Part shown: piece by piece, positions 1 to 64,000 of the stretch
How positions within the stretch are numbered: the first letter of the stretch is position 1
How the letters are laid out: each line of letters begins with the position of its first letter
Origin: Dactylonectria macrodidyma
Taxonomy: Eukaryota; Ascomycota; Sordariomycetes; Hypocreales; Nectriaceae
NCBI GenBank assembly: GCA_020744425.1
Contig: JAGMUV010000039.1
Span: 310,001 to 374,000 of the forward strand
Reading direction: 5' to 3'
DNA length: 64,000 nt
Notes under the pieces: generated by a model
The model's database searches: none
What the model saw: the letters and a program-made list of their open reading frames with translations, nothing else
Told to the model about the DNA's origin: nothing
Made by a program: the position numbers and the translations under genes

Positions 1-42
1 AAGGGGTCCAATTTTTGCTTTACTTGGTTGTTGGACACACTG
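1..42. mobile_element. right terminus of a hAT element entering from the left
   Basis: The sequence ends at 42 in CACACTG and carries the subterminal ACTTGGTTG motif. It closely matches the right end of the complete hAT at 49771-52979, whose last bases are ACTTGGTTGTTGGACACACT followed by G. The element body lies outside the window. It appears inserted into the hAT transposase remnant that continues at 43. The 8-bp duplication cannot be checked from one side. Confidence 0.6.
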
Positions 43-432
43 AGCCTGAGCAAGATGGCCGTGGATATACTGTCAATTCCTGCAATGTCAGCGGAGCCTG
101 AACGACTCTTCTCTGGGGCAAAGATAACGATTACAGACCGTCGAAATCGACTTGGGAGTGATGTAATTGAAGCATTGGAGTGCCTGAAGTCATGGTTTGG
201 GATACGAGATTATCAGGGTGACGAGATTTGTGCAGAAGCGGTTTAGTGATAGGGTCACGTGGGATATATTGGATGTATTGTCACACTGCCAATATATTGG
301 GTTCTTGGCAATAAATACAATATGAGTCATGTTCATATTGGGTAATACAATATGCACCCCTTGACAATACAATAATATTGCGAGGGGGTCCATATTGCCA
401 ATATCGTATTGTTTATATTATTAGCAACACTG
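43..432 (+). pseudogene. hAT transposase C-terminus (dimerisation domain) and element 3' end
   Basis: Reading 43-246 gives the hAT C-terminal dimerisation motif (LSKMAVDIL, then AMSAEPERLFSGAK and RRNRLGSD), followed by a stop. After the stop an AT-rich stretch with repeated CAATAT motifs runs to CAACACTG at 432, which fits a hAT terminal repeat (CAGTGTTG on the other strand). The 5' part of the gene is missing and the terminus of another hAT abuts at 42. It is a dead remnant. The family assignment rests on the dimerisation motif. Confidence 0.75.
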
Positions 433-900
433 CAAATCAGGTTATCCATTGAATGACTAAAACACAGGGCCTTATTGGCCTATCAAAATACGGGTTCTGT
501 ACTTTATTTTAGAATGCATTCGAGGCTTCCTTCTCTCCGGAGAAGACTGCGAGTGGGTGGAAATGGGCAGGTCTCCTGACGTTTGATCGAAAGCCTTCAA
601 TCTAAGGCTGAACTACTTAGATATGAGAACAAAGGACTCCGCGTGACAATTATTCATGAGAAGCAGCGCAGACAGCGTGGTAAAGCTCTGAAAGATTATC
701 TCTTCGATCACACAGATCCTAATTCGTCTCAGGTATTTTGTTGGAGATCACAAGTGTGAGGCGACCAAGTCGGTGGCAAGGTGTGGAAGAAGGTGGAACA
801 TTCTACAAGAGATCGTGCCTGTACATAAACAGTGGTTCCCCTACTGCACATTTAGGATGGATTAAGGTATATAAATCGTCTCATTTCAACATATTTAGCC

Positions 901-3663
901 CAGGCTTTCTATCCATACTCGTATGGAATAAGTGATGGAGTATGGAATATTCCATACTCCATACTCCATATTCCATACGGGCCGTCCGTATTCCATACGT
1001 ATGGAATAAGGCCGGAAGAATATTAATCCAGCCGCAGCCAATTCAGGGGCTGTGTAATTACCAGGCACTTTCATCAGGTTTCCGCTTCGACATCAGCAAC
1101 GAAAAGGCGCGTCGTGATGCGATCGGCCCGGAAATGTTCCAACCGTCCTCCCTCGCTTCAAATCATTCCACTGACCGTGCGGGGTCGGCTTCGTCCACTA
1201 CTGGGCTTCGCTCATCTCCAAGTTCTGCTCCGTAAGATCCATCCGATATTAGCGGCCGTAAGACTCGAAAACGCAAGTTAACTGCAAATACTTGGGCACA
1301 TGCCCGTAAGCCACAGAACTCGGAGCCTGCGCGTTGCCTTCGGAAAAATGAGAAGTTCTATTATTATATGCATTGTAGAGATCCGACCTATTCTACTACT
1401 GTCTTAACCACATTTCGACACCATTTGCTTAAAATCTACGGAATTGAGTTAGTTGCCTACGACCATCCGATCAAGAAACAACGCGACAACCTTATTCAGG
1501 ATGCTTTCGCTAAGGCTAGTGAGGCGAATACTATGAAGCAATTGGCGAGGCAAGAGGAAACTCTTAGAGCTGTAGTTAATCAGAAGGCCGCACTTAAGGC
1601 CCTAGTATAGCTCGTTACTGTCCGCAATCTCTCCTACAACTGCAGCTCTTGGCCAGAATTACACGCGCTTATTTGCGCGGTGAACTACACTGCGGAGGAC
1701 CTAATTAGCCTCTCCCACGGCTCCATTCAAAAGCTTATCTCTAATTCTTATTGTGTGCATAAGGATGTCCTGCAGAGAAAGCTACAATCCTCGTCGTCGA
1801 AGCTCCATCTCTCTGTAGATATTTGGTCAGCTCTGAATCACAAAGCCTTCTTTGGAATTTGCGTCAAATTTGTCGACACGGACGCTAAGGAGACACTGCA
1901 AGCGCTGCTTGCTCTATCAGAGCTACCGGGCCTCGATGGGCCGGGTAGCCATGGCGGAGCTGAGCAGTGGAAGCTTCTCCAGCATGTCCTCGAAGACTAT
2001 AACATCTAGAATAATATCGGCTTCTATACTAGTGATAACTATGGTTCAAACGACAAGCTCTGCCGTTTGCTGGGCAAATATCTTTAAGGGAAAGGCATTA
2101 ACTAGGAGGCAAAGAAGCAGAGGATTCGATACTATAGCTATATCATTAACCTCGCTGTTCAAGCCTTCCTCTTCATGGACTCTAAAGAAGCCGCACGAGC
2201 AGCTCTAGAACAGATTGAGGGTGATGATGAAGTTGCGTTTAGTAGTGACTTTACTGAACGGGTCAAGGCGCAAAAAGCGCTTGGTTAGCGTCGACTGGGG
2301 CCACTTAGCAAAGTCCACAATATCTCAGTGCACATGCGCGAGAATGATTATCAGTAGAATCTATTTAAGAAGCGCGCTAGAAGGTCGTTGGGCCTTGATA
2401 ATGATACGCGCTAGAACTCATGGTTCCTTCTTCTAGACGTTATCCTTAATCTCCAGGAGTACGTAGAGTGGTATTAGAGAAAGTACTATGAGGACACGCA
2501 GGACGATTATCTCACCCCTAATGAGTGGCGAGCCCTACGGGAAACACGCGCTTTCCTTTAACCTTTCTGGAAGATTACTTAACTCACAGAGGGCTGCTAT
2601 ACCACTCTGGACCGCACGCTCTTCACTATGGACGTTCTTCACAAGCATTATACACAAGCCTTCTAAAAGCAATCTGATAATCATTCCCTCTGAAGTTATA
2701 TTGCAGTCTCATGGGCTATATTTAACAAGTATTACTAGCTTATAGATAAGAGCCCTGCCTATAGCGCAGCCATGATACTTCATCCGTCGCAGCGTATGGC
2801 CCATGTTAAGAAGAACTGGCCTAAATCGTAGCATAAACCAGTCCTTAATAGCATGAAGAAGTATTAGGAGGATTACTACCAGGGGTTACCGATTACCACT
2901 ACAACGCCTAAGCTACGAGATAGCCTACAGCCACTCAACGAGTATGACCTACTTGCTCGAGAGCTCGATGTCGTTAGCCCAGCGATAAGTGATCTCGACG
3001 AATACAAGTCCTTCACCGCGGAAACTCCTGTCGCCATCGACTGTTCCCCGCTTGCTTAGTGGCTTAGAGAGGAGCAGCAACAACGATACACCCGTCTATC
3101 CAAAATGGCCGTCGATATCCTCTTAATACCCGCTATGTCGGCCGAGCCAGAGCGCGTCTTTTCTGGCGCACGACGCACAATATCATGGGATTGATGTCGG
3201 CTGGGAAGTCGTATAATTGAGAGAGGAGAGTGCATGAAGAGCTGGATTAAGAGCGGCATCACCTAGGGAATTCCGGTCGACTTAGTCGAAGAGGGGGAGA
3301 ACGAGGAGGAAGGTGGTAGTATGGAAAGGTGGCGGGGCTCAACACCTGATTCTTTTCAAGACTGAAAAGTAAAAATATTATTCCCGCTATTGTAGTCTGT
3401 TTCAGAGTGATCCCAAACCTTCGTCTTTACTGGTTCATACTTTAATGTCAGCGCTGTTTATAGCTGACGGCAGGCAAATCACTGTACAATTACTGAATTG
3501 CAGAGCTCCTAAACCCGGTTCTTTATGATAGTGGTAACTTAGTGTGAGATGACGTCATTTTTTGTATTCCATACGTATGGAATAAGCTTCCATACGAGGC
3601 GCATTCCATATTCCATATTCCATACGGGTCTGTATGGAGTATGGAGTATGGATAGAAAGCCTG
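901..3663 (+). mobile_element. complete hAT element with 8-bp target duplication, mutated
   Basis: Terminal inverted repeats start CAGGCTTTCTATCCATACTC at 901 and end with the reverse complement at 3663. ATTTAGCC occurs directly before (893-900) and after (3664-3671), a perfect 8-bp hAT duplication. Subterminal regions are packed with short palindromes built on CCATAC/GTATGG. Length is 2763 bp. A 412-bp deletion derivative with the same ends sits at 50935-51346. The interior is full of TAG/TAA stops, which suggests RIP. Confidence 0.93.
1365..3265 (+). pseudogene. degenerate hAT transposase
   Basis: Frame fragments recognisable as hAT transposase are scattered through the 901-3663 element. 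A segment at 1680-2009 contains LHLSVDIWSALNHKAFFGI, matching the first catalytic strand region. A segment near 3100-3180 reads SKMAVDILLIPAMSAEPERV, the dimerisation domain. Between them are stops and frame changes, with many TAG codons where CAG would be expected. No intact frame spans more than about 120 codons, so it cannot supply transposase. Confidence 0.8.
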
Positions 3664-4170
3664 ATTTAGCCCAGTAAAAGTCGCCCAAGCTAGTCTGAAG
3701 AAAGTAGCGACAGACACTCAAAAGAAAGAAGAAGCTTTGCAGAAGGAAAGGAAAAAAGTTCAACGACGGCAGCAGGCGGCAGAGCAAAAAGCTCTCGCGT
3801 TGGAGAAGAGGAGGCAACCGGGGGCGGAAATGGAGAGAAAGCGGTAGATAAAGGAAGCCCGGTAGCAAGAGAAGGAGACCAATCGGCAAAGCCAACAAGA
3901 AATGAAACGTCGCAATCAGGAAATGGCACATAAAATACAGCATGGACGACGGGTGGCTTCTGAAGCTCGCGAGAAGAGTCCGGGCTTTCGAGACGAAGTA
4001 ATCGTCGCTCTTCCGCCCACACCAGGGCCGTCGGTAGCATCGCAGGCACCAGGCCTACCAAAGGACAACACAAAAGGGAAGGCAACGACCACCCCTATCC
4101 TCACAGCTCATGCGAAAAGGCCCTCTTTAGTTGTTGAGAGTGGCCGGGAGATGGTAGTTGGATTTCGGAA

Positions 4171-4312
4171 TGTTGAAATGAGCATGTTATGTTGATTAAA
4201 GGAGAAGAAAAACTAGCGCTAACAAGCGGAAGCTATTGACAAGAAGACATCCACATCCCCACCACCAATGGATCGGAATAGCCATTGATCCGTTAAACAA
4301 CGGATCTCAACA
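4171..4312. repeat. solo LTR (142 bp family TGTTGA...TCAACA)
   Basis: It begins TGTTGAAATGAGCATG and ends GGATCTCAACA. It is flanked by CGGAA and CGGAG, a 4-of-5 match to a 5-bp duplication. Two further copies lie at 18686-18826 (perfect CGCTG duplication) and 58658-58799. TG...CA ends with 5-bp duplications fit an LTR. No internal region of this family is visible in the window. Confidence 0.8.
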
Positions 4313-4609
4313 CGGAGCTCAGGGCGGCCGCAGCGGAATAGTAAGCGGCCACGATGGCTTGGTGACTACTAGATGACTTGAGACGAGTCTAGCTGGTGAA
4401 ATTTCATTATTTGTTTAATTTCAGACGATTTGGAGCCGTGGGTGTGGAGTTATTCTTGATTGATGTCGGGAATGCAGGTGAGTGCAAGTCCGGCAGATCA
4501 CCGGAAAATCCCTTAAGACCCTTTCGTTCCTCAAGGCAAAGGCGGGGGTATAGAACCTTTCGTCTCGTCGCTTCGCTTCGTTCCTCAAGGCATCAACCGC
4601 CCCGTCGCC

Positions 4610-5545
4610 ATGGCCATCCCTCCCACTGACACCGTGCTTGATGCCATTGGCAACACACCCTGCGTCCGCCTCAAACACATCGTCCCGGAAGGCTATGCAG
4701 ATGTTTTCCTCAAGCTCGAGTACGTCAACCCGACCGGGTCATACAAAGACCGAATGGCGAAGTCCATGATCGAAGAAGCTGAAAAAAGAGGCGGCCTCAA
4801 AGCAGGGATGACGGTGGTCGAAGCAAGTGGCGGAAGTACCGGGTCATCGTTGGCGCTCGTCTGCGCAGCTAAGGGCCTTAAATGCCTCGTGGTGTCTTCA
4901 AATGCGTTTGCCCTCGAGAAGCTGCAGACGATGAGGGCTTTTGGCACCGAAGTCGACATCATCCAAAGTCCCTCCGGCAAGATCCACGCTGATCTCATAC
5001 CCTCGATGATCCGACGAGTCGCAGAACACACGAAAGATCCTCAAATGTACTGGACTGATCAGTTCAACAACCGTGACGCCTTCGTGGGATACCAGGTGCT
5101 CGGGTCAGAGCTGACAGGCCAATTCCCAAACGGGATTGATGCATTCTGTGGCGCTGTTGGGACTGCTGGTATGGTCATGGGCGTTGCTGACGCCTTGAAA
5201 AGCCGATGGCCCAAGTGTCGAGTTGCGATTCTCGAGCCCGCGTCGTCGCCTTGCATTTCCGAGGGTCGAACTGGAACCCACCATATCGAGGGTATCGGCA
5301 TCGGCATTATCCCGCCTCTTCTTAGCAAAAACCTGTATGATGACGCTTGGGCTATCGAAGAAGAGGAAGCCAGGGTCATGTGTCGTCGGCTAGCCAAGGA
5401 GGAAGGTCTCTTGGTGGGAACTTCGACAGGGCTGAATGTTGTCGGCGCTCTCCGGCTTGCCAAGGAACTTGGATCGGGCAAGACTGTTATCACCATTGCG
5501 TGTGATACAGGACTTAAGTACATGAATGGTGACCTGTTCACTTAA
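4610..5545 (+). CDS. cysteine synthase-like PLP enzyme
   Basis: This 311-residue, single-exon protein of the fold-type II PLP family (O-acetylserine sulfhydrylase / cystathionine beta-synthase group) would make cysteine or a related amino acid from an activated serine. Visible are NTPCVRLK near the N-terminus, the PLP lysine in PTGSYKDR (K46), the substrate loop EASGGSTG (about 71-78; most family members have SGNTG), the glycine-rich phosphate loop GAVGTAGMVMG (about 183-193) and the C-terminal ITIACDTGLKYMNGDLF. Length is normal for the catalytic domain, with no CBS extension. The first ATG follows a C-rich leader (CCGTCGCCATGG), a good eukaryotic start. It is the only intact ordinary gene seen here. 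The substrate is not certain, because members of this fold vary. Confidence 0.9.
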   Translation: MAIPPTDTVLDAIGNTPCVRLKHIVPEGYADVFLKLEYVNPTGSYKDRMAKSMIEEAEKRGGLKAGMTVVEASGGSTGSSLALVCAAKGLKCLVVSSNAFALEKLQTMRAFGTEVDIIQSPSGKIHADLIPSMIRRVAEHTKDPQMYWTDQFNNRDAFVGYQVLGSELTGQFPNGIDAFCGAVGTAGMVMGVADALKSRWPKCRVAILEPASSPCISEGRTGTHHIEGIGIGIIPPLLSKNLYDDAWAIEEEEARVMCRRLAKEEGLLVGTSTGLNVVGALRLAKELGSGKTVITIACDTGLKYMNGDLFT

Positions 5546-5718
5546 TTTTAAGTTGTCCGCGATCGATAGAAGACGAATCATGTCTTTCGGCGTATGCTAG
5601 ATACTGAAAGCCATGCGTTTTACCGCTTTATAGAAGTTGAACACTTAGACTCTTGCCTCTCATTTGAGTTCCTCTCATTTCTTATATATCCCACTTACCT
5701 AGTGCAGTTGTAAGGTGC

Positions 5719-6180
5719 TGTTAGATACGTCAGAGGTGCAAGCTGCACAAAGAAGTCTGTCACGTTTATCAACTGCTGAGACTGCGGCCCGGTTTCAAAG
5801 GCCCGGATCTCTAGCAAACCGGTCTCAAAGACCCGGATACTTTAGATCCGGTCTTAAAAGAACCTTATTGTAGACCCTATGATGACAAGGGCATCTCTGT
5901 ATAAAAAGGCCGCTGCGAGTCCAGCGCTGCTATCAATTCAATTCAATCAACGCAAAAGCAAAAAGCACTGTATTTTAGTTGGATAACTTGAATTTGTCAC
6001 ATCCAGTATATCTATAGTATTTGCACTACCGGTACCTACTAGCGGAGTGCGCATTCCCTTTTGGCGTAGCTGGCAATGCGACAGAATTGAATTGGGTAAT
6101 CAATTCAAGTTCTCCAATTAGATTGCCGCTTTTTTTGCTTTTGCGTTAATTGAATTGAATTGATAGCAGTTGTCAATATC
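5719..6180. repeat. degenerate LTR copy interrupted by a MITE
   Basis: The segment beginning TGTTAGATACGTCAGAGGTG matches the solo LTR at 27400-27622 over about 170 bp, including the TATA-like TATAAAAAGGCCGCTGCGAG near 5900. The right part is split by the MITE at 5933-6163. No convincing target duplication was found, so the exact right end is uncertain. Confidence 0.6.
5933..6163. mobile_element. MITE with about 60-bp inverted repeats and TA duplication
   Basis: Left end TCAATTCAATTCAATCAACG and right end in inverted orientation extend as imperfect repeats of about 60 bp each. Both contain CGCAAAAGCAAAAA and AACTTGAAT. TA lies on both sides (5931-5932 and 6164-6165). Length is 231 bp with no coding capacity. 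TA duplication suggests a Tc1/mariner-type donor; that is inference. Confidence 0.8.
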
Positions 6181-7009
6181 AAGTCGCTCGTTCACAAAAT
6201 GAGGCAAGAATCACGATCGTCGTGAACTTGTTCACGATGAGAGTGAACGACCACCACTAGCATCAGGCAGCAGCCTGCTGCCTATGATATCGGCAGATTG
6301 AACATAGGTATAAGAGACCGACCTTCGTCGCTCCTTTAGATAGAAAATTAAGAGTCTTTCGTTGCCCGATTCACAGGGGATCTTCTTCCCGATCGTTGTT
6401 CAGTCATCCAAACAATCGTGTCGTGCGACAATTGGCCTTTTAGAGACGCCTGCCGGTGGCCTTGATCGACTTAGAGGCCATTTAGGAGACAATGGCATCA
6501 ATGTGGAAGAACTCAGCCAAAGCGTTGCTGCAGCAGCTGCAGAGGATGATGCTTTTTAATTGAGCCTCATATATATGTATGTTCTCTCGAGTTCTCTTCA
6601 TTGCGCAACTCATCTTCGTTGCATACCTTCCCTTCTCTTGGCTGCGCAGCCTCATCGCAATTACACAACCTGCACGCCAACCAGCCCCCCCCCAAAAAGG
6701 GCAAAAACAGAATTCGAACCCAAGGCTTTCACAAATAGCGCAAAAAGGTTACTTGTCAATTGAAACACAGGTCTTGATCTTATCGCAAGTGCACACACTA
6801 AGACCCGCTCTCACCCCTGATACTTTGGAGGCTTCACTTGCGATACGTGTTAAGGTATCATGAGGTCTTCAATGGCCAAAGATATCACACACTAATTGTA
6901 ACCCTTTGTCATATCAGGACCGTGCTGTGCATATATATATAAAGCGCCTGTAAGGGACTACAAGTATTCTCTTTGTTACGCAAATAGACTAAGAGTATTG
7001 ATCACACTG

Positions 7010-7012
<3 letters not shown>
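6166..7012. other. no recognisable gene
   Basis: Around 850 bp with only short frames. A 65-codon frame at 6362-6559 has no recognised motif. A short inverted motif (CGTCGTGAACTTGTTCACGA) occurs near 6220. I see nothing that can be assigned. Confidence 0.5.

Positions 7013-7041
<29 letters not shown>
7013..7041. repeat. (CA)n microsatellite
   Basis: About 14 CA units run without interruption. Confidence 0.95.
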
Positions 7042-7043
<2 letters not shown>

Positions 7044-7263
7044 GTATCTAAAATTACAAGAACAAAGAGATCCTAACGCCACAACAGTACACCTTCCTAT
7101 GTATCCTGCTGCACCTTCGATGACTTCTTGGATACACGAGATGATTGTCTCTTTGAAGGGGTTGTTTCAACCCTGATCTCCTCATCCCCAGCGACAACAA
7201 TCTCGGCCAACACCTAGTACAGGAGGGCGGCCGAGAAAATCTCAGACGCAAGCTCAACCTCCA

Positions 7264-7775
7264 CGGCCGCCGCGACGGTATCGGAGTCCAGTGATGATTT
7301 CACCTGAACAATCGGCGGTATTCCACGCACAAGATCCGGTGTGGAATGGAGACCTCAACGCTTGCGCCTTGGCCGACTGCGATAAGGCCATCCTTCGCGA
7401 GTTCTGGATCGCGCTTGACAATGACCAGATGCAATACTGCAGTAGATGCCAAGAGCGCTGGTTCATCGTATGCTACTACAGTCTACCGTGCACAAGTCAC
7501 AAAGCATCACCGAAGACATGATAGTTACAGATCTGTGCTGCCGGGACTTTCAGACTGGTTTAAGCTACGTGGTTGTCTCTCGCGTGAAAACGCTCGAGGG
7601 TCTGATGTTGGATGCTCCATTTGATCGTAATCACCTGGTCTACGGGTCTCCCCCGGATGGCATGAAGATGAAGATGAGGGATCAGGAGCTTAGAAAACGA
7701 CAGGTTCTCACACGGAATCCGTACATGATATATAATACCAAGAATGGCCATGGCACTGGATCAGTACGTAGATAA
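7264..7775 (+). pseudogene. internally deleted Helitron Rep/helicase remnant
   Basis: Two pieces of a fungal Helitron protein are fused. The first (7264-7467) ends in YCSRCQERWF, resembling a Cys-rich region near the N-terminus of Helitron proteins. The second (7455-7775) is the PIF1-type helicase C-terminus, with the last helicase motif STVHKSQSITEDMIVTD followed by YVVVSRVKTLEGLMLD. The long middle (Rep/HUH nuclease and most helicase motifs) is missing, so the copy is non-autonomous. Family assignment is good for the helicase part and weaker for the first piece. Confidence 0.7.
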
Positions 7776-7830
7776 TGCAGTAGTAGTAGTAGCTTCCCGG
7801 CCCGCGGACACACAGCCTTCGGCTGAGGCT

Positions 7831-7892
7831 ACCCCATGCACCCCATCGCCGACCCAATGTGCATGGGGTGACGTAGTATTTTATTGTACTAG
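7831..7892 (+). other. candidate Helitron 3' terminus (hairpin then CTAG)
   Basis: An 11-bp perfect stem (ACCCCATGCAC, 7831-7841, pairing with 7859-7869) lies about 56 bp after the Helitron helicase stop. CTAG followed by T comes at 7889-7893. Helitrons end in a hairpin and CTRR inserted before T. The 19-bp spacing is longer than usual, so the exact end is tentative. Confidence 0.45.
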
Positions 7893-8071
7893 TGGGTCAA
7901 CCTCGTTTTGACCAATTGGAGGCAATAAAAGTGACGCCCCCGTAAGGATGACGCCCCGGTATCGAAAACATCACGCCCCCCTATCAATTCCCTGAATTAA
8001 ATCAATCAGTAATGATTAACTATATAGTAGTTATGCAATCAAGCCAAATAAACATGCTTGAACTATTGCAG

Positions 8072-9227
8072 TTAAGCTACCACGTCACCACTAAATCGCC
8101 TAACTACATTCTCTGTTACAACAGCAATATCGTTCTGATAATCATTCCAGCCTAGAGCACAAAACCAGCTAATGCTTCCAACTGAGAAGACAGCACCGCC
8201 GCCAGTGGTTTCATAATATATCATATCCGAGCGGATCGAGTCTGTTTGGGTTCCGAGAGTCTTGACCATTGGAAATCCAGCGTCCTCTGGGAAAAGACCA
8301 AATGTGTCTGGATGGCCCACCGAAGAGGCCAAGATGATAGTATTAGTAGGGGACCCATAGCGGACATCCATACGGTCGATTTCGTCTGCGGAAGCACCAC
8401 CTCCGAATCCTCCCAGGGCGTTCTTGCCGAATACAAGTTCTCCGTCGGTCGACGGGTCGAACCGTGCAAATAGCCAGGAAGTTAGGTCGGGGTGTTTAGC
8501 TGGGATATCTGGCTTGATGCAATACGGCACACCTGAACGATCGAGTTAACCTTGGTACAACGGCGTGTCAATAGCCCACCGATCGGGAACTTACCTGGCC
8601 CTGCCCCCTCTCCACAACATCCAACGCCAACGAGATAGTTGGCAGCTTTTCCCCGATCTCGCCAGAGACCACCGACATGACCATCCAGTGAGTGGTGTCT
8701 CTCGCCAGGTTCTTGGTACGACGTTCGAACACCTTGACCACCACGCCTGACCTCGAGACGATGTGGCCTCAATCGATCCACCGCAGACGACCAATAAAAA
8801 CCGTTTCCTCCCAAGTACATCAAGTTTCCACCGCCTCTGAGGTATTCTTCATAAGCCATATATGATGCTAGAGTGTGATACTCCGGATGGCATCCGGTAA
8901 TGACGGTGTTGTAAGCATGCAGTGCCTGAACACCCTGCATGTGAAGGTCGTGATCAGTAACAACATCATACGGGACACCTAGTCGCTCTAGAAAACCTTG
9001 CATGATTAGTTCAGCACTAAGCTCTCGTGGTCGATGACCTGTCCAGTTGATATAATCGGGGCGGCAATTTAGCAAAGGCCGTTTGGCAGACGAGTACATG
9101 ACAGCGCTCAAATCCTTATGGACGTCGTAGCAGGATAGACCTAGATCTCGCCGGCGGTCTTGTTTCTCAAACGTCCCGTCTTTATAAAACCCCAGGGACT
9201 CCAGGCCACCAGGCACCTCGGCGCGAG
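8072..9227 (-). pseudogene. N,N-dimethylformamidase beta-subunit-like, C-terminal half
   Basis: Exon pieces 9227-8595 and 8532-8072 join across a 62-bp intron (8533-8594; GTAAGT donor, TTAAC branch-like site, CAG acceptor) in phase 1. The product matches the C-terminal domain of dimethylformamidase large subunits: YDVVTDHDLH, VITGCHPEYHT, YLRGGGNLMYLGGNGFYW, GGLWRDRG and a final WND...AVVTENVVRRF. Bacterial homologues hydrolyse dimethylformamide; the fungal role is not established. Everything upstream of about LESLGFYKDG is missing because a deleted hAT abuts at 9228, so the gene is 5'-truncated and presumed non-functional. Confidence 0.75.
8533..8594 (-). other. spliceosomal intron in the dimethylformamidase-like remnant
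   Basis: On the minus strand the sequence reads GGCCAG|GTAAGT ... GTTAAC ... TTCAG|GTGTGC. Removing it restores one frame across the two coding pieces. Confidence 0.8.
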
Positions 9228-9987
9228 CAGGGTTCAAATCCATACCACGAAATCCACATATGGATCCATAATGTGGATCCATATCCATTCCATTCCATTC
9301 CACGTGGGCTTCAGCATTTCCATATCCACGCCACGGAGCCCCTTCCACATGTGGAACATGTGGAAATCGTGGAAAATTTTAGGTGGGGTTCGAAAATACC
9401 TGGGTTTTCTTGTCAAATCACGCATATCCTAAGTACTTTCTATCACCCACAACAACACAACATCGATTTGCCACCCCGTTTTCCTCCGTACACAACGAGT
9501 CAATTCTGGGGGCTTCACTGTTACTCGCGTTACTACCCCAAATCGAAATGGCCACTCCCCACCCTACCCAAGTCAACCACATCCGTTCCAGAACGAACAG
9601 AAGAAGACAATCAACAGCTCTTTCAGCTCTACAAAAGCTGGATCTTGACGGAGAGAGACGACGAGGCGCGTCTATAGGTATATCGGTTCGGCTACGATAT
9701 CCAGCATACCAAGAAGCAGGAACGTCGGTGGGTGTGTTGCCTTTGCGTCAAGCAACAGCGGATTCTAATGGACCAATGACAAAAACATTGACGTCACCGA
9801 GGGACGGACGCGACCCACTAATTACCATTGTTGGACGAAGTAGGTTTCCATTCCACAAATTCCACAATATGGATCCATTTCCATAATGGATCCATTTCCA
9901 CCCATTCCACATCGAAATTATTAGTCAGCATCCATATCCACGCCATATTCACAAATGTGTCGTGGAGTGTCGTGGATTTGAACCCTG
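9228..9987 (+). mobile_element. internally deleted hAT element with BED-finger remnant
   Basis: The ends are inverted: CAGGGTTCAAATCCA at 9228 and its complement finishing at 9987. Subterminal regions share repeated GGATCCAT/TCCATTCCA motifs. The interior plus strand (9547-9770) encodes the start of a hAT protein, including a BED-type zinc-finger segment reading RRWVCCLCVKQQR in one frame. The rest of the transposase is gone. Flanking 8-mers (GGCGCGAG, GGCTAGCT) match at only 4 of 8 positions, so the duplication is decayed or absent. The end contains a tRNA B-box-like GGTTCAAATCC, but no A box or tRNA fold was found. Confidence 0.65.
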
Positions 9988-10816
9988 GGCTAGCTCAAGG
10001 CCCTCGGCAACGCCAACGCCATCCGGCGATAGCTTCATTCCGGCTACTCAATCGTCCCTACGAGATGAAATTGTGGTCAGGCTGTAAGAGATTTCTGTGT
10101 GATTCTTGGTCATCTCTAGCTGCTATAGAAATTTTGGTGTGAAAAGGGGAGGTAAGGAAATCTTAGCGAAATTGCCGAATTTCACGTGACAGGTTATATG
10201 ACTAGCAAAAAGGGGTTATTGAAATAGCACGACTCATTATTAATAACCCAACCCAAGTATTGAATGATGGCTTTCTTATTGCTTTTCTAAGCTAGGTTAT
10301 TCCTTCGGATGGGGAGTGAACTAATAGTTCTCTGGGTATAGGCGAGCGTAATTGCCGCAGATAAGTGCCGCAATCTTGCTCCTCCGCGACCCTAGCAATG
10401 ACCCACTAACTTATCGCAGTAGTAGCATTGCTATTCCCTATGTTTGCAATGCGCCAGCCCCTGGCCAATCTCCGTAATTCCTTTTAAAGTACGCCCTGGC
10501 TTTTCTGGGGTGAGCTAACCCAGACTCTGGCTAGTAACTACAGTACCGCATTGTCCCCGTCAAGATTCCCCATATTCTGTTTGGCATGTCATCCTGCTGC
10601 ATACCCCTGCCCCGCGGACAACCCGCAAGCTCCGGATGACGCGCGAGCTCCAGATGATTCGCAAGCCCCCTAGAAGCGGGGTAGTCAGTTAAGGGCTGCA
10701 ACTAGACAACTAGCTAACTTAGGTGAGGTCATCTTACGCCGTAAAGGGCCTGGCTTCTTGGGGCCACAACTGCCGCACAGGCTGTGGGCTTCCTTTAACA
10801 TAAGCCAAACCCTTAA
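9988..10816. other. no recognisable gene
   Basis: About 830 bp of mixed-composition sequence with no frame showing a known domain and no clear repeat partner elsewhere in the window. Confidence 0.5.
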
Positions 10817-11376
10817 CTAGCTAATTCCAAATGGGTCAACTGTAGGATCTTCATGCCTCTGATATTCCATCCAGACCGCAATGTCATGTGCAATTTCTTC
10901 CCCATAGATGCTCTTTACAAAACCAAACATAAGATCGATCCCTGAGCACACTCCAGATGAGCTCCAAATGTTACCATCTACGACCCAACGAGCGCTTGGA
11001 ATCCAGTTGACCTGAGGACGCCACGCCGGAATGACCTTCCAAGCCCCCTTGAAAGTTGTTGCGTTCTTCCCATCGAGCAGTCCGCTGAGGGAGGTAATCC
11101 CCGAGCCAGTGCACACCGTCACGAGGTATTTCAGACCAGGGTATTGCTTGAGGATGAATTTGACGATCGGGTTGATGACCGTAGGGTTTGGTTGCCCAGG
11201 GTTTGTCGGGTCAGGGTCAAAGCAGCCCATGCCACCAGGGATTATGAGGACATCAAGCTGCGGCGCTGTTTCGAAGGTGTGCGTCGGTGTGATCATCTGT
11301 GATGTGGTGAAAGGCGGCATGCCCATCTTATCCGGCCACGTCTTTGGTAGAGTGGACGTTGCCGTAAAACCTAAAG
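10817..11376 (-). pseudogene. DJ-1/PfpI family protein, N-terminally truncated
   Basis: The frame encodes the class-I-glutaminase-like fold of the DJ-1/PfpI family. Visible are ITPTHTF, LDVLIIPGG, the nucleophile elbow TVCTGSG with its cysteine, SGLLDGKNATTFKGAW and WSSSGVCSGIDLMFGFV. Fungal homologues are about 230 residues and start with a flavodoxin-like strand that is missing here. Upstream, the same reading register belongs instead to a different gene fragment, so the 5' end was lost at a junction near 11370. The remaining part has no internal stop. Activity is unlikely without the first strand. Confidence 0.75.
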
Positions 11377-11665
11377 GTATCGATATCATTCGTCATCGCA
11401 TATGCTTTCAGTTGCGTCATCACGTAGCCAGGTCCTTCTCCGCGCGTAGATGGCTGAATAGGATGATGTTAAGTTGACCATGGTAAGTAGATGTTAGCGC
11501 GTAAGCCCTGTTGCCATAGGGGGGCTCTGAAGCCCCGAGAGTCTGGACACTGCGGTACCCACGGGCGCCACAGAGCTTGTCGTATAAGGCTTGTGGAATT
11601 GCTACCGATAGCGACCCGTCGGGTCCTTTGATCTCGACAATGTTATTCGGAATTTACTCTGTGAC
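11345..11665 (-). pseudogene. fragment of a fungal gene of unknown function
   Basis: On the minus strand one frame reads GPDGSLSVAIPQALYDKLCG... to ALTSTYHGQLNI. After a frame change the same pattern continues as GYVMTQLKAYAMTNDIDTFR. It resembles a conserved domain common in hypothetical fungal proteins; I cannot name it. A frameshift near 11450 and the junction with the DJ-1 fragment show it is a relic. Confidence 0.45.
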
Positions 11666-11765
11666 AAGTCCTTTAATCCTGAAGCAACATGGAGTTAGCC
11701 ACTCGGAAATTGGGTAAGTATGAAATGAATGAATTGATGTTGGCTGGACATTCTTGTCTGACAGG

Positions 11766-12066
11766 CCACTGGGGTCTGTGTGTTCACTGGTAAAACTTCC
11801 CCCGGCCAGAGAATGCTGGCCCATGTGGGTGAGGTGCTGTTAGCGCGCTTCTGGTTGCGTGCTTCACACCCACGCGGCAAGTATCTGTGTCCTCAAGCAA
11901 ATCAACCGGGAAGAATTTGAGTTGAATTGACCTTGAGGAGATTAAGGCCCGGAGGCCCAGTTGGCGTGATGTGTTGCTTGATGATGTGGTTCGGATTGAG
12001 AGCATTTGGACTAGAGCCAGGCTTGCTTTGATCTCACCAACACCTCCTCATACCATTCCAAATTAA
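11766..12066 (+). pseudogene. unidentified gene fragment
   Basis: Two adjacent frames look coding: VCVFTGKTSPGQRMLAHVGE through about 11910, then RPSWRDVLLDDVVRIESIW to a stop at about 12066. A possible intron (GTAAGT at 11714, CTGACAG at 11764) precedes the first. One frameshift separates the parts. I do not recognise the family. Confidence 0.35.
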
Positions 12067-12542
12067 AAGCAGGGGGGGATCATTTCTCACCACACCCTCC
12101 ACCGTCGATAAACGACGTTGGCCATTCTTGCGGAGGAACAATTGGTCACCCCATCGCGTTCGCGATCGTGCAATTTACCGACACACTGGAACTGAGGACG
12201 GTGGCGCATCGACTAGCTGAGGGATTTGGGAGCACAGTGGAGCATCATCACAAGGGCTCGGCATGGCCGGACGTTATTGCGCTCGGCGGGGCCCCTTGAG
12301 CAGGTTTCTGTTCATCAGGTCGGCGTTATCATTCATAGAGCCGTTCCACAACTCATGTCCAAAGTGGGGTTGTGATAGGGAGCCACGTTATGATTGGTCT
12401 ATGCGGCCCCACAATAGGATACCCGCTCTTCCGTATTGAATGGCACAACGCCGTGTCTGAGAACCATAATTCCCTCCCTAGCCAAATTTTTCCCTCAATC
12501 CCGACCTAGCATGGCTGGCGATGCCACGCCGCGTCTGGACAA
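12067..12542. other. no recognisable gene
   Basis: About 475 bp up to the Tc1-like element, with no supported coding frame. Confidence 0.5.
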
Positions 12543-12654
12543 CAGTGGTGTGCAAAAGTTCCGACAATTTCCCGATTTCCCCGCTCTTGCATCTCAAGCC
12601 GCGACGCGACCACGGCAACACAGTAACTTCATCACGCCATAATTCAACCACAAC

Positions 12655-13767
12655 ATGCCGCGGGTGTACGGAAAGACACATCATAGTCCTCACAAAAGGA
12701 CGAAGATTGTGTACATGTACAAATCTGGCATATCCCTTGACCACATTGCGGCTGAGGAGGGAGTTACGAAACACGCAATCTTTGGCGTCGTCCGCCGGTA
12801 CGACCACCAAAAGAGTGCAAAAAGTAATCCGCGTGCCGGGCGGCCAACAATCATCACTGAGAGGGATAAAAATCATATATTCCGGATTATTGATAAAGAC
12901 CCTTTTATTACAGTCAAAAGACTGAGTGATGAGGCCAATCTGCGGTGTCATAGGAGCACTCTATCGCGTTGGTTGAAGAAAAAAGGCATCCAACACCACC
13001 TTGCAAGCCGGCGCCCTTTTCTCAGTGAAGCCGCAGCCGAAAGTCGCCGAAATTTCGCACAGAAATACGTCAATGAAGATGCTAGCTTTTGGTATACTTG
13101 GATTTTCTCAGATGAGTGCTCAATTGCTCGTGGTGACGGCGATAGACGGAAGTGGGCGTTCTCGAAATATGTAAGTCACACACTCCGTCTTTGGATCACT
13201 ATTCTGACCGCGCCTAGGGCGAGAGACTTGCAAAAAAGAACGTACAGGCTAAGAAGAAGCTGACGAGGCATTCACAGATGTTCTTTAGTGCCTTCACTAT
13301 TGACAGCCACAGATTTAGTCTGCTTATTCGGGGACCCCCAGGCAGACCGTGGCGGCGTTACGGCTCGAATTATCTTAGAATGCCTTCAACAGCACCTCCC
13401 GGAAATCATAGAGGAAGGGATGGTATTCCAACATGATAACGGACCTACATTTAAGAGTCATCTAGTCCAAAGGTGGCTACGCAAATACGCGAGCCGTGAG
13501 GGGGTCATACTTATAGAATGGCCCCCATATTCACCAGATCTTAATCCGATTGAAAATCTATGGGCAATACTAAAAGAACGGATCTGTAAGCGATACCCAG
13601 AACTCGCAGAGCTTCCGAAGAATATGGCTGCAAAAGATCGTCTGATTGAGTGTGCGGAAGAGCTTTGGCGTGAGCTTGAAGTTAAAGTGTTCGAAAACCT
13701 GATAAATTCGATGCCCAAGCGAATGCAGGTGGTGATTGATGCAGATGGGTGGTATACTAAATATTGA
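12655..13767 (+). pseudogene. Tc1-like DDE transposase, one frameshift
   Basis: The N-terminal helix-turn-helix region is followed by SDECSIARG (first catalytic Asp), FQHDNGPTFKS (second) and PPYSPDLNPIENLW (third, Glu), giving the DD34E layout of Tc1. A 47-bp intron (13171-13217, GTAAGT...CCTAG) fits between KWAFSKY and the following exon. The second exon then slips frame near 13310, just before DLVCLFGDP. Otherwise length and motifs are normal. The frameshift makes this copy inactive unless it is a sequencing error. Confidence 0.85.
13171..13217 (+). other. spliceosomal intron in Tc1-like transposase
   Basis: Donor GTAAGT, a CTGAC branch-like motif and a CTAG acceptor. Removal avoids the premature end of the first frame and continues with basic, transposase-like sequence. 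Confidence 0.6.
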
Positions 13768-14111
13768 TGTAAATCATCATGAACGTCAGCTTCTGGGCTT
13801 CAAATTCATCTGCCTTTTAATTTATTATGATATTATTTGAATGCACAATGTGAAGTCAAAGGTTGTGTGGTTATCGAGGCAAGATGGGTGGATCCGGAAG
13901 TTGTCGGAACTTTTGCACACCCACTGTAACACCTTAACAGGCCATTTGGCAGGCCATGATCCCCTAATTGGCCCAGTGGGCACCACCTCCTGAACCGACT
14001 CAATATTACACTGGATAATCCACGAATCTATATAGCCTTACGGTCACAGAATGAGATCGGCGGTCCACATTGATTACGACGAAGCAGAGTGTCAGCGAGC
14101 CAGAAAGTCTT

Positions 14112-14114
14112 CAA

Positions 14115-14198
<84 letters not shown>

Positions 14199-14200
14199 AT
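14112..14200 (-). repeat. (CTA)n tail of LINE copy A
   Basis: About 29 AGT units on the plus strand (CTA on the minus strand) directly follow the LINE 3' UTR. The truncated copy C ends in the same trinucleotide (57352-57365), so this is the element's 3' tail rather than an unrelated microsatellite. Confidence 0.9.
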
Positions 14201-14492
14201 TTATTACGCCCGGGAGAACGGATCTCATAGGGCGGGCCATGGAACGCGCTATGCTATTTACATTTCTGCCACTTCAATCCTGACCACAAAGTAAAGCCCC
14301 ACTTTCTCTCCCTGAATCGCTTTCTTTTGGCCTCGCTTGACTCTCTCTGACAGGCCTGCTTGAAGGCCAATTTCTCCAAGTGTTCAGCATCCTATCCTCA
14401 GCAGCTGAAGCATGGTCTGTCAAAATGAGGCTGCATTGTGTTAGTATTGTGTCAATGTTTCCTGGTTCCGGTTGTTAGTATGTCCCATTCTC

Positions 14493-17400
14493 CTACTTCA
14501 CTCCCAGTCTTCCCGTCTTCATCGCAAATTTGATCGTTGCTCGCACCGCCTGTAGGTTACGTGACCACTTCGGTCCGTCCAATGCCGACTTTCCTCCCAA
14601 AAAGAACGACAGGTTTCCCATCTCGCTTTGCCCGATTTGTCTCATGCCTTCGCGTTGTACATCCCACTTGGTGCATCGAAAGAGAAAATGTTCCATTGTC
14701 TCGACTGCCCGTCCACAGTCGCACAACTCTGATTCCACCGCGCCGATCCTCAACAGGTAGCTATTGATCCTCGCCATTCCCGTGCGTAGCTGTGAAAGCG
14801 TGTCTGCTTCGCGCCTCTTCAGTCCGTCGTATAGCACCTTCGTGTGTTTGCCTGGTAGCGCTTTGTCAACCCTCTTGGAGAAGCCGCCCACTCTGTCCGG
14901 TACTGGTGCTGTTGTAGCTGTGCTCTCGCCAGTCTTGTCCGCGTCGATCGGGCTTGGTACGGCTGTGTCTCTGGCATGCGCCCCGATTCAGTTGCTCTCT
15001 GGGCCTGTCTCTTCGCCTTGGGCCCCAAGGGGAACGCATCATCCCGAGAGGGTACCCAAATCATCTTGACCCTGTTGTTGCCTTTTCTTAGCCGTCGGAT
15101 GTGGTTGTAGATTTCCCGGATGGCGCACTGTCCCGATTGTTGTCGTGGTCGCGCGATCGCCTTCAGTGCTGACTGGCCGCTTGACAGTATGGTAAGCCTT
15201 CGGTCCCGTAATCCGTCAGGCATGCATCGCAATGCCATTGCTATCGCCCCTAGCTCGGCTGTGTAGGGGTTCTGGTCGTCTCGCGAGCCGAGAGTGACCG
15301 AGTACCTGGCCATGACCCTATTCTCTCGCCCTGCTGCTTTGTGGCTGATGATGCCTCCCATGCCCGTCATTCCTCCTCTGTCGGAAGCGCTGGTCGCGAT
15401 GGTGATGTCTTCGACACTGTTGGCTGCCGCTATCGCCACCTTCCGATCTGCCTCACACACCAGCGACACGCGGGCGTGCCACGGCGGTGCTGCATAGGCT
15501 TCGATTGTTTCCATCCGCCCGATTCCGCTCTCGCCGAGGGCAAGCGCCAGTCTCTTCATCGGCGAGATGTACCTTCGACTCACTGATACTTTGAGTGTCG
15601 CTAGCGGGTGCTTCTTTGGCAGCGTCTGCATATTGATGTACAGCTTCATTCCCGCCAGAGCATGTCGCTCGTGTACTGTTTGGATGTTGGCTTCCGCTTC
15701 AGCTACTGCCCTCGCTACCGTCTGAAAGGCTCCCGTGATGGCCCGCGCTCCTATTTTCTGTGCCCTGTTGAACTCTTTCAATTCCCTTTCGCCGCGCGCA
15801 TGCGACCACACGACAGATGCGTAGTCCATGGCTGGGGCAACGGTTGCGACGAAGAGTTGTCTGGCCGCTTGTGGTGGCAGCATCCTGAGTCTCCTTAGAC
15901 ACATGGCTGCCAAGAGACCTTTCGTGGCGGCCTTGGCCATGTGTTCCTTGAACCTGAGCTCCGTGTCCATGATTACCCCTAAGAGTTTGGCCTTCGCCTT
16001 CGGCTTGACTTCCTCTCCATTGATCGTGAACGGCGCCTCGCTGGTGCGTTCAGCTACGCGCGTGAAGTGGACAATTGCTGTCTTGTCATGCTCAAACGTC
16101 GCTCCACTGCGTTTCCCCCACGCCAGTGCCCGGTCAATGATGGCTTGTATGCCGTCCCTGTTCGCCTCCGCCGTCGGCCCCGTGACCCAGGCCGAGTAGT
16201 CGTCGACAAACGCCATCGATCCGCCTTTCGAGTTAATCTTGCTTTGCACAAGGTCTGCGTTGAAGAACAGGAAAAGCACTGGCGAAAGCGGCGATCCTTG
16301 GGGATGGCCGGCTTGCGGCAGCTCCCGTTGCTCTGACGTGTAGTCGTTCACCACAATGCTGGCCGTGCGATTGGAGCAGAACGCGCTTATCCATTGCACT
16401 AGCTTCTTGGGGATACCTCTTGCTTCCAGCCTCTGTAGCAGTCTGTCATCGAACACGCCGTTGTACGCGCCTTTGATGTCGAAGCTGGCCAGGCTGACCA
16501 CCTTGCGGTTCCGCCATGCTTTGTACACTTGTTCTTGGAAGAGCAGCAGAGCCTGCTCTGCCGACCGCCGCTTCCTTGCCCCAAAGTGGTTTGTGGGCAG
16601 GAGCCCGAACGTCTCGGCGGCGTATGAGATCCTGTCCGCCACTACCGCCTCGAGGATCTTTCCCAGCGTCGACAGCAGCGAGATTGGTCTCCAGGCCTTT
16701 GCGAGTGCGTAGTCGCCCTTGTCCGGCTTCTTGAGCGGGATGATCTTTGCGCTTCTCCACTGGTCTGGTAGCTGTCCTTCATCCAGTGAGGTGCGGAACA
16801 GATGCATCACGCGTTCCTTGACCACCGGCCACAGTTGCTTCCACACCATCGCCGGCACGCCGTCTTCTCCGGGTGCTTTCCACGCCTTGGCTGCCATGAC
16901 TTTTTCTTCCACCTCCTCCAACGTCAAATCCGGCATTGCAACTTCTCTCCGCCGCGGCCGTGGACCTTCGTCTTCGATGGTTGCTGGTAGCGGCGGGAAG
17001 AATGTCGTCAGCAGTTCTTCTGCCTGTTCCGCTTTATCCTGCGTTGTCGTCCCGTCCGCCCTTTTCAGCCGGGGGATTTTGTCGCCGACCATGTCGCCAC
17101 CAGGTTTAAGGTATTTGGCCGCCTGCCAGATGTTGGTCCCGTCTGCGAGGAAGTCCTCCCAGTGGGCCCTCTTCTGTCTTCTGATGGTGTCGTGGTACTC
17201 TTTGCCTGCTACCCTCGCTCTGCTTTCTAGGTTGTCCTGCCTATGGCCTGCGCGGCGCTGTGCCCTTGTCAGGTTCCTCCAGTACGTGTAGGCTTTCCGG
17301 AGTCGGGTGAGGTCTGTTGTCCACCATCTCTTTGCGTATGGTGATGGCTTCGCCCGAGGAACCAGTGCGTGGATTGCACCGAGGACTGTCTCTATCAACC

Positions 17401-18259
17401 TGTCCGTCTGTGCCTGAACTCCGCCATCCCACGGAAGTGGTGCTAGTTGGTCCTTCACCCTCTCCTTGATCGCATTCCATGGTGCGTTCTTGAAGAGAAG
17501 TCCCGGACCAGCTGTCCTCTCCGGCGTTGTGAGGTCAAACTCTGTCCGAATTGCCCTGTGGTCCGACCCGTGTTCGGTCTGGTGTATGCCGCAGTAGACC
17601 ATGTCTTCAGCCAGTTCAGACGACGCAAGCATCAGGTCGATCGTGCTCTCCGCACCACTCCTCTCCCAGGTTTTCGTTCCCCTGGGAAGGAGGCTGAGGA
17701 GGCCATGCTCGTCCATGAGGTCGATGATTGCATCTGCCTCCCCTTGGCGTCTGCCCGTCACCTCGTCACCTCCCCATAGTTGGTCGTGGCGGTTGAAGTC
17801 GCCTGCCAAAATCACGTCCGTTCTTTTCCCTGTGCTGTTGCGGAAACCCGTTATCGCCCTGTGCAGTTGCACCGTTGCCGTGCGTAGAGCATTCTCATTA
17901 TTCCCTTCCACATACACCGATACCACCAGGACGTCCCGGTCGGGCAGTCGTATTATTGCTCCCGTCAGGTCGGCTGAGGGTATCGGCACCTGCTCCGCCT
18001 CTAGATCCCTGCGGATCCAGAGCATGCTGCGGATCGGCCATCGCATCTCGTGTTTCTTCGTCGGTATCAATCTCGTCCAGTTTCTGTGGTTGTTCGGTGT
18101 TGTCACCACCTTACCGTCCATGTTCAATGCGTATGGTTCGGCTACTGCCAGTACCGCGTAGTCCCGCAAATCTCCGTCGTTCATCATGCTCAATTGCACC
18201 GCATCCCTCTTCCCCACGTTAAGCTGGAGGATCTGGAGGTTAGTGCACATTGCCGTCAT
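14493..18259 (-). pseudogene. LINE ORF2: endonuclease, reverse transcriptase, RNase H-like
   Basis: From ATG at 18259 the protein shows an AP-like endonuclease (LQLNVGKRD, VAEPYAL, LAGDFNRHDQLWGG, GSDHRAI), a reverse transcriptase with FVDD catalytic box (AFVDDYSAW) and an RNase H-like domain. RNase H positions usually acidic are changed (ATSASDRGG, LSSGQSAL). The frame ends at 14819, but a C-terminal Cys-rich domain (CDCGRAVETMEHFLFRC) continues in another frame to 14493. Comparison with copy C shows four bases (ACAC type) missing at about 14905. It would nick target DNA and copy the RNA; with this shift it lacks the C-terminal zinc domain. Confidence 0.88.
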
Positions 18260-19870
18260 GTAGTTGTCGTACTCGGCAGTTGCGACTGAGCGATTCGTGT
18301 GGCCCTCTGCAGAGAACGCACTTCGGCTCGATCGCCTGGCACTGTGTGTGGCGGTGTCCCGTTTCCGCACATTTGCCGCATCGCTGGGGTCTGTTGCAGG
18401 TGAAGGCTTTGTGACTAAGCTCCCAGCAGTTGTAGCATTGGACTGGGCCTTGGCGTCGCTCGAAAACGTTGGTGCTGGCCGACTCCCCAGCGAGGTGAAA
18501 GTATCTCTCTTCCAGCAAGCGTTGCGCATCGCTCACCTTCGTAACGTAGATCACCATCGAGCCGTAGGATTTCCCATTCTCCTTGTCGCTGAGCCACTGC
18601 ATCTTGGCAATCGTCACTCCGTTCTCCTTTCCCAGCGCCTCCGCTGTGCCTGGCAGCACGTTGCCAGCTGCGTCCAGGACCGCTGTGTTGAAATGAGCAT
18701 GTTGTGTTGATTAAAGGAGAAAAAGACTAGCGCTAACCAGCGGAAGCTATTGACAAGAAGACATCCACATCCCAGCCACCAATGGATCGGAATAGCCATT
18801 GATCCGTTAAACGACGGATCTCAACACGCTGCCCTGTTTGCGCCGTCAACTTTGACCGGATACAGTTGGTCCCTGAGGACTCTTGCGCCCTTGACTGCTG
18901 TCTTCTCTGCCGCTTCCTTGACGAGCTTCATCTCCGACTCGTCTCGGCAGATCACCTTAATACGGTCTGCGTTCTTTGCGTTCCTCACCACAGCTGCACA
19001 CCTCCAGTCCTGTCGGCCCTCCTTCTTTCGCATCTCCTCCTCAATGGCCTGTCGAATTCCTCCCACTTGCGCTTTGCCCTTCTCCTCCTCGTTGACACGC
19101 GATGTGTCGATAGTGCAGAAGAGAGTATCGGTAAGCGTGGACGGTGTTGTTTGTATCGACGAGAGCGTTTGAACGTTGCTTGGCTGGCTTGACGGCGGGG
19201 TACGGGCTACGTCTGCATACGATGGGTGCGGGCTCGTCTGGGCGCTGTTGGCCTGAATACTTTTGACCATCGCGTCTAGTTGCTCTCGCAACTGCTTTGT
19301 TTCTTCTGCCGCTTGTTCCCTCACCTGCCTGAGCTGTTCAATCAGCTGCTCGCGCATCTGTTTCATCTCACGTGCTGTCTGTTCCTGCATGCTTCTGGTT
19401 TCCTCGGCCTTTTTCCGGACGTCAGCCGCCTCGGCCCTGACCGTTCGTATCTCCTGCTGGAGTTGTCGGATCATCTCCAGCTGCTCGCTAATCACCTTTG
19501 TCGCTTTCTGCTGGTTCTCCACCAAAGCATCCCAGAGTCTCTCCAGCATCTGTTTCTGCTTGTTCATAAGATGGCTCGACGTTTCCTGGAGCATCGTCTG
19601 GAGCGTCGTCTGGAGCATCATCTGCATTAGCGATGAATCGCTGCGGGCCGCGCCATCCACAGCCTGCAGTCCCTCGTCCGCATTGTCCCAGTCGTTGTCG
19701 CCTGCTGCCACTTGCTTTGTGCCGGCATTCTTGGATGTCCCGGCCTGGCTTGAGGCTACTTGCCAAAACTTTTGGGCTTTCGTGGTTGGTTTCACGGGTC
19801 TCGACGAGCGACGCGTCGCGGTCACCGAATCCCCACCCGCGACCATGATCTCCTCGGCGGTCGCGTCCAT
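18240..19870 (-). pseudogene. LINE ORF1 (gag-like), split by solo LTR
   Basis: The N-terminal part (19870-18832) has a long coiled coil (about residues 95-215, heptad-like MREQL/VREQA) and a folded region. The C-terminal part (18680-18240) has three CCHC-type knuckles (CYNCWELSHKAFTC, CGKCAETGHRHTQC, CVLCRGPHESLSRNC). A solo LTR with its CGCTG duplication separates them. Removing LTR and one duplication copy joins the halves in frame. The protein would bind LINE RNA. It ends by overlapping the ORF2 start by 20 nt, as expected for reinitiation. Confidence 0.88.
18686..18826. repeat. solo LTR inside LINE ORF1
   Basis: 141 bp, TGTTGAAATG...CTCAACA, with a perfect 5-bp duplication CGCTG at 18681-18685 and 18827-18831. 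Same family as 4171-4312 and 58658-58799. Confidence 0.95.
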
Positions 19871-19915
19871 CTCCCGGTGCCACGCTCACGGCAGCGCCAA
19901 CCCGTTCTTTCGCCT

Positions 19916-20042
19916 AGAAGAGTGTAAAGAGTGTAAAGAGTGTAAAGAGTGTAAAGAGTGTAAAGAGTGTAAAGAGTGTAAAGAGTGTAAAGAGTGTAAA
20001 GAGTGTAAAGAGTGTAAAGAGTGTAAAGAGTGTGAAGAGTGT
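19916..20042 (-). repeat. 9-bp tandem array, tail of LINE copy B
   Basis: About 14 units of GTGTAAAGA (minus strand TCTTTACAC) directly follow the 3' UTR of LINE copy B on the minus strand, the position where copies A and C carry (CTA)n. It is most simply that copy's 3' tail. The plus-strand translation (Glu-Cys-Lys repeats) has no start context and is not taken as a gene. Confidence 0.8.
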
Positions 20043-20361
20043 CTGTCTCGACTACGGATTTTGGATTGGATTTTATTTCGCCCGGAGGGAAGTCCCTATA
20101 GGGCCTTGAGACAATCTAGTTCACATTTCAGTACATTGGTCCCTGACACCCCAAGCCCCACGGATCCTCGTCTCATCGCTTGCTGCTCAACCTCGTCGCT
20201 GCTTGTTCTATGACAGGCCTGCTTGAAGGCCAAATTCTGCAAGTGTTCAGCATCCTATCCTCGGCAGCTGAAGCACGGTCTGCCAAAATTGAGGCTGTTT
20301 TGTGTTAGTAGAGTCGCACGCTAGAGGTTAGTTTACCGATGCCGCTGGTCCGCATCCAGCC
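20043..20361 (-). mobile_element. LINE copy B, 3' UTR part
   Basis: The minus strand from 20361 to 20043 matches the 3' UTR of LINE copies A and C (for example GAGGATAGGATGCTGAACAC and GGCCTTCAAGCAGGCCTGTC). Its upstream continuation, the ORF2 C-terminus, lies 19 kb away at 39441-39808, on the other side of the large element 20362-39440. Confidence 0.9.
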
Positions 20362-20382
20362 TACGGTTGACTGTAGGGCTCA

Positions 20383-20556
20383 TGTCACGAGCTTTTGTCG
20401 TGTGAGGCACCTGATTGGGTGTGTGTATGTTCTTGATTGTGTCAAGTCCCCGCTCTGAGTCCCTGTACACCCTTTATGCTAAAATAGCTAGAAGGATATT
20501 GCTATAGCAGGCACACGCCATATACACGCCCTGCTACCCAAATACACATCGTGACA
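20383..20556 (-). repeat. Copia 1 3' LTR
   Basis: 174 bp, TG...CA, identical by eye to the 5' LTR at 25573-25746. Confidence 0.95.
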
Positions 20557-20591
20557 CACCCCCTTAGCCGAGGCCATTACCAAGGACTTGG

Positions 20592-23500
20592 CTACCCTAT
20601 AAATTGTCTTTTGGGTCTCTGCCCTCCTTGATATCCGAGTCTTGCCTCCTTATCAGGGCTGTTGCCTTCCTTCTGGCTGCGTGTTTTCGCAATCTGGTCC
20701 TTCATAGCTTCCATTCGCTGTTCCAGGGCAATCTGGTGTGAAATGTCCTCCATTTGAAGCATCTTAATGAATGTTGCATGCCGTTGCTTGGGCAGGGCCT
20801 TTGTCATCCCGTCTGCAATCATCTTCGATGTTGGGACCCAGCCGAACTCAACTCTCTTCTCCCTGTATTCTTGTCGTAACCAGTGTCGATGAATATCCAC
20901 ATGCCGAAGCTTCGTAGTCAACTTGGCTGATTCCTCAGTCAGGAGCCTAATTGTCTGGGCATTATCGCATTCAATATGCAATGGTCCGTCAATCTGAACT
21001 TCCAGCTCCTTAAGAATCCTGCTTGCGAAGATAGCTTCCTTAGCTGTCTGAGACAAAGCTAGCAATTCAGCTTCAGTGCTTGACGTAGTGACTGTGGACT
21101 GTTTTGTTGCTTTCCAGGCAATTGGTCCTCCAAACAGCATCATCACATAGCCTTGCGAGCTCTTCCTGTCTATTGTATTGTCTGCATAGGAAGCATCGCT
21201 TGCACATAGGAAGCTCTTGAGGAATCTTGTTCCTCCCAGCCTGATTCCCAGTGAACGTGTTCCATACAAATACTGCAAGACTCGGTCTGCGGCCTTATGA
21301 TGTGTCTGGTCTGGATTCTGATTGAACCTCGCTAGCCTTGCGGCTGCGAATGCAACATCGGGTCGTGTTGAGATTGATGCGAACAATATCGATCCGACTT
21401 TCTTCAAATATTTCTCGATTGAACGCCAGTCGGCTTGGCAGGTTGCTGGTAACAATTCTTCCTCTGTCATCGGAGTCTCGGGAACCTTGGTCTCTAGATC
21501 GATATCATACTGGTAAGCAATCTTATCGATATATGCATCTTGAGTCAGCCAGATAGATCGCTTAGCTCTGTTTCGTATGATGTGAATTCCAAGAAACCAC
21601 TTCGGTTCTCCCAGCACGGTCATGTTATAGGTCTGCTGTAGGCCTTCCATAGCCTTCTTTGCCCTGTCTGCCTTCTCCTTCTGGTATGCCCAGATAAGAT
21701 CGTCAACAAAGAAGAAGACAATCACTCCATCTTTAAGCATCACACAGGGTTCGTCGGGAACAGTCCTGAAGCCGAGGTCTCGGAGGGTTCGTGTCAGGTC
21801 TTGTTGCCATAAGAACGGAGACCTCCGTAGTCCGTAGAGCGCCTTCTGGAGCTTTAGAACTCTGCCGTACTTTTGGAATTCCGGTGGCATTCTCATGAAT
21901 ACCAGCTCATCTAGCTCGCAGTGTACGAAAGCATTTACAGCATCCATCTGCACGAGCTCCAGATCGTATTCTGCCGCTATTGCCATAAGCGCCCTGAAAG
22001 ACATGCTTGCAAGCGTTGTCGCTCGAGTCGGCAGATCTCCCCTAGCCTGTTGATTGCCGCAGACAACAAGACGGGCTTTGCACTTAACCAGGTATCCATG
22101 CTTGTCTGTTTTGTAGGTAAATACCCACATACAGCTTAGCACCTGTTGTCCTTTTGCCTGACGCCATGGCACTTCCACGAACGACTTCATCTGTTGGTGA
22201 GATGCCATATGTTCTTCTTGTGCTTTGCGGAACTGTTCTTTAAACGGGTGGTTGTCGAGATCCCTGAGAGTCTTCGGCTCCTCTGGTAAGTTTCGCTTAT
22301 GTATCTTCTCCGGCTTGAACTTCATTCTAGCGACGAAACTCCCATGATAAGCTGTCTCGATTGGAACTGGGACAAAGTCTTCCAAGCAGCTTTCTACGAC
22401 TGCAATTAGCGGAATATCTGCTCTCACCCCCTCAGCTCCAGCGACTGGTAAGAAGACTGAAAGCGCTGCATCTTGCTCCTGGTCTGGTTCAGTTGGTGGA
22501 GGTGTACATAATGCTTCCTCTAAAGCTCTTGCTAGTTCGTAGTCTTCTTTGTCCGCTTGGTCGTCCTGATATTCTTCTGGATCATTTTCTGGAACCATTT
22601 CTTCCCCGTCGTCACCCTGGTCTTCTTCATGGTTGCCAGATTCAAAGACTGGCTCATCTTCTTCAAGTACAGCTTGGTTGTTCAGCTGGCTTGGCGGAAT
22701 AGCGACCTTCTCGACCAGGTCATCAACGCTATCAATGAGTTCCTTTTCCGTACATTTGCCGTCAAAGAATGTGTCTTCGTCAAAGATAACGTCTCGAGTT
22801 GATATGACTTTTCCTTTGTGCGGGACCCAAACACGAAAGATGTTTGTCGAGTCATAGCCAACAAGATAGCCGATGTGCGCTCTTGGGTCAAGCTTGCGGA
22901 GCTTCTTTCGTTTGAGTTGCGCTCGTGAAGTCATGGCGTAGGCCCTGCAGCCATATGCCTTCAAGTGCGATAGGTATGGCTGTCTTGAGTAGAACAACTC
23001 ATAAGGGGTCTTCCACTCATTCGACTCTCGCGGTGTTCTGTTCTTCAGGTACACGGCTGCGCTGATTATTTCTCTCCAAAGACCATGCGGTATGTTGGCT
23101 GTGATTCTCATCACTCGGCTCTTCTCAATTACCGCACCCCCTGAGCGCTCAGCTCCTCCGTTCTGAGCTTGCGTATTTGGCGCTGATGGTTTCCCAATAA
23201 TGCCTCTCCACATCATCCAGTATTTAAACTTCTTAGTGAAGAGCTCATTGTCTGAGCGAACCACTTTAACCAGATAGCCATAGTGGATCTTCATCCAGTG
23301 ATAGAAGTGTCTCACTATCTTGCCGCTCTCTCGTCTGTCATACGTCTTGGTATAGTATGGAAAGACCATACCAGACCAGGCGTCTGTGATAAACATGGCT
23401 CGAATAAAGCCCTTCGCATCTTCATCGATGTCGGTCCAGTCAATCCAAATTTCGTAACATGGCTTGTCTTTTTCTCGGTCTGGTGGCCGTCGAGATATCT

Positions 23501-24188
23501 GCCGATGTATCTTCCCTTGGCTGCAGCCTGGACACTGCGTTGTCTTTGGTCCACGGAGTCGTATCCCTAGGGAATTCTTTCCCAAGTGATGCAATACTAA
23601 CGGACTTGGATGTCCCATTCGAAGATGCCATAAGGATCCAATCGCTACTGCTGGTGCCCTTGGATTTCGCGATGTTCTTCGCCTGTATTGCGTGCTAAAG
23701 ATAGCATCCTCAACGTCGCGCGAAATCTCTCGATACTGCAGTACGAATTGATTATGCATCTGATGGACGATGCATATGGTTGAGCCGTCCCTTCGGATTA
23801 GGAGGTTGTTGATAGTATCCCAAAAGATTCCGTTTTCTCGAAGCAATTGAAAGGATACTAGGTTCGTGCTGAAATCGGTACAATAGGTTGCGTTCCGTAG
23901 GCGCAAAATTCCAACTTTCCCTTCTGGAAGTGTGACCTCTAGGTCAACTCTTCCAAAACCTAGGATTGGAACTTCTGATGCTCCTGCAATAACTGCCTCT
24001 CCGTCTGCTGCCTTACGGAAGGTCTTAAACCTAGTCAGATCGTTAAAAATATGCAACGTTGTACCAAAATCCAAGATTGTTGATAAACGTAGCGGATACA
24101 CAGTAGTTGCAGAGGTAAAGGCTGATCGTAGGTGCGCTGTGTTCGCCGCTCCTATGATCTTCACTCTGGCCTTTCTCTCCTGTAATTG
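20592..24188 (-). CDS. Copia 1 Pol (protease, integrase, RT, RNase H), readthrough product
   Basis: The frame continues directly from gag after the TGA at 24189-24191 without an ATG nearby, so it is probably made as Gag-Pol by readthrough. Domains in order: protease with variant box LDFGTT (most are DSGA/T), GAG-pre-integrase zinc region (LWHLRMGHPS, CPGCSQGK), integrase core (IDWTDID, VRSDNE, QNGGAERSG), reverse transcriptase (LVQMDAVNAFVH, LYGLRRSP, FFVDDLIWAY) and RNase H (SDASYAD, SSTEAELLA, HVDIHRHWLR). About 1198 residues, uninterrupted. The protease Phe in place of Ser is odd; activity of that box is uncertain. Confidence 0.9.
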   Translation of the reverse strand, partial: QLQERKARVKIIGAANTAHLRSAFTSATTVYPLRLSTILDFGTTLHIFNDLTRFKTFRKAADGEAVIAGASEVPILGFGRVDLEVTLPEGKVGILRLRNATYCTDFSTNLVSFQLLRENGIFWDTINNLLIRRDGSTICIVHQMHNQFVLQYREISRDVEDAIFSTQYRRRTSRNPRAPAVAIGSLWHLRMGHPSPLVLHHLGKNSLGIRLRGPKTTQCPGCSQGKIHRQISRRPPDREKDKPCYEIWIDWTDIDEDAKGFIRAMFITDAWSGMVFPYYTKTYDRRESGKIVRHFYHWMKIHYGYLVKVVRSDNELFTKKFKYWMMWRGIIGKPSAPNTQAQNGGAERSGGAVIEKSRVMRITANIPHGLWREIISAAVYLKNRTPRESNEWKTPYELFYSRQPYLSHLKAYGCRAYAMTSRAQLKRKKLRKLDPRAHIGYLVGYDSTNIFRVWVPHKGKVISTRDVIFDEDTFFDGKCTEKELIDSVDDLVEKVAIPPSQLNNQAVLEEDEPVFESGNHEEDQGDDGEEMVPENDPEEYQDDQADKEDYELARALEEALCTPPPTEPDQEQDAALSVFLPVAGAEGVRADIPLIAVVESCLEDFVPVPIETAYHGSFVARMKFKPEKIHKRNLPEEPKTLRDLDNHPFKEQFRKAQEEHMASHQQMKSFVEVPWRQAKGQQVLSCMWVFTYKTDKHGYLVKCKARLVVCGNQQARGDLPTRATTLASMSFRALMAIAAEYDLELVQMDAVNAFVHCELDELVFMRMPPEFQKYGRVLKLQKALYGLRRSPFLWQQDLTRTLRDLGFRTVPDEPCVMLKDGVIVFFFVDDLIWAYQKEKADRAKKAMEGLQQTYNMTVLGEPKWFLGIHIIRNRAKRSIWLTQDAYIDKIAYQYDIDLETKVPETPMTEEELLPATCQADWRSIEKYLKKVGSILFASISTRPDVAFAAARLARFNQNPDQTHHKAADRVLQYLYGTRSLGIRLGGTRFLKSFLCASDASYADNTIDRKSSQGYVMMLFGGPIAWKATKQSTVTTSSTEAELLALSQTAKEAIFASRILKELEVQIDGPLHIECDNAQTIRLLTEESAKLTTKLRHVDIHRHWLRQEYREKRVEFGWVPTSKMIADGMTKALPKQRHATFIKMLQMEDISHQIALEQRMEAMKDQIAKTRSQKEGNSPDKEARLGYQGGQRPKRQFIG

Positions 24189-24191
24189 TCA
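24183..24191 (-). promoter_or_regulatory. Copia 1 gag-pol readthrough stop (TGA CAA TTA)
   Basis: Minus strand AAAGGGAACTGACAATTACA: the gag codons end ...AAC TGA, and the same frame continues CAA TTA CAG. CARYYA after a stop is the tobacco-mosaic-virus type leaky context. Candida Tca2 also separates gag and pol by an in-frame UGA. Function here is inferred. Confidence 0.7.
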
Positions 24192-25412
24192 GTTCCCTTT
24201 CTGTTCTTGCAAAGCATCAACCCTTCTCTGCAGCTCGTGGTCGTCTTCCAGCGCCTTCTTAGCCCTTCGCATACGACGATCGTTGCGAGGCATGCCCTCC
24301 GGTCTCTTATCTTCGAACACACACCAGCAGTCAGATAGGTCATGCCCTCTCATACCGCAGGCTGGGCACGTAAGTGCTGGCCTCTTTCCAGAGCGTCCTC
24401 CGGAGCCAGACTTCGTCCTCTTCCCACCCTTTGGCGTGGATGCCTCCTCACTGTGGTCACTCTCCTCGTTGCCTCCCTCTGTGTGGAACGCCCCGCCCCT
24501 CACGGTGTTACCACTCGTGGGCCTCTTGCGGGATGCCCATTCACGCATTGTCGAGGCAACCTCTTGAGGTGTCCAAACCTTTGAGCCATTGGGAGCAGGT
24601 CGCTGTACGCCCGATGCAATCAGGTCAATACCTCCTGGTCTAGATTGGGAATCTGATTCTAAGGTTTCACTCCCACTGCTTGTGTGGAGTCGTCGCTGCT
24701 CAGCCGCTTCTGCTTGGGCAGTCTGGTGGGCGAGCGCATCTTGGAGGCGTCTTCTCTGAAGAACTGCTTCGGCATCTAGAATCTTGGCCCCCTCCGTGAA
24801 AGCTGTTGCATAGCTTTGATGGATTGGTTCAATTAGGTCAGCGAACTCTCGAAGCCATTGACCGGTCTCAGTCTCTGCTAGGTGATACTTCTTTGCCTTG
24901 ATCATCATCGATTCCCACGATTCAAGCCATTGTGGGAAGGCTTTCTGATTCTTAAAGCCTTTCATCACGGCAATATATTCGTCTTTCACCTTAGCCATCA
25001 TGAAGCCTTCTGATGGAGCAGCAGAGCTCTTGAGCAGCTGCATCCACTCTCGCAGTGTGTCTTTTCTGTCGAGCGGTTGCCTGAACTTTGTCGAAACTGT
25101 CTCCAGGATAGTATCGTATACCGTATTGATCTCTGTCTCCTGCTTTCCGAAGTCCCGCTTCCTGACTTCCCATTGCCTAAACACAGCATCATACGCTCGC
25201 TGCTGCGACGGTGATAGCTGGGTATAGTCTGTAGCAGTAGTGTTAAAGTCGCTATACTGAGGCTCTCTTGGTTCTTGCAAGAGTTCCCCAATAGGGTGAT
25301 CAGGGTGCATGTAAGACCATATCTTCCTTGGAGTCTTGGCTGACAGGGACTGAATCCACGCATCCCATTTTTCCTTCCCAGTCAAGATCACTCTCTGGTC
25401 TTTTGACGTCAT
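24189..25412 (-). CDS. Copia 1 Gag
   Basis: A 407-residue protein that would form the particle shell. The central part resembles the UBN2/gag region of Copia elements. The C-terminal CCHC knuckle is CPACGMRGHDLSDCW (near residue 350), preceded by a basic stretch. The start at 25412 follows TTTTGACGTC and is the first ATG of the frame. It ends in TGA followed by CAATTA, the leaky-stop context CARYYA. The pol frame continues in the same register after that codon. Confidence 0.9.
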   Translation of the reverse strand: MTSKDQRVILTGKEKWDAWIQSLSAKTPRKIWSYMHPDHPIGELLQEPREPQYSDFNTTATDYTQLSPSQQRAYDAVFRQWEVRKRDFGKQETEINTVYDTILETVSTKFRQPLDRKDTLREWMQLLKSSAAPSEGFMMAKVKDEYIAVMKGFKNQKAFPQWLESWESMMIKAKKYHLAETETGQWLREFADLIEPIHQSYATAFTEGAKILDAEAVLQRRRLQDALAHQTAQAEAAEQRRLHTSSGSETLESDSQSRPGGIDLIASGVQRPAPNGSKVWTPQEVASTMREWASRKRPTSGNTVRGGAFHTEGGNEESDHSEEASTPKGGKRTKSGSGGRSGKRPALTCPACGMRGHDLSDCWCVFEDKRPEGMPRNDRRMRRAKKALEDDHELQRRVDALQEQKGN

Positions 25413-25560
25413 ATTCGGATCGGCCGGAACGGACGGTATCGATCGATTTTGACCGCGTCACGACGTATTCTATCTGAACAACGATGGATATCGGCCCTTC
25501 GAGGTCTGGCTCGATGCAAATCGTGTTGTTGCTGTCTTTTTCAATGGAATTGTCGCGAAC

Positions 25561-25572
25561 CGGGCTCATAAC
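25561..25572 (-). promoter_or_regulatory. Copia 1 primer binding site (half-tRNA initiator Met)
   Basis: Directly inside the 5' LTR the minus strand reads GTTATGAGCCCG. Its complement CGGGCTCATAAC matches the anticodon stem-loop (CAU) of eukaryotic initiator tRNA-Met. Drosophila copia is known to prime from a 5' half of this tRNA cut in the anticodon loop; use here is inferred from the match. Confidence 0.75.
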
Positions 25573-25746
25573 TGTCACGAGCTTTTGTCGTGTGAGGCAC
25601 CTGATTGGGTGTGTGTATGTTCTTGATTGTGTCAAGTCCCCGCTCTGAGTCCCTGTACACCCTTTATGCTAAAATAGCTAGAAGGATATTGCTATAGCAG
25701 GCACACGCCATATACACGCCCTGCTACCCAAATACACATCGTGACA
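25573..25746 (-). repeat. Copia 1 5' LTR
   Basis: 174 bp, the same sequence as 20383-20556; followed by the GCTCA duplication. Confidence 0.95.
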
Positions 25747-26186
25747 GCTCACTGTCTCAAAACCCAAATCTCACTAGCTGCACACTACAGGCGTGTACAG
25801 GCCCGATCACATATTGAATACAGACGTGTACAGGCCTGTTCACATATTTAATATCCTTCAAACCGAATATATGACGTCAACGTACTCCAATTGCAGCATT
25901 GGCGATAATTTGAATACACCCATTTACAGTCGTGTACAGACCGTTACAGCTGTAAAGCAGGTGTATAAAGATTTTTCTTTTTTTAGGGCGCGCAATTGAA
26001 ACTCTTCGTGCTACAGATTTTTTTTTGTTTTTTTTTGAACTTCGACTACAGGCTCATACGCGACCAAACATCGCCAAACATCGCTCAACATCGCTCAACA
26101 TCGCCTGCCGCAGCTCCACGTTCACGATCGCACAACACCACGACTTCGCGCATACACGTTCGTACCCGCCTGTACCGCACCAAACA

Positions 26187-26683
26187 ATGGCGTCCACCGG
26201 TCAACACGCCCTCAAGCTGCCGATTCCCTGGTCAAATTCATGTACGGCGAGGAACTCGAGGACAAGAAGGCGTGCAAGAAGTGCAAGGACAATACTGGTA
26301 TATTCAATGCTTATGTGACATTGAATGCAATGTCTCCGGGTTGTGCCTCCTGTCACTATGGTAGTCAGGCCAAACACTGCTCGCTTGTGACTGGTAAGTT
26401 CCATACATGCCTGTACGCGTCTGATCAAGGCCGATCGCTAATAGTTACAGATGTCGAGAAGCGATCCCGCGATGACTCCTCCTCCGACGACCATACTTCC
26501 AAGCGACAGAAGAAGAAAAAGGAATCGGGCAAGAAAAAGAGCAAGAAGGAAAAATCTGGCCAGGACTATACTACGAAGGACATTACTGACGCGCTCAAGA
26601 GTCTGGACCAGAAATCACTTCGCACCATGAAGAATATCTTCGAAGCTCTTCTGGATGGCGATGTTCTTAGCGATAGTGATTAG
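26187..26683 (+). pseudogene. six-cysteine family gene Z1 (outer gene of element 1)
   Basis: The reading frame 26240-26683 contains CKKCKDNTGIFNAYV and, 15 residues later, CASCHYGSQAKHC: CX2C and CX2CX7C motifs likely to bind zinc. One expected cysteine between the two motifs is absent. A 57-bp intron (26394-26450; GTAAGT...TACAG) follows right after the last Cys. A Lys-rich tail and an acidic end (GDVLSDSD) come next. The nearest ATG (26187) is in another frame, so a frameshift or an unseen upstream exon is needed. Z2 and Z3 share the Cys pattern and the intron position. Function unknown; DNA or protein binding is a guess. Confidence 0.6.
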
Positions 26684-26869
26684 TTTAGTTCTGATCAGCT
26701 GCGAACATAGCAGTACAGGGACATATGGGCTTGGCTTTCTGAAGATTTGAGTATAAGGATTAGTATAGTCCTGATGAGTTACGAATACAGCTGTAAAGAA
26801 ATATACAGACTCAACCTTTAAAAAATAATTAAATTTTTCTATGTTTTCTAAAAATTAATATATAAAGTG

Positions 26870-27185
26870 ATAATGTTGCATCTAGGATATGGAAGTGATC
26901 ATGTGTGTGAGAAGCTCTTGCTATTCTTCCTATCTAATGAGGGTCTTTGGGTCAGTCTTATAGATGAAGAGACTGATGATGACCTCGGACAGCCAAGACG
27001 GTCTGGATGCTACGGACTATTTGACTTTATCTAGCTATCCTCCTGATCATAGCTTGTGACGAAGCTGATGACGAGGCCAGTGACGAGGAAAGTGGCTGTG
27101 GAACCTTATGATGAAGGGCAGAAAGCTTGACTGTTGTCATAGCTGCAAAATCCAATATCCCGATATGTGACAGATAGCTTAGATA
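26870..27185 (+). repeat. repeat C, left copy (degenerate coding-like)
   Basis: The segment from TTGCATCTAGGATATGG to CCCGATATGTGACAG is matched in inverted orientation by 38285-38612. One frame is conserved in both (LHL..G.DH.CEKLL.FFLSNEGL then SLIDEE) but is broken by stops downstream. It follows a six-cysteine gene in both arms of element 1. I do not recognise the protein. Confidence 0.7.
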
Positions 27186-27353
27186 TTTTAACATTTTATA
27201 TATTCTTATTATATTAAACATTAAAAATATAAATAATTATATTTTATAACTTATAGATATATTTTAATTTAATTATATATATAAAATAGAAATAAAATTA
27301 ATATTTATATTATTTTATTTTATTAAATATAAATATATATATATATATATATA
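27186..27353. other. AT-rich spacer
   Basis: Almost entirely A and T with TATATA runs; no coding frame. Similar AT-rich stretches occur at 28470-28597 and inside the two MITEs. Confidence 0.7.
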
Positions 27354-27399
27354 ACGTACATAATAAGCGAGCTGACTGCACAAGCGAGCCGATCACTAT

Positions 27400-27622
27400 T
27401 GTCAGATACGTCAGAGGTGCAAGCTGCATAAAGAAGCCTGTTACGTTTATCATCTGCTGAGGCAGCGGCCCGGTCTCAAAGGCCCGGATCCTTTAGTTCC
27501 GGTCTTAAAAGAACCTTATTGTAGACCCTATGATGATAAGTGCATCTCTATATAAAAAGGCCGCTGCGAGTCCTCTGTTAAAGAGCGGGGAATAGAGATA
27601 ACATTCAATCTAATATTTGATA
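27400..27622. repeat. solo LTR in MITE A (TGTCAGATACGTCAG family)
   Basis: It begins TGTCAGATACGTCAGAGGTG, contains TATATAAAAAGGCCGC and ends TTTGATA. ACTAT flanks both sides (27395-27399, 27623-27627). The uninterrupted MITE B confirms the empty-site sequence. It is related to the copy at 5719. Confidence 0.85.
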
Positions 27623-27987
27623 ACTATACTGTACAGCTAAAAATAGCAATGTCAGATTTTCTAAAATAGGCCATATAATTATTAAAAATATAAAAAAATT
27701 ATTTTTAGATATCTTATTAAAAAAGTCATAAGATAGTATTTTTTAAAGATTTTTAATTAATTTATTAAGCTTTCTATTTATAAAAAGCAGAAAAAACACA
27801 GTATATATAAGCTTTTTCTTTATAACTATATAAATAAAAATAAATAAAATTTAGGAAATTTTGATTTTATAATTTCGTATTTAATTAACCTTATTTCAAA
27901 ATTGCAGTTATTTTAGGACTGGTTTGGAATTTTTTTGAATTTTCTTAGAATTGCGATTTAAGGTGTAAATCTGAATGATCGGCTCGC

Positions 27988-28450
27988 TGTGACGGTCAAG
28001 GTTCCCAACGTAGTAAACCGTAACCCGACTGGTTTATGTTGGCAGCTGAAACGGGGCGTAACGTACTGAGCGTGGGGTGGCGAATCACGTCTGATAATGT
28101 CAAGAAGTATTCTTGAGTAATCAAATTGTATTGAAAGCTGGAGAGCTATCTGGACATAGGGAAGTGGGAATGAGTGAAGCTATATATACTATTCTGGTCT
28201 GCTTGGTCAATCGTGGCCGAACGTGCTCTTGTTCGACCTGTTCGACCATTTAAGGTTAAGGTTTCAATGGGAGCGATGGAGCGCGAGGAGCGTTGCTCCC
28301 TCGTTCCCATCGCTCCTGTCGCTCCATCGCTCCTTCCCTGATTCGCCCGTGAGGCTGACTCATCAGCCTCGCCGCTTGGTTCTCAAGGTCCAAGGGTTTT
28401 GCCACCCTTCGCCACTTGGTCCCTTGGACGCCTTAGCTTGGGTCGTGACA
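27988..28450. repeat. solo LTR in MITE A (463 bp, TGTGACGGTC family)
   Basis: Starts TGTGACGGTCAAGG, ends TTGGGTCGTGACA, with a perfect CTCGC duplication at 27983-27987 and 28451-28455. Contains a local inverted repeat GGGAGCGATGGAGCG / CGCTCCATCGCTCC. LTR ends resemble those of the intact Gypsy nearby (TGTGACGGGA), but the body differs. Confidence 0.9.
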
Positions 28451-28631
28451 CTCGCTTATTATGTACATTATAATAAATTTTAAAATATAATTTATAAATT
28501 AAATTATTATTATTTTAAATTATTAAATTTTTTAATAAAAGATATATCTAAATATTATATATAATTAAAGGTTTATTTACTAAACATGCGTTTACTTAAC
28601 GTACTACATCAGTGAGTGGATCAAATCAGTG

Positions 28632-28824
28632 TGTGACGGGAGCGTCTGGAGTGCTGGACCCAGGGTGGGGCCGATACGTAACTAGGACGCACGGGGCAGG
28701 CCACAGGGACTATCAACGCGTCTACGCGTCTACGCGCCTGCCCGCTTTCTCTTTCCTCTTCATCGTAGTATTTTCGCAATACAGTGGCATTACCTCTTGA
28801 GTTGATCTCATCTGGCCCGTGACA
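28632..28824 (+). repeat. Gypsy 5' LTR
   Basis: 193 bp; contains ATCGTAGTAT at 28762-28771, complementary to the primer site, which may mark the transcript start (R region). Confidence 0.95.
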
Positions 28825-28826
28825 TT

Positions 28827-28836
28827 ATACTACGAT
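28827..28836 (+). promoter_or_regulatory. Gypsy self-priming primer site
   Basis: ATACTACGAT three bases inside the 5' LTR is the exact complement of ATCGTAGTAT at 28762-28771 in the LTR. In Tf1 and related chromodomain elements the 5' end of the RNA folds onto such a site and is cleaved to prime reverse transcription. The match is seen; the mechanism is inferred. Confidence 0.7.
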
Positions 28837-28990
28837 CCTTTATTCTTTCCACCTACATCTTGATTAACTCTGACGCGCGTCAGTGCGAGGTTAATCGTCG
28901 CGTCGGATCCGACTATAGATCCGCCTACCTGCAGCGAGACGCAGGTACGAACAGCAAACCACCGTTGACTGGAACCAATCAGCAGTCGAC

Positions 28991-30484
28991 ATGACCAGGA
29001 GCTCTGAGTTGGGCGCGTGGAGCGCTGACAAAGAGGGCATCGATAAGGCACGCCAAGAGAGCGCCTTTTATCACCAGGTCCAGCAGTACCTCGCTGAGTC
29101 CGTAGACGAGGACAGCGAAGGGACTACCAATACAGAAGACGACGAAGGGATATCTATCAGACCTTTCGCGCGACTCGCAGCAGATTCTATCGAAGAAGAT
29201 TTGAACGCTCGAACCTGCGAGATCACGGACAACGGCCGATCCACAGTCTACGTGAAAGACCAGGACGGGAGATTCAGGAACCTCCCGATCGATGCCGACA
29301 ATATCGAATCGATGGTCCAGAAATACCCTGAGGTGCGAGCCTCGATAATTCGCAATTTTGCCGAGCAATTGGCAATCAGAGGGCAGCGAGACGAGCTTAT
29401 CGAGCTGCACAATAAGCACGTCGAGACGACCGAGCGACTCATTAAAGAGCACAATGAGGCAATTGAGGCCGAAGCGATGGCCCACGCCGAGGTGGCACGG
29501 ATCAATAAGGAACTGGCACGGTTGAAAGCGGCACAGCATACTGTCCCTCTCCGCGAAGACACGCCTCTCGGGAGCGAGACAACGGCCGAGACCAAGCTGC
29601 GCCGGAAGCGGGAGAGTGACCCACCCGAGCTCGATGATGGCAAGGAACCGGACTTCGAAGACTGGCTCATCAAGGCCAGACGCAAGCTGCGACGCGACGG
29701 CCCACGAGACTACCCTGAAGAGGAGGACAAGGTATATTATATTTTCGGTCGTTGCAAGGGTATCGCGGCTGCCTATTTACGCCCCCGCATGCCCGAGAAC
29801 GCGGAGGAAGACGCCTTCGAGACCGCTGAAGATGTCTTCCAAGCCCTGACGACCCTCTTCCGGGACAAGAACAAGAAGATCAAGGCGCGAGAGGAGTTCA
29901 AGGCCTTGAGATACTATACCAATGGTAGCTGGCGTAGCTTCTACGTCAAGTTCTTGGCTACAGCGAACGACGCTAAGATCCCCAAAAGGGATTGGAAGGA
30001 AGAGCTCTATGACAAAGTGCCAGTGGAGATGAAACGTACTGTGGCTACGCAGCGCTTTGCCGAAGAGGTAAGCTTCGACACCTTTGCGGCAGCGCTTGGC
30101 GACATCGCGGTAGTAGAAGAGGCCTATGCGAAGACCTTAACGAAGAAGGACAGCAAGAAGACCAGCAAGTTACAGACCAGCAAGAGCGATAGTGCTGCTA
30201 CTGGGAAGAAGGACACTAAGAAGTCGGCAACTCCAACACCCAAGTACTCAAAGACCAAGATTGACAGCAAATGGACTTTTAAGGACCCAGAGGTCCGCAA
30301 GCTAGCCGAAGAAGGGAAGTGCTTCAAGTGCAAGAAAGTCGGCCATACCCACCAGGAGTGTCCGGAGGGGGGCGAAGTGAACGAAGTTCGTGCCAAGGCT
30401 AAGAAGGCAGGGCGGACGGTTACTATTATGATCCCTGATGAATCAGATGAGTCGTCCTCCGAGTCGGAAAAAGACGAGTCCTAG
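28991..30484 (+). CDS. Gypsy Gag
   Basis: 497 residues that would build the particle. A coiled coil (about 125-190) precedes the capsid-like retrotransposon gag region (about 225-390: FEDWLIKARRKLRRDG, FQALTTLFRD, EFKALRYYTNGSWRSFYVKF). A Lys/Ser-rich linker leads to one CCHC knuckle, CFKCKKVGHTHQEC (about 443-456). The end is acidic/Ser-rich. It stops with TAG at 30482, and pol is open in the -1 frame from about 30456, giving a short overlap. Confidence 0.93.
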   Translation: MTRSSELGAWSADKEGIDKARQESAFYHQVQQYLAESVDEDSEGTTNTEDDEGISIRPFARLAADSIEEDLNARTCEITDNGRSTVYVKDQDGRFRNLPIDADNIESMVQKYPEVRASIIRNFAEQLAIRGQRDELIELHNKHVETTERLIKEHNEAIEAEAMAHAEVARINKELARLKAAQHTVPLREDTPLGSETTAETKLRRKRESDPPELDDGKEPDFEDWLIKARRKLRRDGPRDYPEEEDKVYYIFGRCKGIAAAYLRPRMPENAEEDAFETAEDVFQALTTLFRDKNKKIKAREEFKALRYYTNGSWRSFYVKFLATANDAKIPKRDWKEELYDKVPVEMKRTVATQRFAEEVSFDTFAAALGDIAVVEEAYAKTLTKKDSKKTSKLQTSKSDSAATGKKDTKKSATPTPKYSKTKIDSKWTFKDPEVRKLAEEGKCFKCKKVGHTHQECPEGGEVNEVRAKAKKAGRTVTIMIPDESDESSSESEKDES

Positions 30485-33400
30485 GGGAAGTCTCCTCTCT
30501 AGGACCTGAATTGCAGTCACTGATCTTTGACGAGAGCTCGATCAACATGGATGAACTACTCGGCGGGGAGAAGCTCTACCGTCCCTGTACGATAGCAAGT
30601 TCAGGGTTGGCAATTAAAGTCAAAGGTCTATGTGATACCGGAGCGGATGGTTATGTCTTTGTGAATAAGGATCTAGCCCTAAGGATGCACCAACAACTGC
30701 AGAGCCGTCGAATCCTAATCCCGGGGCGGGGACTCGCCGTCAAGGGATACAAGGGCGGACGACAACGGATTACCCACATCACGGTGGCAACGCTGGATAT
30801 AGATGGCAGACGACAGCCAAATTGTCCGATGTTGGAACTCGGGATGCATCAGGACCTGATCATTGGGAGGAAGTGGTTCGAGAAGCACGACGTGGAAATC
30901 TCTGCCAAACATCGCCGCCTACGATGGCCTGACGACAGGCCGAAGGATTACCCTAGTAGCGATATTGTGATACCGATGTCTTCGTTGAAGGGCCCTCGCT
31001 GTTCAAGGCCAGCGGACCAGGCCGACATGGAACGACGCAACCAACTGAGCGCAGAACGAAAGAAGGCCCGCGAGGATCGGATCCTTAGGAGGGGAGATCG
31101 CCCGCCAAGGAGGCAATGGTCGGATGACGCCAAAGAGAACATGGCTAAGATGGACAGGGCATTGAGGGATACGGCGCCCTCTCTCCCGATGAGGGACTTC
31201 AATACCGAGCTAGCGATGATCGAAGCCGACCTGCCACAGCGACCAATGATTAATACTGAGGGAGTCACAATCGAAATCAGTATCGTTAGTGCCAGCAGGT
31301 GGCAGGAGAGGGTGGTCAAGCAGGAGGACACCGAATGGATCGGTGAAGTCACCCTCCAGGAGATCGACAAGATTATCGAAGAACGACTAGAACGGAGAGA
31401 AGCCGGAGGGGAGAACCTTCGTAAAGATACGCCCGAATTGAGGGAGAAGGTAGAGTCAAAGTTACCTCGACAGCACTTACACCTGCGACATGCCTTCTCC
31501 AAGGCTGAGTCTGACGCCTTGCCACCCCACCGGCCAGGCGTTGACATGAAGCTGGAATTGAAAGAGCCAATCCCCGACAGTCGGAAGGTCCCGCCAATGT
31601 ACAAGTTGAGCCTCGAACAGCTAGAGGTGATGAGGAACTATATCGAGGAGCATCTGCAGAAAGGATTTATCGTACCGGCAGGTGACGCGCCATACGCATC
31701 ACCAGTCCTGTTTGCAAAAAAGAAGAACGGCGGATGGCGTTTCTGTGTGGACTACAGGAAGCTCAACGAGTTGACGGCGAAGGAACATTGTGCACCACCC
31801 CTGATAGAAGAAACCCAGTCGAGGCTGGCAAAGGCAAAAGTATTTACGAAACTCGACATCCGACAGGCCTTCTATCGGATGCGGATGTCCCCGGAATCCG
31901 AGGATCTCACAGCCTTCAAGACTCGGTATGGCACCTACAAGTATAAGGTGGTACCGTTTGGTCTGACCAACGGCCCTTCGCACTTCCAAGCTTACATCAA
32001 CCACGTCCTGATGGATCTCCTAGACGTCTGCTGCACGGCATACATCGACGACATTCTCATTTACTCAGAAAACGTCAAGGACCACGAAGCGCACGTTAAT
32101 GCAGTCTTGGAACGACTGGTCGCAGCAGGGTTGCAGGCAGACATCGACAAGTCAGAATTCTATGTTACAGAGACGGAGTTCCTGGGCTTTATAATTACGA
32201 CAAACGGGATCCGGATGGACCCGAAAAAGATGAAGGCCATTATAGACTGGGAAGAACCAACAAACGTACGGGGAGTACAGGCCTTCCTTGGGTTTTGCAA
32301 CTTCTACCGAAAGTTCGTCGAGTTTTACAGTCGGATAGCGCGACCGCTTACACTGTTGACGAAGAAGGGGATCCCATGGAGGTGGACTGAAGAGGAGACG
32401 ACCGCGATGAAGGCTATGAAGTTGGCGATTTCGTCGGCCCCGTGCCGGGCCTGGTACGACCCTCTCCGTGATACGATCGTCGAGACCGACGCGTCAGGAG
32501 GTGTGGTGGCTGCAGTACTAACCCAGAAGAGCGAAGACGGGGACTGGCACCCCGTAGCTTTCTTCTCCAAGACGATGAACGACGCGGAGATGCGTTACCC
32601 GATTCACGACCAGGAGATGCTCGCAGTGGTATTGGCCTTGAAGGAATGGAACGCCGAGCTCTTGGGGCTCCAACGGCAATTCTTGGTTATTACTGACCAC
32701 AAAGCCCTTGAGTACTTCTCGACTAAACAACGCCTCAATGGCAGGCAAGCGCGGTGGGCGGACGACCTGGCACCTTATGACTTCAAGATCACCTACCGTC
32801 CGGGGCGAGAGAACGTTGTAGCGGATGCTCTGTCTCGGAAGTCGTCCGAACTGGCTACGCAGAAGGCGCGACGAGAAGCCGCGTGGAACAGGGTACTGCT
32901 GAGTCGGGACCTGGTGATTAGCTCCATTGACTATGAGGTCATGGCCGGCCCCTGCACCGAACCCGTTTCCGGGGAAGGGCCAGAGGTGGCATTGATCGGG
33001 GCCGAAGCTGTCGAGTCCTCGGTCAGCTCTGGAAGAGAGGCTATCCGAGCGCCAGAAGGATGGAAGCTGCTCGACGCCGTCCTCCGAGCTAATAGGGCCT
33101 CTCCCCAGTCGCTGCCCTACCGAGAGAACGCAGAGAAGAAGGCCGATGGTTGGACGATGAACGAAGGTGTGGTTTGCCGGAACCAGCGCATTTTTGTTCC
33201 GGACGAAGGTGTTCTCCGAACGCTGGTTATCAAGGAGAACCACTGCAAGCTTAATGTAGCCCACCCGGGACGCAACAAAACCGTCAGATTGGTTGCCGAG
33301 AGGTTCTGGTGGCCGGGCTTATCGGCTGATGTCGATCGGTTCCGGGCAAATTGTAAGCCGTGTGGAAGAGCTCACGCTAATAGAGATAAGACCCCCGGGT

Positions 33401-34674
33401 TGCTACACCCATTGGAAGTCCCACACCGGATATGGCAGCATGTGACAACAGACTTCCATTACATGCCTAAGGACAAGAACGGATACGACTGCGTGTGGGT
33501 AGTTATTGATCGGCTCAGCAAGATCGCTTTTTCTATACCTTGCTACCGGACGGTGACAGCGAAGGACGTCGCGTATATGTACTACCACCACGTCTACCGT
33601 GTTTTTGGGGTGCCGGAGACGGTGACGTCAGACCGAGGACCACAGTTTATCGCCGCCTTCATGGATGAGCTATGCAAGCTTATCGGGGTGAAGCAGAAAC
33701 TGAGCACAGCAGAGCACCCCCAGACAGACGGGAACACTGAGATCTACAACCAGTACTTGAACCACCGACTACGACCGTTTATCAACCATTACCAAGACGA
33801 CTGGAGTGAACTACTACCGTCGATGGACTATGCGCAGATGAATCTCTACCACGAGTCACTGGGTATGGAACCGGTGAGACTGTTACTCGGCCACTTGCCC
33901 CGATCCCAACTCGACTGGGATAAGAGAACCGACCTTGAGGGCTGCAAAACAAAAGCTGAACGTTTGTCGAGGGAGGATGCCCAGCAGTATGCCAAGCGGA
34001 TTGCGGACTCCATCAAAGTTGCTAGGCAGAATCTCCACCAGGCGCAGGAACGGCAGATCCGCCAAGCTAACAAGAAGCGCCGGGAACCGGATTTTACGGT
34101 TGGGAACAAAGTCTGGGTCGACATGCGCGGACTTACGAGTACAAGACCCAGCCAGGCGTTAGACTGGAGGAAGAGAGGGCCATGGACTATTGTGGAACAA
34201 GTCGGGCATTCATACCGCCTGGACTTACCCTCCTCGTGGCACATAAACCCAACTCTACACGCGGATCGGTTGCGGCGTTATCCCGACAATCCTATGCCAG
34301 GGCAGGATGAGGACCCACCACCACCTGAAGTCATCAACGGCGGCAAAGAGTACGAGGTTCACAAGGTCAAGGAGTCGCGGTACAATAAGCGCGACAAACA
34401 GCTCCAGTATAGGGTAGACTGGGTCGGACACGACCCCGACGATGAATGGTACCCTGCCGAAAACTTCAAGAACGCACCGATGCGACTGAAGGAGTTCCAT
34501 GAGGAATATTCGGAGGCACCTGGGCCACCGAAGCGATTACAGGCCTGGGTCGACGCGGCTGCTGCGGATACGGACGTACCGGAGCACCCTGACGATAATC
34601 AACCGATCAAACTGGGCCGGGGGCCCAAGAAAGCACGACGGAAACGAAGAGTCTTCGTCATCTGGCGATCGTGA
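30457..34674 (+). CDS. Gypsy Pol (protease, RT, RNase H, integrase, chromodomain)
   Basis: The frame is -1 relative to gag and overlaps it by about 28 nt, so Gag-Pol probably arises by frameshifting. A GGAAAAAG run lies in the overlap, though not a textbook heptamer. Domains: aspartic protease (CDTGADGYVF), reverse transcriptase (LDIRQAFYRM, YIDDILIYS), RNase H (VETDASGGV, HDQEMLAVV, TDHKALEYF), integrase with HHCC-like zinc region (HPGRNKTVR...CKPCGRAH), core (TTDFHYMP, TSDRGPQF, EHPQTDGNTE) and a C-terminal chromodomain (YEVHKVKESRYNKRD, YRVDWVGHDPDDEWYP). About 1390 residues, no interruptions. The chromodomain suggests targeting to methylated-histone chromatin, as known for chromoviruses. 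Confidence 0.93.
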   Translation, partial: LRVGKRRVLGEVSSLGPELQSLIFDESSINMDELLGGEKLYRPCTIASSGLAIKVKGLCDTGADGYVFVNKDLALRMHQQLQSRRILIPGRGLAVKGYKGGRQRITHITVATLDIDGRRQPNCPMLELGMHQDLIIGRKWFEKHDVEISAKHRRLRWPDDRPKDYPSSDIVIPMSSLKGPRCSRPADQADMERRNQLSAERKKAREDRILRRGDRPPRRQWSDDAKENMAKMDRALRDTAPSLPMRDFNTELAMIEADLPQRPMINTEGVTIEISIVSASRWQERVVKQEDTEWIGEVTLQEIDKIIEERLERREAGGENLRKDTPELREKVESKLPRQHLHLRHAFSKAESDALPPHRPGVDMKLELKEPIPDSRKVPPMYKLSLEQLEVMRNYIEEHLQKGFIVPAGDAPYASPVLFAKKKNGGWRFCVDYRKLNELTAKEHCAPPLIEETQSRLAKAKVFTKLDIRQAFYRMRMSPESEDLTAFKTRYGTYKYKVVPFGLTNGPSHFQAYINHVLMDLLDVCCTAYIDDILIYSENVKDHEAHVNAVLERLVAAGLQADIDKSEFYVTETEFLGFIITTNGIRMDPKKMKAIIDWEEPTNVRGVQAFLGFCNFYRKFVEFYSRIARPLTLLTKKGIPWRWTEEETTAMKAMKLAISSAPCRAWYDPLRDTIVETDASGGVVAAVLTQKSEDGDWHPVAFFSKTMNDAEMRYPIHDQEMLAVVLALKEWNAELLGLQRQFLVITDHKALEYFSTKQRLNGRQARWADDLAPYDFKITYRPGRENVVADALSRKSSELATQKARREAAWNRVLLSRDLVISSIDYEVMAGPCTEPVSGEGPEVALIGAEAVESSVSSGREAIRAPEGWKLLDAVLRANRASPQSLPYRENAEKKADGWTMNEGVVCRNQRIFVPDEGVLRTLVIKENHCKLNVAHPGRNKTVRLVAERFWWPGLSADVDRFRANCKPCGRAHANRDKTPGLLHPLEVPHRIWQHVTTDFHYMPKDKNGYDCVWVVIDRLSKIAFSIPCYRTVTAKDVAYMYYHHVYRVFGVPETVTSDRGPQFIAAFMDELCKLIGVKQKLSTAEHPQTDGNTEIYNQYLNHRLRPFINHYQDDWSELLPSMDYAQMNLYHESLGMEPVRLLLGHLPRSQLDWDKRTDLEGCKTKAERLSREDAQQYAKRIADSIKVARQNLHQAQERQIRQANKKRREPDFTVGNKVWVDMRGLTSTRPSQALDWRKRGPWTIVEQVGHSYRLDLPSSWHINPTLHADRLRRYPDNPMPGQDEDPPPPEVINGGKEYEVHKVKESRYNKRDKQLQYRVDWVGHDPDDEWYPAENFKNAPMRLKEFHEEYSEAPGPPKRLQAWVDAAAADTDVPEHPDDNQPIKLGRGPKKARRKRRVFVIWRS

Positions 34675-34730
34675 GAATTTGACAACTTGCGCTCACGCGG
34701 CCGTTTTGAGCGCCTTGAAGAGGGGGGTGA

Positions 34731-34923
34731 TGTGACGGGAGCGTCTGGAGTGCTGGACCCAGGGTGGGGCCGATACGTAACTAGGACGCACGGGGCAGGC
34801 CACAGGGACTATCAACGCGTCTACGCGTCTACGCGCCTGCCCGCTTTCTCTTTCCTCTTCATCGTAGTATTTTCGCAATACAGTGGCATTACCTCTTGAG
34901 TTGATCTCATCTGGCCCGTGACA
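34731..34923 (+). repeat. Gypsy 3' LTR
   Basis: 193 bp, identical by eye to the 5' LTR; preceded by the G-rich polypurine tract. Confidence 0.95.
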
Positions 34924-35403
34924 CAGTGAGTGGATCACTTATACTGTACAGCTAAAAGTAAAAATATTAGATTTTCTAAAACTAGCTCTATAATTAATAA
35001 AAATTTAAAAAAATTAATTTTAAAATTTATATAAAAAAAGTCATAAGATATTATTTTTTTTAACTTTTTAATTAATTTATTAAGCTTTTTATATATAAAA
35101 TTAAGAAAAAATACAGTGTGAATAGACTTTTTCTTAATAACTCTATAAATAAAAATAAATAAAATTTAGTAAAATTCTTTGATATAATTTCCTACTTGGT
35201 TAAGTTAATTCTAAACTCTCAGGTATTTTAGTCTTAGTTTGGATTTTTAATAATTTTTCTAAAATCGCGCTTTAAGGTGTAAATCTGACTGATCCACTCA
35301 CTGATTTGATCCACTTGCTGATGAAGTACGTTATTCTATTTAATCTATACATTCTCCATCTTTCCTTCTAAATTTTCTTTCCCCTCTTTCCATTCTATTC
35401 AAC

Positions 35404-36980
35404 ATGCCTCGGCCCCGAATAGACCTCACCCCTCTCCGTCAGGATATTACTATATTAATTGATGAAGATACAACAATCTCAAATATTATACTTTCTCTTT
35501 CTACCAATTACAACATCCAAGTCAGTCGCGCAGTTCTTTACCGATTTCTACAGAAATGGGAACTCCTCCGTCAACGGCGTACAGTTGACACTGAACCTCT
35601 ACGAGAGCGAATCAAGTCAATGTTCTTTGATGAGTGTTTAAAAGATGCTATTATCTTACGCCGGCTTCAAGATGAGGGGTTCAGTTTAAGCTTAACTGGA
35701 CTTTGCAAGATCCGTCGGGAACTTGGTCTTTTCAGACGACAAGATGATAACCAGCTTCAAATAGCTCAAGAACTTGCACGAATCTTCTTTCATGATGAGT
35801 CTCAAGTCTCAACTGTTATCCAAAACTATGGTCGAGGCTATCTTTACACGTACATGCGGCAACAACATCACATCATCAGTCGCGATGCATTGTACAATGT
35901 TTATCGAGACTTTGCACCTGAAAGCATTACTGATCGATGGGGTAAAGCACGTTTTCAACGTCGTGACTTTATTGTTCCAGGGCCTGACTGGGTATGGTCC
36001 CTTGATGGTTATGATAAGCTTAAGCAATGGGGCTTTGAGATCTATGCTGGTATTGATGGGTATGCCCGATATATTACATTGGTTTTACTGTGGATATTCT
36101 GCTGCAACAAGTTGGAACGTTGCCTTACAGTATCTATCAGTTCTGCGGCAACATGGTATGATGCCACGAGCTATTCGATCTGATCATGGAGGGGAAACAG
36201 CTTTGATGTGTGGCTTACATTACTTTCTTTCTGGGAATAGAAAGAAACGACTTGGAACAGAGTTAGTTCCAATTGAGTTTAAGGATTGTTGGTTTTTTGG
36301 ACGAAGTATTCATAATACTCGAATTGAGAGCTGGTGGCATCGGCTTTATCAAGCACGTGGAGGATCGTGGAGGGTAAGTTTCTATTATTCCTTATTGAAC
36401 TTTACTAATTCTCTTCGATTAGATATACTTCCAATGGCTGACAGAAAATGGGCTCTTTGATGGTGGCTCTCTTCCTGATCGCATTGCCATTCTATTCATC
36501 TTCATGAATCCAATCCGACATGACTTGATCTCATTTATACGAGTCTGGAATAGCCATTCTATTCGCCGTCAAGCCAATCGACCACATGTTCAACCTGGAC
36601 AACCCTCAGTTCTATATCATGATCTCAATTCAGAGACTGCACGGAACTTTGCTGAAGAGATTCCACCTGATCGATTCAGATTCTGTCAGGAAACCTTTGA
36701 ACTTGATCAATCTGATCTGGATGCTTTCTTGCCAGAAGAAACAATGTCTATTTGTCAAGATATCATTACAACGACAATTGGCTCTTTACCAGAAATTTCG
36801 AACGTTGTCACACATCCACTTTTAGATGAGTACAATCTTCTACGAGGTGAATTGGCTCTTTATATTCAGAATGGGAATTCACCACGACTATCCTTACTTG
36901 ACCGACCTCGAGATGGGCGAGATCGACTTAGTCAAATTCTACAGGCTCAGAATATTGACATTGAAGTGTTTGATTCATAG
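35404..36980 (+). pseudogene. integrase-like DDE transposase of element 1 (one frameshift)
   Basis: About 510 residues. An N-terminal helix-turn-helix-like region (SRAVLYRFLQKW) leads to an integrase-type core: SLDGYDKLKQWGFEIYAGID (first Asp), IRSDHGGETAL (second) and RIESWWHRLYQ (Glu). Helical C-terminal region follows. A 49-bp intron (36374-36422; GTAAGT...GATTAG) joins in frame. One extra base near 36083 (ACATTGG for ACATGG) shifts the frame in the middle of the core; no other lesion seen. The gene at 42073-43795 is a full-length homologue with the same layout. It is expected to cut and join the element ends. It ends 43 bp from the convergent accessory gene. Confidence 0.85.
36374..36422 (+). 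other. intron in element 1 transposase
   Basis: GTAAGT donor, TACTAAT branch-like motif, GATTAG acceptor; removal joins GGSWR to a sequence reading YFQWLTENGLFDGG. Confidence 0.85.
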
Positions 36981-37023
36981 ATAGCAGCTGATTAATAAAG
37001 GAAAAGACTTGAGAAGATTGAAA

Positions 37024-38193
37024 CTACTTACGCTGGTGAGTTACCATACTTAATGGAGGCAGTGGCTGTTTACTGCCAGTCTTCCGCCCTGTACTAATTA
37101 CATCTTCCTCAATAACTTCTCTACTTCCATCATCTGATATAAGTGCCTCCAAATCCTCACTACCTTGCCCAGCCACTTCTATAACCATATTATCTTGTCC
37201 ATTCAAATCCGATCCATCCACATCAGTATCGAAGAATGCAGCTAAGTCATCTTCTTCATTAGACTTCTCTAGTAAGACCAATATCTCCTCCATTTTCTTG
37301 TCTACCTTTACCTTCTTATCTGTTGCTGGAGCTGATTGTGTAGATGCCTTTCGTTTGCGATTAATTGGAGATTGTGTTGGGGGTTTGTTTTGTATTGGAA
37401 GAGATAGATCCTTTTCGCCCTTGACCTTCTTCTTTCGCACTGGAACAGGGGTGATCATGTTATCTTCCTCCTCTTTCGCTTCATAAGCATAAAGAAGTGA
37501 CAGATTGACCCTGGTTGGATGCGGACTTTGAGGATTGATTGCATTGAGAAATGCAGCAAGAGAAGTTGTCTCTAGAACTTCCTGAGAAAAGAAAACAATA
37601 CTTTGCGAACTGTTACTGGTGCAACCAGAAATGAACTCCCAGTCAACGGCCCGATATGTTGCATCAGTTGTTGCACGTGCAGCAACTGATCTCACAAGGT
37701 CCGCATGTGAAGGATAGTTATGTGTTGCGTTTGTAACAAAGCAATTGCCAACTCTCCCAGCGATAGTAGGAGATCCAGACTGCCACTTCCTGATATCCAA
37801 TTGACCGCTTGATATACACTTATATGCTGCTGTATATAAGGTAATTGCCAACTCAATGGGTGTATTGGGTATCGACTTCGTTCGGGTAGCTTGAGCGTGG
37901 AGACTTCGGCTTTGGTTGCCTTGATTGACAGCGGATTCCAGTTGAGCAGGATTATAGGAAGGGATAGTCATTGCAGGTGCAGGTGCATGTTGGAGTCGTC
38001 GTGATCGTGCGTGTGTAGGTGGGATTGGGCTGTCTTCAGTCAAATCGACCATGTCAATTTGAGGATTGGCAGAAGAAGGAAGAGTTAAAGGTATAATATT
38101 CTCTCCACAGAAATAACAACGAACCCAGTCTGGGTTTAACTCCAATACAACGGAATGGAGATAACCCTTCTTGGAACAGATTGCGGAATTCAT
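37024..38193 (-). CDS. accessory protein of element 1 (unknown function)
   Basis: 389 residues, open, start ATG at 38193. The N-terminus has C-X(n)-H then CYFCGE, a possible zinc-binding site. A SUMO-interaction-like MVDLTEDSP (about 47-55) follows, then a proline-rich linker, a folded central domain (about 105-245) and a basic NLS-like stretch (RKKKVKGEK, NRKRKAS). The C-terminus is acidic. It converges with the transposase with 43 bp between stops. Element 2 has the same arrangement with a diverged partner (40586-41960). I do not recognise the family; a DNA-binding or transposase-assisting role is inferred from conserved pairing. Confidence 0.7.
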   Translation of the reverse strand: MNSAICSKKGYLHSVVLELNPDWVRCYFCGENIIPLTLPSSANPQIDMVDLTEDSPIPPTHARSRRLQHAPAPAMTIPSYNPAQLESAVNQGNQSRSLHAQATRTKSIPNTPIELAITLYTAAYKCISSGQLDIRKWQSGSPTIAGRVGNCFVTNATHNYPSHADLVRSVAARATTDATYRAVDWEFISGCTSNSSQSIVFFSQEVLETTSLAAFLNAINPQSPHPTRVNLSLLYAYEAKEEEDNMITPVPVRKKKVKGEKDLSLPIQNKPPTQSPINRKRKASTQSAPATDKKVKVDKKMEEILVLLEKSNEEDDLAAFFDTDVDGSDLNGQDNMVIEVAGQGSEDLEALISDDGSREVIEEDVISTGRKTGSKQPLPPLSMVTHQRK

Positions 38194-38284
38194 GGTTAGG
38201 AATAATAAAGAAGGATTAAGTTAAATTATTTGCGTACGCAAAAATTTTCACATTAAATACAGAGAATATTAGCACTAATGACTG

Positions 38285-38612
38285 TCATATATCGGTATAT
38301 CGGATCTCAACGGCTACTGCGGAAGTGAAGCTTTTCCTTCTATCATCATAGGCGTCCATCGCCACCTGCCTCGTCACCAGCCTCGTCACCAGCCTAGCAT
38401 TTCCTTCATTCAGGTCAATAGCTAGATAAAGCCAAGACCCCGAAGCATCCGGAGCCTCTCGGCTGTCCGAGGTCATCCGAGGTCATCATCACTTTCTTCG
38501 TCTATAAGACTGACGCAAAGACCCTCGTTAGATAGGAAGAATATCAAGAGCTTCTCACATATATGATCATTTCCATCAGCTAGATGCAACATGACTCATC
38601 ACCTGTAATCGT
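38285..38612 (-). repeat. repeat C, right copy (inverted)
   Basis: Inverted homologue of 26870-27185, ending at ATATATGACAG on the minus strand. The same CEKLL.FFLSNEGL frame is readable, then a 63-codon open frame (38476-38285: SGSWLYLAIDLNEG, VTRLVTRQVAMDAYDDRRKS). Lies just downstream of Z2, as the left copy lies downstream of Z1. Confidence 0.7.
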
Positions 38613-38619
38613 AGACTAG

Positions 38620-39202
38620 TTACTCTTCGGGTTGTGTGGAGCTAAGTTCCTCTTGGATCTTAGCTCTTTCAATTAGATCTGCTCCAAATGCACGTAGTTG
38701 ATCAGGTGTAGACTCCTTCACGATTTTCTCTATTATGGATCGAGATGACTGTGTTTCTTTTGGCCGATCTAATTTATTCTTATTAGTATTTATTATATAA
38801 AGAAAGGTTCAATAACTTACCATGATATGAACATCGAATTCCTCTCGATGAATATGTGCAGTTCGCACATGCGCCAGCAGCAATATCACTCTTAGTGATA
38901 CACCCTTCAAAAATGCCATTTCCTCTTGCACATTGCATACAGGAAGGTGTGCGTAAAGTCCCATAAATATAGATGAGTAGTGCATCAATATTCTGTGTAC
39001 GGGTTAGGTCAAGGCCAGTTGATGAAGACCGCCCTTGTCTAGCTCGTGTATTCAGCTGTAAAAGACGGCTCTCTGTTGCCTGCTCTTGACATCTTATCAC
39101 CTTTGCAGGCCGTAGCAATTGCGCCTTTGTAAGAGCCCATGACGTGAGTGCAGCTTTGTTTGATGGCTGCTTGGCAGTTGCGGAGTTAATTGGAGGTGAC
39201 AT
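38620..39202 (-). CDS. six-cysteine family gene Z2
   Basis: Two exons (39202-38821 and 38768-38620) around a 52-bp intron (GTAAGT...ATTAG). The first exon encodes a basic/Ser-rich region, then CMQCARGNGIFEGC and, after 10 residues, CANCTYSSRGIRC: a CX2CX8C...CX2CX7C arrangement likely to hold zinc. The intron falls four codons after the last Cys. The second exon gives a short helical tail (STPDQLRAFGADLIERAKIQ). About 176 residues, no lesions. It faces inward from the right end of element 1. Function unknown; related genes are Z1 and Z3. Confidence 0.7.
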
Positions 39203-39440
39203 ATGGAATACAGTTGGTGTTTTTGCTGATATGTATTGATGGAGAATGTGACAGGGAAAAGATGACGTGTACAGGAGGAAAAATTGCTGTATGACCTTGT
39301 ATATGGAATATTCATCTTGCTTTAATTGAATATTCATGTAATTGGGGTTTTCAGGCATATGTAGATACGCTAGGGTGGCTCTAATGATGAAATTTTTTGG
39401 AAAAGGGGTTTTGAGACAGTGAGCCCTACAGTCAACCGTA

Positions 39441-39808
39441 CAGCCTGTTTGTCGCGATAGCAAATTTGATTGCCGCACGCACGGCCTGCATGTTTGGCGT
39501 CCATTTTTCGTCGTCCGAGGCAGCTTTTCCTCCCAAGAAGAACGATAAGTTCCCAATCTTTGTTCGCGAGCATTTAAACATGGTTTCCCGTTGCATTGTC
39601 CACTTTTTGCATCGGAAGAGGAAGTGCTCAATCGTCTCTGCTGCTTGTCCACAATCGCATATGTCCGATTCCGCTGCCCCTATCCTGTGAAGATAACTGT
39701 TCAGTCGTATCATCCCAGTCCGAAGTTGGGCTATCACGTCCGATTCTTTTCTGTTTAGTGAGTCGTATAGCGCACGGGTGTGCTTGCCCGGCAGCGCCTT
39801 CCTCGACT
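39441..39808 (-). pseudogene. LINE copy B ORF2 C-terminus (5' truncated)
   Basis: The minus strand reads KALPGKHTRALYDSLNRKES, then a Cys-rich domain CDCGQAAETIEHFLFRC and FFLGGKAASDDEKWTPN, ending ATNRL at the element 1 junction. It is diverged from copies A and C. A stop just upstream and loss of homology near 39808 mark the 5' truncation. The natural end of the frame is at 20361-20338 across element 1. Confidence 0.85.
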
Positions 39809-39843
39809 ACGGAGGCCTACAGGGCACACTGTTGCAAAACTCC

Positions 39844-40585
39844 CTGTCAGCTGTCTTTAGTGCCCATCCCCCACTATTAGGCCAGAAATGACCCCACACC
39901 TTACTAATCCAGATACTTCAGCATAAGTAGTAAGCAGGTACTGCGGACCAGCTGCGGGCCCGCGCGATTCGTATCCGTCCAACCTGCTGTTTGAATGCTG
40001 CGAAGTGATAACATGCCCAAGTGATGTTGTAGAACCTCGATCTACACAATACGGTCCAAGCTATTTAGTTCTTTCCAAGCAATCACTAGCGGACTATAAG
40101 ATATTGTAATCAACCTGATTTTCATTTGCTATGGTTGTAAGTCGAAATGGCCGCTGTGCCGGATGTAAACTACCGGTACTTATCCAGCCTTCACAGTGGC
40201 CTCGACCTCCAAATTTGACGGCGCTGTGGACATGTATATGCCAGCGTCCCCTTCACAATAGCCTCAAATTTTCATTCAGAGACTCAAATTGCGATCCCCA
40301 TTCGAGAAAATGGTATTTTTTTGCTCAAGGATTCTTCACACCATGTGTCAACCGCCTATGTGTGAGCACACAGCTTGGTAAGCCAGCAGTGGCTCAGCGC
40401 AGTGTTCCCGAGTCGGGTCAGCAGAGGACTAGCGTGGCGATCTCACGCTCAAGAGAGTCTAGTGATCATCATTCATCGTAGCAAAGGGCAACATTGTTAT
40501 GTTTTGTAAACATTAAAATCTCGCTCCCAATGTCAACTTGTTTCATTCTTTGCTTCTCTTGGCCCAAAGTCTCTCCTTAAACAGA
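39844..40585. other. left arm of element 2, no gene recognised
   Basis: About 740 bp between the left terminal repeat and the accessory gene. Short frames exist (for example 40131-40481), but none shows a motif. It may include the accessory gene promoter. Confidence 0.5.
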
Positions 40586-41960
40586 ATGGAACCCTTAGAC
40601 ATCCCCCCTGAGTATGTCTACTGCGTCAAAGCCGGGAAGAAACATCATGATCTCTTTACCACGATATACGCTGGCGAAAACTATTGTGGCCGTTGCGGTT
40701 TAGCCAACCCCTTTCAATCCCAAGGTCGGGCCAGGTCCAGAACTCCAGCCCTTCCGGGCCCCTATGATGAGGTGGTTGAGGTCGAGGACTCTCCGCCACA
40801 GCCAGCCAGTCCAGCAAGTCAGCTTATGCGTGACAGACCAAAACCAGTATCGTCTTCCGGTATTGGGTACGCGCAACTACTGCCCAACACGGTGCCTGTC
40901 TCCAATGGAGTGACTGCGAATACACGGGCACGCCTATATCCCTCTAAGCCGGCAAGCGATACTCCCTATCCGCAATTCATGGCGATCGCATCGGCGGCCA
41001 GTCAGGCCATTCAAAACACCAAAGGCAGCACCAGAAAGCCTAAGCGGCAGCGCACTGGCTAATTACCAATGGGTCCACATCAGTCTCCTGCTCGTGAGCT
41101 TGGAGACCAGGTCCTTCAATGGCCTTGCGATAGAGGTCCCAGAGACGGTGCTGCCTCTAAAGGATACAGTGATCAAGTTTAGCGCGGCCGACCTCCTTAC
41201 CTGGCCTTCATTCACTCAGGTCTTATTTGAGCACCTGCGTCCACTCCCAAGCGCCATCGACCCAACCAACAAAGAGCTTTGGAATCTTTCTTACGCCTCG
41301 TCCTTTTCTGGCAAGAAAATCGTCACCGTTCCCAACACCGATAAGTACACGACGCCGTCAAGCATGCTCGCTTCTGGACACTTTTCGAACAACCAATCTG
41401 GGCAGGTAAAGGTGCTCGTTGTCCTGACATCGACCGATGTGGTTGACAAGCAGGAGCCAATCACCCCGCTAAGGCCAGATGAGTACTTAACGCCTGTCAG
41501 GAAAGACAAAAAAAGGAAGGTCAAACAGGAGGGCTCAAGCCCAGAGCTGAAGAAGCGTATCAAGCAAGAGAGGCAGATGAAGAAAGAGAAGGGTGTGAAG
41601 AATGGGAGACAAGTCAAGCAGGAAAACGCAGTTCCAGCTTCCTCCTACTCGAACCCGGCGGTTGATGAGGGCAGCACAATCGTCGACAACATTATTGTGA
41701 AAGTGGATGCAGCAGATCTGAGCGATCTGGAGGATCCCGTTGACGATCTAGTTTTCGACAGCGTCTCCGACGAGGAAGGGGATGAGCGTGAGGCAGACCA
41801 AGGCCACGAGATCGAACATGGGAATGACGCAGGTTTTTTAACAGAGTTCGTAAGAATCCCGGCCAAATTTTCACCCAGAGAAATACTGACCTCAGAAGAT
41901 AAACCTGCAGTCGGCAGTCACATCAGAATCTATCGAACAAGCTCCAACACAACAATTTGA
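40586..41960 (+). pseudogene. accessory protein of element 2 (one frameshift)
   Basis: The first part (40586-41062) starts MEPLDIPPEYVYC and has C-X(n)-HH then NYCGRCG, a zinc-binding-like N-terminus, followed by EVVEVEDSPPQP. The second part (about 41055-41960) is in another frame and has a folded domain, then a basic stretch with three psi-K-x-E sites (KVKQEG, RIKQER, QVKQEN). DNIIVKVDAADLSDLED and an acidic tail follow. A one-base frame change near 41050 separates them. Layout, size and position opposite the transposase match the intact 37024-38193 gene. The family is not recognised. Confidence 0.65.
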
Positions 41961-42072
41961 GGATAATGCCGTCGAAGGAATCCCCCCGGCCCACTCAACA
42001 CGTTTTAGGGGCACGAAGATCCCCATGACCTTTGCCTCTCGACCTAGAAAGAGAAGAGATTGACTATTCAAG

Positions 42073-43795
42073 CTACCCATCAGAGGTGCCAGCGTCCTCC
42101 TCGTCATCACTTCTTCCCTCAATGTCATTTCCATTTTCGTCTTCAACGCCAAGTTCAACAAGCGGCTGTTCTACTAGTTCCATATCTGCAAGCTCCTCTT
42201 GATGGGCTTGATTTGCTCGTGCAAGTAGTGCTTCCTATACATAGTTAACTAGATACTTTAATGCGCAGATAGACATAGCATCTTACATATTCGGCAACTC
42301 CCCCGGTCGGTGCTCTACGGTAGGCTAGCGTAGGCCGTTGTCCACTCTCTATGTGCCGAATGATCCTGTCGCGAAGGGCAAGGTAGAAGCGCTTCAATGG
42401 GCGCAACTTGTCAGGCTCCTGGTGATCGCCGAGGACTACATTATGGTAATCCATTTCGTTAAGAACGTCGCGGCACCATTCCTTTGTCTCTGGCTCAAGA
42501 CATGTGCTGATGTCGATGCCAGCCAGTGGCTGTGCCAGCTCGCCTAGAACTGTACGGTCGATGGGGATTCCCCAATTGCAAGCCTTGCTTGGGTCAGGGT
42601 AATGGTAATTCATCCAAGGTTGGCCGTGTACAACATGAGGCCGGTTCTTCTGAAGGCGAATTTTGTGTAGATTCCACGCCTCTACGAAATCGAAGAGCTC
42701 TTGACGCAGCACATCTTCGAAGACAGCGTAGATAGCAATCTGGTCCTCGAGCATATCGCCGTCAAAGTCCCCATCTCTGGCAAGCTCCCCAAAGTAGTCC
42801 ACCCACTGCCGTGAAGAGACGTGAAGCATGCTCTCCCACCACTTCTCGATCTTGACGTTCTTCGTACTCGGTGCCGCCTTGTAGGAATCCTTCATCCGCT
42901 TGCCCTGTTGGAAGACTTGGCCATTCCATTCCACGCACCCACCAGCAGCTAAGGCAAAGTTCCAATGGGCTGCTGCGACCAGTGGCGTTTCGCTACCCCG
43001 GTCTGCCTGCAAGTACCATGGGCGCAAGCCATAAGCGTCGCATGCAGCCAAATACTGCTTCAACACACTCAAGGCGGTGCTGGCTGAGTGGCCAAGGTAG
43101 AACCAGACAATATTGCGGGAGTATGCATCAATCGCGGCGTATATCTCGAAACCGTATGCCTTCAGCTTGTCATGGCCGTCAATGCACCACTGGTAGTTCG
43201 GCCCCGGGACGAGGAACTGCCCTTTCTTCCTTCGCATCATCCTTCGGCGCATCTCGACATCGTTTGGGAACATGACTTTGTACATTTCAAACAGGGGATC
43301 CCTAGGTACCCAAAGCTGCTGTTGTTGGCGTAGATATGACTGGAGAAACCTTCGACCGTATCCTGCAATGGCATTAGATCGTTGAGCCATCTCGACAATA
43401 ACTTGCTCTGTCTTCTCCAACAAAGCAAGGCGTTCCTCGTCGCTGTTTATGCGACGTAGCCAGCGACGGTCCCGGTGGAGTCTGATACGTTTCAAACCTC
43501 TTTTAGTGATTGGCCAGCCTTGCCTCTGAAGAACACTCAAGGTCTGCTTCTCGGTAAGGCCAACACGGAAGATAAGGTCGTGAATAGCTTCCATGAGCTC
43601 TGGAGTCTCAATAGTGCGTGATTGTTGACGCGGAAGTCCCCAGCTGGCCACCCGCCGCGAGATTGTGCTAAGGTTGACAGCGACATTGTAATGTTTCCGC
43701 AGCTTATATCTGATCTGGCTTCGCGAGACGCCATTGAGGTACAGCAAGCTGACATAGTCGCGAAATTGATCGATTGGGTTGGGTGGCCGAGCCAT
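42073..43795 (-). CDS. integrase-like DDE transposase of element 2 (intact)
   Basis: Two exons (43795-42287 and 42234-42073) around a 52-bp intron (GTAAGA...TATAG); about 556 residues. The start MARPPNPIDQ is chosen to match MPRPRIDL of the element 1 copy. N-terminal helix-turn-helix (LSTISRRVASWGLPRQQ), then an integrase core: CIDGHDKLKAYGFEIYAAID (Asp), QADRGSETPL (Asp) and VKIEKWWESMLH (Glu). The C-terminal exon is acidic (LGVEDENGNDIEG...). No stop or frameshift. It would act on element ends; with a full set of catalytic residues it could mobilise both elements. It is an rve-like core of a kind widespread in fungal genomes; transposon superfamily not recognised. Confidence 0.85.
42235..42286 (-). 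other. intron in element 2 transposase
   Basis: Donor GTAAGATG, TTAACTATG branch-like region, acceptor GTATAG; joins GGVAEY to EALLARANQ in frame. Confidence 0.85.
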
Positions 43796-43974
43796 GACAA
43801 TAGGTAGGGATGAGAACCAAGGCAAGGACGAGGTCGTGGTGTTTAATGCAAGGGGATTTGTGGCTGGAACCCCTATTTGAGCAACGCAATCGGCGCGGAC
43901 CGTCGCGCTTTTGCTGCTGCCTCGCTGCGGACTAGATCAACTAGTGGGATGGCGGACACCACTCATTAGGAATA

Positions 43975-46191
43975 CCATGCACAACCACTCTTTCGCCAAC
44001 CCCACTCTTTCGCCACGCAAAAAAAAAAAAGCACCACCAAAAATCAACAACTTTACTTACACAGAACTTGACCAGAATGAGAGATATGCGCAAAAATTTT
44101 CGTCTTATAAATAATAATTGAATCTCTCTATTGAATCCTGGGTCTTTTGATAAGCCGCCCTGATCGCGTGGTTGGTTGATGGGGTATGGTTTCCTCTCTG
44201 ACCTCAATGACCGAGCCAGCCTCCGATTCTGACTCCTGCTCGCCTGAATAGCCACCTTCCACCACAACAGGCATATTTTTAGTCTCCTCTTCTGGTATGG
44301 CTTCTCCACCAGCTAGAGTCTCACCAAGAGTCATAAAACGTTTGTTCGGATTCGGCACCGCCTTCCTCTTCTTCCCTCTCTTCAGGCGAGCCAATTCCTC
44401 CTCTAGGCTAGCAATCCTCACAGTATGCGCCGCTACCGTCTGCTGTTGAGCCTCAAAGCCCTTGGCTATTACGTTGTACCGTCTTCGTGTCTTTGGTGGT
44501 TTGTTCAGCCCAAGATCACGAATTTGACGGCTCGTCTGTGGTGTATCGTCCGAGTCAAAATACGGCGTGGGTTCGGGAGTCGCTCTTGGGCTGCCTTTTG
44601 GCCTATCTTCTTGGATTTCTAGGTGCCGCAACGCTTTGGCACGTGAGATCGGCCAATTCCCAGTAACCCTCCAGCCAGAGAGTATGTTCTTCTCAGTCAT
44701 TCCAACTCGACGAGCCTTGGCGTAGGCCCTGATGAAATTAACCTTGTCCATTGGAGTGGAATCAGTCAATGAAGCGAACTTTTCCAACTCTCGTCGATAT
44801 GCGGCTTTGGAGGCATTGAATACTCCATTGTCCAACGGCTGGAGCCCATGAGAGCAGTGTGCTGGCAGATAGCAACAATAAACGTTGTTCAAAAAGCACG
44901 TGGCCATCCATTCATCCTTCCGTCGCTCAGTAGTGATCTTGAGCCGAAGGAAACGAAGAACATACCGTTGCATGACTCCCATGACCATCTAAAATGATCA
45001 GTCTCGCGTCAGAGTCGTCGGCAGGCATGGTCTGGGGCAGATAGACTCTTTCAAGCCATTCAACGCCAATATGGTCGTCAGTCCACCCCTTAGGCGAAGT
45101 TATATAATACCAGTCTGCTATCTGCTTGAATTCCTCAAGAAACCATTGTTTCTGGAGTTCTTTCCCCTTGAAGATTATGCCAGGGATTAAGGCGCGGCCG
45201 TCAGCAGTGACAGCTTCGATAAATGAAGTCCAATTTCGAGTTTGTGGTCCCTTGAGAAATGCCTTCCGTTTTGGGTCCGCGCTTCCAACAACCAGGCTAT
45301 CTAAGCCTAAATAAAAAGGATTAGTCGGTCAAATTTCAATCACTGACAAGGTATACAGATAGATGCTTGCCGAAACCAGTCATAATACCCCCTTCGTCAA
45401 CGTTGACGGTGTTTTCAGGCTTGATCCAGCCATACTGGCCCTCCCTGATATCAAAGTACCAATGAACTGCCTTAGGTGTGAAAGAGTCAAACCTTTTGGC
45501 TTCTTGACGTCTGCCCATCTTGGTCTTCAGGTCTGTGCGGCGGTTGACAAATCTGGTCACCCAATTGCGTCCTAACTCGGAATGTTCGCCCTGCTGTCTC
45601 AACAAGCCCCATGACGCAAGCGCGGATCTGATTGTGGGACGGAGCATAGCCCAAGGATTCCTGGCAGAGTATCCAGAAAGCCAATCTGTCCTCTTGATTC
45701 TTGTACAAACGTCGGCGAGGCTGAATCTGCTCTTTCACGGCTGTCTGGCCGTTAAGTCTGTCGATTAGAGTCCTTCGGGGCACTACCCGTCTCTGAGCCG
45801 CTTGAGAGGGTGAAAAGCCATTATCAGTAATATCCAATATAGCCTCAGCCATGTCGTCCTCTGTATATTCCCATCGAAGCCGCGAGATAGGCATTTTTTT
45901 GTCGTTGTCAAAGACAAAGACCAAAAAACATGAGAAAGAGCGGTGAGGATCTTGGTGACTGAACTGACAATATTTCAATAGCACGGCCTGCATATATCGC
46001 ATACCCCGCACAGCTTTACAGAGTCAAAACAATTACCTCCAATCATTTCTATAATCAATAGAGGTAATTTCTTTTAGGTAGCTATTTATTTTGGCCAACT
46101 TTTGTGTAAGTGAAATTGACGAGTTTAGGTGGTGCTTTTTTTTTTTTACGTGGCGAAAGGGTGGGGTTGGCGAAAGGGTGGTTGTGCATGG
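43975..46191 (-). mobile_element. pogo/Fot1 element nested in element 2
   Basis: Inverted repeats begin CCATGCACAACCACTCTTTC and extend about 55-65 bp, including an A-run followed by GCACCACC. TA flanks both sides (43973-43974, 46192-46193). Length 2217 bp. Confidence 0.92.
44128..45894 (-). pseudogene. pogo/Fot1 DDE_1 transposase, one frameshift
   Basis: An N-terminal psq/CENP-B DNA-binding region (YTEDDMAEAILDITDNGFS, LAFWILCQESLGYAPS) leads to a DDE_1 core: VNVDEGGIM (D1), LIILDGHGSH (D2) and HGLQPLDNGVF (D3). Two introns are needed. One is 45307-45370 with a GC donor (GCAAGC...TTTAG) that joins MTGFG to LDSLVVGSAD. The other is 44917-44965 (GTATGT...GAAG), joining GHGSHAT to DEWMATCF. 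A frame change near 45617, between the CENP-B part and NWVTRFVNRR, is the only lesion seen. The C-terminal tail is coiled-coil and basic. Nearly intact. Confidence 0.88.
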
Positions 46192-46367
46192 TAGCTTGGA
46201 CGCGGATCAATTCAAGAACGCCTCAAGTGGCCTATTGATAAATGAGTTTTCCGCTCTGTTCTCATTATCGTCACCAAGGAAACGAATTGGGCTTCTAACT
46301 GTCACCAAGGTGCTTTTAATCAGAAGCGTAGTGCAACATAACTGTGCGCCGTCGACTTACATTAGTC

Positions 46368-47213
46368 ATGGCAAACGGACACGCTGTACGCGCGTCTGGT
46401 GGACTGCAGTCCAACAGCGACAAAATTGTCAACAATAAGGGAAGAGTCCAGTCCAGCACCCGCAAATCCGCGAGCAAGATCACCGTACGGTCCACCCGGC
46501 TGCTCTGCACAAGGTATCGTTGCTGATTACATTTGTTTGGGTAGAAGAAGAGGGCACAAAAGAAGAAGGCACCTCCGATCGGCTCGGCGCGTGACTTCCC
46601 CTGCCGCCCCTGTGTTACCCGTGCTACCAAGAACCCTGGGCATGAGTGTGCCTCTCAGGATAGTAAGTGGCTATTCTGTCGTAGAAGCTTTTCCAGGCTA
46701 ACTTATACGGACAGATACTGGTGCTGCCTGCTGGGACTGCGCAAAGAACGGTCACACGTGTCGGCCAGTGAGTAAACAATACCGACTCTCTACAAATCAG
46801 ATGCTAATCAGTTGCTATCAAAGGTCCCCGCTGGTGCCGTCTCTGCTGTGCGTGCCTTCTGGGAATTGAACCGGCTGATCGACGATGTAAATAAGGATCC
46901 CGACGATGCCTGGCACTCTGCAGCACAGCGCGCAGCACAGCAACTACGCGCTTGCGGTGCTGCTGACCGGGGTCCTGCTGCCGCTCTAGTTCATGCTCCC
47001 GCCTTGGCTCGCCTTGGTGAATCAGCCGAGCCGACACTCGAGGAGCGGAAGGTTGCGGCGCTGGAGGCCATCGCTGAGGCTGCTCGTCTCTGGACTGTAA
47101 GTAGGTCAAGACTTAGTTACGAATCCGTTAGTTACTGAGTCGGTATTTAGCAGCTCAATAAGCCGAACGAGGAAGGTACAGAAGTGGGAGAGGAATCGGA
47201 TAAGGAATACTAG
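46368..47213 (+). CDS. six-cysteine family gene Z3 (five exons)
   Basis: Exons 46368-46484, 46545-46662, 46715-46767, 46824-47096 and 47151-47213 join in frame (207 residues) with GT-AG introns of 60, 52, 56 and 54 bp. A basic N-terminus precedes CRPCVTRATKNPGHEC, then CWDCAKNGHTC: CX2CX10C and CX2CX5C, likely zinc ligands. The third intron lies two codons after the last Cys, the same place as in Z1 and Z2. A helical, Ala-rich domain and acidic tail follow. It lies inside element 2 near its right end, pointing outward. Function unknown. It has no lesion, suggesting selection or youth. Confidence 0.72.
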
Positions 47214-47473
47214 GCGTTGATATCATCCAACAAAATAGAGCTGTTAAGGGGTTTATTTGAAATGGAATGTTTTGGTCGAACATCAGTGAGACTTCTAAGC
47301 GCTGATCCGCAGCGGCCCCGCTGTAGTTCGTTCTGTTGACCGTTTGGGCATGAATTCAACAGAATTGAGTACGGAGGTACACGGCTCAATGTACTGTGGG
47401 GCAAATGCCTTGACCATGTGGACCCCATTTTGCGTGTTCAGGCGTGCTTTTGGGGTTTTGCAACAGTGACCTC

Positions 47474-49585
47474 TATCCCTTTGACTGTGTTAAGGCTCCA
47501 GGCCAGATTGTGCCCCACATGACCCCTGCTCACAGTGAGGTACATCAGAGTAACGCGTCGCGTAGTCAGAATCAACCCCACCAAAATACACATACAAACG
47601 ATTCTGACTTTCGCGATGGATACCCAAGTGCCCTCAACACAGGCAATCAATGTGTATGACGATAACAGCTTCATTTGCACTGATAACAGCCGCCGGGAGC
47701 AGGGAGCTGACAACACCTGCCGGCCGAACCTAGCCCCTGTCAACGAACGCGGCTACAACTTCATGCCTTTCGAGGTTCCAACACGCGACTTTAAGGTCAA
47801 GGACCTGCCCCAGGACCCGTTATCTCTTTTCCAGCAATTCCTACCTATTTCCCTAGTAGAAAGCTGGGTCAAATATACCAATGACTGGGTTAGCCACCTG
47901 CAGCAAGAGGCTCGCGGTAGTGCACACACATTACCGCCAAGATCACGGTTACGCCTCTGGAGACCAACCTCTATTGCAGAAGTCTACATATGGGTCGCAA
48001 TCCTTATTTACTTAGGGATTCACACTGAACTTGACCTAGAAGACCATTGGGAGACTTCTCGGCCGGGGCACCAACACTCTACTCACTCTATCATCAAATA
48101 TATGACCTATGACCGATTTCAGCAGCTACATCGTCACATTCGCATTTTCAGCCCTCACATCACCATAAGCAGCAACAGCGCCCTCACCTATGACCGTGTG
48201 ACGCCGTGGTCTGACCACATACAGCGCGTGTCTACGGATTTCTATGTTCCAGGCACTTGCATCGCTGTAGATGAGTGTATGGCCCGCTATACCGGGAGGT
48301 CAAAAGAGACAACAAGAGTCCCTAACAAGCCGATCCCCGTCGGCTTCAAAGTTTGGGTTGCAGCACAGCAGGGCTATTTCCTACGTTGGATTTGGCATAG
48401 GCCCGGACCTAGGTTTGGACCTGTTGGTCTCAAGCCTGCCCGGCAACGGCGGCGTGAGGCCAAGCAGGAGAAGACAGTCTATCTGAACCCGACGCAGGCT
48501 GTGGTTGTTGCCCTACTAAACTTGCTGCCAGAAGCCAACTATCACGTCTTTATCGATAACCTCTTTTCCTCTCCCGACCTCCTACGCAGCCTCCGCGAGC
48601 ACGGCCACGGCGCTACGGGTACAGCCCGAGTCAACTGTGGCATCTACAAGCCCTTAGTCAAGCTCAAAAATGACGATAACACAGCTGCCGCAAATATCAA
48701 ATTCAACGAAATCAGGACCGTCCCAACTAAGGATAATAAGGTCAGTCAAGCAGACAGCTTTAGCTGTAAATGCCCTACTAATTTGTCCTGGGCCAGGTAA
48801 ATCAGATCGCGTGGAAAGACAACGCCCTTGTGTTGTTCTTATCTACTGTGTACGCAGGCGACGAGACCGTCCTTCGGTTACGCAAGAGGCCGACAACAGA
48901 CCAAATTCGAGCACGCCCAATACAGCGATTTTTCGGTGACGAGCCAGTGAAAGAGATTATTATCCCGTCTGTTGCTGCCTTCTACAATGACGAGATGAAC
49001 GGGGTAGACCGCGGTGACCAACTGAGGTCATATTTGGGCTTCGAACACCGTGTGCGCCGAGGGGGTTGGCAAGCCCTAGCTTGGTCCTACCTAATTGACG
49101 TCATTGTAGTCAACAGTTACCTTCTTCAGCTACGCGGCAAGCCTATTTGGAAGTCATATACACGTCAGGCTAAGTGGCGAGGGCGCCTTGTTGATGACCT
49201 CGTCCAGGCGTACGGCGGTCAATCTGACTCTAGGCAGAGGTTTCGGGCGGGAGACGAATTTACGCCTCTGTCACAGCATAAATACGTCCAGCGAGGGAAA
49301 AAGGGTAACTGCCTCGCATGTCAGGGCGTACGGCGTGGAGAGGTCAGGTCACGAAGCTCGCGGCGGACGTTGAGTGAGGCCGACGGCAACAGGGTCCGGA
49401 TCCGGCGGCAGTCTCGCGGTGGCTGTGACCAGTGCGATGTAGCTCTTTGTAGCTCGCAGGATTGCTGGGACTTCTATCACCATACAAAATAGGTGGGAAT
49501 TGATGTACCTCTGAACGCTCGTTCCCTAATTGGGCCGACCCCCCTGCGACCCCCTGTCTGGAGCCTTAACACAGTCAAAGGGATA
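47474..49585 (+). mobile_element. piggyBac-like element
   Basis: Inverted repeats of about 28 bp start TATCCCTTTGACTGTGTTAA at 47474, with the complement ending at 49585. Flanking sequence supports TA rather than the classic TTAA duplication; the precise boundary is uncertain by 2-3 bp. It lies exactly at the right end of element 2. Confidence 0.75.
47616..49492 (+). CDS. piggyBac-like transposase (intact)
   Basis: Exons 47616-48740 and 48797-49492 with a 56-bp intron (GTCAGT...GCCAG); about 606 residues. The DDE_Tnp_1_7 core has the three Asp positions in IAVDECMARYTG, HVFIDNLFSS and NGVDRGDQLRSYLG. The C-terminal Cys-rich domain (CLACQ...CDQCDVALCSSQDCW) fits the piggyBac cross-brace zinc module that binds transposon ends. 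ATG at 47616 (TCGCGATGGA) is the first in frame. No stop or frameshift was found, so this may be active. A diverged, broken relative lies at 57366-58340. Confidence 0.88.
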
Positions 49586-49935
49586 GGCTGCCATAGTCTG
49601 TCATCCGGCCCCACGCGGCTGCACCAAAAAACCCATGCAAACAGATGGCCTGGACCTTCGTTTCCGGCTTTGGATGACAGGGATGACCACAGTGAATCGA
49701 CTTTTCGACGCGTTTTTGAAGGTCCGACCCCGGTGGTGCCCTTCAGGTCGCGATTTTCTTCGAGTGTTCTCAGTGTGTCCATCAACCAAGTAAAGCAAAA
49801 TTTGGACCCTCTACTTGACTTGGTTGATGGGACCCCCTTGCTTTACTTGGTTTACTCGGTAGAGAGGCTTGCTTTGCTTGGTTGGTTGACGTTACTCGAC
49901 TATTTTCCATTCCTTATGTGGCTCCGGTGGTAGAT

Positions 49936-52704
49936 CTATGCTAACATACCGCTTCGAAGCAGGTGCTTTTGGCATTCAATCGCTGCTACAGTGTCCGAAT
50001 TAAGCCGATTTCGTTCATCTGTGATGACCTTCTTTGTCTGTGAGAAAACGCGTTCACACTCGGCGCTCATTGCTGGGCAACTGAACAAGTCAAACGCCAT
50101 CTTGGACAGGATGGGGTAGTCAGATGTACGGCGAACCCACCACTCCAGAGGATCCTCAACATCCAGATCAGCCTTATTAGTCCTGGCCATAAACGCATCC
50201 AGCTCAGATGTCAGTTTTGTCCGCTTCCCTCGAGTGGCTGACGCCGCAATGGCAGCAAGCCTCTGACGACGCTTACGAGCTTGCTGGAGTGGATCAAGCC
50301 TCGCCCCGTTATCAGCAACAGCCTCCTCCTCCTCCTCCTCCTCCTGCTGCTGCTGCTGTCGTGCTCCTTCTATTAGGTCCACTTCCGCAGCTGCTTCCTC
50401 GTATTGTGCATAGGCCTCCCGCACCACTCTCTTCGCCCCGCTGATCCATTGCTTGTTGTGGCTCCATTCAAGCTCGAAATAGGTAAATTTGTTTGCCAGA
50501 TGCAGGGCAACTGCACATCGGTATGCAGGCGTGGCATCTGTGAGGCCAAAATATTCTTCAAGCTTGATGCGAGCAGCATCAATAGCATGGGCATAATATG
50601 TTGACACCACGTCAGGGTGATCATCTGCAAACTTCCCAGCCTCCTGGAGCTTCTTGAAAAGGACATCAAGCGACTCGATCGTCTCGTGGAGGGAGCCATG
50701 CGATCCTTCTAGGCCAGCTTTGTTTGCCCGGCCTTCCATGCGCTTTGTTAGATCTTTGAAGGGCTTTAAGATATCGAGGAAGTGGCCCAGATCGGTCCAA
50801 TCTTGTGGAGTAAGGATATCCTGTGAGATATCATATTCTCCGTTGGTATGTTTGTAGTTGAGGAAGAATAGATCAATGGCGTGGCGGAGTTTCAGAGCTC
50901 TTTCAATCATGGAATATACAGAGTTCCAGCGGATCAGGCTTTCTATCCATATTCCATACTCCATACAGGCCCGTATGGAATATGGAATATGGAATGCACC
51001 TCGTATGGAAGCTTATTCCATACGTATGGAATACAAAAAATGACGTCATCTCTCACACTGCCACTATCGTAAAGAATCAGGTTTGGGAGCTCTGCAATTC
51101 AGGAATTGTACAGTGGTTTGCCTGCTGTCGGCTGTAGACAGAGCTGAGATTGAAGTATGAAACAGCATAAACGATGGGTTTGGGATCACTCTGAAACAGA
51201 CTGCAATAGCGGGGATAATATTTTCCGGAATAATCCATTATTCCATACGTATGGAATACGGACGGCCCGTATGGAATATGGAGTATGGAGTATGGAACAT
51301 TCCATACTCCATCACTTATTCCATACGAGTATGGATAGAAAGCCTGCAGCGGATCCCGCCATCGACCAGGACTCTAGTGTAGAGATTCTCGATGCTGCCT
51401 TCGTCGTACGCCTGCAGAACGTCCTGTTTCAGTCTCTCTCGTCGCTGGTCGCTTCTGTTGATCCACGTACAGAAGTTGTGGAGCTTGCCGATAAAGCTTT
51501 GCTTCCTCCATATCTCAAACCGCTCGTCATCAGATGCGCCATGGAGCCGTTGCTCCAGCTTGCTAACGCCCTGCCCAAAGAGGAGAGCTTTGACGATGAG
51601 ATTCAGCATATGGCCGACGCACCGAAGGCGACTCTGACGGTTGATTGCAGGGTACTGCTTTGCTAGCTCCTGAATGCATGTGTCATTATTGCTAGCGTTG
51701 TCCATCATAAAGAAGCCAATGACTTGGGAGATATCGTAGAAATCGATGACTGTTGACAGCACCTTGGCATTCTCGCCGGAGTGAGGGCCTTTCAGAGGGG
51801 GAAGATCCAGAAGAGCTGTCTGTAGCTTATGTCCTTCATCCAAGAAGTGAGCAACAACAGCTAGATAGTTTGTCCCTTCTTCAGATGTCCACGCATCCGT
51901 CGAGACGTGAATCTTGCTTGTGGTGAGATGGAGCTTTTCCCTCAGCCAAACACGTCTCCCAGCATCACCAAACCATTTCTCTTTGACCCAGCTACTAAGC
52001 GCTGACGGGCTCTTGGGCAGAATCTTGCCGCTGTCTTCCAGATAGTTGGTGAAAATCTCATAGGTGCGTTGATGGGTTGCTTGACGAAAGGTGAGATCAA
52101 GATCAATCACCCAGTCGGTAAAGTCGTCTTTAAATTGCAGGTCGTTGAACACCAACCGCCGCCCTCCGAGGTATGATGTGAGATTTGTTGTGCCCTTGGC
52201 TATGCTGAAGGGATTGCATTCTGCTGCCTTGTAGCCAAATTCTTCCAGCCTGTGCTGATGTTTCAGATGGTATATAATGCTGGTCGTGCTCTCACTGGCA
52301 AAGAGTGCAGTATTGTGATGGCCACTAACGTGGCAGTATTTGCAGAGCCAGTACTTATTGTCTCCGTCCGTTGTAAGCTGTGCGCCGTGTCTGTAGATTG
52401 CTGAGGGTTGGGATTTGGAGTTGATGGTGCGCTTATGAGGCTGACGATATCGGATGGATGGCACTGGCTTCCCATCGTAACGGATTTTGTCCCACTCGAT
52501 AGGGAAATGACATTGAGACGCTTTTGGCACCTCTCTTTCGTGGGAAACGGTTGCGGGAGAAGCACCATGAAGTCGCACACTCGTTGGAGTTGAGACGGAG
52601 CTAGGGGTACTGGACTGAGCAGAATCGATCGGCTCAGAGGGAGTCCTAGGGGGTGTAGCCTTTACGAACCTTCCCCGAGGCTGAAACATTGGATATGAAG
52701 GCAT
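49936..52704 (-). pseudogene. hAT transposase interrupted by a MITE
   Basis: From ATG at 52704: a proline/serine-rich start, a BED zinc finger (YWLCKYCHVSGHHN...YHLKHQH), catalytic strand region (HVSTDAWTSEEGTNYLAVVAH), CVGHMLNLIVKALL and, after the MITE, ALKLRHAIDLFF. The dimerisation domain follows (FDLFSCPAMSAECERVFSQT, ITDERNRLNSD). The MITE plus one CAGCGGAT copy (50935-51354) falls within the codons for GGIRWNS; excising it restores the frame, and no other lesion was found. A Gln/Glu run (about 50320-50360) is encoded by CTG/CTC repeats. Apart from the MITE the gene looks functional. Confidence 0.9.
50935..51346. mobile_element. MITE derived from the 901-3663 hAT family
   Basis: Same ends as the 901-3663 element (CAGGCTTTCTATCCATA...) and the same CCATAC/GTATGG palindromes. 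Perfect 8-bp duplication CAGCGGAT (50927-50934, 51347-51354). 412 bp, made of the two ends of the larger element with the interior deleted. Confidence 0.95.
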
Positions 52705-53057
52705 TATTGACTTGGGATTTGGACTGTGCGAGACTTTCTGGCAGCAAAAAGACATGGACAAATTGATCGGGCTGCAACCTCCTATCACGACCAACAGAAA
52801 AAGGGGGTTTCGCAACGCCTTGCATAAAACGGAAATGTAGTCGAGTAAGTCAAGTAACCCCGAGTAAGCGAAAGGGTCTTGCTTTGCTTGGTTGAAGACC
52901 ATCTTTACTTTACTTGGTTGTTACGTAATCAACCAATCCCAACCAACCAAGTCAAGTAACTTGGTTGTTGGACACACTGAGTGTTCTGCGTGTGACCAAC
53001 ACCAACACCAACGCCAACCACGTCATACAACACTGAGCAAAAAAATCACCATTTTCG

Positions 53058-55844
53058 TTGACCAACCCATTTAAAACGGCCCAACGCGAAGATTTTGAGC
53101 TTCTTAAGGCAGTTGAGAACGCGACCAACTATTATTTAATTGATGAAGATAAGACGCAGCCACAGAATACGCGTCGCACGTATACGTGTCCCCAGAAGGA
53201 GTGGAAGGTATGGAGGCAACTTACATACACCACCACATTTACAGCTGCTTATTTATTATAACTTAACTGCAAGACGAATCATATTGCTAACTTGTATCCA
53301 GGAATGGTGTGCAGAGAAAGCATTACCGTCTATCCCTCCAGACTGGCCTAAGCCGTACAACCAGGGAGGCGTTCTGCCAGCTGACCTCGTGGATGAGGGC
53401 AAATTGGTATGGTTTCTCGACGAGAAAGTCGTCAGCAGGGCACCTAAGACTGGATCTCGAGCGAAAAATGAGAGAAAACGCTGGGCCGAAGGCGTGGCTG
53501 AACGCAAGGCCAAGAAGGCCAAGACGATCTCTGTTGACGCCCCTGTTGGCCCTTCAGCTCCAGATGACAGCTGTATCACCGTTGCCGACAAAACAGCCGT
53601 GGATAAGATCGATCTGACATCAGAAGATGAAGAGGAGCCATTCAAATCCGCACTCACGCTCAAATTCAACACCGTGAGGACCTACGGCAACGCCATTACG
53701 AGACTCTGGGCAGAGCAACGAACGAGGAGAATAAATGGCCAGATGTTAAATCCATCGCCACATCCACGTTGCCTTGCAAACAAGGCTATTTATCGCTATA
53801 TTCTGCGACAGACTCACGAGAAAGGACGTGAAGAGTGGGCAGACCGTATGGTCGGTACCATTAAAGATGCCTACTCGCCTGCCAAAATATCAGAGCATAC
53901 TCGTTGTGCCTGGCGATTGAAAGAGAAGGCGTATGGACTGCGTACTTCCGTGGATTTTCTCTTCGGCAATCACATGTTGTTACGATCAAGCAACCAGAGG
54001 CCTATTGAGTTGGTGTGAAAGGCCTCTAGCAAGTTGATTCAACTGACTAGTCCCTATGCTATTTACTTTCAAGATGAAGAAGAAAGGAAGGAATCTAAAT
54101 ACAAACTGGGTGCGTGAAGACGCGTTATATCTTCTTTAATATAGAAGATTCGAGAATCAACTCGATGGCGCTGTGGAGAAGAATTCGGGCTTGGCGGCAG
54201 AGCCGCCCGCCAGGTGGGCCTGACCCGTTACAGTTGGCCGACTGCTTCTGTCTTGAGTGCCCTAACGAGGGCGTCCAGGTTCACAACATCCCAACCTACG
54301 CCTTTGTTGTGGTTATGAATCAAGGCAAAACTAACCAGAACGGCCGAATCGAGTATGGGGCTTGCTTGAGACATCGTGACCCTTATGCTTGTTTGGTTGG
54401 CCAACTCGCTTTCTGGCTGTTTTTTCGTCGGCAGGTTGAAAGAGAGCCATTTCCAGACTTCTCGCGTCCCGAGAAATGGTATAATATTAAGATATTACGA
54501 CAACAGAAAGACAGACCAACAGGTAAGTTAGATTGTCTTCTTATTTACGAGTCTTCATAGCTTATAACTATATAGCAGAACTCTCATATCAAACAAGCCA
54601 CGCGTGGACTCGTCGTCTATATAGCCATGTCGGCATTAAGACCTCTAAGGCTAGTCATGCACCTCGTGTTGCTGCTACGCAAAATGCCGATATGGCTGGC
54701 GTTCCTGAGGCACAAGTAGGTAGCCTCCCTTTGACTCTGGTAGCCACTATTAACTTATTATTAGATTAGACGAGCTGGCAGATGGAATATGGGAGACTCA
54801 ATGATAGGCTGTTATCTCACATCGCTACCCTACGCGTTCATGAGAGCCTCTGCCGACTTCTCGCCAGAATGGGCTGGCAGTTACTTCATTCCACGCTCCA
54901 CGGTCTTGCCCTCGGCTTGGCTACGTTCTCAAATTTGGCCTCAGGCTGACTTTTGGTTCCAAGCCTTCAAAGACTCTAGTCACGAGATGGCTGAAGTCTT
55001 TGAGAATAAAGCTACAGGTGCTTTTATTGAGCTATTAGGATGGTTACGAGTAGTCTTGCTGCAAGATGCTCCTTTCCTCGCACGCGATTTCCCTAACCAT
55101 CCTATATTCAAAGATCCCATCTTCAAGACCGATGAGTACAAAGACTTTGCTGCAAGCGTCGTACGTGCCTCTGAGGAGTCTCGTGAGGATAGCCAGGCCG
55201 AGTTAATCCAGAAGGCAATACCTGCAATTGCAGAGAAAGTCCGTGGAGTTGAGGCTGGAATCTATAGTCTAAAGAAGACTGTAGAGACGGAGGTTTTATC
55301 TCTTAAAGCAGAAGTCACGAGGCTGAAAGACGAGATCCAAGAACGCAACAAGGCTGAGATCACCATAGTCACAACTATCAGCCCTTTCGGCAGAACACAT
55401 CGTCAGACTGTTCGATACGAACAATAAGAAGGTATTCCAACGTCCTCACAACGAAGGCAATCTTCATCCCCAGAGACCAGAGCCCCGGCAGCTACCAGAG
55501 CCCCAACGGCCATCACGACAACAACAGAGTTACCTCCACAGATCGGATTCCCACGTACTATTCGTACAGTCAGAGATCTCGTGAGGCTCTGGAGACATGG
55601 TCTGGCAGGCTATATGGACTCGGTTGACGCGTTAGAGAAGCGATGGGGCTCACAGTGGCGGCTACGTAATGAGAGGCAACTCTTTTCTACTCGCAAACGG
55701 ATCGTCGATGAGGTGGTCTCTCGGTCACAGGCAAACGGCTGGTCAGAAAATGAGGCGGCGAGACAGCTGGACGAGGAGAGAGGGCAACGCTGATTAGATT
55801 GGCTTTTTAAGCAACTTAAAGAGCGTACAGGCCAAAATAAATAG
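53058..55844 (+). pseudogene. Crypton-like tyrosine recombinase with GCR1_C domain
   Basis: The exons run 53058-53207, 53302-about 54015, about 54232-54524, 54576-54715 and 54765 on. Introns have GT-AG ends (94, about 217, 51 and 49 bp). The tyrosine-recombinase (Ndc10-like) region shows CLRHRDPY (Arg), KASHAPR (His..Arg), RRAGRWN and GCYLTSLP (catalytic Tyr). A coiled linker follows, then a GCR1_C-type DNA-binding domain (PRTIRTVRDLVRLWRHG, KRWGSQWR). A TAA at 55425, where CAA would fit, and a TGA at 55791 break the end. No ATG is seen at the expected start. Cryptons move by recombination and lack inverted repeats; none were found. Confidence 0.82.
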
Positions 55845-56439
55845 CTCCTGGATCAGATCACCCGAGCCTCTATGGCCTAGGTTACCCCTGAGCAATCTGA
55901 GTCAGATTTAGCCATCTAATCGTGACCAAACCGATGCAGTCTTGTTCGCCTCGTTCTGGCGAGTAAAATGATGGTATCGTTGTGTCCGTAATGTAAAAGT
56001 TTAAGCCCACAATCGATGAGTCTGTGTATTGATAGCGTTCCCAGAGGCGGTTATGGTAACTCGAAGAATTGGAAATAGTCGACTGTTTTAGTGGAGTTTT
56101 AGGGGAGATGTGGCGGCAGTGCGCTGAACGATACGCTGGAGACCGCCCAAAAATCCGACCCAATTCACGTTTCCGGACACAACTTCACAACCGCGCAGGC
56201 TAGCCGATACGCAAGTAAATCAAATGAATCACCAGAAGCAGGGCTTCACGTAGGTATAACTTTTATCGTGCCGCGACGCGCAGCCGTCGGGCGCTGGCCT
56301 CGCGTTGCTGATATCACCAGAAAATCCGGGATATTACAGGCTGGGCCGTCATCTGCGGGGTCATCCGCCGATCACGCACCCAAAAACCCCTGCGATATCC
56401 ACTAGATATCTAGGGTATCCTCTCCTAGCCTTCCTAAAT
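55845..56439. other. no recognisable gene
   Basis: About 600 bp with no supported frame or repeat partner. Confidence 0.5.
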
Positions 56440-56593
56440 AAGTAATTATTGGCATCAAGTACTTGACAACTTGACACTCCTTTAACTTGATTGATTGACG
56501 ATAACCCTTAGACTTGACTTGAGAACTTGACTTGACGAGAAGTCGAACTTGATTGAGAATTGTCAAGTTCGAGCTTGATTGTTAGCCACACTG
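56440..56593. mobile_element. hAT-like terminus fragment
   Basis: Repeated ACTTGACTTG/CAAGTTCGA motifs lead to GTTAGCCACACTG at 56593. That pattern (complement CAGTGTGGCTAAC) is like the hAT ends at 42 and 52979. Its body and partner end are not seen. Confidence 0.45.
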
Positions 56594-57062
56594 CCAAGCC
56601 CGATCGACGCGGATAAGACTAGCGAGAGAGCAGCTACAACAGCACCAGACACTACCGGACAGAGTGGGCGGCTTCTCGAAGAGGGTTGACAAAGCGCTAC
56701 CAGGAAAACACACAAAGGTGCTGTACGACGGACTGAAGAGGCGCGAAGCAGACACGCTTTCGCAGTTGCGCATGGGAATGGCGAGGATTAACAGCTACCT
56801 GTTGAGGATCGGTGCAGTGGAATCAGACTTGTGCGACTGTGGAAGGGCAGTCGAGACGATGGAACATTTTCTCTTTCGATGCACCAAGTGGGACGCACAA
56901 CGCGAAGGCATAAGACAAATCAGGCAAAGCGAGATAGGAAACCTATCGTTCTTTTTGGGAGGAAAGTCGGCATTGGACGGACCGAAGTGGTCACCTAACC
57001 TACAGGCGGTGCGAGCAACGATCAAATTTGCGATGAAGACAGGAAGGTTGGGAGTGAAGTAG
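56594..57062 (+). pseudogene. LINE copy C ORF2 C-terminal domain
   Basis: Continuous frame through DRVGGFSKRVDKALPGKHTK and the zinc-like CDCGRAVETMEHFLFRC to GRLGVK and a stop. It provides the reference for the frameshift in copy A. It lacks endonuclease and reverse transcriptase. Confidence 0.88.
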
Positions 57063-57365
57063 GAGAATGGGACATACTAACAGCCGGAACCAGGAAACAG
57101 TGGCACAATACTAACACAGTACAGCCTCATTTTGACAGACCACGCTTCAGCTGCTGAGGATAGGATGCTGAACACTTGGAGAAATTGGCCTTCAAGCAGG
57201 CCTGTCAGAGAGAGTCAAGCGAGGCCAAACGAAAGCGATCCAGGGAGAGAAAGTGGGGCTTTACTTGTGGTCAGGATTGAAGGTGGCAGAAATGTAAATA
57301 GCATAGCGTGTTCCATGGCCCTATGAGATCCGTTCTCCCGGGCGTAATAAATCTACTACTACTAC
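56594..57365 (+). mobile_element. LINE copy C, 5'-truncated
   Basis: Starts abruptly at CCAAGCCCGATCGACGCGG within ORF2 sequence (compare copy A near 14955), includes the Cys-rich ORF2 C-terminus (to 57062), the full 3' UTR and a short (CTA) tail. Inserted at a piggyBac-like gene. Its frame is intact where copy A has a 4-bp deletion. Confidence 0.93.
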
Positions 57366-58340
57366 AAATTGCTACATCACACTGCAAGCAGCCCGAACTT
57401 GTCATCGTCGGCCGCCTTCGATTGAGCTGACTTGGCTGTGCCGCCCTTAGAGGCACCCGACCCTGCCGGGGCTCATTGAATCTGATCCCTTTACAGCCGA
57501 GGTAGCTAGATTTTTTCCCTCTTGAGACTCTTTTATGCTGTATTGTAGGCGTAAATGTGTCGCCGGACCGATATCTCTGCCTCAAGGCTGCGGTAGCTGT
57601 GTAAGTGCGGATGAGGTCATCACAGATGCGTTGCCTCCACGCTGTCTGTGACTCAATTCGCGGCCAACTAGGGTCTCCGTGGAATTGAAGAAGGTAGCTG
57701 TTGACGAGTGCAGTCTCGAGGAGGAAGCACCATGCAATAACCCGCCAAGCGCCCTTATAAACACGATGATCCATTCCCAGCTTTGCTCGTAGTTGATCGC
57801 CAATATCGACCGCGCCCATGTGATCGTTGTAGTCAGTCGCGATAGACGGCTGCCAAACCTTTAGCACAGGGTGCGCACCAAAAAAGTGCTTGATTTGCCG
57901 TGCCCGGGAATGATGCCAATTGTGCTCCGCCTCATCATACGCCCGGATTTATCATGGCATATTTCAAGCAGACCCACCCCGCCGTGTCTCGATCAACAAG
58001 TAGAATTGGGTACTTCCCGGCGGCGCCACGTTCCGAGTCATTTGTCTCGATCGATGAGTGCCCCAGGTTCCCTAGATTACTCGGTGGTTCGTGGGATACT
58101 CCACAGACCTAGTCCCTTCCACTGCCATCGAACCAACTGCCGACATAGAAGAGGAACTAGAGGGGCCCCCGGCGCTATGTTTGAGGGGAATGGTCCATTC
58201 AGTGACGGCCACAGAACTTAATATCGGAGTGGGTCCCCAATGAGCCCATTGGACCAGGGTGAATTCGTTCTTATGTGTGAAAATTAGGAAGTCCCACCAG
58301 ACGCGGGCGTTTGCTGGCGTGCCATGCTTCGCGAAGACCT
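57366..58340 (-). pseudogene. piggyBac-like transposase fragment
   Basis: Pieces on the minus strand match piggyBac: VSQVFAKHG (after the second Asp), YNDHMGAVDIGDQLRAKLGM (third Asp), YLGCKGIRFNEP and a C-terminal CLQCDVAICSS cut by the LINE C tail at 57365. Stops and frame changes occur between 58072 and 57867. The N-terminal half is missing. A piggyBac-like end TTTAACCCTTTAAGCACG lies at about 58386. Confidence 0.8.
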
Positions 58341-58657
58341 GTGACACCAATCAATCAACACACTGCTGCTGCTCATCATATTCACTTTAACCCTTTAAGC
58401 ACGCTCAGTGCGACACATATCGAGGCAGTTGAACGCCACGTGTTAGGAAGTCCGACAGCGGAGGGGCTATGCTTAATGCAGTAATTGAGACGGGGCCCCG
58501 TCCAGTTTTGGAAGGACGGGTACCGCCCCCCTATTGACCGCCCCAACACAGGTCGGCAGTCACCTGACAACCCCGCTCACCGGACATTCATAAAGTTGCT
58601 AAAGCCGTGAAGGAAATTGAACTCAACTAAACTGAAGAGAAGTGCCCATGAGAAATG
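58341..58657. other. piggyBac-like end and unassigned sequence
   Basis: It contains TTTAACCCTTTAAGCACG at about 58386, which looks like TTAA plus a CCCT-type piggyBac terminus belonging to the fragment at 57366-58340. The rest is unassigned. Confidence 0.4.
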
Positions 58658-58799
58658 TGTTGAAATGAGCATATTGTGTTGATTGAAGAAGAAGAAAGAC
58701 TGGTGTTAACCACCGGAAACTATTGACAAGAAGACATCCACATCCTCGCCACCAATGGATCGGAATAGCCATTGATCCGTTAAACAATGGATCTCAACA
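58658..58799. repeat. LTR (TGTTGA...TCAACA family), third copy
   Basis: 142 bp, the same family as 4171-4312 and 18686-18826. Flanks AAATG and CTCCC do not match, so this copy is either old or one end of a rearranged element. Confidence 0.8.
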
Positions 58800-58929
58800 C
58801 TCCCACTCGAGCCATTGGTGCGAGATGTTTCTGCGTAACAGAGTGTGGCCTCGTTAAAACCTCAAAAACACCTTCGTGGGTGAAAAACAGGAAAGAGCTT
58901 TTATTACCACACCTGTGTTAGATTGTTCG

Positions 58930-59400
58930 GTCACTGGGGCCTTAGCACCCCGGGTCTCCCGAATTGTTTGATAGATAAATTTGTGAGGCGAACAGCCTTG
59001 AATTCTCTGGTCACTGGGGCCTTAGCACCCCAGATCCTCCAGATTGTTTGATGTTTGATGTTTGCGAGGCGGACAGCCTTGAATTCTTTGGTCACTGGAG
59101 CCTTAGCACCCCAGATCTCCCAGGTAGTTTGATATTTGGATGAAGTCTTGGAATCTTCGATCACTGGGGCCTTAATGCCCCAGATCTCCCACTTCATCGC
59201 GGACAGATGGTTTTGATGTTTGGATGAAGCCTTGGAATCTTCGATCACTAGGGCCTTAGCACCCCAGATCTCCCACTTCATCACGGACAGGTGGTATTGA
59301 TGTTTGGATGAAGTCTTGGAATCTTCGATCACTAGGGCCTTAGCACCCCAGATCTCCCACTTCATCACGTACAGGTGGTTTTGAAATGTGGAAGACATTG
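58930..59400 (-). repeat. minisatellite of about six 70-84 bp units, in frame
   Basis: Units centred on GGGGCCTTAGCACCCCAGAT are repeated about six times, the last three nearly identical at 84 bp. Because units are multiples of three, the minus strand stays open for 155 codons with a repeated motif (MKWEIWGAKALVIEDSK). Nothing else supports coding, and the family is unknown. It lies downstream of the Copia 2 polyprotein. Confidence 0.75.
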
Positions 59401-59928
59401 GTATTGTCTTTTATATGTATTGTCGACTATGATAGTCGAAGTATTTTGTTTTCTTTGACGGATCCGATTGACCAGGTTCCGTTGCATGTCTTGTAGGACA
59501 GTGACTGTTAAGGCTGAAGAAGCCAATTCAGCAGCGTTTGCTGTATTTTGTAGGTTTGTAGATTTGTAGCTCAATCATGTTCATTTGCCGCATGATTCTT
59601 TCCGATTGGCTCTTGCGTGAATGTTTCTGAATAGGTGGATCTGATTTGCGCGTAATGGGCGCCCAGATACAGCTGAAGCTGTTGTAGAATTGTTGTAGGA
59701 AGCTGAAGTGTTCCGAGCCGAGGGCCCGCGGGTCATTTTTGGGGATTCGATGATTTGAATAGACTGTTGGGCTCCCATTCTCTCCCACTTGGAGTATGAT
59801 GAAAAGGACAAGAAGGATTTGTGAACTTAATGTAGTAGCCTTTCGACGCTACTGCCTCTAGCTCCTAACTTGGTTGGCTGGTAGCTAGGTTGGTTGTTGA
59901 GACAGCGCGGAGTGTCAGTTGGCTAGTC

Positions 59929-59954
59929 TTTTTTTTTTTTTTTTTTTTTTTTTT
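59929..59954. repeat. poly-T run (26 nt)
   Basis: Uninterrupted T tract, poly-A on the Copia 2 sense strand, about 55 bp after its stop codon. On that strand AAAAGGAGGTG follows the stop at about 59970 and may be the polypurine tract, but the second LTR is outside the window. Confidence 0.7.
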
Positions 59955-60007
59955 GAAATGAATCACCTCCTTTTCTCATGATCCATACTTACGCGACCAA
60001 CAGTAGA

Positions 60008-63000
60008 TCACGGATTGGAGAGGCCCAGCGCATTACGGAACACGATAAACCGGTCTTTTGGGAGAGCTTTCGTAAGTCCGTCTGCGATTTGTTGCTCGGT
60101 TGGGACATATTGGAGCTCAACGTCTCCATCCGAGACTCGTTCTCGAACGTAATGCCATTGAAGATCAATGTGCTTAGTCCTGGCGTGGAACTGTGGATTT
60201 TTGGCCATTGCAATTGCCCCTTGATTGTCCCCGTAGAGGATAGTTGTTTGAAGGTCTCCATGTTTGTATTGGGCCAGAAGTTCGCGCAGCAACCCTCGTA
60301 GCCAGATCGCTTCTTTGGTGCATTGTGTTTGCCCCATGTACTCCGCTTCGCAGGATGATAGTGCGACCGTTGGTTGTCGTTTGGAGCTCCAACTGATGGC
60401 GCCTGTGCCGACGTTGAAGACATAACCAGCCGTTGATCGTCTGGTGTCGTGGTCGCCAGCCCAGTCTGAGTCGGTGTACCCAACTAACGGTCTGAGTGGT
60501 CCGCTGAAAACGAGTTCCAAGTCGATCGTTCCTCGCAAGTACCTCATGATGCGCTTGACGGCTTGGACGTGTTCGTTGGTTGGGTTTCCCAGATATCGGC
60601 TGCAGAGAGAGACGGCAAATGCGATGTCTGGGCGAGTGCCAAGCATGGCGTACATAAGTGAACCAATTGCTTTTGCGTACCATAGTTTCGTCGTTCCAGA
60701 CGCTTTGTATTCGTCTGGGACAGGTTGGAATTTTGACGTGCTCAGGGGAGTTGTGACTGGCTTGCTCTCCCACATGTCAAATTCCCGTAGGACCTTCTCG
60801 ACATATGCTCGTTGGGAGAGGAAGATGGCCTTGTTGCGTCTGTCTCTCCGGACGGACATTCCCAGATAGTACTGACACGGACCAAGGTCAGTCATTTCGA
60901 ATTTCTTGCTCAAGGCGGCTTTGATTTGGCGGATTTCTTCCTTATCGGGACCAGCGATTAGGAGATCATCCACGTAGACAGCGAAGTAGGTTGTGCCACG
61001 GATGAAGACGCCAACATCGGCGTTGAGTGGTTTAAAGTCGAGGGTTTCCAGAAAATCAGATAATGTCTGGTACCAGATTCGGGGAGATTGTTTAAGACCG
61101 TAGAGAGCCTTCCGCAGTCGGAAGACTTTGCCTGATTTGTCGCCGAAGCCCTGTGGCTGAGTGATGTAAATTTCTTCTTTGACATCACCGTAAAGGAAGG
61201 CAGTTTTGACATCCATTTGTTCCAGTTCAAGGTCCAAGGCCGCAGCGATAGCGAAGATCATTTTATAGCTCATCGGCTTGACCACGGAGGCAAACGTCTC
61301 GTGGTAGTCGATTCCATCTTTTTGTTCGAAGCCTCTGACGACGAAGCGAGCTTTGAATCTGGTAATCTCGCCATCCTTTCCCCGTTTGAGCTTATACACC
61401 CATTTGCCTTGGAGCGTATGTTTTCCTGGAGGCAGGCTGACTGGTATGAAGGTGCCATTTCTCCTCAAGGAGTCGATTTCGTCAATCATGGCTTGCATCC
61501 ATTGTTCGCTATGAGGCGAGTTCATTGCTTCGTCAAAGGTTTTGGGTTCGGTCGGTTCAAGGTTGTTGGCGATCATAGCCAGATGAATGGCAATCATGTT
61601 GAAGCGCCATTGGTTTTGTTGAGCTGATGGGTCTTGTTGAGCTAGGACTGTGTATCTTGATGGAATTTGTCCTCTGGTTTCCCGTACAGGAAAACGTTGT
61701 TGGGGATGACCGTCGGCTGCTTCCGCGACGACTTGGTGTTCGTCGACCGCACTGTCGGGGCTTTGTGTTCTTTCTGGAGTCCCCAGTTCCACATGGAGGC
61801 TTGGCTCGTCTTGATTCGGTTGATAGGATTGGTTGGGGGCTGACTGTATCTCTCCGTCTGTTCTGATGTTTTCGGTTAGGGGTATAGTTGGGAGAGATGA
61901 TGTGAGATCCATCCGTTTTGCGTTGGGTTCATCAGTTGGTTGCTCCGATGCAATTCGTTTTCTCAGCAGGGATTTCTCATCGAACACGACGTTGTTCGCA
62001 AAGAATATTCTTCCATCATCGTCGACTAAGGCGTAGTTTGTGCTCCCTTGATAGCCGAGGAGCCGGCAGGGGATTGTCTTGTCGTCCATCTTCTTCCGTT
62101 TGGCTGAAGGCATCTTTGCAAAGCCTCGGCTGCCGATAACTCGGAGATGGGAGAGATTCGGCACTTCCTTGTGCCATGCTTCATAAGGTGTGATTTGACG
62201 ACCCGAGGCTGGTGAGAGGTTTCGTACGTATGCCATGGCTTTGAGGACGTATGGCCAGAATTTCTTTTCCAGTCCTGAATGGATGAGAGTCGTTGTGAGC
62301 TTCTCGAGTAGGACACGGTTTGCTACTTCGGCCACCCCGTTTTGTTCGTGCTGCTCGGTAGCAGAGAAGATCATCTCAATCATCTTGTTTTCGCAGTAGA
62401 GAGTGAGTGTATCAGCTTGGTTTTCTCCCCCTCGATCGAGGCGAAGGTAACGGCAGCGACGGGTTGGTGTCTCGGCTTGTTCCAGAAGTTGCCGAAGGCA
62501 GTTGCCAAATTCGGACTTTTGCCTGATTGGGAAGACCCAGGTCATTTTGGTGAAATCGTCTATGAAGCAGGCCCAGTATCTATGGCCGTCGATGCCTTCG
62601 TCTGGGAAGGGGCCAGCGATATCGCCATGCAGGCTCTCCAGTGGTCTTGTTCCTTTTCGAATGCATCCGCGGTGAGGCCTTTCCTTCATGCGCCCTTTTA
62701 CGCACGCTTCACAGACGTTGGAGTCAGATAGAGGAGTGATGCCCGTGGACATCTTCATGAGTAAATGCAAGTTCTGTTCTCCCAAATGGCCGAGTCGGTC
62801 ATGCCAGATCTGCAGTTTAGGGTCGCTGACAGAGTATGCGGCCATGGCAGTGTGCAGTTGTTCGTCGTCCTCGTCGATCACGTACAGACCAAATTTCCTA
62901 GTGGCGCTGAGGATGACTTTACCGTGGCTTGTAATGACAGCTCGTCCTTTTCGAAATAAAATAGTTGCTCCATCTTCCTCGAGGGCCGAGACCGAGACAA

Positions 63001-64000
63001 GGTTGCAGTGAGCGTCTGGGACGTAAAGTGCCTTATGAAGGATCGTCGTTCCTTTGGCATTGTTCCGTATGGTTCTGAGGGTGTATGTGCCTTGCCCCTC
63101 GGGCATAATGGCCGAGCCAGCTATGCCGTTGATGGCAGAGCCGGTAAAGTTCTCGAGTGACGTAAAGTTCTGTCGACGGCAGAACGTGTGAGAAGAGGCG
63201 CCGCTGTCCAATACGTGAATTCGCTCGAGCAGCCCGGACGGCTCTGATGCAGCCAGGCCAAACTGGGGTTGAAAGGATAGAAGGGCCGTGTTTAAGAAGG
63301 CGACGGCGGCGGTGTGATCCTCGTCCAGTTGCAGTGGCGAGGTGTTCTTCTTTCTCTTCTCAAGCTTAGATTCTCGTCGTCCACTCCGAAGTGCTCGTTT
63401 TCTTCTGAACTCCTCAAGAAGGTCGGGGTGTAGGCCGAAACATCCGGCCTTGGTATGACCTGGTCTATTGCAGTGGCCGCACGTCTGAGCCACTCGGTCT
63501 TTGCCAGGACCACGCATTCCAGCCAGCAGAGCTGTTTGTGTCTTGGCCTTTTCTCGTTGTTGAATGTTCATCTCCTCTTGCTCTGCAGCGGCAAGGGCGA
63601 TTTCGAATGTGACCGCAGGTTTGGTTACTTCTCCGTTGGAGCCTCGTTCGGGTAGCAAGTTGTGGTTTTGGTAGAAAGCAGTGAGGAACACTTCGTATTC
63701 GGGGCCAAGTCCGGTTAGGAACTTATTGATGAATTGAGGAGTGCCGATTTCGCATGTCTCGTCTAGTTGCAAGAGTTCAGATTGGGCTTCTCGCAGTCTT
63801 TCCGCAAAGTTCATGACTCCCGAGCATTGGTCTAAGGCAAGGCTGTTGTATCGTCGGTCGAGATCTTGGAAAACCGCACTTCCCTTTGGTTTGAAGCGCT
63901 TTTCAAGTTCCCCGAACATCTCCGTGACGGTCTCCTTGCCCTTTACCTGCTCCCTGGCGTTGTATCCAAGTCGATTGAGGACTGCTCCGCACGCGCGTTC
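60008..64000 (-). CDS. Copia 2 Gag-Pol polyprotein (5' end outside window)
   Basis: One frame is open to the window edge, at least 1330 residues, so gag and pol are fused without a stop, unlike Copia 1. In order: gag region (GVMNFAERLREAQSELLQLD), CCHC knuckle CGHCNRPGHTKAGC, protease VLDSGASSHTF, integrase zinc region (HDRLGHLGEQNL...CEACVKGR), integrase core (LHGDIAGPF, RLDRGGENQ, EQNGVAEVAN), reverse transcriptase (MDVKTAFLYG, LYGLKQSP, VYVDDLLIAG) and RNase H (YTDSDWAGD, SSCEAEYMG, HIDLQWHYVR). No lesion seen. Probably a recent, potentially active element. Confidence 0.93.
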   Translation of the reverse strand, partial: ERACGAVLNRLGYNAREQVKGKETVTEMFGELEKRFKPKGSAVFQDLDRRYNSLALDQCSGVMNFAERLREAQSELLQLDETCEIGTPQFINKFLTGLGPEYEVFLTAFYQNHNLLPERGSNGEVTKPAVTFEIALAAAEQEEMNIQQREKAKTQTALLAGMRGPGKDRVAQTCGHCNRPGHTKAGCFGLHPDLLEEFRRKRALRSGRRESKLEKRKKNTSPLQLDEDHTAAVAFLNTALLSFQPQFGLAASEPSGLLERIHVLDSGASSHTFCRRQNFTSLENFTGSAINGIAGSAIMPEGQGTYTLRTIRNNAKGTTILHKALYVPDAHCNLVSVSALEEDGATILFRKGRAVITSHGKVILSATRKFGLYVIDEDDEQLHTAMAAYSVSDPKLQIWHDRLGHLGEQNLHLLMKMSTGITPLSDSNVCEACVKGRMKERPHRGCIRKGTRPLESLHGDIAGPFPDEGIDGHRYWACFIDDFTKMTWVFPIRQKSEFGNCLRQLLEQAETPTRRCRYLRLDRGGENQADTLTLYCENKMIEMIFSATEQHEQNGVAEVANRVLLEKLTTTLIHSGLEKKFWPYVLKAMAYVRNLSPASGRQITPYEAWHKEVPNLSHLRVIGSRGFAKMPSAKRKKMDDKTIPCRLLGYQGSTNYALVDDDGRIFFANNVVFDEKSLLRKRIASEQPTDEPNAKRMDLTSSLPTIPLTENIRTDGEIQSAPNQSYQPNQDEPSLHVELGTPERTQSPDSAVDEHQVVAEAADGHPQQRFPVRETRGQIPSRYTVLAQQDPSAQQNQWRFNMIAIHLAMIANNLEPTEPKTFDEAMNSPHSEQWMQAMIDEIDSLRRNGTFIPVSLPPGKHTLQGKWVYKLKRGKDGEITRFKARFVVRGFEQKDGIDYHETFASVVKPMSYKMIFAIAAALDLELEQMDVKTAFLYGDVKEEIYITQPQGFGDKSGKVFRLRKALYGLKQSPRIWYQTLSDFLETLDFKPLNADVGVFIRGTTYFAVYVDDLLIAGPDKEEIRQIKAALSKKFEMTDLGPCQYYLGMSVRRDRRNKAIFLSQRAYVEKVLREFDMWESKPVTTPLSTSKFQPVPDEYKASGTTKLWYAKAIGSLMYAMLGTRPDIAFAVSLCSRYLGNPTNEHVQAVKRIMRYLRGTIDLELVFSGPLRPLVGYTDSDWAGDHDTRRSTAGYVFNVGTGAISWSSKRQPTVALSSCEAEYMGQTQCTKEAIWLRGLLRELLAQYKHGDLQTTILYGDNQGAIAMAKNPQFHARTKHIDLQWHYVRERVSDGDVELQYVPTEQQIADGLTKALPKDRFIVFRNALGLSNP

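Follow-up and report, generated by a model that had tools for sequence, protein, structure and literature searches.

In the 64,000-nt stretch of the Dactylonectria macrodidyma genome analyzed here (the window; contig JAGMUV010000039.1, positions 310,001 to 374,000), two parts of a LINE lie on either side of a long interval, which raises the questions of whether this interval is one mobile element, to which kind it belongs, and how it came to its present place. An earlier note, made from the sequence alone, took it for a single giant TIR element of an unfamiliar type. The features discussed below are collected in Table 1.

Table 1. Positions of the features in the window, with the handles of copia sites elsewhere
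Feature	Position or site	Strand	Remarks
LINE 3' UTR and tail, one half of the split LINE	19916..20356	-	Other LINE copies
Target site duplication CAGCC, left copy	20357..20361	.	Read directly; second copy absent from LINE copies
Left TIR, outer 21 bp, TACGG..	20362..20382	+	100% complementary to 39420-39440
Ty1/copia in left TIR	20383..25746	-	Identical LTRs 20383-20556 and 25573-25746 (174 bp); duplication GCTCA
Left TIR, inner part	25747..25765	+	Begins with the 5-bp copia duplication
Left DUF3716 gene, remnant	26190..26683	+	PF12511 E=1.3e-9; ~296 bp absent relative to copy L030
Gypsy retrotransposon	28632..34923	+	Identical LTRs 28632-28824 and 34731-34923
Transposase gene (PF24764)	35404..36980	+	Predicted intron ~36374-36422; frame broken
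Accessory gene, convergent with transposase	37024..38193	-	Open, 389 codons; Cys/His motif, IDLT-type motif
Right DUF3716 gene, open	38620..39202	-	PF12511 E=3.4e-13; one predicted intron ~38769-38820
Right TIR, 35 bp	39406..39440	-	Compared with other copies
Target site duplication CAGCC, right copy	39441..39445	.	Read directly
ORF2 end of the split LINE	39446..39806	-	Other LINE copies
Copia sites in IS3EU TIRs	Window 20383-25746; L002, L003, L008, L067, L068, L077, L079, L081, L090		
Copia sites beside TGTTGGATTGACCCC LTR	L074, L076, L080, L085, L087, L091, L093, L095, L098		

A single insertion split one LINE

The two ends of the interval are perfect inverted repeats over 21/21 bases, TACGG at the left and CCGTA at the right, and CAGCC stands on both sides, as the earlier note had read them. 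The left TIR was visible to that reader as only ~20 bp because a copia element sits after base 21; the repeat continues beyond it, and uninterrupted left-type 35-mers occur 10 times elsewhere in the genome. For the LINE, 40 matches were listed and 6 fetched, one of which was the window itself. In all five other copies read, the window flanks are contiguous and overlap by the duplicated bases only, which confirms that the flanks are two halves of one LINE. When they are joined with one CAGCC removed, the frame reads ..ATNRLDADQRHR-stop; the ORF2 end is thus uninterrupted as claimed, but the stop comes seven codons past NRL, not eight. With the same ends in other copies (see below) and the LINE flanks adjacent, the claim that a single TIR element split one LINE holds.

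Copies of the element and its inserted retrotransposons

The complete terminal 301 bp of the right end were found at 13 genomic sites, the window included, with 99-100% identity, and one further copy is in two pieces. Nine copies of the window's family (family A) have both ends; their spans range from 5,601 bp (C42) to ~23.5 kb (C47:140404-163949), the latter, like family B on C19, being counted as one element by position only. "Giant" is right in part: the window copy (20362-39440) spans 19,079 bp, but it is swollen by the copia (5,364 bp) and gypsy (6,292 bp) elements and has 7,423 bp (~7.4 kb) of its own DNA. AT-rich repeats also lie within the interval. The gypsy position is common to the window and a sister copy on C19 (L029), being occupied by a complete element in the window and by a solo LTR in the sister.

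Five-base-pair duplications across families

We read 22 end pairs from four families (A, B, C, and D). An exact 5-bp duplication that could not be extended to 6 bp was present in 14 of them (families A, B, and D), and no pair in the four families had a 6-bp duplication. The remaining eight comprised two with one mismatch, two with swapped flanks (family C), and four without a duplication. By family, exact duplications were found in 5/9 end-paired copies of A (CAGCC, GCCTT, GCCGG, CGTAC, and GTCAG; the others being one with a mismatch and three without duplication), in one of the two pairs of B (the other with one mismatch), in none of the three pairs of C, and in all eight pairs read of D (GGTGG, GCACC, AGGTG, ACAGC, AACGG, GACGT, GTTCC, and GAACC), a count that leaves out further D ends without a partner. 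The duplication length, which the earlier note singled out, is the feature that departs from the published pattern, with 5 bp in 14/22 pairs where published IS3EU elements usually have 6 bp. Two inverted copies of family C, G000:C47:10618-15560 and 41488-46430, each carry the other's 5-bp flank (ATTAA and ATAGG), suggesting that recombination between them may have inverted the intervening DNA.

The transposase

An integrase-like DDE gene inside the element was also proposed, and several lines of evidence support it. Two of the three transposase ORFs in the window matched PF24764 (rva_4) above the cut-off, as did many loci in the genome. In an alignment of 41 transposase proteins (3 from the loci and 38 of 43 found, five being left out), D201 and D260 were invariant and E308 was present in at least 90%. 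The predicted structure (pLDDT 79, pTM 0.40) contains an integrase core, and its best Foldseek matches, which have low global TM-scores, include the DDE integrase cores of IstA, TnsB, and the RSV and PFV integrases. The transposase ORFs gave no match to H2C2 (the HHCC zinc motif), and the region before the core is predicted as helices. The rve domain (PF00665) was not listed for the window ORFs at E values up to 1; several homologues also carry it.

The frame of the window transposase is shifted by one base at a point between its first two catalytic aspartates. Among 13 rows covering this position, the frameshift occurs only in the window and in the C19 sister, and these two copies share 1,577 bp of identical transposase sequence, frameshift included, with different duplications (CAGCC and GCCTT, respectively). 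Intact copies exist, 6/8 translated transposase copies being open.

Other transposases lie nearby. A second, different IS3EU-type transposase occupies 42245-43936 (-), open over 563 codons (PF24764 E=8.8e-23), and open copies similar to it were found on C19, C44, C40, C20, and C4; no ends could be located for it. At 47523-48800 and 49936-51012 are a DDE_Tnp_1_7 (piggyBac-type) transposase ORF and a nearby hAT dimerisation ORF.

DUF3716 genes and the accessory gene

The two inward-facing six-cysteine genes of the earlier note proved by PF12511 to be two DUF3716 genes. The left one is a remnant, and the corresponding gene of copy L030 itself holds a stop. The accessory gene does run towards the transposase as described; its protein had no Pfam match above the cut-off and a weakly predicted ubiquitin-like domain.

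DUF3716 zinc-finger genes accompany several IS3EU families. They lie within 5 kb at 43/89 merged rva_4 loci, the other 46 having none, and 47/70 DUF3716 hits are within 5 kb of rva_4, at least one of these neighbors belonging to an adjacent element (window 42641-43216). The number expected by chance is ~1 by simple arithmetic, in which copies of one family are not independent. In all six gene comparisons pN was below pS, and, dS being saturated in five of them, selection can be gauged only roughly in strength. Since divergent families carry the genes at comparable positions and the encoded proteins are conserved, the sequences suggest that the DUF3716 gene or genes and the convergent accessory gene encode helper proteins of the element rather than chance cargo. 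A Seiridium protein (P0028) joins DUF3716 and PF24764 in one chain.

A DUF3716 protein of Ilyonectria destructans is 99% identical, and relatives of the accessory protein include one that is 99% identical and one from I. robusta that is 83% identical over 55% of the query; a recent transfer between genera is possible. Four DUF3716 hits (C77:1769088, C7:514160, C3:951968, and C35:232709) lie on contigs without a listed rva_4 hit and are possibly host genes taken over from transposons. The name DUF3716 was not found in the literature searched, and its association with transposons offers a first hypothesis for this Pfam family.

Copia insertion sites

The copia element in the left TIR led to an observation of its own. 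Of 29 copia sites tallied, 10 fall inside the TIRs of IS3EU elements, at a distance of 20-35 bp from the outer end, and are spread over several families and TSD positions; this share is likely inflated, because the query held 21 bp of TIR and 40 of 146 candidates were scored. The copia elements in TIRs all have one orientation, none of 43 downstream flanks had a TIR end, and three family B sites at one position may be inherited. At nine other sites, copia lies 25 bp (in one case 26) upstream of another LTR beginning TGTTGGATTGACCCC, the start of which has 47 exact matches in the genome, and at one (L083) it lies 23 bp from the TGTTGG.. LTR on its other side. Neither an IS3EU TIR nor this LTR was present at the remaining 9/29. 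The tally is a partial list, in which two sites on C20 may be one element and five have one outer flank missing. It looks as though this copia seeks out the termini of other mobile elements. Seven copia sites (L069, L071, L079, L080, L087, L093, and L094) have an LTR-5 bp-LTR arrangement, as if a second element had re-used the same 5-bp target.

Interpretation and alternatives

Taken together, 20362-39440 is very probably one member of a multi-copy DNA transposon family, most likely in the IS3EU/GingerRoot superfamily, an assignment based on PF24764 membership and on published descriptions of the ends, TIRs, and core. Its integrase-like DDE transposase is predicted to excise the element at the TACGG..CCGTA termini and to paste it into the target with a 5-bp stagger; we infer the cut-and-paste mode, since neither an excision footprint nor a strain pair was seen. 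The lineage of the window copy likely already carried the gypsy element at its last move, because the sister keeps a solo LTR in that position, although the order of events is again one that we infer. That last move was likely powered in trans by intact relatives, because the copy's own transposase is frameshifted and the same broken copy sits at two differently duplicated sites. On the simplest reading, transposase made elsewhere mobilised a broken copy already loaded with the gypsy element, and the window and its C19 sister would illustrate in nature how a broken element is relocated, most likely in trans, while carrying a 6-kb retrotransposon.

We considered three other readings. A Ginger2/TDD-type element, whose duplications are normally 4 or 5 bp long (PMC10045372), would account for the duplication length, and PF00665 in several homologues would suit it; however, the window ORFs match rva_4 with rve unlisted, TAYGG..CCRTA ends with TIRs of >30 bp are given for rust IS3EU (PMC12730594), and TA..TA ends are constant in the complete IS3EU families (PMC10045372), so that we consider this type very unlikely. 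A new superfamily, as first proposed, is highly improbable: 5-bp duplications recur in three related families and the accessory gene lacks a Pfam match above the cut-off, but in the other structural features tested the element conforms to IS3EU, and changes of TSD length within a superfamily are known (hAT5, hAT6, and hAT7). Unrelated elements abutting by chance with coincidental ends, an idea to which the copia, gypsy, and AT-rich repeats of the interval might lend color, are ruled out by the same ends and internal DNA in nine end-paired copies, the window included, and by the uninterrupted LINEs (5/5 read at the insertion point).

The transposon is real, well bounded, and multi-copy, most likely belongs to the known IS3EU/GingerRoot superfamily rather than to a new kind, and comes from a lineage that makes 5-bp duplications. 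TSD length serves to fingerprint superfamilies; a 5-bp lineage, once supported, within a group that usually makes 6 bp would show that the stagger of IS3EU can shift by a single base, and surveys with the TSD fixed at 6, such as the Styx survey, could miss 5-bp elements. A more far-reaching idea, which we put forward only as a long shot, is that a fungal IS3EU lineage shifted from a 6- to a 5-bp cut and uses a three-part kit, in which the transposase is joined by one or two DUF3716 proteins of GATA-like type and by a convergently encoded protein that bears a Cys/His finger, an invariant SUMO-binding-type DLT motif, and a ubiquitin-like domain. This last protein would then recruit or imitate the host SUMO machinery at the transposon ends.

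Comparison with known systems

The claim of an unfamiliar type was not borne out, as PF24764, the TACGG..CCGTA ends, and the >30-bp TIRs fit IS3EU/GingerRoot, which has already been reported in fungi. As published, complete IS3EU families always have TA..TA ends and a TSD that is usually 6 bp, not stated to be invariable, and IS3EU/GingerRoot transposases have a DDE core without HHCC, the first catalytic D lying 100-300 residues from the N-terminus (PMC10045372). Our element agrees in its TA..TA ends (all four families have TACGG..CCGTA, with one L033 end being TATGG), in its first catalytic D (D201), and in its core without HHCC, but differs in its 5-bp TSD; in their parts cited here, PMC10045372, PMC12730594, PMC10853768, and PMC11645255 describe no 5-bp IS3EU. 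Ginger2/TDD, with an integrase-like core and 4- or 5-bp duplications (Kojima and Bao; PMC10045372), resembles it by description. Among the DNA transposons of Colletotrichum lupini, IS3EU ranks first in abundance (PMC11645255).

Rust IS3EU elements have TAYGG..CCRTA ends, TIRs of >30 bp, and 6-bp duplications (PMC12730594), which our ends and TIRs of 35 bp (families A and D) or ~39 bp (family C) resemble. TET-positive IS3EU elements, known from rusts and Tuber indicum (PMC12730594), likewise have an accessory gene opposite in orientation to the transposase; they differ in the 6-bp duplications of the rusts and in their TET/JBP and alpha-kinase genes, neither of which was matched in the ORFs scanned here.

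Styx, an IS3EU element of Zymoseptoria, is 7.9 kb long with 36-bp TIRs and 6-bp duplications; it carries extra genes with GATA and CCHC motifs and DUF3577, its degenerate copies are reported to be trans-mobilised, and it is tied to rearrangements (PMC10853768). It shares with our element the IS3EU transposase, a TIR of nearly equal length (36 versus 35 bp), and, probably, movement of degenerate copies in trans and a link to rearrangement, and its GATA and CCHC genes can be likened, by motif description only, to the DUF3716 (CX2C..CX2C) and Cys/His accessory genes here. It differs in its DUF3577 gene, a domain for which the ORFs scanned here gave no match, and in its TSD of 6 bp rather than 5.
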